Assembly (NCBI GenBank): GCA_026693065.1
Contig: JAPLNA010000122.1
Location: 1-32,545, forward strand
From: Planctomycetota bacterium
GTDB taxonomy: Bacteria; Planctomycetota; Phycisphaerae; SM23-33
Direction: 5' to 3'
Length of the DNA: 32,545 bases
Shown here: piece after piece, positions 1 to 32,545 of the stretch
Layout of the letters: the number at the start of each line of letters is the position of its first letter
Numbering within the stretch: position 1 is the stretch's first letter
Made by a program: the position numbers and the translations under genes
The notes under the pieces: model-generated
The model's database searches: none
Seen by the model: only the letters and a program-made list of their open reading frames with translations
Told to the model about the DNA's origin: nothing

Positions 1-1002
<1,002 letters not shown>

Positions 1003-1090
1003 TTACCACGTTCGCCCCGACATGAGACGAAACAGAACCCCGTCGCCGGTCCGCCTCCTCTGTTCAGGCGACGGGACGCGGGCGTTCTGC

Positions 1091-1105
1091 AGGATACGGT
1101 ATCCT
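1091..1105. promoter_or_regulatory. Perfect 7+1+7 palindrome, possible operator
   Basis: AGGATAC-G-GTATCCT is a perfect inverted repeat with a one-base centre in the gap between the divergent gdhA and LysR-type genes. LysR-type proteins usually bind dyads in such shared promoters, so an operator is plausible, but the spacing does not fit the classic T-N11-A box and the binding protein is unknown. Confidence 0.35.
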
Positions 1106-1178
1106 CCCGTCGGCGGCGGAGGAAATGGAATCGATGCACGCCGGCTAATAGGGCAATCAAGATAGACTTATTGCGTCC

Positions 1179-1207
1179 TTGCCCCGAGGACCCGGGAACG
1201 ATAGGAT
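1179..1207 (+). promoter_or_regulatory. Candidate promoter of the LysR-type gene
   Basis: TTGCCC (1179-1184) and TAGGAT (1202-1207) are separated by 17 bases; each matches the sigma-70 hexamer at 4 of 6 positions. The predicted start near 1214 falls on the inverted repeats at 1214-1236, giving a leader of about 45 bases. Moderate support only. Confidence 0.3.
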
Positions 1208-1213
1208 GGGGAG

Positions 1214-1236
1214 GTCGGGCGTGCCCGACACGCCCG
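1214..1236. promoter_or_regulatory. Two overlapping, mutually exclusive inverted repeats upstream of the LysR-type gene
   Basis: GTCGGGC (1214-1220) pairs with GCCCGAC (1223-1229), and CGGGCGTG (1216-1223) pairs with CACGCCCG (1229-1236). Both are perfect and share bases, so only one can form at a time. The site lies 23 bases before the start codon at 1259. It may be an autoregulatory operator or a leader hairpin; the sequence does not decide. Confidence 0.35.
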
Positions 1237-1258
1237 GCCCGATACCTGTAGCGAGTCT

Positions 1259-2143
1259 ATGAATATACGTACATTGAAGGTCTTCTGTGACGTCGTCGAT
1301 ACCGGCAGCTTTTCCATTGCCGCCCGGCTCAACGGCATTTCGCAGTCGGCCGTCTCGCAGCAATTGGCGGCCCTGGAAAGCCAGTTCGGCACCCAACTGC
1401 TTTCCCGGGGCGGGATCGCCGCCGCCACCGATGCCGGCGCCGTTTTCCACAGAGGCGCCAAGGACATTCTGCTCCGCTACGGCCTGCTGTCCGAGGAGAT
1501 CCTCGCCGCCATCGAGACCGTCGGGGGCACGCTCCGCGTCGGCACGATTTACTCCGTCGGCTTCTACCTGCTCGACCCCTACGTCCGCGCCTTCCTCAAG
1601 GCGCATCCCGACGTCCACCTCCAGGTCGAGTACGCCCAGTGGAGCCGCATCCAAGCCGCCATCATCAGCGGCGAAATGGACCTCGGCGTCGTCGCCTATC
1701 CCGAGAAACATCGCTCCATCGAGATCATCTCGCTGGCGAAGGAAGAACTGGTGGCCGTCTTCTCGCCCAACCACCCCCTCGCCGGGCACCGATTCCTCGA
1801 TCCCAAGGCCCTCCGGGGACAACGGTTCGTCGCGTTCGCCGCCGGAATCCCCAGCCGCACCGGCATCGACAAACTCCTGCAGTCTGTTCGCGTCAAGGTT
1901 GACATCGTCATCGAGTTCGACAACATCGAAACCCTCAAGCGGGCCGTGGAAGTCGACTCCGGACTGAGCATCCTGCCTCGAGGCAACGTCGAGGAGGCCG
2001 TCGCCGACGGGCGGCTGGCCTGCGCCAAGATCCTCTCGCCTCGCCCCTGGACCCGCCAGATCGGCATTATCCGCCGACGCGGCCAGGCCCCCTCCAAAGC
2101 TGAAAAGATGTTCCTGGGCCTACTCCGCACCGAACCCAAGTAA
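1259..2143 (+). CDS. LysR-family transcriptional regulator
   Basis: This 294-residue protein has the family's normal length. Residues 1-60 form the winged helix-turn-helix (LKVFCDVVDTGSFSIAARLN, then SQSAVSQQLAALE), followed by the linker helix and a two-lobed periplasmic-binding-protein-like effector domain from about residue 90 (GGTLRVGTIYSVGFYLL, GEMDLGVVAYP). It is transcribed divergently from gdhA across a 298-base gap with several palindromes, the usual layout for a LysR regulator and a target. The downstream operon contains glutamate-synthase-like genes, so a role in nitrogen or redox control is possible, but the effector cannot be read from the sequence. The ATG at 1259 is preceded only by a weak purine stretch. 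No terminator is evident before the next promoter. Confidence 0.9.
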   Translation: MNIRTLKVFCDVVDTGSFSIAARLNGISQSAVSQQLAALESQFGTQLLSRGGIAAATDAGAVFHRGAKDILLRYGLLSEEILAAIETVGGTLRVGTIYSVGFYLLDPYVRAFLKAHPDVHLQVEYAQWSRIQAAIISGEMDLGVVAYPEKHRSIEIISLAKEELVAVFSPNHPLAGHRFLDPKALRGQRFVAFAAGIPSRTGIDKLLQSVRVKVDIVIEFDNIETLKRAVEVDSGLSILPRGNVEEAVADGRLACAKILSPRPWTRQIGIIRRRGQAPSKAEKMFLGLLRTEPK

Positions 2144-2295
2144 CCCCCGCGTCCCGTCGCTCAAGCCGATCGCCTACGTCATTCAGATCCCCTTGCGCAT
2201 CTCGTTGACCGTCCGAATCTTGGAAAACGACGTCTGCCGGCAAACAGTCTAGCTTATATGAAGGACAATAATGTAAGGAACACAGCCTTTTCTGC

Positions 2296-2324
2296 TTCAA
2301 ATCACTCGCCCTTCCGGATATAAT
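2296..2324 (+). promoter_or_regulatory. Sigma-70-like promoter of the hdr/met/glt operon
   Basis: TTCAAA (2296-2301) lies 17 bases from a perfect TATAAT (2319-2324), in an AT-rich patch that stands out from its surroundings. Transcription would begin near 2331, about 75 bases before the first start codon (2406). It is the only good promoter seen ahead of the forward operon. The rest of the 262-base gap from 2144 shows no gene. Confidence 0.6.
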
Positions 2325-2325
2325 A

Positions 2326-2364
2326 GGCTGCTGCTTGGCCCCACCCGGTGGCGGCATAGCAGCC
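2326..2364 (+). promoter_or_regulatory. Leader hairpin in the 5' untranslated region of the operon
   Basis: GGCTGCT (2326-2332) pairs perfectly with AGCAGCC (2358-2364), and inside it CCACC (2341-2345) pairs with GGTGG (2347-2351) around one C. The outer arm begins at the predicted transcription start, so the stem would form at the very 5' end of the message, where it could stabilise the RNA or act in control. It does not match a riboswitch class I recognise. Confidence 0.35.
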
Positions 2365-2405
2365 ACGAGCAGTCGGCGTTGACTCCTTTGGGACGGTGAA
2401 GCCGT

Positions 2406-2843
2406 ATGACCGAGTCGCATCCGGACGTCGTAGTATACGTTTGTCACAACTGCATCCCCCCCGGGGCGCGGCTGCCCCGCCAGTGGGACCAGGACGGCTC
2501 TCACGTGGTCGTCCGCCAGGCCCCCTGCACCGGCAAGATCGACGCCCAGTACCTCTTCCGTGGGCTGGAGAGCGGGCTGGACGGGGTGTGCATCGTCGCC
2601 TGCCCCAAGGGCGACTGCCATCTGACCCAGGGCAACTACCGCGCGGAGATGCGAGTCCGCACCGGACGGAAGCTGCTGAGCGAGATCGGCATGGAGCCCG
2701 AACGACTGGCCCTGATCCACGTGGCCAGCACCGACAAGCCCGAGAGCCTCGAGCCGCTGGTTCGCCAGGCCGTCGCGGGCATCTGCCGCACGGGCCCCAG
2801 CCCGATCCGTTTGGCCGCCGCGCCGGCCGCCAAGGTTGTTTGA
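2406..2843 (+). CDS. mvhD: MvhD-family [2Fe-2S] electron-transfer subunit, copy 1
   Basis: This 145-residue protein belongs to the MvhD/FlpD family (hydrogenase iron-sulfur subunit), which carries electrons between HdrA and a partner enzyme through a [2Fe-2S] cluster. The conserved cysteines are visible: VCHNC (C13, C16), PCTGK (C41), and CIVACPKGDCH (C62, C66, C71), followed by the typical GNYRAEMRVRTGRKLL helix and the MEPERL segment. Start ATG 2406 follows GGTGA (2395-2399). It opens the operon, 64 bases ahead of metF, matching the known partnership of MvhD with MetF/MetV and HdrABC in acetogens such as Moorella. The first cysteine region lacks the CxYCAYxxADLAG form of the second copy at 17106, so the two copies probably contact different partners. 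No hydrogenase genes occur in the window. Confidence 0.85.
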   Translation: MTESHPDVVVYVCHNCIPPGARLPRQWDQDGSHVVVRQAPCTGKIDAQYLFRGLESGLDGVCIVACPKGDCHLTQGNYRAEMRVRTGRKLLSEIGMEPERLALIHVASTDKPESLEPLVRQAVAGICRTGPSPIRLAAAPAAKVV

Positions 2844-2855
2844 CATTCACGCGCG

Positions 2856-2892
2856 GGAGGAAACCCCGACCGGCGGCGAGAGGGCCGCCTCC
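2856..2892 (+). other. Intercistronic hairpin between mvhD and metF
   Basis: The 64-base gap contains GGCGGC (2872-2877) pairing with GCCGCC (2884-2889). An alternative outer pairing joins GGAGG (2856-2860) to CCTCC (2888-2892). It could tune metF translation or mRNA processing; this is a structural observation only. Confidence 0.25.
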
Positions 2893-2907
2893 ATCAGGTT
2901 CCCGAGA

Positions 2908-3828
2908 ATGACGACACAGACAGACAAGACGGCGCTGCAAAAGCGAATCGAGTCCGGCAAGAGCGTGGTGCTGGCGCAGGTGGCCCCGCCCGCCGGCGGG
3001 GCAGGCGAGGCGGTCCGCCAGACCGCCCGCAAGTTCGCCGGCAAGGTCCACGCCCTCGGGCTCACCGACAACAGCCGCCAGGTGCGGATGTCGGCGATGG
3101 CGGCGGCTTCCCTGGTCGCCGCCGAGGGCGTCGAACCCCTCTGGCACCTGGTCACTCGCGACCGCAATCGCATCGCCCTGGTCTCCGACGCCCTGGGCGC
3201 CCAGGGGCTGGGTGTCCGCAACGTGCTGTGCACCTCGGGCACGCACCAGACGTTGGGGGCCTTCCGCGCCGCCCGCAACGTCTTCGATATCGACTCGACG
3301 CAGTTGATCCGCCTGCTGGCCAACCTGCCGGCCGACGGCCAGGCCGTCGGGGCGCGGGGGTTTGACTCCGTCGCCCCCTTCTGCCTGGGCGGCGTGGCCA
3401 GCCCGTGTGCCGACCCGCTGGAGTTGCAGGTGCTGCGGCTGTGCAAGAAGCTCACGGCCGGGGCGACCTTCCTGGTCACCGCGCCGATCTTCGACCTGGA
3501 CCGCTTCGGGGCCTGGTGGCGCGAGGTCACCCGCGCGGGGCTGCACGAGAAGGCGGCCATCATCGCCGGCGTCCGCGTGCTGACGACCTCCGACGCGGCC
3601 CGGGCGTACGCCCAGCAGAGGCCCGACCCGATGATTCCGGCCGCCGTTCTGGAGCGCGTAACGAGCGCCCCGGCCGCCGGGGGGCGAAAGGCGGGCATCG
3701 AGCTGGCCTGCCAGACGATCGAGAAACTCCGGGGGATGTCCGGGCTGCGCGGTTTCGACGTCTGCGGCGACGGCGACGAGGAAGCGGCCCTGGAAGTCAT
3801 CGCCGCGTCGGGATTGAGGATCGAGTAG
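2908..3828 (+). CDS. metF: Methylenetetrahydrofolate reductase, MetF-type catalytic subunit with an unusual glutamine at the catalytic acid position
   Basis: A 306-residue TIM-barrel protein of the MetF family (FAD enzyme reducing 5,10-methylene- to 5-methyl-tetrahydrofolate). Landmarks are GLTDNSRQVRMS, RDRNRIALVSDALGAQGLGVRNVL (split over two strands), FDIDSTQLIRLL, and LDRFGAWWREV with the barrel's last strand AAIIAGV. The ATG at 2908 gives an N-terminus of normal family length; a TTG at 2836 overlapping mvhD is less likely. In E. coli MetF the catalytic acid is Glu28 in the motif FEFFPP; here the aligned stretch reads LAQVAPP, so the position is Gln24. The protein may work with the MetV subunit encoded at the operon's far end (17585) and MvhD/HdrA, as in Moorella MetFV-HdrABC-MvhD. 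It may instead bind folate without normal reduction. Family identity is firm, activity is not. Confidence 0.88.
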   Translation: MTTQTDKTALQKRIESGKSVVLAQVAPPAGGAGEAVRQTARKFAGKVHALGLTDNSRQVRMSAMAAASLVAAEGVEPLWHLVTRDRNRIALVSDALGAQGLGVRNVLCTSGTHQTLGAFRAARNVFDIDSTQLIRLLANLPADGQAVGARGFDSVAPFCLGGVASPCADPLELQVLRLCKKLTAGATFLVTAPIFDLDRFGAWWREVTRAGLHEKAAIIAGVRVLTTSDAARAYAQQRPDPMIPAAVLERVTSAPAAGGRKAGIELACQTIEKLRGMSGLRGFDVCGDGDEEAALEVIAASGLRIE

Positions 3829-3830
3829 CC

Positions 3831-5228
3831 GTGGCCTCCAAGTATCATATTCATACGGAGCCCGCCCCGCCCCGCTTCCGACCGATCGGCAAGTTGGGCA
3901 TTGTGGAGTGGCGCGAGGACTGCTCCAGTTGCCACAACTGCGTCAAGCGGGCCTGCGTGTACGGCCTGTTCCGGGACGAGGCCGACGCCCTCCACGAAAC
4001 CCACGACTTCCTGGACTACATTTACCAGTGCAAGGGCTGCCTCAGTTGCGTGCAGAATTGTACCAAGGGCATCCTGACGCGAGTGGTCAACCCCGAGTAC
4101 AAACGGCTGGGCGACGCCTACTTCACCCCCGACATCGTCGCGGTCACCTGGTTCCAGAGCGAGACGGGCAAGATCCCGGTCTCGGGCGGCGGATACAACG
4201 GCCCCTTCAGCGGGGCCGGGTTTGACTCCATGTGGACCGACATGTCCGAAATTGTCCGCCCCACGCGGGACGGCATTCACGGGCGCGAATACATTAGCAC
4301 GTCGGTCAACATCGGGCGCAAGGAACGCCACCTGGCCTTCAAGGACGGCCAGCCCGTGCCTCCCCCACCGCTGCTGGAAATCCCCATGCCGGTGATCTTC
4401 GACGTGATTCCGTCGCGGTGGCGCCGCGGGCCCATCGTCGCCGCCGTCGCCAAGGCGGCCGCTCAGACAGGCCTGCTGACCGTCGTCGACGCCGACGACA
4501 TTCCGGCCTCCCCGGGCCGATCGAACGCCAACATGCTGCCCCAACTGGCTCGGGCCGCCCAGGGCGACGCTTTCGCCGCCGCGCCCGTCGTCATGCTGCC
4601 CGACGGCGAGGATGTCTTCGAGGCCCACCGGGCATTGAAGGCCCGGTCGCCCAACCGCATCGTCGTCGTCCGCACCCGCGCCAACCCGCGGGCCGCCGAC
4701 CGCATCAGTCGCTTCGCCGCCGAAGGCGTCGAGGCCATCTGCCTGACCTTCGACCCCCACGGGCGCGAAGACGCCCCGGCGAACCCCCGCCACGTGCGGG
4801 ACGTCCTGCGGGAGGTCCACCGCCGCCTCATCAAGGACGGCACGAGGGACCAGGTGACGCTGATCTCCTCGGGCGGCATCGCGCTGGCCGAGCACGTCAC
4901 CAAGGCCCTGCTGTGCGGGGCCGACCTGGTTGCCATCGATGTGCCGTTGCTGCTGGCGATGGAATGCCGCCTGTGCAAGGAGTGCGGCCCGGGGCGCCCC
5001 TGCCCCATCGCCCTGGAAAACATCGACCTGGACTACGCCGCCCGCCGCGTCGTCAACCTGGTCGGCGCCTGGCACCAGCAGCTCATCGAGATGATGGGGG
5101 CCATGGGCATGCGGGAGGCCCGACGCCTCCGCGGCGAGGTCGGGCGGTGTATGTTTTACGAAGATCTCGAACGCGACACCTTCGGCCGCCTCTTCGGCCA
5201 ACGCAAGGCCGACCGGCCCGCCCTGTAA
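3831..5228 (+). CDS. Degenerate GltB2-like protein with N-terminal ferredoxin domain
   Basis: The GTG start at 3831 is supported by AGGA (3817-3820) and gives 465 residues. Residues 31-42 (CSSCHNCVKRAC) and 67-77 (CKGCLSCVQNC) are two four-cysteine [4Fe-4S] motifs. The rest follows the FMN-binding domain of glutamate synthase (GltB2): the C-terminus keeps LISSGGIALAEHVTKALLCGADLVAID, a cysteine cluster CRLCKECGPGRPC near residue 379, and the ENIDLDYAARRVVNLVGAW tail. It lacks the GGGMSFGS and GGSYGGTGAAP motifs seen in its neighbour at 5239, which form much of the FMN and substrate site. I infer a non-catalytic or electron-relay partner that pairs with the intact GltB2 next door. It is 2 bases after metF and 10 before the intact copy, so co-translation is likely. 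Confidence 0.75.
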   Translation: MASKYHIHTEPAPPRFRPIGKLGIVEWREDCSSCHNCVKRACVYGLFRDEADALHETHDFLDYIYQCKGCLSCVQNCTKGILTRVVNPEYKRLGDAYFTPDIVAVTWFQSETGKIPVSGGGYNGPFSGAGFDSMWTDMSEIVRPTRDGIHGREYISTSVNIGRKERHLAFKDGQPVPPPPLLEIPMPVIFDVIPSRWRRGPIVAAVAKAAAQTGLLTVVDADDIPASPGRSNANMLPQLARAAQGDAFAAAPVVMLPDGEDVFEAHRALKARSPNRIVVVRTRANPRAADRISRFAAEGVEAICLTFDPHGREDAPANPRHVRDVLREVHRRLIKDGTRDQVTLISSGGIALAEHVTKALLCGADLVAIDVPLLLAMECRLCKECGPGRPCPIALENIDLDYAARRVVNLVGAWHQQLIEMMGAMGMREARRLRGEVGRCMFYEDLERDTFGRLFGQRKADRPAL

Positions 5229-5238
5229 GGTTATCCGC

Positions 5239-6789
5239 ATGACTATCGCCCCCAATACAACCAGCCCTCAGTCGCCGGAGGATTTCGTCGCCGAGCCGGG
5301 CTTTGCGGCCGTCTCGCGGGAGACCCGCGTCGCGCCGCCTCGGTATCGCAACGAGATCGGCAAGTTCGTCGTCCCCCGCCCGGACGCCTGCGGCCAGTGC
5401 GGGCGGTGCGGCGCCCACGGCGTCCACGTGCGCCCCTGGCGGTACAACCTGATCATCCGCCCCTTCGAGTACCGCTGCATCGGCCCGGACTGCAAGACGA
5501 GCGGCCGGTATTGCGTCGGCGCCTGCCCGAACAAGGCCCTCTCGGTCACGCTCAATCCGGTCTTCGAGACCATCGGCGACTTCCGCTGGACGCCCGATCT
5601 GATCGTCTCGACCTGGAAGATGGCCGAAACGGGCCAGTTGCCCCCCTCGTTCCTCGAGAGCGAGACGGGCAACTCCGGCGGCGGGTTCGATCGCCTGCGG
5701 TTCCGCTTCCCCGCCGCCCCGCCCAAGGACCTGCGGCGGGAGGATATCTCCACCAAGCTGCTCCTCAACCGCCGCGACGACGGACGCGAGAAGGTCACCA
5801 TCGACGTGCCCTGGTACGGCGGGGGAATGAGCTTCGGCTCGACCAACATTCACGCCCTGCTGGCGAAGGTGCGGGCGGGCAAGGCCTGGAACACCTTCAG
5901 TTGCACCGGCGAGGGCGGATACCCCCAGCGGTTCATCCCCTACGCCGACCACATGATCGTCCAGGTGGCCACCGGGCTCTTCGGCGTCCGCGAGGAAACC
6001 ATCCAGCGGGCGAAGATCGTCGAGTTCAAGTACGCCCAGGGCGCCAAGCCCGGCCTGGGCGGGCACCTGCTGGGCAGCAAGAACACCCCCTCCGTCGCGG
6101 CGATGCGAGAGACCGTGCCGGGCGTGTCGCTGTTCAGCCCGTTCCCGTTCCACAGCGTCTACTCCGTCGAAGACCACAAGAAGCACCTCGACTGGATCGC
6201 CCACGTGAACCCGCGCGCCCTGCTTTCGGCGAAGGTCTCCACCCCGACCGACGTGGACATGGTCGCCGTCGGGGCCTACTACGCCGGGGCCCACATCGTG
6301 CACACCGACGGCAGTTACGGCGGCACGGGGGCCGCTCCCAACGTGGCCAAAAAGAACATCGCCATGCCCATCGAGTACGGCATCGGCAAGGTGCACCAGT
6401 TCCTCGTCAACGAGGGCGTCCGAGACAAGGTCACGCTGATCGCCTCGGGCGGCGTGCGAACGCCGGCCGACATCGCCAAGGCCATCGCCTTGGGCGCCGA
6501 CGGCATCGTCACGGGCACGGCCGAGCTGGTCGCCATCGGCTGCATCCGCTGCACCGCCTGCGAGAGCGGGCGGGGCTGTGCCCGCGGCATCGCCACGACG
6601 GACACGGAACTGCTGGAGTTGGTCACCATCGACTGGGCGACCCAGCGGCTGGTGAACCTGTACAGCGCCTGGCGCGAGGGGCTGATCGACATCCTGTACC
6701 GCCTCGGGCTGGACTCGGTGTCGGCCCTGCGCGGGCGGACGGACCTGTTGATGCACCTGGATTACGAAGGTTCAGACGGAGCGGCCTGA
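5239..6789 (+). CDS. gltB: GltB2-type glutamate synthase FMN domain protein with N-terminal iron-sulfur domain
   Basis: This 516-residue protein matches the stand-alone FMN/2-oxoglutarate domain of archaeal-type glutamate synthase. The N-terminus carries CGQCGRC (C51, C54, C57) and C80, C85, C92, C96, enough for iron-sulfur binding of ferredoxin type. The catalytic domain shows GGGMSFGSTN near residue 194, GGSYGGTGAAPNVAKKN near 358, LIASGGVRTPADIAKAIALGAD, and the cluster CIRCTACESGRGC near 435 that corresponds to the glutamate-synthase [3Fe-4S] site. It would reduce the imine from 2-oxoglutarate and ammonia to glutamate, with ammonia from the amidotransferase encoded by the next gene. No GltD-type NADPH subunit is present, so electrons may come through its ferredoxin domain from Hdr/NuoF. 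N-methylglutamate synthase and related three-part enzymes share this domain and cannot be excluded. The stop overlaps the next start as ATGA. Confidence 0.85.
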   Translation: MTIAPNTTSPQSPEDFVAEPGFAAVSRETRVAPPRYRNEIGKFVVPRPDACGQCGRCGAHGVHVRPWRYNLIIRPFEYRCIGPDCKTSGRYCVGACPNKALSVTLNPVFETIGDFRWTPDLIVSTWKMAETGQLPPSFLESETGNSGGGFDRLRFRFPAAPPKDLRREDISTKLLLNRRDDGREKVTIDVPWYGGGMSFGSTNIHALLAKVRAGKAWNTFSCTGEGGYPQRFIPYADHMIVQVATGLFGVREETIQRAKIVEFKYAQGAKPGLGGHLLGSKNTPSVAAMRETVPGVSLFSPFPFHSVYSVEDHKKHLDWIAHVNPRALLSAKVSTPTDVDMVAVGAYYAGAHIVHTDGSYGGTGAAPNVAKKNIAMPIEYGIGKVHQFLVNEGVRDKVTLIASGGVRTPADIAKAIALGADGIVTGTAELVAIGCIRCTACESGRGCARGIATTDTELLELVTIDWATQRLVNLYSAWREGLIDILYRLGLDSVSALRGRTDLLMHLDYEGSDGAA

Positions 6790-9467
6790 TGATACGCCAC
6801 CTGCCCACTATGGACGAGCTGGACGAGCGGATCCGATCGCTTACGGCGGCCCGCGCGGGCTTCCGCCCGGAGGGCGACTGGGCCCGAGTCAGCCCCGAGG
6901 CCGAAGGCGGCTGCGGCGTGACCGGCTTCGCCTGCACCATCCCCGTCGGCGGAAAGCACATTTACGAGCCCTCCATCCAGATGCGAAACCGGGGCAACGG
7001 CAAGGGCGGCGGCATCGCCGCCTGCGGGCTCGTCCCCCAGGACATGGGCGTCTCCCGCCAGATCCTCGACGAGGATTACATCCTCCAGATCGCCCTGCTG
7101 GACCCCAAGGTCAAGGGCGAGGTCGAGAAGAAGTTCATCGAGCCGTTCTTCGAAATCCACGCGGCCATGCTGGTCGACACCGTGGACGACCATCGCGACG
7201 TCGAGCTGCTGGAGGTCCGCCCGCCGGACATCGCCCGCTACTTCGTCCGCGTGAAGAACGACGTGCTGGACCGCTTCGCCAAGGAGAAGCACCTGGCGAT
7301 CCTGGACCGCCGGGAGTTGGAGGACGAGTTCGTCTTCCAGAACTCCATCGCCCTCAACGGCGAGTTCTACGCCTCTCTGGGCGAGAAGCGGGCGTTCGTG
7401 GTCTCGCACGCCCGGAACCTGATCATCATGAAGGTCGTCGGCTTCGCCGAGGCCTGCGTGCAGTATTACAAGATGGCCGACACCCGCGCCCACGTGTGGA
7501 TCGCCCACCAGCGATACCCCACGCGCGGGCGAGTCTGGCACCCGGGCGGGGCGCATCCGTTCATCGGGATGAACGAGGCCCTCGTGCACAACGGCGACTT
7601 CGCCAACTATCATTCCGTCTGCGAATACCTGGCCCAACGAAACCTCTTCCCGCAGTTCCTCACCGACACCGAAGTCTCGATCTTCCTGTTCGACCTGCTC
7701 CACCGCACCTACAACTACCCGCTCGAATACATCATCGAGGCCATCGCCCCGACGACCGAGCTGGACTTCGACCGCCTGCCCGACGCCCGGCGGGCGGTGT
7801 ACGGGCAGATCCAGAACGCGCACATTCACGCGGCCCCGGACGGCCCGTGGTTCTTCATCATCGCACGCAGCCTCGTCGAACGCGGGGCCTTCCAGTTGCT
7901 GGGCATCACCGACACGGCCATGCTCCGCCCGCAGGTCTTCGCCCTGCAGGAGGGCAAGGACGTCTCGATCGCCCTGGTCTGCTCGGAAAAGCAGGCCATC
8001 GACGCCACGCTGGCGAGCCTGGCCTCCGAAGACGCCCGTTTCACCCCGGTGGCCGACATGTACTGGAACGCCCGCGGCGGCAGCCATTCCGACGGCGGGG
8101 CGTTCCTGATGACCGTCGAGCCCACGGACGGCCCCGCCGTTGTTCCCGCGGCCGGGCGACGCTACGAATTGAAAGTGACCAATAAGTTCGGCCAGTCCGT
8201 CTCGACCCCACCCGGCCAGGTACACTGCGACCTGTCCGCGGCCCCCAAGGCCGTCGCCAACTCCAACGGCGACGAGTCGGCCATTCGCGGGCTGATCGAA
8301 AGCGGCAACGCCGGGGCATTCTTCGGCTACCTGCGAGACCACGTGCCCGAGATGAGTTTCGACCGCCTGCGGCGGTTTGTGGATCGCCTGGCCGATGAAG
8401 CCGTCGCGGGCGCTCCGGCGGCGGGCATCGAGGCCCTGACGTTGTGCATGGACCGCCGCTACCCCAGCGGCGACAAGAAACGCTCCAGCGTGCTGACGAT
8501 CCTCCGGACGGGCGTGGAGAAGATCTTCTCCGCCCAGCCGCTCTGGGACGCCGCGGGCAACGGGCACGCGTTCGCCCGAGCCACCTGGGACGTCCGCGGC
8601 AGCCTGCGAGGCCCGCAGGGGCAGGAGACCTCCCTGCTGATCGACGCCCGGCGATTCCAGCCCGAAGGCCCCGACTGCGATGCGACCCTCGCCGTCAAGG
8701 CCTACCAGTTGGGCTGGCGGCACATGATCCACTACAACAGCCGCGGCACGCGGTTCCACGGGGCCGGGTATGGCGCCGGAACCACCGGCCTCCGAATCGA
8801 CTGCTACGACAACCCCGGCGATTACCTCGCCAGCGGCATGGACGGGCTGGAGATCGTCGTCCACGGCAACGCCCAGGACCAGCTCTGCCAGATCGCCAAG
8901 AGCGGGCGCTGCATCATCCACGGAGACGTCGGGCAGACGTTCCTCTACGGGGCCAAGGGCGGAGAGATCTACGTCCTGGGCAACGCCGCCGGCAGGCCCA
9001 TGATCAACGCTGTCGGGCGCCCGCGCGTGGTCATCAACGGCACGGCGTTGGACTTCCTGGCTGAGAGTTTCATGGCCGGCGATCCGCTGGCCGGGGGCGG
9101 GTTCGCCATCGTCAACGGGCTGCACTGCCAGGCTGACGGAAAAGTCGTGCCCCTCGAACTGCCCTACCCCGGCAGCAACCTGCTGTCGCTGGCCTCGGGC
9201 GGAGCGATCTACGTCCGCGACCCGCACAAGACCCTAGTCACCGAGCAGCTCAACGGCGCGATCTTCCGCAAGCTCTCGGCGGCCGACTGGAAACTGATCC
9301 ACCCCTACCTGCTCGAGAACGAACGGCTCTTCGGCATCGACGTCGAGCGGGACCTGCTGACCGTGGACGGCGTGCGGCGGGAGCCCGCCCAGGTGTACAC
9401 GAAGGTCATGCCCCCCTCGAACGAAGACCCCGAGGTCGAGGACGAACTGGAAGGGCTGGGAGGCTAG
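6789..9467 (+). CDS. Fused class II glutamine amidotransferase and GXGXG domain (GltB1-GltB3-like)
   Basis: An 892-residue protein starting at ATG 6789 (GGAG at 6778-6781), overlapping the gltB stop by one base. Residues about 42-455 are a class II amidotransferase: GGCGVTGFAC places the nucleophile candidate at Cys42, and AHQRYPTRGRVWHPGGAHPF and EALVHNGDF (near 237-265) are the conserved glutamine-site segments. From about residue 590 comes a GXGXG beta-helix (GAGYGAGTTGLRIDCYD, HGNAQDQLC, GDVGQTFLYGAKGG, GNAAGRPMINAVG), the C-terminal domain of glutamate synthase. Canonical GltB has amidotransferase, central/FMN domain, then GXGXG in one chain; archaeal forms split all three. Here the outer two are fused and the FMN domain is separate upstream. 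Cys42 would have to be exposed by removal of the first 41 residues if it works as an N-terminal nucleophile, which I cannot verify. N-methylglutamate-synthase-like chemistry is an alternative. Confidence 0.82.
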   Translation: MIRHLPTMDELDERIRSLTAARAGFRPEGDWARVSPEAEGGCGVTGFACTIPVGGKHIYEPSIQMRNRGNGKGGGIAACGLVPQDMGVSRQILDEDYILQIALLDPKVKGEVEKKFIEPFFEIHAAMLVDTVDDHRDVELLEVRPPDIARYFVRVKNDVLDRFAKEKHLAILDRRELEDEFVFQNSIALNGEFYASLGEKRAFVVSHARNLIIMKVVGFAEACVQYYKMADTRAHVWIAHQRYPTRGRVWHPGGAHPFIGMNEALVHNGDFANYHSVCEYLAQRNLFPQFLTDTEVSIFLFDLLHRTYNYPLEYIIEAIAPTTELDFDRLPDARRAVYGQIQNAHIHAAPDGPWFFIIARSLVERGAFQLLGITDTAMLRPQVFALQEGKDVSIALVCSEKQAIDATLASLASEDARFTPVADMYWNARGGSHSDGGAFLMTVEPTDGPAVVPAAGRRYELKVTNKFGQSVSTPPGQVHCDLSAAPKAVANSNGDESAIRGLIESGNAGAFFGYLRDHVPEMSFDRLRRFVDRLADEAVAGAPAAGIEALTLCMDRRYPSGDKKRSSVLTILRTGVEKIFSAQPLWDAAGNGHAFARATWDVRGSLRGPQGQETSLLIDARRFQPEGPDCDATLAVKAYQLGWRHMIHYNSRGTRFHGAGYGAGTTGLRIDCYDNPGDYLASGMDGLEIVVHGNAQDQLCQIAKSGRCIIHGDVGQTFLYGAKGGEIYVLGNAAGRPMINAVGRPRVVINGTALDFLAESFMAGDPLAGGGFAIVNGLHCQADGKVVPLELPYPGSNLLSLASGGAIYVRDPHKTLVTEQLNGAIFRKLSAADWKLIHPYLLENERLFGIDVERDLLTVDGVRREPAQVYTKVMPPSNEDPEVEDELEGLGG

Positions 9468-9469
9468 CG

Positions 9470-10030
9470 ATGAGCGAGGCATTGCCCTGGAACGATCCGA
9501 CATTCCTGCGCGACGTGGAACGCCGCAGCGGCGCCTCCGTCAGCGCCTGCTTCCAGTGCCACAAGTGTTCCACCGGCTGCCCGGTGGCCCCCGAGATGGA
9601 CGTGATGAGCAGCCAGATCATGCGGCTGATCCACCTGGGCGCCCGCGACGAGGCCCTGGCCAGCCAGTCCATCTGGCTGTGCGCCTCCTGCGAGGCCTGC
9701 ACGACGCGGTGCCCGCAGGGCATCGACATCGCCGCGGTGATGGACACGCTGCGGATGATGGCCGTCGAGGCCGGCGTGACCCTGGGCGACGCGAGGGGCA
9801 ACAAGTTCAATACATCATTCCTCTCGAGCGTCCGCCGGCACGGGCGGGTGTTCGAGATGGGGCTGATGACCGCGTACAAACTCCGCAGCGGCGACCTGCT
9901 GGGCGACGTGGGCAAGGTGCCCGGCATGCTGAAGCGCGGCAAGCTGGCCCTCTGGCCCAAGAGCAGCGGCAACGCCAAGGAAGTCCGCGAGGTCTTCAAA
10001 CGGGCCGACCAGGAGGAGAAAAACCGATGA
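9470..10030 (+). CDS. hdrC: Heterodisulfide reductase subunit C-like ferredoxin
   Basis: A 186-residue protein with two complete four-cysteine [4Fe-4S] motifs: CFQCHKCSTGC (C27, C30, C33, C37) and CASCEACTTRC (C71, C74, C77, C81), each followed by Pro, then the DTLRMMAVEAGV helical segment typical of HdrC. HdrC passes electrons from HdrA to the non-cubane clusters of HdrB. It begins 2 bases after the amidotransferase stop and overlaps hdrB by ATGA, so subunits are probably made in equal amounts. No membrane segments are seen, so this is the soluble HdrABC type, not HdrDE. Since no methanogenesis genes are present, its substrate is probably not CoM-S-S-CoB. Confidence 0.92.
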   Translation: MSEALPWNDPTFLRDVERRSGASVSACFQCHKCSTGCPVAPEMDVMSSQIMRLIHLGARDEALASQSIWLCASCEACTTRCPQGIDIAAVMDTLRMMAVEAGVTLGDARGNKFNTSFLSSVRRHGRVFEMGLMTAYKLRSGDLLGDVGKVPGMLKRGKLALWPKSSGNAKEVREVFKRADQEEKNR

Positions 10031-10917
10031 AGTACGCCTTCTTCCCCGGGTGCAGCCTGGAGTCCACCGCGTGGGACTTCGACGCCTCCGTCCGCGCGAC
10101 GTTCGCGGCCCTGGGCGCCGAGCTGACCGATATTCCCGACTGGTCCTGCTGCGGCTCGACCCCCGCCCACGCCTCCAATACCTCGCTGGCGGTGGCCCTG
10201 CCGGTGATGAACCTGCTGAAGGCCCGCGACATGGGCCGCCCGGTCCTGACGGCCTGCGCGTCCTGCTACGCCCGGCTCCGCACGGCCAACCACAAGGTCA
10301 AGACCGACCCGGCCGAACGCCAGCGCACCGAACGCATCGTCGGCAAACCATACGACGGGGCCGTCCCCGTGCATCATATTCTCGAGGCCCTCACCCGGCA
10401 CATCGGGGCCGACGCCATCGCCGCCCGCGTCACCCGCCCGCTGAGCGGGTTGAAGGTCGCCTGCTACTACGGCTGCCTGCTGACCCGCCCGCCCGAAGTC
10501 GTCGCCTTCGAGAACCCCGAGCATCCGGTGAGCATGGACACCATAATGACGGCCGCCGGAGCGGACGTCGTCGACTGGCCCTACAAGACCGAGTGCTGCG
10601 GGGCGGGGCTGTCCATGACGACCTCCGCCGTGGTCAACCGGCTCGGACACAACATTCTCGCGATGGCCCGCCGGGCCGGGGCCGACTGCCTCGCCGTCGC
10701 CTGCCCCCTCTGCCAGGTCAACCTCGACCTCCGCCAGCGTGACGCGGCCAAGGCCCACGGCCCCCTGCCCGAGACGCCCGTGCTGTTCGTGACGCAACTG
10801 CTGGGCCTGGCGCTGGGGCTGAGCCCCGAGGCGTTGGGCATCGAGGGGCTGTTCGTCAGCGCCGACGGGCTCCTGGACCGCCTCGCCCCCGCCAAGGCCG
10901 CCGGAGGTGCCGCATGA
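10027..10917 (+). CDS. hdrB: Heterodisulfide reductase subunit B-like protein with two CCG domains
   Basis: A 296-residue protein with both cysteine-rich CCG domains intact. Domain 1 has C9, C41-C42 (SCCGSTPAH), C77 and C80; domain 2 has C146, C190-C191 (ECCGAGLSM), C226 and C229. In methanogen HdrB these bind two non-cubane [4Fe-4S] clusters that cleave a disulfide. Full conservation suggests that a thiol/disulfide or similar two-electron site is retained, although the partner in bacterial MetFV-Hdr systems is unsettled. The gene overlaps both neighbours as ATGA (10027 and 10914), lying between hdrC and the HdrA-NuoE fusion. Confidence 0.92.
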   Translation: MKYAFFPGCSLESTAWDFDASVRATFAALGAELTDIPDWSCCGSTPAHASNTSLAVALPVMNLLKARDMGRPVLTACASCYARLRTANHKVKTDPAERQRTERIVGKPYDGAVPVHHILEALTRHIGADAIAARVTRPLSGLKVACYYGCLLTRPPEVVAFENPEHPVSMDTIMTAAGADVVDWPYKTECCGAGLSMTTSAVVNRLGHNILAMARRAGADCLAVACPLCQVNLDLRQRDAAKAHGPLPETPVLFVTQLLGLALGLSPEALGIEGLFVSADGLLDRLAPAKAAGGAA

Positions 10918-11828
10918 TTCTCGACAACGCCCCCGCTACTCCAGCCGCCCCCGCGAAGGCCAAGCCCGCCCCGTGCGGCTCGGTCCTCGTCGCCGGGGGT
11001 GGCATCGCCGGCATCCAGGCCGCCCTGGACCTGTCGGCCGCCGGGTTCGGCGTGTACCTCGTCGAGGAGAGCCCCACCATCGGCGGGACGATGGCCCGGC
11101 TGGACAAGACCTTCCCCACCGGCGACTGCGCCACCTGCACGATCTCGCCCAAGCTGGTGGCCTGCCTTCGCGACCTGAACGTCGAAGTGCTCACGATGGC
11201 CGACGTGATGACCCTCGAGGGCGAGCCGGGCCAGTTCACCGCCCAGGTCCGCCTCCGCCCCCGCGGCGTCGACGCCGACAAGTGCACCGGCTGCGGCGAC
11301 TGCGTGGAGCACTGCCCCGTCCGCAACGTGCCGCAGGCGGTCGCGACCTTCGCCCCGGCCCATCCGGGCCAGGCCGACGACCGCGCCCTGATGGAAGAGA
11401 TCCTCGTCAAGTATTCCGCCGAGCCCTCGGTGCTGATCCCCGTTCTGCAGGACATCAACGAGCGCCGCGGCTACCTGCCCCGGCCTATGCTTGAGGATCT
11501 GGCGGCGCGGTTGGGCATTCCGCTGGCGGAGATCCTGCGGGTGGCGAGTTTCTACAACGCCTTCAGCCTCACGCCCGTCGGGCGGCACGTGATCGAGGTC
11601 TGCCTCGGCACGGCGTGCTTCGTCCGCGGGTCCAACCTGCTGCTGGAGCGGCTGGAAGACCTGGTGGGCGTCCCCGCCGGCGGGACCGACAAGGACAGGC
11701 GCTTCACCCTCCGCACGGTCCGGTGCATCGGCTGCTGCGCCCTGGCCCCGGCGATGCGGATCGACGGCGTGACGTTCGGCAAGATGAAGCTCGACAAGGT
11801 CGGTGACATCCTGGAGCGGTTCCAATGA
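10914..11828 (+). CDS. HdrA N-terminal FAD/ferredoxin half fused to NuoE
   Basis: This 304-residue protein joins two parts. Residues about 21-135 are the front of HdrA: FAD-binding LVAGGGIAGIQAALDLS, EESPTIGGTMARLDKTFPTGDC, and the four-cysteine motif CTGCGDCVEHC (C124-C134). The HdrA match then stops, just where ordinary HdrA would continue towards its PFPQAVP segment. Residues about 155-304 are NuoE, the 24-kDa thioredoxin-fold subunit of NADH dehydrogenase: VLQDINERRGYLP, then CLGTAC (C230, C235) and CIGCC (C271, C274) for a [2Fe-2S] cluster. The missing HdrA remainder is found at residues about 210-510 of the protein encoded at 13754, after nuoF. Electrons could pass from NuoF through this [2Fe-2S] centre directly to the HdrA flavin. 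Overlap with nuoF is ATGA at 11825. Confidence 0.88.
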   Translation: MILDNAPATPAAPAKAKPAPCGSVLVAGGGIAGIQAALDLSAAGFGVYLVEESPTIGGTMARLDKTFPTGDCATCTISPKLVACLRDLNVEVLTMADVMTLEGEPGQFTAQVRLRPRGVDADKCTGCGDCVEHCPVRNVPQAVATFAPAHPGQADDRALMEEILVKYSAEPSVLIPVLQDINERRGYLPRPMLEDLAARLGIPLAEILRVASFYNAFSLTPVGRHVIEVCLGTACFVRGSNLLLERLEDLVGVPAGGTDKDRRFTLRTVRCIGCCALAPAMRIDGVTFGKMKLDKVGDILERFQ

Positions 11829-13738
11829 CCACGGCGATTCGGACAGAGAAAGACCTCGACGCGCTGGCCCGCGAGGGCGAGGGCTCGCTGTACCCGCGGG
11901 GCCTGAAGCTGCTGATCGGTTCGGCCAGTTGCGGCATCAGCGCTGGCGCCCGCGAGGTGGAGGCCGCCGCCCTCGAGGCCCTCAAGGCCGCCGGGCTCGA
12001 CGCCGTCGTCGCCCGCACCGGCTGCATCGGCTTCTGCCAGGCCGAGCCCCTCGTCGACGTCATCCTGCCCGAAGGCCCGCGCGTGTGCTTCTCGAAGGTC
12101 ACGCCCGCGGGCATCCGTTCGTTGATCGAGGGCTACGCCAAGACGGGGCACCTGAAGGCCGACGCGGCCTTGTGCCGCTTCACCGAGGAGAAGTACGTTT
12201 CCGCCGGCACGACCCGCCCGTACCCGCCCGGGACCAACGGGCTGGGTCAGGTGCCCGAGTGGTCCACGGTGGACTTCTACCGCCCGCAGGAGCGGGTGAT
12301 CCTGCGGAATTGCGGGTCGATCGATCCGATGTCGCTGGGCGAGGCCGTCGCCCGCGGGGCCTATCGCGGCGCCCTCCGCGCCCTGACGCGAATGACCCCC
12401 GAGCAGGTCGTCGCCGAGATCACCGCCTCGGGCCTGCGAGGCCGCGGCGGAGCGGGCTTCCCCACCGGGCGAAAGTGGGACGCCGCCCGCACCCAGGAGG
12501 CCGACGCGAAGTACTTCATCTGCAACGCCGACGAGGGCGACCCGGGCGCGTTCATGGACCGCAGCGTCATGGAAGGCGACCCGCACGCCGTGCTCGAGGG
12601 CATGCTGATCGGCGCGTACGCCATCGGAGCGGCCCGTGCGTTCGTGTACGTCCGCAGCGAATACCCCCTGGCCGTGAGCACGATGGAACACGCCATCGCC
12701 CAGGCCAAGGCCGCCGGCCTGCTGGGCAAGGATATCCTTGGCAGCGGGTTCGACCTGGAGATCGAGATTCGCCGCGGGGCCGGTGCGTTCGTCTGCGGCG
12801 AGGAGACGGCCCTGATCGCGTCCATCGAAGGCCGCGCCGGCGAACCCCGCCCGCGTCCGCCCTACCCGGCGGTCAAGGGGCTCTGGGGCAAGCCGACGGT
12901 CATCAACAACGTCAAGACGCTCTCGAGCATCGGGGCGATTCTCGCTCGCGGGGCCGCCTGGTACGCCGGTCGCGGCGTCGAGGGCAGCCGCGGCACGACG
13001 GTGTTCTCGCTCGTCGGGGCGGTCAAGAACACCGGGCTGGTCGAGGTGCCCCTGGGCATTTCGCTGCGTCAGATGATCTACGACATCGGGGGCGGGCCCA
13101 GCGGCTCCAAGCCCGTCAAGGCCGTCCAGACCGGCGGGCCCTCCGGCGGGTGCATCCCGGCGGCCATGCTCGATCTGACCATCGACTACGAGAAACTCGC
13201 CCAGGCCGGCGCCATGATGGGCTCGGGCGGCATGATCGTGATCGACGAAGGCACGTGCATGGTGGACCTGGCGCGGTTCTTCCTGAGCTTCACGGCCGAG
13301 GAGTCCTGCGGCAAGTGCGCCCCGTGCCGGGAAGGCACCAAGCAGATGCTCCGGATTCTCACGCGGATCTGCGAGGGCGAAGGCAAGAGCGAAGACTTGC
13401 AGACGCTGCAGCGTTTGGCCACGACGATCAAGGCCGCCAGCCTTTGCGGGCTGGGGCAGACCGCCCCCAACCCCGTGCTGACGGCGATGCGATATTTCGG
13501 GCCCGAGTTTGAGGCCCACGTGAAGGACCGTAAGTGCCCCGCCGGCGTCTGCCGGAACCTGACGACGTTCAAGGTGGACGAGTCGGCGTGCATCGGGTGC
13601 GGGCGGTGCGTGAAGGTATGTGCGGTTTCGGCCGTCGCCGGAACGGCGAAGAAGGCCCACCGGATCGACGAGGCCCTCTGCACGCGGTGCGGGGCCTGCC
13701 GGAGCGTCTGCCCCGCCGACGCCGTCATTAACGTTTGA
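11825..13738 (+). CDS. nuoF: NuoF/HndC-type NADH-binding flavoprotein with extra ferredoxin domain
   Basis: A 637-residue soluble NuoF of the kind found in bifurcating hydrogenases and Hdr systems. Residues 25-105 form a thioredoxin-like [2Fe-2S] domain with only C36, C67 and C71 visible; the usual first cysteine is not there. Next come the FMN/NADH domain (GLRGRGGAGFPTGRKW near 203-218, NADEGDPGAFMDR near 234, GAGAFVCGEETAL near 318), an SLBB domain (GISLRQMIYDIGGG), the N3-type motif SCGKCAPCREG with C541, and a C-terminal pair of [4Fe-4S] motifs, CIGCGRCVKVC and CTRCGACRSVC. It should oxidise NADH or reduce NAD at FMN and pass electrons to NuoE and HdrA. It sits between the HdrA-NuoE fusion and the NuoG/HdrA fusion. 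NADP rather than NAD cannot be ruled out. Confidence 0.93.
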   Translation: MTTAIRTEKDLDALAREGEGSLYPRGLKLLIGSASCGISAGAREVEAAALEALKAAGLDAVVARTGCIGFCQAEPLVDVILPEGPRVCFSKVTPAGIRSLIEGYAKTGHLKADAALCRFTEEKYVSAGTTRPYPPGTNGLGQVPEWSTVDFYRPQERVILRNCGSIDPMSLGEAVARGAYRGALRALTRMTPEQVVAEITASGLRGRGGAGFPTGRKWDAARTQEADAKYFICNADEGDPGAFMDRSVMEGDPHAVLEGMLIGAYAIGAARAFVYVRSEYPLAVSTMEHAIAQAKAAGLLGKDILGSGFDLEIEIRRGAGAFVCGEETALIASIEGRAGEPRPRPPYPAVKGLWGKPTVINNVKTLSSIGAILARGAAWYAGRGVEGSRGTTVFSLVGAVKNTGLVEVPLGISLRQMIYDIGGGPSGSKPVKAVQTGGPSGGCIPAAMLDLTIDYEKLAQAGAMMGSGGMIVIDEGTCMVDLARFFLSFTAEESCGKCAPCREGTKQMLRILTRICEGEGKSEDLQTLQRLATTIKAASLCGLGQTAPNPVLTAMRYFGPEFEAHVKDRKCPAGVCRNLTTFKVDESACIGCGRCVKVCAVSAVAGTAKKAHRIDEALCTRCGACRSVCPADAVINV

Positions 13739-13753
13739 CCACAGGACACGAGA

Positions 13754-16700
13754 GTGACCATGGAAGCGACATCCGCCGATCACGTGGCCGTCACCGTCGA
13801 CGGGCGCACCTCGCAGGTGCGGGCCGGCACGACGATTCTCGACGCCGCCCGACAAATGGGCATTGCCATCCCCACGCTCTGCCACTACCGCGGGCTGAAC
13901 CCCTACGGGGCCTGCCGCGTCTGCGTGGTGGAAGTGGAAACCCCGCGAGGCCCGCGCCAGGTCGCCTCGTGCAGCTATCCCCTTGACGCCCCCACCGTCG
14001 TCCACACCGACACCGACGCCGTCCGCCAGAGCCGCCAGACCGTCCTGGAACTGCTGCTGGCCCAGGCGCCCGATTCGACCGAGCTGCAAACCCTCGCCGC
14101 CGAGATGGGCGTCAAGGCCACCGCGTTCGAGAAGGCCCCCAAGGGCAAGTGCGTGCTCTGCGGGCTGTGCGTGCGGGTGTGCAACGAACTGATGGGGCGC
14201 GGGGCGATCAACATGTTCGGCCGCGGCGCGCCGCGGAAGGTCCAGACCGCCTTCGGCGAGCCCAGCGACCAGTGCCAGGCCTGCGGTGCCTGCGCCGTCG
14301 TCTGCCCGACCGGGGCGATCGACCTGGCGGCGATCACCGCCCGGCACATTCAGCCGCACATCACGCGGTACGACCAGTATCTGACGGCCCGCCCATCGAT
14401 CGACATGGCACACCCTCAGGCGGCCCCGCGCGTGCCCTCGATCGATCGCGAGAACTGCCTGCACTTCCGCACGGGCGAGTGCGGGCTCTGCAAGGAAGTC
14501 TGCCAGGCCGGAGCGATCGACTACGATCAGCAGGAAACCACCCGCGACCTCACCGTCGGGGCCGTCGTGCTCACGCCGGGCTTCGAGGCCTTCGACGCCA
14601 CGCGCCGGGGCGAGTTCGGGTACGGCTTCGCCCGCAACGTGGTCACGAACGTGCAGTTCGAACGGCTTTTGTCGGCCTCGGGCCCGACGGCAGGGCACGT
14701 GCAAAGGCCCTCCGACGGCAAGGCGCCCAGGAAACTCGCCTTCATCCAGTGCGTCGGCTCGCGCGACACCGGCTGCGATAACGAGTACTGCTCCAGCGTC
14801 TGCTGCATGGCCGCCACGAAGGAAGCCATCCAGGCCAAGGAACACGAGCCCGACCTGGACGTGACGATCTTCTTCCTGGACCTCCGGGCCTTCGGCAAGG
14901 ACTTCGACCGCTACTGCGAGCGGGCGAAGAACCAGTTGGGCGTGCGGTACGTGCGGAGCTTCATCTCGCGAACGTACGAGATGCCCGAAACGAAGAACCT
15001 CGCCCTGACGTACCTGGACGCGAACATGAAGCGAACGACCGAGGAATTCGACATGGTCGTCCTGTCGCTCGGGCTCGAGCCCAGCGCGACGCTCCAGCAG
15101 CAGGCCGAGCGGCTCAAGGTGGCCCTCAACCGCTGGGGCTTCGCCCAGACCACCGAGCTGGACCCGCTGACCACCAGCCGTCCGGGCGTGTTCGTGGGCG
15201 GCACGTTCCAGGAGCCCAAGGACATTCCCGAGACGGTGATGCAGGCCACCGCGGCGGCCGCCAAGGCCATGACGCTGCTGGCGCGGTCTCGCGGCTCGGC
15301 CGTCAAGGTCAAGAAGTATCCGCTGGAGCGGGACGTCACGGACGAGCCGGCGCGGATCGGGGTGTTCATCTGCCACTGCGGGAGCAACATCGCTTCGGTG
15401 GTGGACGTCGCGGCGGTCGTGAAGGCCGCCTCGGCCCTGCCCAACGTCGTGCTGGCCGAGCACAACACCTACACCTGCGCCGACGACACGCAGGACCGCC
15501 TCAAGGACAAGATCGACGAGTACCGCCTCAACCGCGTAGTGATCGCCTCGTGCACGCCGCGGACGCACGAGCCCATCTTCCGCGACACGCTGCGGGACGC
15601 CGGGCTCAACCAGTACCTCGTCGAGATGGCCAACATCCGCGACCAGTGCTCCTGGGTGCACTCGGGCGACCCGGTCAAGGCGACCGCCAAGGCCATCGAC
15701 CGGGTCCGCATGTCCGTCGGGCGGGCCGCTCGGCTGGTCCCCCTGGCCGAAGAAACCATCCCCGTCAAGAACTCCGCCCTCGTCATCGGAGGCGGCGTGG
15801 CGGGCATGACGGCGGCGCTGGCGCTGGCCGATCAGGGCTTCCCCGTCGAACTGGTCGAGAAGTCCGACGTTCTGGGCGGCACGGCCCGGCAGATCCACAC
15901 CACGCTGGACGGGGCCGACGTGCAGGCCTACCTCGCCCGCGCGATCGAACGCGTCGGCAAGCACCCGAGGATCAAGCTGCATCTGAACTCCCACGTGGCC
16001 AAGGTCGAGGGCGGCATCGGCGACTTCACCTCGCACCTGGTCACCGGCGAACAGACCGCCGAGATCACCCACGGCGTGGCCGTCCTGGCCACTGGCGCCC
16101 TCGAGGCCAAGCCCACCACCTACGGTTACGGGCAAAGCCCCAGCGTCCTCACCCAAGTGGAACTCTCCGAACGCCTCGCCGCCGGCACGCTGGACATCCC
16201 GGCCGGGGCGACCATCGCGATGATCCAGTGCGTCGAGCAGCGCACCGCCGAGCGCCCCTATTGCAGCCGCGTCTGCTGCACCCAGGCCGTCAAGAACGCC
16301 CTGGAACTCCGCCGGAAGTACCCGCAGGCCCGCGTGGTCGTGTTGTACCGCGACATGCGGACGTACGGATTCCGCGAGGCCGCGTATCGCCAGGCCCGCG
16401 AGGCCGGCGTCCTGTTCGTCCGCTATGAAGCCGACGCCCCGCCGCAGGTCGCCCTCAACGGCCAGTCGATCCGCGTGAGCATAACCGAACCGGCCCTCGG
16501 GCGGGCGATGGACCTCCAGGTCGATCTGCTGGCCCTGGCGGCCCCCATGGTCCCCCGGGCCGACCGGAAGGAACTCTCCGACCTCCTCCGCGTTCCGCTG
16601 AACGCCGACGGGTTCTTCCTGGAGGCTCACGTGAAGCTCCGGCCGGTGGATTTCGCCAGCGAGGGCCTGTTCCTGGCCGGCACGGTCCACGCACCCAAGT

Positions 16701-17116
16701 TCCTCACCGAAACGATCAGCCAGGCCAACGCCGTCGCCGCACGGGCTGCGGCGATTCTCTCCCGCAAGCGAATGCCCGTCAGCGGGCAGATCGCCTGGGT
16801 CGACCCGGAGAAGTGCATCTCCTGCATGACGTGCGTTCACGTGTGCCCGTACGGGGCCCCGAAGGTCGGCACGGACAACAAGGCCGAGGTGCAGTCGGCC
16901 GTCTGCATGGGGTGCGGCAACTGCACCGCCGAGTGCCCCGCCAAGGCCCTGTCCCTGCGGCACTGTATCGACGTGCAGGTGCTGGGCGCCATCGGCGGCC
17001 TGCTGACGCCCGACGCGGCGGCGCGGGGGTTCGAGCCGGTGTACCCCGAGCAGGTCGGGGTAGCGAGGCCCAAGTGGCACGCCGCCCCGGCCCCGGAGAC
17101 CCAACATGAACGATAA
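13754..17116 (+). CDS. hdrA: NuoG N-terminus / HdrA C-half / second HdrA fusion, iron-sulfur flavoprotein
   Basis: A 1120-residue protein. GTG 13754 lies 7 bases after AGGA; ATG 13760 is an alternative. Residues 10-85 are a plant-type [2Fe-2S] domain (C43, C54, C57, C73). Residues 133-184 hold two [4Fe-4S] motifs (CVLCGLCVRVC, CQACGACAVVC). The His-plus-three-Cys N5 motif of NuoG is absent. Residues about 215-510 are the back half of an HdrA (HPQAAPRVPSIDRENC, CVGSRD, YCSSVCC, VFVGGTFQEPKDIP) with no Rossmann segment of its own. Residues about 533-1000 are a second HdrA: GVFICHCGSNI, FAD site VIGGGVAGMTAALALA (677-692), CVEQR and YCSRVCC, VHAPKFLTET. Residues 1021-1061 add two [4Fe-4S] motifs. 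This is the likely flavin branch point for electron bifurcation. The end overlaps mvhD by 11 bases. Confidence 0.9.
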   Translation: MTMEATSADHVAVTVDGRTSQVRAGTTILDAARQMGIAIPTLCHYRGLNPYGACRVCVVEVETPRGPRQVASCSYPLDAPTVVHTDTDAVRQSRQTVLELLLAQAPDSTELQTLAAEMGVKATAFEKAPKGKCVLCGLCVRVCNELMGRGAINMFGRGAPRKVQTAFGEPSDQCQACGACAVVCPTGAIDLAAITARHIQPHITRYDQYLTARPSIDMAHPQAAPRVPSIDRENCLHFRTGECGLCKEVCQAGAIDYDQQETTRDLTVGAVVLTPGFEAFDATRRGEFGYGFARNVVTNVQFERLLSASGPTAGHVQRPSDGKAPRKLAFIQCVGSRDTGCDNEYCSSVCCMAATKEAIQAKEHEPDLDVTIFFLDLRAFGKDFDRYCERAKNQLGVRYVRSFISRTYEMPETKNLALTYLDANMKRTTEEFDMVVLSLGLEPSATLQQQAERLKVALNRWGFAQTTELDPLTTSRPGVFVGGTFQEPKDIPETVMQATAAAAKAMTLLARSRGSAVKVKKYPLERDVTDEPARIGVFICHCGSNIASVVDVAAVVKAASALPNVVLAEHNTYTCADDTQDRLKDKIDEYRLNRVVIASCTPRTHEPIFRDTLRDAGLNQYLVEMANIRDQCSWVHSGDPVKATAKAIDRVRMSVGRAARLVPLAEETIPVKNSALVIGGGVAGMTAALALADQGFPVELVEKSDVLGGTARQIHTTLDGADVQAYLARAIERVGKHPRIKLHLNSHVAKVEGGIGDFTSHLVTGEQTAEITHGVAVLATGALEAKPTTYGYGQSPSVLTQVELSERLAAGTLDIPAGATIAMIQCVEQRTAERPYCSRVCCTQAVKNALELRRKYPQARVVVLYRDMRTYGFREAAYRQAREAGVLFVRYEADAPPQVALNGQSIRVSITEPALGRAMDLQVDLLALAAPMVPRADRKELSDLLRVPLNADGFFLEAHVKLRPVDFASEGLFLAGTVHAPKFLTETISQANAVAARAAAILSRKRMPVSGQIAWVDPEKCISCMTCVHVCPYGAPKVGTDNKAEVQSAVCMGCGNCTAECPAKALSLRHCIDVQVLGAIGGLLTPDAAARGFEPVYPEQVGVARPKWHAAPAPETQHER

Positions 17117-17588
17117 CCCTGTCATTCTCGCCTTCTGCTGCCACTACTGCGCCTACGCCGCGGCGGACCTGGCCGGCTCGATGCGGCTGCAATACCCCGC
17201 CAACGTCCGCGTCCTCAAGCTGCCCTGCACCGGGAAGGTGGAGGTCAACTACATCCTGGCGGCCTTCGAACGCGGGGCCGACGGGGTGTTCATCGCCGGC
17301 TGTCTCGAAGGCGGCTGCCACTACCTCGAAGGAAATCTCCGCGCCCGGCGGCGCGTCGAGCGGGCCAAGAAGATCCTCCAGGAGATCGGTCTGGAGCCCG
17401 AACGGCTGGAGATGTACAACCTCTCCTCCGCCGAGGGGCCCCGCTTCGCCCAGATCGCCACGGAAATGACCGAGCGGATCGCCGCCCTGCCCCCCAGCCC
17501 GCTCCGCCCCGACCGCGCCACCGTGGAGAAGAACGTGCAGGAAATGGCCGCGGCTGCCCAGGCCGCCGTGGCGGGAGATAACCGATGA
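17106..17588 (+). CDS. mvhD: MvhD-family [2Fe-2S] electron-transfer subunit, copy 2
   Basis: A 160-residue protein with the canonical MvhD signature: CCHYCAYAAADLAG (C11, C12, C15), PCTGKV (C41) and GCLEGGCHYLEGN (C66, C71), followed by the LLQEIGLEPERLEMYNLSS-like segment. It starts inside the end of the HdrA gene (11-base overlap) and overlaps metV by ATGA, so it is translationally tied to both. That placement argues it is the direct link from the second HdrA module to MetV/MetF. It is closer to the family norm than the copy at 2406, and the two share layout but have clearly diverged, so duplication is not recent. The C-terminal 30 residues form an Ala-rich tail. Confidence 0.92.
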   Translation: MNDNPVILAFCCHYCAYAAADLAGSMRLQYPANVRVLKLPCTGKVEVNYILAAFERGADGVFIAGCLEGGCHYLEGNLRARRRVERAKKILQEIGLEPERLEMYNLSSAEGPRFAQIATEMTERIAALPPSPLRPDRATVEKNVQEMAAAAQAAVAGDNR

Positions 17589-18268
17589 TTGTCGCCGACC
17601 GAAAGTCCATCAGCGAAATCCGTGACATGATCAAGGGGCATGACCGCGTCCTCCTCGTCGGATGCGGCACCTGCGTCACCGTGTGCCTGGCCGGCGGGGA
17701 ACGCGAGGTGGGCATCCTCGGCTCGGCCGTCCGCATGTCCCTCAAGCTCATCGGGCGAGGCCACGTCGTCGTCGACGAGTGCGTCATCGAACGCCAATGT
17801 GAGGACGCCTTCATCGACGCCCTGGCCATCCGCGGCGTCGAGTACGACGCCATCTGCTCCCTCGGCTGCGGGGCGGGCGTCCAGGCCCTCGCCGAGCGGT
17901 TCCCCGACAAGGCCGTTTACCCTGGCCTCAACACCCAGTTCATCGGCATCCTCGAAAACCAGGGCGTCTGGGCCGAGAAGTGCGCCGCCTGCGGCGCCTG
18001 CCGACTCGGCGAGTTCGCCGCCGTCTGCCCCATCACCCGCTGCGCCAAGCGGCTCTTCAACGGCCCCTGCGGCGGCAGCCGTCAGGGCAAGTGCGAAATC
18101 ACCGCCGACCGCGACTGCGCCTGGCAGCTCATTTACGACCGCGCCAAGGCCCTGGGCATCCTGGACAAGTTCGAGGCCGTCGCCGGCCTCCAGGATTGGT
18201 CCACCAGCACCGACGGGGGCCCGCGCAAAGTCGTCCGCGAAGACCAGTGCATCGCCAGCCTGGAGTAG
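17585..18268 (+). CDS. metV: MetV, zinc-type partner subunit of methylenetetrahydrofolate reductase
   Basis: A 227-residue protein of the MetV family, the accessory subunit that links MetF to HdrA/MvhD in acetogens. The N-terminal part shows GCGTCVTVC (C27, C30, C34) and a Rossmann-like core (EREVGILGSAVRMSL, CSLGCGAGVQ). The C-terminal part carries the diagnostic run CAACGACRLGEFAAVCPITR from about residue 133, then CAKRLFNGPCGGSRQGKCEI and CAWQLIYDRAKALGILD. It closes the operon twelve genes after mvhD-metF opened it, so the met genes bracket the Hdr, Nuo and Glt genes. This bracketing is the main reason to treat the operon as one system. No other Wood-Ljungdahl gene is in the window. Confidence 0.92.
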   Translation: MIVADRKSISEIRDMIKGHDRVLLVGCGTCVTVCLAGGEREVGILGSAVRMSLKLIGRGHVVVDECVIERQCEDAFIDALAIRGVEYDAICSLGCGAGVQALAERFPDKAVYPGLNTQFIGILENQGVWAEKCAACGACRLGEFAAVCPITRCAKRLFNGPCGGSRQGKCEITADRDCAWQLIYDRAKALGILDKFEAVAGLQDWSTSTDGGPRKVVREDQCIASLE

Positions 18269-18400
18269 CTCTCTCCCCCCGGCGCCCGACATACCATCCA
18301 CCTTCCGTCCGCCTGGTTTGGCCCGCGACGGAACGTCGCCGTCCCCCCGACTGGGAAGAACCCCCGGCGGGGACACGAAGTGTCGCGAGGGTAACCCCAC
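18269..18400. terminator. Hairpin-rich gap between convergent metV and the histidine kinase gene
   Basis: GCGACG-GAA-CGTCGC (18325-18339) and GACAC-GAA-GTGTC (18372-18384) are perfect short stems with the same GAA triloop; GTCCCC (18341-18346) can also pair with GGGGAC (18369-18374). The convergent position suggests transcription termination in both directions, but neither stem has a clear U-tract, so this may be a factor-dependent site or a REP-like palindrome. Confidence 0.35.
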
Positions 18401-20983
18401 TCAGCCTTCCAGCGCCTCGCGGAGCCGGGCGGCGAGGGTGGCGTATTCGAAGGGTTTCTGGATGAACCCCGCCAGGCCCTTGCCCACGAATCGCTGGGTG
18501 ACGTCCTGCTCGTTGTAGCCGCTGCAGAGGATCACGCGGACGTCGGGGCAGGCCGCCCGCAGGAGGCGGAAGGCTTCTTCCCCGTCCATCTTCGGCATGG
18601 TCAGGTCCAGGACCACGCAGACGATCCGCTCTCGCTCCCTCGCGAAGACCTCCAGCCCGCCCCGCCCGTCCTCGGCCAGCAGGACGGAGAAACCCATTCG
18701 CGTCAGCATCTCACGCCCGAGGGTGCGGACGCACTCCTCGTCGTCGACGATCAGGACCGTGCCCTGCCCGCGCCATTGGGCGTCGGCGTCGCGAGGCGAT
18801 TCGGGCGGGCGCGGTTGGGAGACGCTGGCGGGCAGGAACACCTTGAACGTCGTGCCCTGGCCCGGCTCGCTGTAGACCTTAACGCCGCCCTTGTGCCCCC
18901 GGACGATGCCCAGGACGGCCGCCAGCCCCAACCCGCGACCGGCGAACTTCGTGCTGAAGAACGGGTCGAAGATCCGCTCGAGGAGGCCCGCGTCCATGCC
19001 GCAGCCGTCGTCGCTGACTTCGATGGTAACGTAACGCCCGGCGGGGAGGCGATCGGTGATCTGGGCGGATTGCAGGTACGCCTCGTCGCAGACCATCGAG
19101 TCGGTCGTGACGAGGATCTCCCCACCGGCCTCGCCGATGGCCTCGGAGGCGTTGGTGATGAGGTTCATGACGATCTGGCGGAGCTGCGTGGCGTCGCCGT
19201 CGACGGCGGGCAGATTCGGAGCGAAATGGCGCCGCAGCGAAACCTTCTTCGAGATCGAAACCTCGATCAGGTGGGTCATCTCCCCGATCAGGGCCGACAG
19301 ATCGATCGGCTCGACCACGAACCGCCCCTTGCCTGAGTAGGCCAGCAACTGGCGGCACAGGTCGGCGGCGCGGCGGGCGGCCGTGGCTATCTCGTGGAGG
19401 TTGCCCCTCGCCGGCGAGACCGGCGCCAGCTCTCGCAGGGCCAGGTCGGCGTGGCCCAGTACCGCCGTCAGAATGTTGTTGAAGTCGTGCGCGATCCCCC
19501 CGGCCAGGATGCCCAGGCTTTCGAGCTTCTGGGCGTGGAGGATCTGGGCCTCCATCTGTCGGCGTTCGGTGACGTCGGAGCCGGAACTGAGCGTGCCGAC
19601 GACGTTCCCCTGGTCGTCGCGGACCAGGACGTGCCGCCAGGAGATGGTTCGCCGCCGGCCGGCGAAGTCAAGGACAGCGTACTCGAATGGGTTGGCGGCG
19701 TCGGTCTGGGCGGCGACTCGCCGGGCGAAGTCGGCGCGGAGGGCCTCGCGGTCGCCGGCGGGGACAAAGGCCTCGAACCAGTCGACGCCGAGGATCTCGC
19801 CCTCGCTTCGACCGAGCACGTCGCAGCCCATGCGGTTGATCAGGACGACCCGCCCGGAGTGGTCCAGGAGGACCAGGATCACGCCGGCCACGTCCAGGTA
19901 CTGCTGGGCCTGGGCCTTCTGGAGGTTCAGGGCCTGCTCGACTTTTTCGCGGTTGGCGATCTCGCGGCGGAGTTCCACCGTGCGGGCCTCCACCTCCGTG
20001 CGGATCCGCCGCGCCTGCCCCAGGAGCACGAGGATGTAGGCGGCGACCAACCCGGTGATGTAGACTCCGCAGGCAGCCACGATCCAGCCGGCGACCGACC
20101 GGTGGTCCCGGATGAACGCCTCGGTGGGTGTGACGTCCAGCTGCCACCTCCGCCCGCCCACGCTCAGCTCGCGCCGGTCGTTGAGCCCGGCGTCGGCGAC
20201 GGGGGTCTCCTTCGCCTCCTCCGGATCCTCCTGTGTGCGCGCCAGCCCGTGGAGGAACCGCTCGCCGGGCGGGGCCGACAGGTCGTAGAGCCGCAGCCTC
20301 AGCCCCGCGACGGCCAGTGGCTTAACGGATTCCCAGAGCACCCCTCGCGGCGACACGACGGCCGCCAGCAACCCGGTCAGACGCTCGCGCCGCCGGGCCG
20401 GCGTCGCCGGTGCGGTCTGCGTCGGCCGGGCGTAGACCGGCAGAAAGATCAGGACGTCGTGCTCTCCCTTGTCATTGGCCCTGACGCGTGCGGTGCAGAC
20501 GGCCTGCCCGGAGTCACTCGCCTGCTCGATGGCCTGGCGATAGGCCCCGTTGGCCCCCAGGTCCAGCCCGACCGGGTGGGCCCTGTCGCCGGAGGACTCG
20601 CTATAGGTGACAGGGAACGCCTCGCCCTTCCGCGGGGCCCACAGCATCGCCCGCAGGCTGCCGGTCCGCTCCACCAGCGGCGTGACAAACTCGTGGAACT
20701 CCCCCGGCTCGACTTCGTTCGAGGCGTAGTAGAGCCCCCGCACCGTCTGAAGGGCCTGGAATACCTCCTCCATGTGATGACGAATGCTGGCGGCCCGCTC
20801 GTCGGCGCCGCGGCGGAACTCGGCCGCCGTCCGGTCGCGCTCCAGCCGGGCGACGACATGGACCACCACGAACGTCAGGGCCAGCCCCATGACGGCCGCC
20901 AGCGCGGCCGGCATGAACCGCCACGAGCGCCAGGAATGCCGTCGAGAATTCCCACCGCCCTGATTTCCCTTGCCTGGCTGCAT
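18401..20983 (-). CDS. Membrane-bound CHASE-PAS hybrid histidine kinase
   Basis: An 860-residue protein from ATG 20983, with a GGGAG ribosome site just upstream. Domain order: transmembrane segment about 24-46; an extracytoplasmic CHASE sensor about 55-190 (VRGLYYASNEVEPGEF, MLWAPRKGEAFPVTYSES); transmembrane segment about 297-322; PAS about 360-475; HisKA with H499 in GGIAHDFNNIL; HATPase_c (NLITNASEAIG, VSDDGCGMD, FDPFFSTKFAGRGLGLA); and a C-terminal receiver (LIVDDEECVR, phosphoacceptor D793 in LDLTMP, and the conserved Lys in QKPFE). CHASE domains sense small periplasmic ligands; the ligand here is unknown. The receiver has no output domain, so it should relay phosphate to another protein or modulate the kinase. 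No separate response regulator is in the window. It is convergent with the redox operon and has its own promoter, so no functional link is implied. Confidence 0.93.
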   Translation of the reverse strand: MQPGKGNQGGGNSRRHSWRSWRFMPAALAAVMGLALTFVVVHVVARLERDRTAAEFRRGADERAASIRHHMEEVFQALQTVRGLYYASNEVEPGEFHEFVTPLVERTGSLRAMLWAPRKGEAFPVTYSESSGDRAHPVGLDLGANGAYRQAIEQASDSGQAVCTARVRANDKGEHDVLIFLPVYARPTQTAPATPARRRERLTGLLAAVVSPRGVLWESVKPLAVAGLRLRLYDLSAPPGERFLHGLARTQEDPEEAKETPVADAGLNDRRELSVGGRRWQLDVTPTEAFIRDHRSVAGWIVAACGVYITGLVAAYILVLLGQARRIRTEVEARTVELRREIANREKVEQALNLQKAQAQQYLDVAGVILVLLDHSGRVVLINRMGCDVLGRSEGEILGVDWFEAFVPAGDREALRADFARRVAAQTDAANPFEYAVLDFAGRRRTISWRHVLVRDDQGNVVGTLSSGSDVTERRQMEAQILHAQKLESLGILAGGIAHDFNNILTAVLGHADLALRELAPVSPARGNLHEIATAARRAADLCRQLLAYSGKGRFVVEPIDLSALIGEMTHLIEVSISKKVSLRRHFAPNLPAVDGDATQLRQIVMNLITNASEAIGEAGGEILVTTDSMVCDEAYLQSAQITDRLPAGRYVTIEVSDDGCGMDAGLLERIFDPFFSTKFAGRGLGLAAVLGIVRGHKGGVKVYSEPGQGTTFKVFLPASVSQPRPPESPRDADAQWRGQGTVLIVDDEECVRTLGREMLTRMGFSVLLAEDGRGGLEVFARERERIVCVVLDLTMPKMDGEEAFRLLRAACPDVRVILCSGYNEQDVTQRFVGKGLAGFIQKPFEYATLAARLREALEG

Positions 20984-21047
20984 CGCGTCGACTCCCAGAG
21001 GACCGGCGTTGCGGCGCCGCCCTGCCGCGGCCACGCACGCCGAGAAA

Positions 21048-21076
21048 AGTATACTCCCGGGCCCGGAGCTTCTCAA
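21048..21076 (-). promoter_or_regulatory. Sigma-70-like promoter of the histidine kinase gene
   Basis: On the reverse strand TTGAGA (21076-21071) is followed after exactly 17 bases by TATACT (21053-21048); each matches its consensus at 5 of 6 positions. The -35 box contains the TGA stop codon of the upstream PQQ gene (21073-21075). The spacer holds the palindrome CCGGGCCCGG, which could be an operator. The leader would be about 60 bases. Confidence 0.6.
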
Positions 21077-24000
21077 GGCTTCGGCTGGGTGGCGGCGCCC
21101 TTGCTGCGGTAGACGGTGATACCCGTGATGTCCTCGGCGCAGAGCCTGCCTTCGAACACCATCGCCGGACCGAGGCTCCGCCGCCGGGCGTAGTCTTCGG
21201 GCGGAGCGTTGGGCTTGGGCTGCGGGGGACCGGCCAGTTCGATCGTCTGCGTCCGTCGCCCGTCGGCGGCCCCCAGCAGGGCCACCGTCATGCCGTACCC
21301 GAACGCCGGGCCGCCCACCGTGACAGCCACATTCGGCCCGGCCGGCGTGATCGGGAAACTCGCCGTCGAGGGGGTATTGGCCAGCGGCGTGACGCCCTTC
21401 CAGACCTCGCGACCCGTGGCGGCGTCGACTTTGTAGACCGCCATCGGCGTGATCACCAATTGTCCCACGTACAGAGTGGATCGCTGCCCGTGGATGTTGC
21501 GCCCAACGGTGAGGTAGAGGGCCCCCTCCGCCGCCTGGACGGCGCAGACCGCGCCGTTGGCGCCCTCGAGCTTGACGGACGCCAGGGGCTTGTTGTCCAA
21601 CCGGATCACCTCGAGAGCGGCGGCATTGATGTTGGGGGAGATGAACAGCCGATCGCGGTCGGCCCCGACAATGGCCGGCTGACCGGAAACGTCGTAGGGG
21701 CGGGTCCAGATCGCCCGAGGCGCCGTCGTCGACGTTCCGGCCATCGAATACAGCGAGCAGACTCCGTCGGCCAGGACGGCCGTCAGCCCGCAGGGCAGGG
21801 CGCGGGCGGTCATGGGTTGGGCGGAGGCCCAGGCCCCGCGGAGTTTGCCGGTGCGAATGTCCAGGCAGGCGGCCTTCGTCCAGTTGCCGCCGCTCAGGAG
21901 CACCAGCCCCCCGGCGATCTGGGGCGGGGCGTCGAACCGCACCACTTCCTTGCTCACGTCGGCCGTCCAGGCCACCTTGCCGTCGGCGGAATCCAGGCAG
22001 ATGACCCGCCCGCGACCGCTCTGGACGATCAGCCGGTCGCCCCCGATGCCCAGCGAGTGTACGCTGCCCCCGCAGGCGGCCGCCAGGTTCACCGGCTCTT
22101 TCCAGCGAGGCGACCCGTCGGCGACGTTGAGGGCCGTCGCCCACGAGCGATCGGCGACCAGGATGGTCTTGCCGTCGCCCGTCAGACCGCCCACCAGCGA
22201 GAAGCCCGGCGCCCCGGGCATGTAGTTCCGCAACGACTGCAGACTGACGGGTACTTTGGCCTCCCAGCGGATGGCCTTGTCGGCGGAAGCGGCGGCCGTG
22301 TCCAGCCAGATCAGCTTGTCCTCCCGGATCGCCAGCACGTTCGTCCCCAGCCGCACGCCCTGCCAGGCGTGGTCTCGCATGAGGCAGAGATCGCCCTTGA
22401 TGGCGAAGGCCGGTTCGAGCGTGCCGGACAGGATGGAGGGGTTTGGTGCTCTGATTGAACGCCACCGGCTCGCCCAGCGGGATACTCGCCCCGGCGCACA
22501 CGTCGCGAATCTGCTGCGCGAGGATCCACCCCAGCGGGCCGGCACTCGTCCGCCGCGAGGCGATCATCGCCCGCCCGGCCAGACTGGTCACGGCCGTCCG
22601 CGGGTCGGCCCGGTCTTCCGCGTCGGCCAGCAGGCCGTACGCCCGCTCCCATTCCTGCTCGTCGGCGGCCGCGCCGGCGGCGGTCTGGCGGCGGAAGATG
22701 CACTCGGCCGCGGCAATCAGCGCCCGAGGCACGTGCATGCTGTTGGGCCAGCGGCCCCGGATGCTCAGGATGCCCGGCAGGTCGTCGGCGGCGAGGGCCT
22801 TGGCGAGGGTCTGGTCGGCCTGGGCGTCCCAGGCGGCGTAGCAGGCCCGCCCGTTTTCCTTCAGCAGCGGGGGCAGGAACGTCTCCATCGCCCACGCCCG
22901 CCCGTTCGTCGGGGCCTGGGCCTCCGGCGGCTGCGAAACAGCGGCGGGCCCGACGACCCCGTCGACGACCTTCTCGCCCGGGAACGATTCGGCCAACTGG
23001 TGGGCGGCCTGGACGGCCTGGCGGAGGCTCTCGAGTTTCGCCGCCGCCCCGTCGGCGGGGGCCTGGGCGGCTTCCATCTGCCGCGCCTTGGCCAGTCGAA
23101 CCAGCATCTGCGCCTGGCGCGCCGGCGTGCCGGCGGCGTCGTAGGCCAGTTGGAAGTCCTTGACCATCTCGGTCGCCTTCTCCCGGCGGTCGCCCCGGGC
23201 GACGTAGGTCCGCATCAGCCATTCCCGGGTCGCATCGATCACGTCGGGCTCGGGGCCTGTTTCCGACGCGGCCTTCAGATCCGCCAGGGCCTCTTCGTAC
23301 CGCCCGGCGTGGCAGGACAGCCGCCCGCGGTCCAGCAACGCCTTGGCCCGGGCCGGGCCCTGCGCCCCCGCCAGCCGACGATCCAACTCGACCCGGCAGT
23401 TGTCGTAGTTGACGTACAGGCACAGCCCGGCGGCGTTGGCCGACACCAGCTTTCCGCCCACGGCCACCAGGTTGCCCAGCATCGCCTCGGGCGAGGCCAG
23501 GTTCTTCCGGGTGATCGAGTAATCCTTGAGATCCATTCGGACCAGTTGCCCCTGCCCGCCGGCGACGACAGCCTTGGGCCCGACGGCCGGTCGGCCGCGA
23601 AGACCCAGGTCTGCCTGCGTGAAGAGCTCCGCCCCGGTGGCCACGTCCACCACGACCAGTCCGGGCGAACTCAGCAGGACGCGGCGCGAGTCGATGGCCG
23701 TCAACTCCGTCTGCCCGCCCGAGGGCTTCGACCAGAGCATCTTGCCATCGGCGGCCGACACCGCCATCACCACCGGCGAGTCTCCCGGCAGGCAGACGAC
23801 CTTGCCGTCGCAGACCAATAAGGGGTTGAGGTTTCCGCCCAGCACGCCGGGCCTGGGGGTGACCCCGCCCTGCGCCCGCCGCAGGAGCGTGTCGGAATCA
23901 ACGTACTGCCTGGCCCACAGGGCCTGCCCGCTCTCGGCGTCCACGCAGGCCAGCACCCCCGCGTTGGTGCACAGGAACACCATGCCGTCGGCCAGGGCGA

Positions 24001-25804
24001 TGGAGGCCCCGGCCGGCTCAGTCTGCGGACGGTAACGGTAGGACATCCCTCTGCCTGTCGCCGACTCGGCGATCGGAACCTTCCACACCAGGGCCCCGTT
24101 CGTGTCCAGGCAAACCAGATGGATCGTGGTGTTGATGACGGCCGCCGCGTACAACCTGCCGCCCTGCACCGCCGGGGCCGAGGGAAACCGCGCCCACCGC
24201 AGGGCCTCGTCACCGGCGTCGCCGGCGCCGCCCCCGACGGCCCAGAGCACCTTGCCCTCCTCCTCCAGCGACAACGCCGCCAGGGCGGAGGGCTCGTCCT
24301 CGGGCATCGACGCCCCCATACCCCTGATCACCATCGCCCTCTTTCGCGCCTCGACCTCCGTGACGGCGTCCGCCGGGCGGCTGGTTACGCCCGCCCCGGG
24401 CAGGCGTCCGACGACGAACGCCCGCCGCCCGTCGCTGGTAATGCTGTAGCCGCTGGCGTCGGTGAACCAGGCGTACGGAGCGATGGCGCCGAACCCCGCT
24501 CCGGACACCGGCAGGGGCAGGCTGGTCCAGACCATCCGCCCGGCTTCCCCCGTCCGCGCGCCCGTGAGGTCATAGGCGGCTACCGCGTCATCCCGCCGGC
24601 AGATGACCATGTCGCCCACGACCAGCGGGTCGATCGCCGACACGAGGGGCACTTCCTGACCGCCCCCGGCCACGGCCACGTAGCCCCAACTGCCGTCGGG
24701 CCGCCCTTCTCGCGTCCGCCACCGCACCACAACGTGTCCGCCCTTGCGGGCCAACTGAAGCGAAAACCCACCCGGATTGGGGCGCTGCAGCCAGGGACGC
24801 ATCGCCATCAGGGGCACTTCTTCGGCGGCCGGTATTTCCTTCGTGACCGTTCCCGGCGTCGCCGGCGGGGCGGGCACGCTCGGCGCGGCGGGCGAGGCCG
24901 GGGGCGTCACTTGCCACTGCGGGCTGGGCACGACGTCGCAGTCGCTCATGCCCGCCAGGCTCTGCCCCCGCCCCGTGCCCAGCCATTGGTCCTGGAGCTC
25001 GGGAGTTCGGGCCTGGGCCGTCACCGGGGCCAATGCTACGGCAAAGGCGAGGAATTCCGGCAATTTCCACTCGCGCCCGCCCAGGGTCGCCGTCGCGGCG
25101 GGATACTGTTTGGAAATCTCGTCGGCGAGGGCCCTGGCCTCGGCCTCCTGGCCTGCCAGGCGAAGCGCCACCACCCGCTTACCCAGCCGGCAAGGGCGAA
25201 GGGCCTCTTCCCCCAGGACCGCCGCCTGCTGCCAGTACCGCCCCGCCGCGTCGAAGCGGCCCTGGTCGAACCGCAGATCGCCCAGGGCATCCAGCGCCGC
25301 CGGACCGGACCGCGTGTGCAGATACTCCCGGGCCACCTGGCCCAGCAGCCTCGCGTCGCCCTGATCGGTCGCCTGCCGCAGGATCGCGGCGGCCTTGGAG
25401 TCGTAGAGCAGCCGATACCTCGCCAGCCCCTGCTCGCCCATCGACGCGAGCACCTCGTTGACCCGCGAAGCCATCGCCCCGAACCGCCCGCGTTCGTCGG
25501 TGGCGGCGAACCCCGCGTCGGCGCGGGACAGCAGCGACTGGAGCACCTCGGCCGCCGAGTCGAACTCGCCCTGCGCGATGTACCTCTGGGCGCTGGCCAG
25601 GGCTCGCTGGAAGTCCGCGTCGACCGAAATGAGCGTCGACCCGCCGGACGAGGAGGCGCTGCTTACCGCCACCGGGCCCGCGATGACGATCCTCTGCATG
25701 CCCGGCTTTGCGAACACCTGGGCCAACGCCCCCGCCGCGCACGCCAGCACTGCCGCCCACCCCGCCGCCCACGCCGCGCCGCCATGTCGTCTGCTCGCCG
25801 TCAT
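21073..25804 (-). CDS. Secreted double PQQ-propeller/TPR-like protein, broken by one frameshift
   Basis: Start ATG 25804 opens an N-terminal hydrophobic signal segment (WAAGWAAVLACAAGALAQ). The order is: TPR-like helical region (residues about 60-270), a first PQQ-type beta-propeller (about 330-760, with repeats such as DAESGQALWARQYV and AADGKMLWSKPSG), a second TPR-like stretch (about 780-1110), and a second propeller (for example DSADGKVAWTADV, DAATGREVWKGV) in a different frame. The shift sits at AAACCCC on the coding strand (22444-22438): removing one A gives AFNQSTNPSILSGTLEP, joining both frames into about 1576 residues. Without the repair the first frame runs on through unrelated sequence. 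The gene may be a recent pseudogene or carry a sequencing indel; the long intact second propeller favours an indel or very recent loss. It is probably exported and non-enzymatic or quinoprotein-like; no dehydrogenase motif was identified. Confidence 0.82.
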
Positions 25805-25836
25805 ATCAACCTCGTTCCCGCCCTCGGCCAGTGCCC

Positions 25837-25842
25837 ATTATA
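25837..25842 (-). promoter_or_regulatory. Possible -10 box of the large PQQ gene
   Basis: A perfect TATAAT is read on the reverse strand, 33 bases before the start codon. No recognisable -35 hexamer lies 16-18 bases upstream, so this is only a candidate. It follows the terminator-like structure at 25883-25924, which makes a new promoter here sensible. Confidence 0.3.
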
Positions 25843-25882
25843 ACCGCCCTTCTTAGACGCCGTGCGGCCCTATTCGTTACCG

Positions 25883-25924
25883 AAAAAGCCGGGTTATTTC
25901 CCTCGGCCCCAGGGCCCTCCCGGC
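25883..25924 (-). terminator. Probable Rho-independent terminator after the shorter PQQ gene
   Basis: On the reverse strand, 4 bases after the stop codon, GCCGGG (25924-25919) pairs with CCCGGC (25893-25888) and is followed directly by TTTTT (25887-25883). The loop contains an inner stem of the GGCC/GGCC type. A stem followed by a T-run is the classic intrinsic terminator arrangement. Confidence 0.55.
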
Positions 25925-25928
25925 CGGT

Positions 25929-28900
25929 TCACTTCCCTGGGATCTTCCCGGCGCGGAGGGCCTGGATGGCGTCGCGGAAGGAGGCCTTGGCGTCGAGGAA
26001 GGAAAAGGCGCCTTCGGGAGGATTGGACGGGAGGGTGTCGGGCAGGGACGGTGGGGCGTTGGTCCCGGCCAAGCGGAGGCGAATGACGCGTATGGCCAGC
26101 CGGGCCTGGAGCGACACGACCGGATCCTCCGAGGCCGACAGGTCGCTCAGTTGGGCGAAGGCGTTGCCCAAGAACTCTTCCTGTCGTATGGAGTCTTTGA
26201 GGGCCAGGAGGCAGAACAGTTCGGCCGCCGCGTAGCGGGCGGCAGGGGCCGAGAGGCTCAGAGGCCAGCGCTGGGCGACGGCGAGGACCGCGTCGGGGTT
26301 CTGGTCGGCGCGGGCCTTTTCCAGGGCGGCGGCGGCCTCGCGGTCGAAGCCGGCGTAGACCTCCCGCCCGTGTTGGCGGATGAGGTCGGCCAGGAACGCC
26401 GTCGCGCGGTCGCCCGCGGGGGCCAGCGCCTCGTCGGGCCCCGCCCAGACCGGGGCGTTCGGGCCGATGGAAACCTCCCCGATCAGCACGGCTCCGAACG
26501 TTTCGCTGAGTTGTTGTGCCAGGGCGGCCGCGGCGGCTGGGGTGGAACACTTCTCGTACGCCTTGGCCAGGCGGAGCGTGGCGGCGGCCTTCTCCGCCGG
26601 GCCGGGCGCCGTCCCAAGGGCCTTCTGGAACCACTCCAGGGCCTCCTCCGGCGTCCCGGCGAGGTTGCCCCGGGCGGTCTGGAGGCGATGTGTCCAGCCC
26701 CCCACTCGCTCCAGCAGGCCGGTGTCGAACTGTTCGGTGGCCGCAGCGCGAGCGGCCTCCAGGTCGGCGGCCGACCGGTCGAAGGCCTTGGCGTGAAAGG
26801 CCAGGGTGGCCCGCTGGAGCAGAAGCCCCCCAACCTCGGCGCGGGCGGCCTTGGCAATGCGATCGTCGAGCCGGCGGCAGGCGTCGTCGTACTCGAAGTA
26901 GGCACACAGCCCCACGGCGTTGGCCGCCAGGAGCGTCTGCCCGCTCACGGCGAGGTTGCCCAGCAGCCCGCTCGGGTCCTCCAGCGGCAGGGCGGTGTGA
27001 CTGTAGTCGTCCAGGTCCAGCCGGTGCAACCGACCGGAGCCGCTGGCCAGGATGAACCGCCCCATCCGGGCCGGGCGGCCGTTGACGTCCTTTACGTTGA
27101 TGGGTTTGTGGCAGGGCTCGCCCGTGGCGGCGGAGCGAACCTCCAGCCCCGGCGCCAGCAGAAGGAACCGTTCGGAATCGACCGCGGCCAGTCTTCGGGC
27201 GTTGCTCGGGCCGGTCTGGACCTTACGCCAGAGCTCGCGTCCGTCCTGGGCGTCCAGGGCCAGCAGGGCCCCGCGGTCGGCGGGCAGGCAGATAATGCGG
27301 TCGCCCAGGGCCAGCACGGGATTGACCGCGGCGGTAGGCCTGGTGAATTCGCCGTACTCGGAATTGGGATTCTCCTTGGCGTCATCGTAGCGTCGGGCCC
27401 AGAGCAGTCGCCCGTCGGCGGCGTCGACGGCGACGACGACGCCGGTGTTGGGCAGGGCGATCACCGTCCCCCCGGCCAGGGCCGGCCGGCTGCCCCGCTG
27501 GTAGCCGTGCACCGCCGCGTTCCCCCCCCGTCGCCAAGGTATGTCCATCCCGCCGTCTTCGCGGGGGGCGTCGCAGATCCATCGCTCCCAGAGCAGTTTC
27601 CCCGTGCCCGCCTCGAGGCAGACGAGGCAGCACTTGAGTCCGTGATAGGCCTGCACGTAGAGCCGGCCCTGGCGGACGGCGGGCGGGGAGGTGAACTGGA
27701 GTTCGTGCAGGAAGCCCTCGCCGGCGCGGAAGCCGACCTCCCAGAGAATTTTCCCGCCCTGCGGCGGCAGCCCGGCCGAGATCGCCGCCAGCCCCGAGGA
27801 TGAGTCCGCGCCCGTGATCACACGGGGAATGCCGTACCGCACGAACAACTTGCCCTCGGCCAGGGTCATCCGATGCTGCCCGGCATCGCCCAAGCCGTTC
27901 TCGCCGTCTCGGTATCCCCCCATGCCGACCCAGCCGCTATCGGCGACTTCCGCCGGTTCGCGAAGCAACGGGAGGCGGACGCTCCAGGCCGTGTCCCCCG
28001 TCAGCAGGTCGCAGGCGGTGACGTGGGTGTCGCCGCGGTAGATGGCCAGCTCGCCGGTGACGACGGGGCAGATGACGCCGGGCAGGACGGCCTTGCCCAG
28101 AACGACCTGCCCCTTGCGCAGGATCGGTGCGACGGGGGTCTCCTCGCGGCCGCGGGGTTCGGGCCCGCCGATCGCCTTGGCCGTCAGGTCCAACGGCTTG
28201 CCCTTTTCGGGCAGGGGCGGATTCACCCATCGCGTCGCCAGGACGATGCCGGCCTTGCTGTCAGGCGCCGTCGGGGCGCCGACGCCGTCCTCGTCGGTCC
28301 GGCTGTCCCCGTCCGCCGGTCGCGTCGCGGCGCCAGGTCGCGAGAGCGTCTCGTCGACGAAGTCGGCCAGGTTCCGCCGCGACATCCCGACCTCGCCGGC
28401 GGCGTCGGGGAATCGGCGGCGGAGGGTCTGGGCGAGGGGCTTGGCCAGGTCGCTCCGCCCCGCCAGGCGCCAGGCGACGACGGTTCGCGCCAGGAGCATG
28501 GCCCGCGCGGGGGCCAGGCCTCGCAGGCGGATCAGACGCACCCAGCAGGCGGCGGCGCGGGGGAAGTCCCCGCGATCGAAGGCCAGGCTGCCCAGGCGTT
28601 CGAGGGCCGACGCCCCCGCCGGCGTGTGGACATATTGATAGGCGACGCGTTGGAGCTGGGCCTCGTCGCCGGCGCGGAGGGCGCGGTCGTACAGCATCGC
28701 CGCCGTCGCGGCGTGGGCGGCGCGGTAGGCCTCGAGCGCCGGTTCGCCCAGGACAGCCATCTCCCCGGCCACCACGTAGTCCATCGGCAGATACGCCCCT
28801 TCGCCCACGGGCAGGAAGGCCGCGTCGGACTTCTCCAGCAGGGCCTGGAATATCTCGAACGCCGGATCGAAGGCCCCCTGCTGGGCGAGTTGACGGGCCG

Positions 28901-29129
28901 TCCCCAGGGCCTTGAGGTCCTGGGCGTCGGCCCCGAGCAGCTCCGTGCGGCGCGGGTCTTCGAGGCGATAGCGTGGCGGCTCGAGCCCGTCGCCCCCGCC
29001 CGCCGGGCCGCTGGCGGGAACCCCGGCGGGCGAAGCCGACCACAGCATCGCCGCCGGCAACAACGCCGCCAAGGCCCCGGCCACGAAAGAGGCCCGGCGA
29101 ACTCCGGGATGATCCATGGCCGCGGTCAT
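25929..29129 (-). CDS. Secreted PQQ-propeller/TPR-like protein, shorter paralogue
   Basis: A 1066-residue protein starting at ATG 29129 with a signal-type segment (SFVAGALAALLPAAMLWSASPAG). A TPR-like N-terminal region (about 70-250) is followed by an Ala/Pro/Thr linker (PGAATRPADGD), one PQQ-type propeller (about 310-740; repeats such as EAGTGKLLWERWI, DAADGRLLWARRYD, DAQDGRELWRKV) and a TPR-like C-terminal region to the end. It aligns with the first two thirds of the protein encoded at 21073-25804 (shared order, DYVV/AYxYVHT and CLVCL/DxxG-LLWAR elements) but lacks the second propeller, so the two are old tandem paralogues. The start overlaps the stop of the gene at 29126-30990 as ATGA, so they are co-translated. 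Such proteins are common in Planctomycetota but their function is unknown. A probable terminator follows. Confidence 0.85.
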   Translation of the reverse strand: MTAAMDHPGVRRASFVAGALAALLPAAMLWSASPAGVPASGPAGGGDGLEPPRYRLEDPRRTELLGADAQDLKALGTARQLAQQGAFDPAFEIFQALLEKSDAAFLPVGEGAYLPMDYVVAGEMAVLGEPALEAYRAAHAATAAMLYDRALRAGDEAQLQRVAYQYVHTPAGASALERLGSLAFDRGDFPRAAACWVRLIRLRGLAPARAMLLARTVVAWRLAGRSDLAKPLAQTLRRRFPDAAGEVGMSRRNLADFVDETLSRPGAATRPADGDSRTDEDGVGAPTAPDSKAGIVLATRWVNPPLPEKGKPLDLTAKAIGGPEPRGREETPVAPILRKGQVVLGKAVLPGVICPVVTGELAIYRGDTHVTACDLLTGDTAWSVRLPLLREPAEVADSGWVGMGGYRDGENGLGDAGQHRMTLAEGKLFVRYGIPRVITGADSSSGLAAISAGLPPQGGKILWEVGFRAGEGFLHELQFTSPPAVRQGRLYVQAYHGLKCCLVCLEAGTGKLLWERWICDAPREDGGMDIPWRRGGNAAVHGYQRGSRPALAGGTVIALPNTGVVVAVDAADGRLLWARRYDDAKENPNSEYGEFTRPTAAVNPVLALGDRIICLPADRGALLALDAQDGRELWRKVQTGPSNARRLAAVDSERFLLLAPGLEVRSAATGEPCHKPINVKDVNGRPARMGRFILASGSGRLHRLDLDDYSHTALPLEDPSGLLGNLAVSGQTLLAANAVGLCAYFEYDDACRRLDDRIAKAARAEVGGLLLQRATLAFHAKAFDRSAADLEAARAAATEQFDTGLLERVGGWTHRLQTARGNLAGTPEEALEWFQKALGTAPGPAEKAAATLRLAKAYEKCSTPAAAAALAQQLSETFGAVLIGEVSIGPNAPVWAGPDEALAPAGDRATAFLADLIRQHGREVYAGFDREAAAALEKARADQNPDAVLAVAQRWPLSLSAPAARYAAAELFCLLALKDSIRQEEFLGNAFAQLSDLSASEDPVVSLQARLAIRVIRLRLAGTNAPPSLPDTLPSNPPEGAFSFLDAKASFRDAIQALRAGKIPGK

Positions 29130-30990
29130 CCGAACATGCCCCTGAAAATGAAGAACAACACGCCGTAACCCGCCAATGGCGCCTTGGTCAGCAGCGGCAC
29201 GTGGCCGCGGCTCTTGAGGAGAATCCCGCAGTCGGTAGCCTGGAACAGGACCACCTCGCTGCCGAGCATGCTGACGATCTTGTTTGTCGGGGGCAGGGGG
29301 GCCAGGGGAAAGTCTGAATTGGACCCGAAGACAGCCCCCAGTAGCGGCAGGAACGTCCCGGTCACGCGGGCCATGTCGATCCGCGCCAGCAGCGCCCCCT
29401 CCCCCTCCAGTTCGGCCATCGCGACGGTCTTTCCGCCGGGGGGCAGGCCGCCGACGTTGTCGAGGGCGGCGTCGACCGCCGCCGTCAGGGCGCTCCGCGA
29501 GTAAGCGATCACCACCCGGTCTTTCAGGACGACGATCTGGGCGCTCCCCGCGCGATGGATCTCCGCGCCGCGGTAGGTCCCCGGCTGGGTGGTGGCCGCA
29601 GGGCGGGTGGCGATTTGCGTCGCCGGAACGCCCCTGTCCTCCTTCTCGCCCGCTTCCTCAACGGGCATAAGCCGGACCAGTTGCTCGACGGCCTGAAGGG
29701 CCTGGGCGGGAATCTTCTCATCGAACATGATCCACTCGGAATACCCGCTGGGACAAAGGCCGACGCGTTGCCGTCGCCAGCCAGCACCAGCCGCGAGACC
29801 GCCTCGCCGACGGGGTTGGCCGGGGCGCTCGCCGGACGCGACGCGGGGCCTTCCTCGGGCTTCTGGTCCCGCGGCGAGGAGGTCGCGGCGATCAACTTCG
29901 TCAGAACGCCCGTGTCGATCTCGCCCGACAGCGACATCATCGCGCCGCGCGGCGCCATGGCCAGCCCGCGCCGGTACGAGCCCCCCGGGCGAATCAGCCG
30001 CATGGACAGGTCGGCCTGGGGCGCGTACACCAGCAGCCGCCGCGTGACGAGCTTGTCGGCGTAACCCTCCGACCCGCCCACGGCCAGCACGCGATCGAGC
30101 CCCCAGGTCTTCATCTCCTGGGGCATTTCGCGTTGGCGCACCTCGCCCTCGCCGGAGTTGTCCCCCATCATCGCCGGCACGGACACGTGCCAGCGGAACG
30201 CCCAGTCCTTGATACTCGTCCGGGCGGCGACGGCCTGAAACGCCTTGTCCGCCGCCAGCGAGGCCTCCGGGGCCGTCACCGAGAGCATCCCGCTCATCGC
30301 GTCGGCCCCGCCCACGCCCGTGGTCGCGACCAGCAGGTCGTCGACCCAGCAGACCATGAACACGCTCCCGTTGCCCAAGGCCGCCGCCCGCTCGTCCGGG
30401 GCTTTGGGCAGCAGGAACGGTTCCCGCCGCTTGAGAAGGCCCTTCCAGAGTACCTCGCCCTTGCGATAGGTGAAGGCCTGCCTCGTCCCGGCCACGCCCT
30501 CGGCGGGCACGTCGATCTTCATCAGTTCCTCCAGCGCCTTGCGGCAGGAGGCCTTATAGGCCCCCGTCGCGCACAGGAAGATCGACGACGTACTGGAGTG
30601 CTCCTTCTGCCCCACCGTGCAGAACGCCGCCGGCTGATCCCAGAAGGGTATGAGCACCTCGTGCAACTGCTTCTGCCGGGCGACGATCTCCTGAGGCTCC
30701 TTCAGGTCGAAGAGCTCCTTGACGATCTGCTTGCCGATCCGCACGCGCGAGTCGTGGAAGAACTTCAGCATCGTCTCGTCCGAAGCCATCGCCCCGAAGT
30801 TGGACGCCAGCATCGCCTCGCGGACGGCCGCATGCCCCCGCCGCTCGATGAACACCCCGGCGTCCTTGGGCACGAAGCGGGCCAGTCCGTCGTCCCCGGG
30901 GGTTGGCGGCAAAGCCACGCCCGCCCGCGCGCCCGCGACGGCCAAACCCACCAGGAACCCAACCCAGATCCGTCCCGTGGAGCTCGTCAT
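29126..30990 (-). CDS. Secreted protein of an unrecognised planctomycete-type family, copy A, with a single-base frameshift
   Basis: ATG 30990 begins a signal-type sequence (WVGFLVGLAVAGARAG) followed by LARFVPKDAGVFIERRG. I do not recognise the family with confidence; the opening resembles DUF3352-like bacterial proteins. The body aligns along its length with the partial paralogue at 31235: FMVCWVDDLLV, IKDWAFRWHVSV, VGGSEGYADKLVTRRLLVYAP, GEIDTGVLTKL, and the C-terminal VSMLGSEVVL and GILLKSRGHVPLL. The frame breaks at AGTGGATCATG on the coding strand: inserting one base after GG (about 29732-29734) gives IPSGIMFDEK, which aligns with FPAGLVMGLK of the paralogue, and restores about 621 residues. 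The remaining 3' part (to 29126) is intact and ends in a hydrophobic tail. This is either a sequencing indel or a recent mutation. It is coupled by ATGA to the PQQ gene downstream. Confidence 0.75.
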
Positions 30991-31043
30991 GCCTGTCCCT
31001 TTCACCCCAAATTCTACCCTATTCACCCTCGCCGTGGAACAGC

Positions 31044-31160
31044 GGGAACCACGAAGAACACCGAAAGGAAAGCCCCCTGCACCGCAGGGGGATGCTGCTC
31101 CTGGGCCCGATGATTCCCAAATCCCCCGGCCATGCCGGGGGCTTGCCTTTCGTGGTTTCC
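31044..31160. repeat. Compound inverted repeat with two tandem 8-bp hairpins
   Basis: Inside the 244-base gap between the two paralogues, CCCCCTGC (31073-31080) pairs with GCAGGGGG (31084-31091), and CCCCCGGC (31123-31130) with GCCGGGGG (31134-31141); both have 3-base loops. The flanks pair over long range: 31062-31077 with 31137-31152 (15 of 16) and GGGAACCACGAA (31044-31055) with TTCGTGGTTTCC (31149-31160, 11 of 12). GGGGGAT (31087-31093) can also pair with ATCCCCC (31121-31127). The shape suggests a REP/MITE-like element or a switching RNA leader for the gene at 30990. No coding potential is seen in the gap. Confidence 0.6.
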
Positions 31161-31234
31161 CCTGCCGCCTTCGCTGAGCGTGTCCCGCACGGCCGGCGGA
31201 GTCCGGAACGGCTTGGGGGTCTGGCGTCGCCTGT

Positions 31235-32545
31235 TCACGGCATGAAACGAAAGAACGGCAGGAAGTTGGCCAATAGCGGCCCCTTGGCCAGCAGGGGCAC
31301 GTACCCGCGGCTTTTGAGGAGGATCCCGCCGTCGACCGCCTGGACGAGGACCACCTCGCTGCCGAGCATGCTGACGATCTTCTCCGTCGTCGGTATGGAG
31401 GCCAGGATCGAATCCTTATCGGAGGCGTTCGCCAGCACCACCGGCCAGTACGTCTTGGCGAGGCGGGCCATGTCGATCCGCGCCAACAGCGCCCCCTGGC
31501 CCTCGAGTTGGACCATCGCGAGGGTCTTTCCGTCGGCGGGCAGGCCGCCCTTGTTGTCGAGGGCGGCATTGACGGCGGCCCTCAGGGCGCTCCGCGAGAC
31601 CGCCACCACCACCCGGTCTTTCAGGAGGGCGATCTGGGCCGGGCCCGCCCGATGGATCGCCGCGCCGCGGTAGGTCTCGGGCTGGTCGCCCGCGGGGGCG
31701 GAAGCCGGCTGGGTGGCCGAGGCCTCTTGGGCCTCGTCGTCGCCCTGGGCGCCGCCCTCCCTCTCGCCCTCGAACGAGCCGCCGGGGGCCAGTTTGGCCA
31801 ATTGTTCGACGGCCTGGCGGGCCTGGGCGGCGTCCTTGAGCCCCATCACCAGCCCGGCTGGAAAGCCGGATTCGCCGTTGCCGCCCCCGGGCTCCATCAT
31901 CCCCATGTTCAGCAGGTAAACCGCCGCATGGCCGTCGCTGGCCTGCACCAGCCGCGTGATCGCCGCCTGGGCGGACTCCTCCTCCGGCGCACTGTCCGGA
32001 CGGGTGGCCGGGCCTTGCACCAGTTCGTCCCCCTGCCCCGCCGCCGGGGCCTCCGCGGGGGCCGGCGGGAACAACAGCTTGACCAGAACCTTCGTGTCGA
32101 TCTCGCCGGCCAGCGACAGGACCGCCCCGCGCGGCGTCATCGCCAGCCCACGCTGGTACGAGCCGTTCGGGCGGATCAGCCGCATGGTCAGGTCCGCCTC
32201 GGGCGCGTACACCAGCAGCCGCCGCGTGACGAGCTTGTCGGCGAAGCCTTCCGACCCTCCCACGGCCACCACGCGGTCAAGCCCCAGGGCCTTCATCGTC
32301 GGGTGCATGCCCTGGCGGTTTTCCTCGGCCTGGCGGGTGGTGGGCCCGTCGATGGCGGCCTTCACCGACACGTGCCAGCGAAACGCCCAGTCCTTGATGC
32401 CCGTGCCGGCGGCGACGGCCTGGTAGGCCTTGTCGGCCGCCAGCGACGCCCCCGGGGCCTTCACCGAAAGCATGCCGCTCATCGCGTCGGCCCCGCTGAT
32501 GCCCCGGGCTACGACCAGAAGGTCGTCGACCCAGCAGACCATGAC
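31235..32545 (-). CDS. Unrecognised planctomycete-type family, copy B, cut at the right edge
   Basis: The reverse frame enters from the right edge and ends at 31235, giving 436 or so visible residues. The true start lies outside, because FMVCWVDDLLV is internal in copy A (about residue 240). It aligns with copy A throughout (DWAFRWHVSVKA, GSEGFADKLVTRRLLVYAPEADLTMRLIRPNGSYQRGLAM, VSMLGSEVVLVQAVDGGILLKSRGYVPLL in shorter pieces), and has longer linkers rich in Ala, Pro and Thr (GPATRPDSAPEEES, ATQPASAPAGDQ). Unlike copy A the frame is continuous, which is what allows the break in copy A to be located. Function unknown; the linkers are typical of Phycisphaerae exported proteins. Confidence 0.75.
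   Translation of the reverse strand, partial: VMVCWVDDLLVVARGISGADAMSGMLSVKAPGASLAADKAYQAVAAGTGIKDWAFRWHVSVKAAIDGPTTRQAEENRQGMHPTMKALGLDRVVAVGGSEGFADKLVTRRLLVYAPEADLTMRLIRPNGSYQRGLAMTPRGAVLSLAGEIDTKVLVKLLFPPAPAEAPAAGQGDELVQGPATRPDSAPEEESAQAAITRLVQASDGHAAVYLLNMGMMEPGGGNGESGFPAGLVMGLKDAAQARQAVEQLAKLAPGGSFEGEREGGAQGDDEAQEASATQPASAPAGDQPETYRGAAIHRAGPAQIALLKDRVVVAVSRSALRAAVNAALDNKGGLPADGKTLAMVQLEGQGALLARIDMARLAKTYWPVVLANASDKDSILASIPTTEKIVSMLGSEVVLVQAVDGGILLKSRGYVPLLAKGPLLANFLPFFRFMP

Follow-up and report, generated by a model that had tools for sequence, protein, structure and literature searches.

We found that a run of twelve genes in the planctomycete DNA analysed here (the window, 32,545 nt) probably encodes a glutamate synthase (GOGAT) linked to Hdr proteins rather than a hybrid enzyme of C1 and nitrogen metabolism. 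Gene order, domain make-up, the conserved GOGAT and HdrA residues and the altered residues of a MetF-like subunit can be read directly from the sequence, and the conserved gene set, a GOGAT core together with NADH- or NADPH-fed Hdr proteins, hints at a type of glutamate synthase not yet described. The earlier note on this DNA did not recall the combination as described, and our literature search likewise yielded no description of it. The genes were assigned with Pfam profiles, NCBIfam and hhalign as follows:

1259..2143, plus strand: LysR-type regulator upstream of the operon, possible local regulator (profile match)
2406..2843, plus strand: g1, MvhD/FlpD-type [2Fe-2S] subunit (Pfam PF02662, 87 bits)
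2908..3828, plus strand: g2, MetF-like subunit with Gln, Thr and Ala at the equivalents of Glu28, Asp120 and Gln183 (Pfam PF02219, MTHFR, 71.6 bits)
3831..5228, plus strand: g3 (G3), degenerate GltB2 paralogue with GTG start, two [4Fe-4S]-type motifs and the motif WTDMSEIVRPTRDGIHGRE (Pfam, motifs, hhalign)
5239..6789, plus strand: g4 (G4), glutamate synthase FMN domain (GltB2), FeS motifs at the N terminus (Pfam PF01645, 288 bits)
6789..9467, plus strand: g5 (G5), class II glutaminase fused to a GXGXG domain (Pfam GXGXG, weak glutaminase match, conserved residues)
9470..10030, plus strand: g6, HdrC-like 4Fe-4S subunit (Pfam 4Fe-4S)
10027..10917, plus strand: g7, HdrB-like subunit, both CCG cysteine motifs present (PF02754)
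10914..11828, plus strand: g8, N-terminal piece of HdrA fused to NuoE (Pfam thioredoxin-like [2Fe-2S])
11825..13738, plus strand: g9, NuoF carrying the NADH/FMN site and N3 cluster, extended at the C terminus by a 2x[4Fe-4S] domain (NCBIfam nuoF_fam, E 3e-146; Pfam Nuo51; motifs)
13754..17116 (start GTG 13754 or ATG 13760), plus strand: g10, NuoG-type [2Fe-2S] head and two HdrA units (Pfam HdrA-type, motifs)
17106..17588, plus strand: g11, second MvhD (PF02662, 173 bits)
17585..18268, plus strand: g12, MetV (MetF C-terminal family DUF5981; PF12225, 118.6 bits)

All twelve genes (2406-18268) are on the plus strand, with neighbours 2-64 bases apart or overlapping by 1-11 bases. Gene calls and Pfam matches thus confirm the co-directional operon of MetFV, HdrABC, two MvhD, NuoEF and glutamate-synthase parts described in the earlier note. 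A LysR gene similar to the upstream one was found at only 2 of the 86 loci searched and is therefore outside the conserved core; conserved LysR regulation of the operon was rejected on the same count. No RNA regulators were identified within the window, and 18 other loci yielded only a tRNA.

In total we identified 557 relatives of G3, and gene order was counted in the best-scoring 80 of them. Among these 80, mvhD is located upstream of G3 in 77 and G4 follows G3 in 79, while hdr genes are present downstream of G5 in 42 of the 48 loci with room for them. The order is kept across phyla, and since it recurs in so many genomes the arrangement is not a product of chance; the glt genes, which had been proposed as a search target in other genomes, are indeed found there beside hdr and met. 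G3 and G4 are fused into one protein at three loci (L073, L041, L177). A tblastn search with the window proteins in six more distant relatives from the phylum showed the full operon in one; in the other five, two of which are represented by short contigs, no mvhD, metF or hdr was seen. Operon-context classes were set by script, with 18 of 76 rows ending at contig edges, and antisense frames were left out of the flank clustering.

The GOGAT core comprises G3, G4 and G5. G4 matches the Pfam Glu_synthase profile over positions 60-368 and G3 only over 260-368; the two are paralogues (hhalign probability 100, E 3e-58), and the AQGAKPG...SPFPFH segment of G4 is missing from G3. G4 aligns to the large chain of GltS (2vdc/1ea0, about 6e-52) and shows the GEGG and AQGAKPGxGG motifs of the FMN/2-oxoglutarate barrel. 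With duplicate loci removed, its Glu, Lys and Gln are present in 80 of 80 rows and the last Lys in 78, with two gaps. In G5, Cys42 is kept in 62 of 64 rows (gaps in the other two) and Arg242, Asn268-Gly269 and Asp293 in all 64, again after removal of duplicate loci, and the protein carries the class II glutaminase signature (N-terminal-type Cys, Arg, Asn-Gly, Asp). The reading of G3 as a mere iron-sulfur adaptor is weakened, because three distant G3s have dropped several cluster cysteines yet retain the WTDMSEIVRPTRDGIHGRE-type motif.

The electron module has the parts that the earlier note had named, namely a NuoF with NADH/FMN site motifs and an HdrA of the bifurcation type. The published Glu/Lys pair is represented in g10 by E301 and K354 (numbered from the 13760 start), equivalent to E356/K409, and is kept in 43 of 43 rows (duplicate loci and second cassettes removed). 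The cysteines of the HdrB CCG motifs are found in 42-44 of 45 rows, the remainder being gaps. NAD(P)H entry modules in the family are either NuoEF or an NfnB/GltD-like domain, which in many relatives is inserted in HdrA. MvhD is a known partner of HdrA. For the HdrCBA-MvhD-MetVF set of Sporomusa, the available text of one report states that MetF pulls down HdrA and HdrB, and that MvhD pulls down MetF (PMC9430772).

The MetF-like subunit of the window has an MTHFR fold (AlphaFold2 pLDDT 92, best Foldseek matches MTHFRs) and carries Gln, Thr and Ala in place of the Glu28, Asp120 and Gln183 required by MTHFR. According to the accessible part of a mutant study, Glu28Gln has about 0.01% and Asp120Asn 0.3% of kcat (PMC11094777). 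The window protein is, judging from these residues, probably not a working methylene-THF reductase. Of the 50 Hdr-bearing operons examined, 48 have a MetF without the folate-anchoring Asp (47 of 48 in the operon set, plus the window, where it is lost, and L174, where it is kept), and the Asp-less MetFs form one clade (support 99) that spans many phyla. Among readable operon MetFs the Glu is missing only from the window and L052, and all three residues are intact in 32 of 32 readable MetFs outside the operon. MetF is not a pseudo-enzyme in every operon, as the Asp is kept in 10 of 10 MetV-adjacent operons, on the cut contigs L050 and L118, and in two Hdr-bearing operons, L060 and L174. The operon was also rejected as a strict marker of the Wood-Ljungdahl pathway: in the set of relatives PF03598 (CdhC/AcsB) is found in 5 of 8 G3-bearing genomes vs 11 of 52 others, and elsewhere AcsB was found in 23 of 50 operon-bearing genomes, the chromosome-level records G072 and G101 having none. 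A metF or metV within an Hdr operon should not be taken for a Wood-Ljungdahl or C1 marker unless its residues are checked.

These findings bear on the proposal of the earlier note that a bifurcating complex passes NADH electrons to ferredoxin, methylene-THF reduction and glutamate and so links C1 flux with nitrogen assimilation, a proposal that we consider unlikely. Its appeal is that HdrABC, MvhD, MetV and MetF genes stand together in the window as in the type IV MTHFR gene set, a parts list equal to that of the Moorella/Sporomusa enzyme, in a genome that carries FTHFS and CdhC/AcsB. The kept Asp makes a C1-GOGAT link possible at the ten MetV-adjacent operons, L060 and L174, and one MetV-adjacent locus with such a MetF, L127, has PII and GlnA beside the operon. 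The methylene-THF branch is nevertheless not supported, given the three exchanged residues in the window, the spread of the Asp-less clade, a further MetV-MetF pair of the window genome that is intact, and the patchy occurrence of AcsB; moreover, no MetF was seen in 9 of the 80 loci, including L074 with its full Hdr-Nuo set.

Two other readings concern the GOGAT core itself. The operon could encode two independent enzymes, a GOGAT and an Hdr complex fed by NAD(P)H, that share regulation and form no joint complex; more distant G3-G4-G5 sets do occur without Hdr genes, and MetV-adjacent operons have none beside them. We regard this as improbable, given that MvhD adjoins the Glt block even at loci without Hdr and MetF (L121, L097) and that the order holds across phyla. 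Alternatively, G3-G4-G5 may perform another amido or amine transfer instead of glutamate synthesis, similar to N-methylglutamate synthase. Some split GltB-like sets have other roles (MgsABC, GlxBCD), curated models give G3 and G5 low scores or none, and conserved catalytic residues cannot separate GOGAT from such related transfers. This option appears very unlikely in view of the GltS FMN/2-oxoglutarate loop kept in G4, the amtB, glnK (PII), glnA or nrpR genes near 25 of the best 80 of 557 loci, and 13 of 50 genomes in which G3/G4 were the only PF01645 matches seen above 46 bits. Some observations speak against the favoured reading: the window genome has a second, canonical GltB frame (1534 aa), and a GltB frame of at least 1400 aa occurs elsewhere in 21 of 50 relatives' genomes; a profile search found no ammonium genes within the 32.5-kb window.

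For the favoured Hdr-linked glutamate synthase we infer complex formation, activity, an electron route and bifurcation. Ammonia set free from glutamine by G5 would be joined to 2-oxoglutarate at the FMN domain of G4 to give glutamate, with G3 as a non-catalytic paralogue that probably supports G4/G5. Electrons would enter from NADH at NuoF, or in many relatives via the domain inserted in HdrA; they would then pass through the bifurcation-type flavin of HdrA and MvhD to G3/G4. The probable role of the MetF-like subunit is that of a flavin-binding dock or electron relay placed between the GOGAT core and Hdr/MvhD. Reduction of a second acceptor of low potential, such as ferredoxin, could be driven by the exergonic GOGAT branch; alternatively, HdrB could use a disulfide. 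More tentatively, the system may be an electron-bifurcating GOGAT in which NAD(P)H is split at HdrA, the high-potential branch leading to glutamate and the low-potential branch to reduced ferredoxin, with G3-G4-G5 as a portable core that docks on Hdr-Nuo, Hdr-Nfn, MetVF and, in one planctomycete, a complex I/Hyf-like membrane arm.

A central point of nitrogen entry into cells is glutamate synthase, whose downhill reaction normally consumes strong reductant. If GOGAT is built into Hdr machinery, energy-limited anaerobes would recover some of this energy drop during ammonium assimilation, since the low-potential branch would yield reduced ferredoxin. Nitrogen assimilation would then be a further outlet of flavin-based bifurcation besides those already known, and Hdr-type complexes would gain a concrete candidate for a second partner.

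One of the nearest known gene sets is type IV MTHFR of Moorella thermoacetica and Sporomusa ovata, in which HdrA, HdrB, HdrC, MvhD, MetF and MetV are clustered as here; in Moorella a GltD domain is inserted in HdrA, as it is in many relatives of the present operon. The available portions of the reports (PMC9430772, PMC8760232, PMC5736913) describe no GltB-like genes, whereas the present operon adds a full GOGAT core and a MetF without the folate residues. An NfnB/GltD-like NAD(P)H domain on HdrA is also described for HdrL of Desulfobacterium autotrophicum, which has MvhD adjacent as here, and for type III HdrA or HdrA9-11 of methane archaea; the accessible parts of these sources mention no GltB-like genes with them (PMC2702500, PMC12054007, PMC9012536). 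The electron-bifurcating MvhADG-HdrABC complex of methanogens shares the HdrA Glu/Lys signature (E356/K409, 5odc chain) and the HdrB CCG motifs, but has hydrogenase subunits in place of the NADH module and GOGAT. The NADPH- (GltBD), ferredoxin- (Fd-GltS) and F420-dependent (FrhB-linked, methanogens) glutamate synthases have glutaminase, FMN and GXGXG domains with conserved residues and, as far as the available text of two reports covers them, swappable electron-input modules, both as in the present operon (PMC3087415, PMC9012536). In contrast to these enzymes, the FMN domain is doubled here (G3/G4), glutaminase and GXGXG are fused (G5), and the electron input is MvhD/HdrA/NuoEF or HdrA-NfnB instead of GltD, ferredoxin or FrhB.

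Twelve same-strand genes span 2406 to 18268 in the window, spaced by 2-64 bases or overlapping by 1-11 bases, and Pfam and NCBIfam give their order as mvhD, metF, G3 (a degenerate GltB2 paralogue), G4 (GltB2 FMN domain), G5 (glutaminase and GXGXG), hdrC, hdrB, a HdrA-N/NuoE fusion, nuoF, a NuoG-head/HdrA fusion, mvhD and metV. The set is best read as an Hdr-linked glutamate synthase (GOGAT). The source is a MAG of Planctomycetota type, 93% complete, with 5.68 Mb in 441 contigs, and the window also contains the following frames:
18401-25804, minus strand: giant frame of 2467 aa fusing PQQ/TPR domains, CHASE, PAS, histidine kinase and response regulator
25929-29129, minus strand: PQQ-repeat protein of 1066 aa, adjoining the giant kinase
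29126-29728, minus strand: 200 aa, no Pfam match
31235-32542, minus strand: 435 aa, no Pfam match

The earlier note had suggested that MetFV, HdrABC, MvhD, NuoEF and glutamate synthase parts form a candidate new electron-bifurcating system, and when the same gene order was sought in other genomes, glt genes beside hdr/met recurred. An operon joining glutamate synthase/GltB with Hdr, MvhD, MetF and NuoEF was not found described in the literature searched; as subscription journals lay mostly outside that search, this does not prove novelty. A six-sequence G3 alignment searched against named genome contigs gave at least 557 relatives, the best 80 of which, a set biased toward close relatives, were analysed. 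Of the 80 loci, 77 have mvhD upstream of G3 (the other three start at contig starts) and G4 follows G3 in 79, the sole exception running to the contig end. Where there was room, G5 follows G4 in 61/64 loci, being missing in L073, L105 and L123 (in the last, the stretch opens with a G5, though none comes after G4), and Hdr genes follow G5 in 42/48. Record titles of the 80 loci name 15 phyla, a spread that could include bin errors because nearly all records are MAGs. In the window's closest relatives (loci L035, L037/L038 and L039; genomes G014, G006 and G018) hdrC-hdrB is absent between G5 and g8, the eighth operon gene, and a second hdrC/hdrA(/mvhD) cassette lies downstream of metV; AcsB was seen in none of the three genomes.

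G3 is the operon's most distinctive gene. It was matched at E 0.001 in 26 of 60 relatives, with a strong match in only 8 genomes, and at E 1e-60 in 7 of 294 drawn Planctomycetota genomes, the window's being included in both cases. The other six drawn loci comprise L174, which has the full operon with metV, but also L175-L179, in which no mvhD, metF or hdr was seen (the contigs are short in L175 and in L176, where only G3 is visible). One large group of G3s thus retains the Hdr operon, and the G3-G4-G5 set also occurs without it.

By alignment, with duplicate loci removed, the GOGAT residues are kept in G4 (Glu, Lys and Gln in 80/80 rows) and in G5 (nucleophile Cys in 62/64 rows, the remaining two being gaps; Arg, Asn, Gly and Asp in 64/64). 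The large chain of NADPH-GltS can be aligned with G4, of which G3 is a paralogue across 407 columns, lacking the AQGAKPG...SPFPFH segment. Across 50 sequences the G3 motif WTDMSEIVRPTRDGIHGRE hardly varies. In G3, encoded at 3831-5228 of the window, residues 117-150 have the lowest model confidence (pLDDT <50) yet form its most invariant stretch, a hint that this segment may fold in dependence on a partner or contribute to a shared active site; it may become ordered only on a partner. G3 and G4 are fused into a single frame in L073, L041 and L177:4769-7627.

Mapped onto the same genome's intact MetF and human MTHFR, the window MetF carries Gln in place of E. coli Glu28, Thr in place of Asp120 and Ala in place of Gln183. 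Mutants at these positions are described in an excerpt of PMC11094777 as nearly dead or poor folate binders (Glu28Gln, about 0.01% kcat; Asp120Asn, 0.3% kcat; Gln183Ala, Km raised >250-fold), and Asp120 is termed invariant and essential in part of PMC9900621. The Asp is lost in 47/48 Hdr-bearing operons, L060 excepted, or 48/50 once the window (lost) and L174 (kept) are counted; it is retained in 10/10 MetV-adjacent operons and absent from 16/18 MetFs on cut contigs. Glu, Asp and Gln are all kept in the 32 readable non-operon MetFs retrieved from such genomes, two more being truncated. When these residue columns were masked, a quick tree placed the 64 Asp-less MetFs and that of L118 in one set at support 99. 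Nine of the best 80 loci (of at least 557) have no MetF. Tandem operon versions occur in L070:1-21868, one MetV-adjacent with intact MetF and one Hdr-bearing with Asp-less MetF.

We propose that NADH electrons would enter at NuoF, pass through 2Fe-2S domains to the HdrA flavin and via MvhD to G3/G4, and by FMN reach 2-oxoglutarate and ammonia supplied by G5, with MetF as a flavin-bearing docking piece. The GOGAT couple, at about -0.1 V, lies above NADH and methylene/methyl-THF, so that electron flow to GOGAT could power the reduction of an acceptor of low potential. NADH stands at -320 mV and methylene/methyl-THF at -200 mV (PMC8760232, in part). According to an excerpt of PMC9430772, HdrA and HdrB are recovered in pull-downs with Sporomusa MetF, and HdrA, HdrB and MetF in those with MvhD. 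The Glu/Lys pair E356/K409 is used in the same paper to tell bifurcating HdrA flavins. The window HdrA has this pair as E301 and K354, it was found in 43/43 HdrA rows, and the HdrB cysteine motifs are retained; the second flavin unit of HdrA is variable. Judged from sequence, these residues would permit bifurcation.

AmtB, PII, NrpR or GlnA (Pfam names) lie within 25 of the best 80 of at least 557 loci (AmtB 13, PII 12, NrpR 10, GlnA 5), as in the orders PII-GlnA-mvhD-metV-metF-G3-G4 (L127) and GlnA-mvhD-G3-G4-G5 (L097). None was found in L174-L179 or identified within the window. In 50 operon-bearing genomes, PF01645 detected a GltB-typical frame of at least 1400 aa in 21, another match besides G3/G4 in 16, and in 13 no match >46 bits outside G3/G4 among the matches listed, an absence that is provisional because most genomes are MAGs. 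G4 and G3 lie on separate contigs in one genome (G107), and the window genome also has a canonical-length GltB frame of 1534 aa.

The NAD(P)H module of the operon is exchanged between loci. Among the best 80 of at least 557, nuoF occurs as in the window in 13, and in 29 one frame covers the HdrA N-terminal piece together with the remainder of the protein, the two matches lying mostly about 1.5 kb apart. In G186, complex I/Hyf-like membrane subunits follow G3-G4-G5 on the same strand (L179:6110-11425 and L180:7288-9099, both minus), comprising two Proton_antipo_M, NADHdh, and 49-kDa-type and 20-kDa-type subunits; no [NiFe] CxxC motif was seen in the 49-kDa frame. This arrangement would join a GOGAT core to a possible ion-pumping arm. 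One-frame HdrAs of L087, L093 and L102 were read, that of L061 has no insert, and in L078 and L063 Pfam places a Fer4_20/Pyr_redox_2 (NfnB/GltD-like) domain within HdrA. HdrAs with such inserts are already described, as far as the sources consulted in part extend, in HdrL, type III HdrA and Moorella HdrA, with which the operon HdrA of these relatives has the NfnB/GltD-like insert in common.
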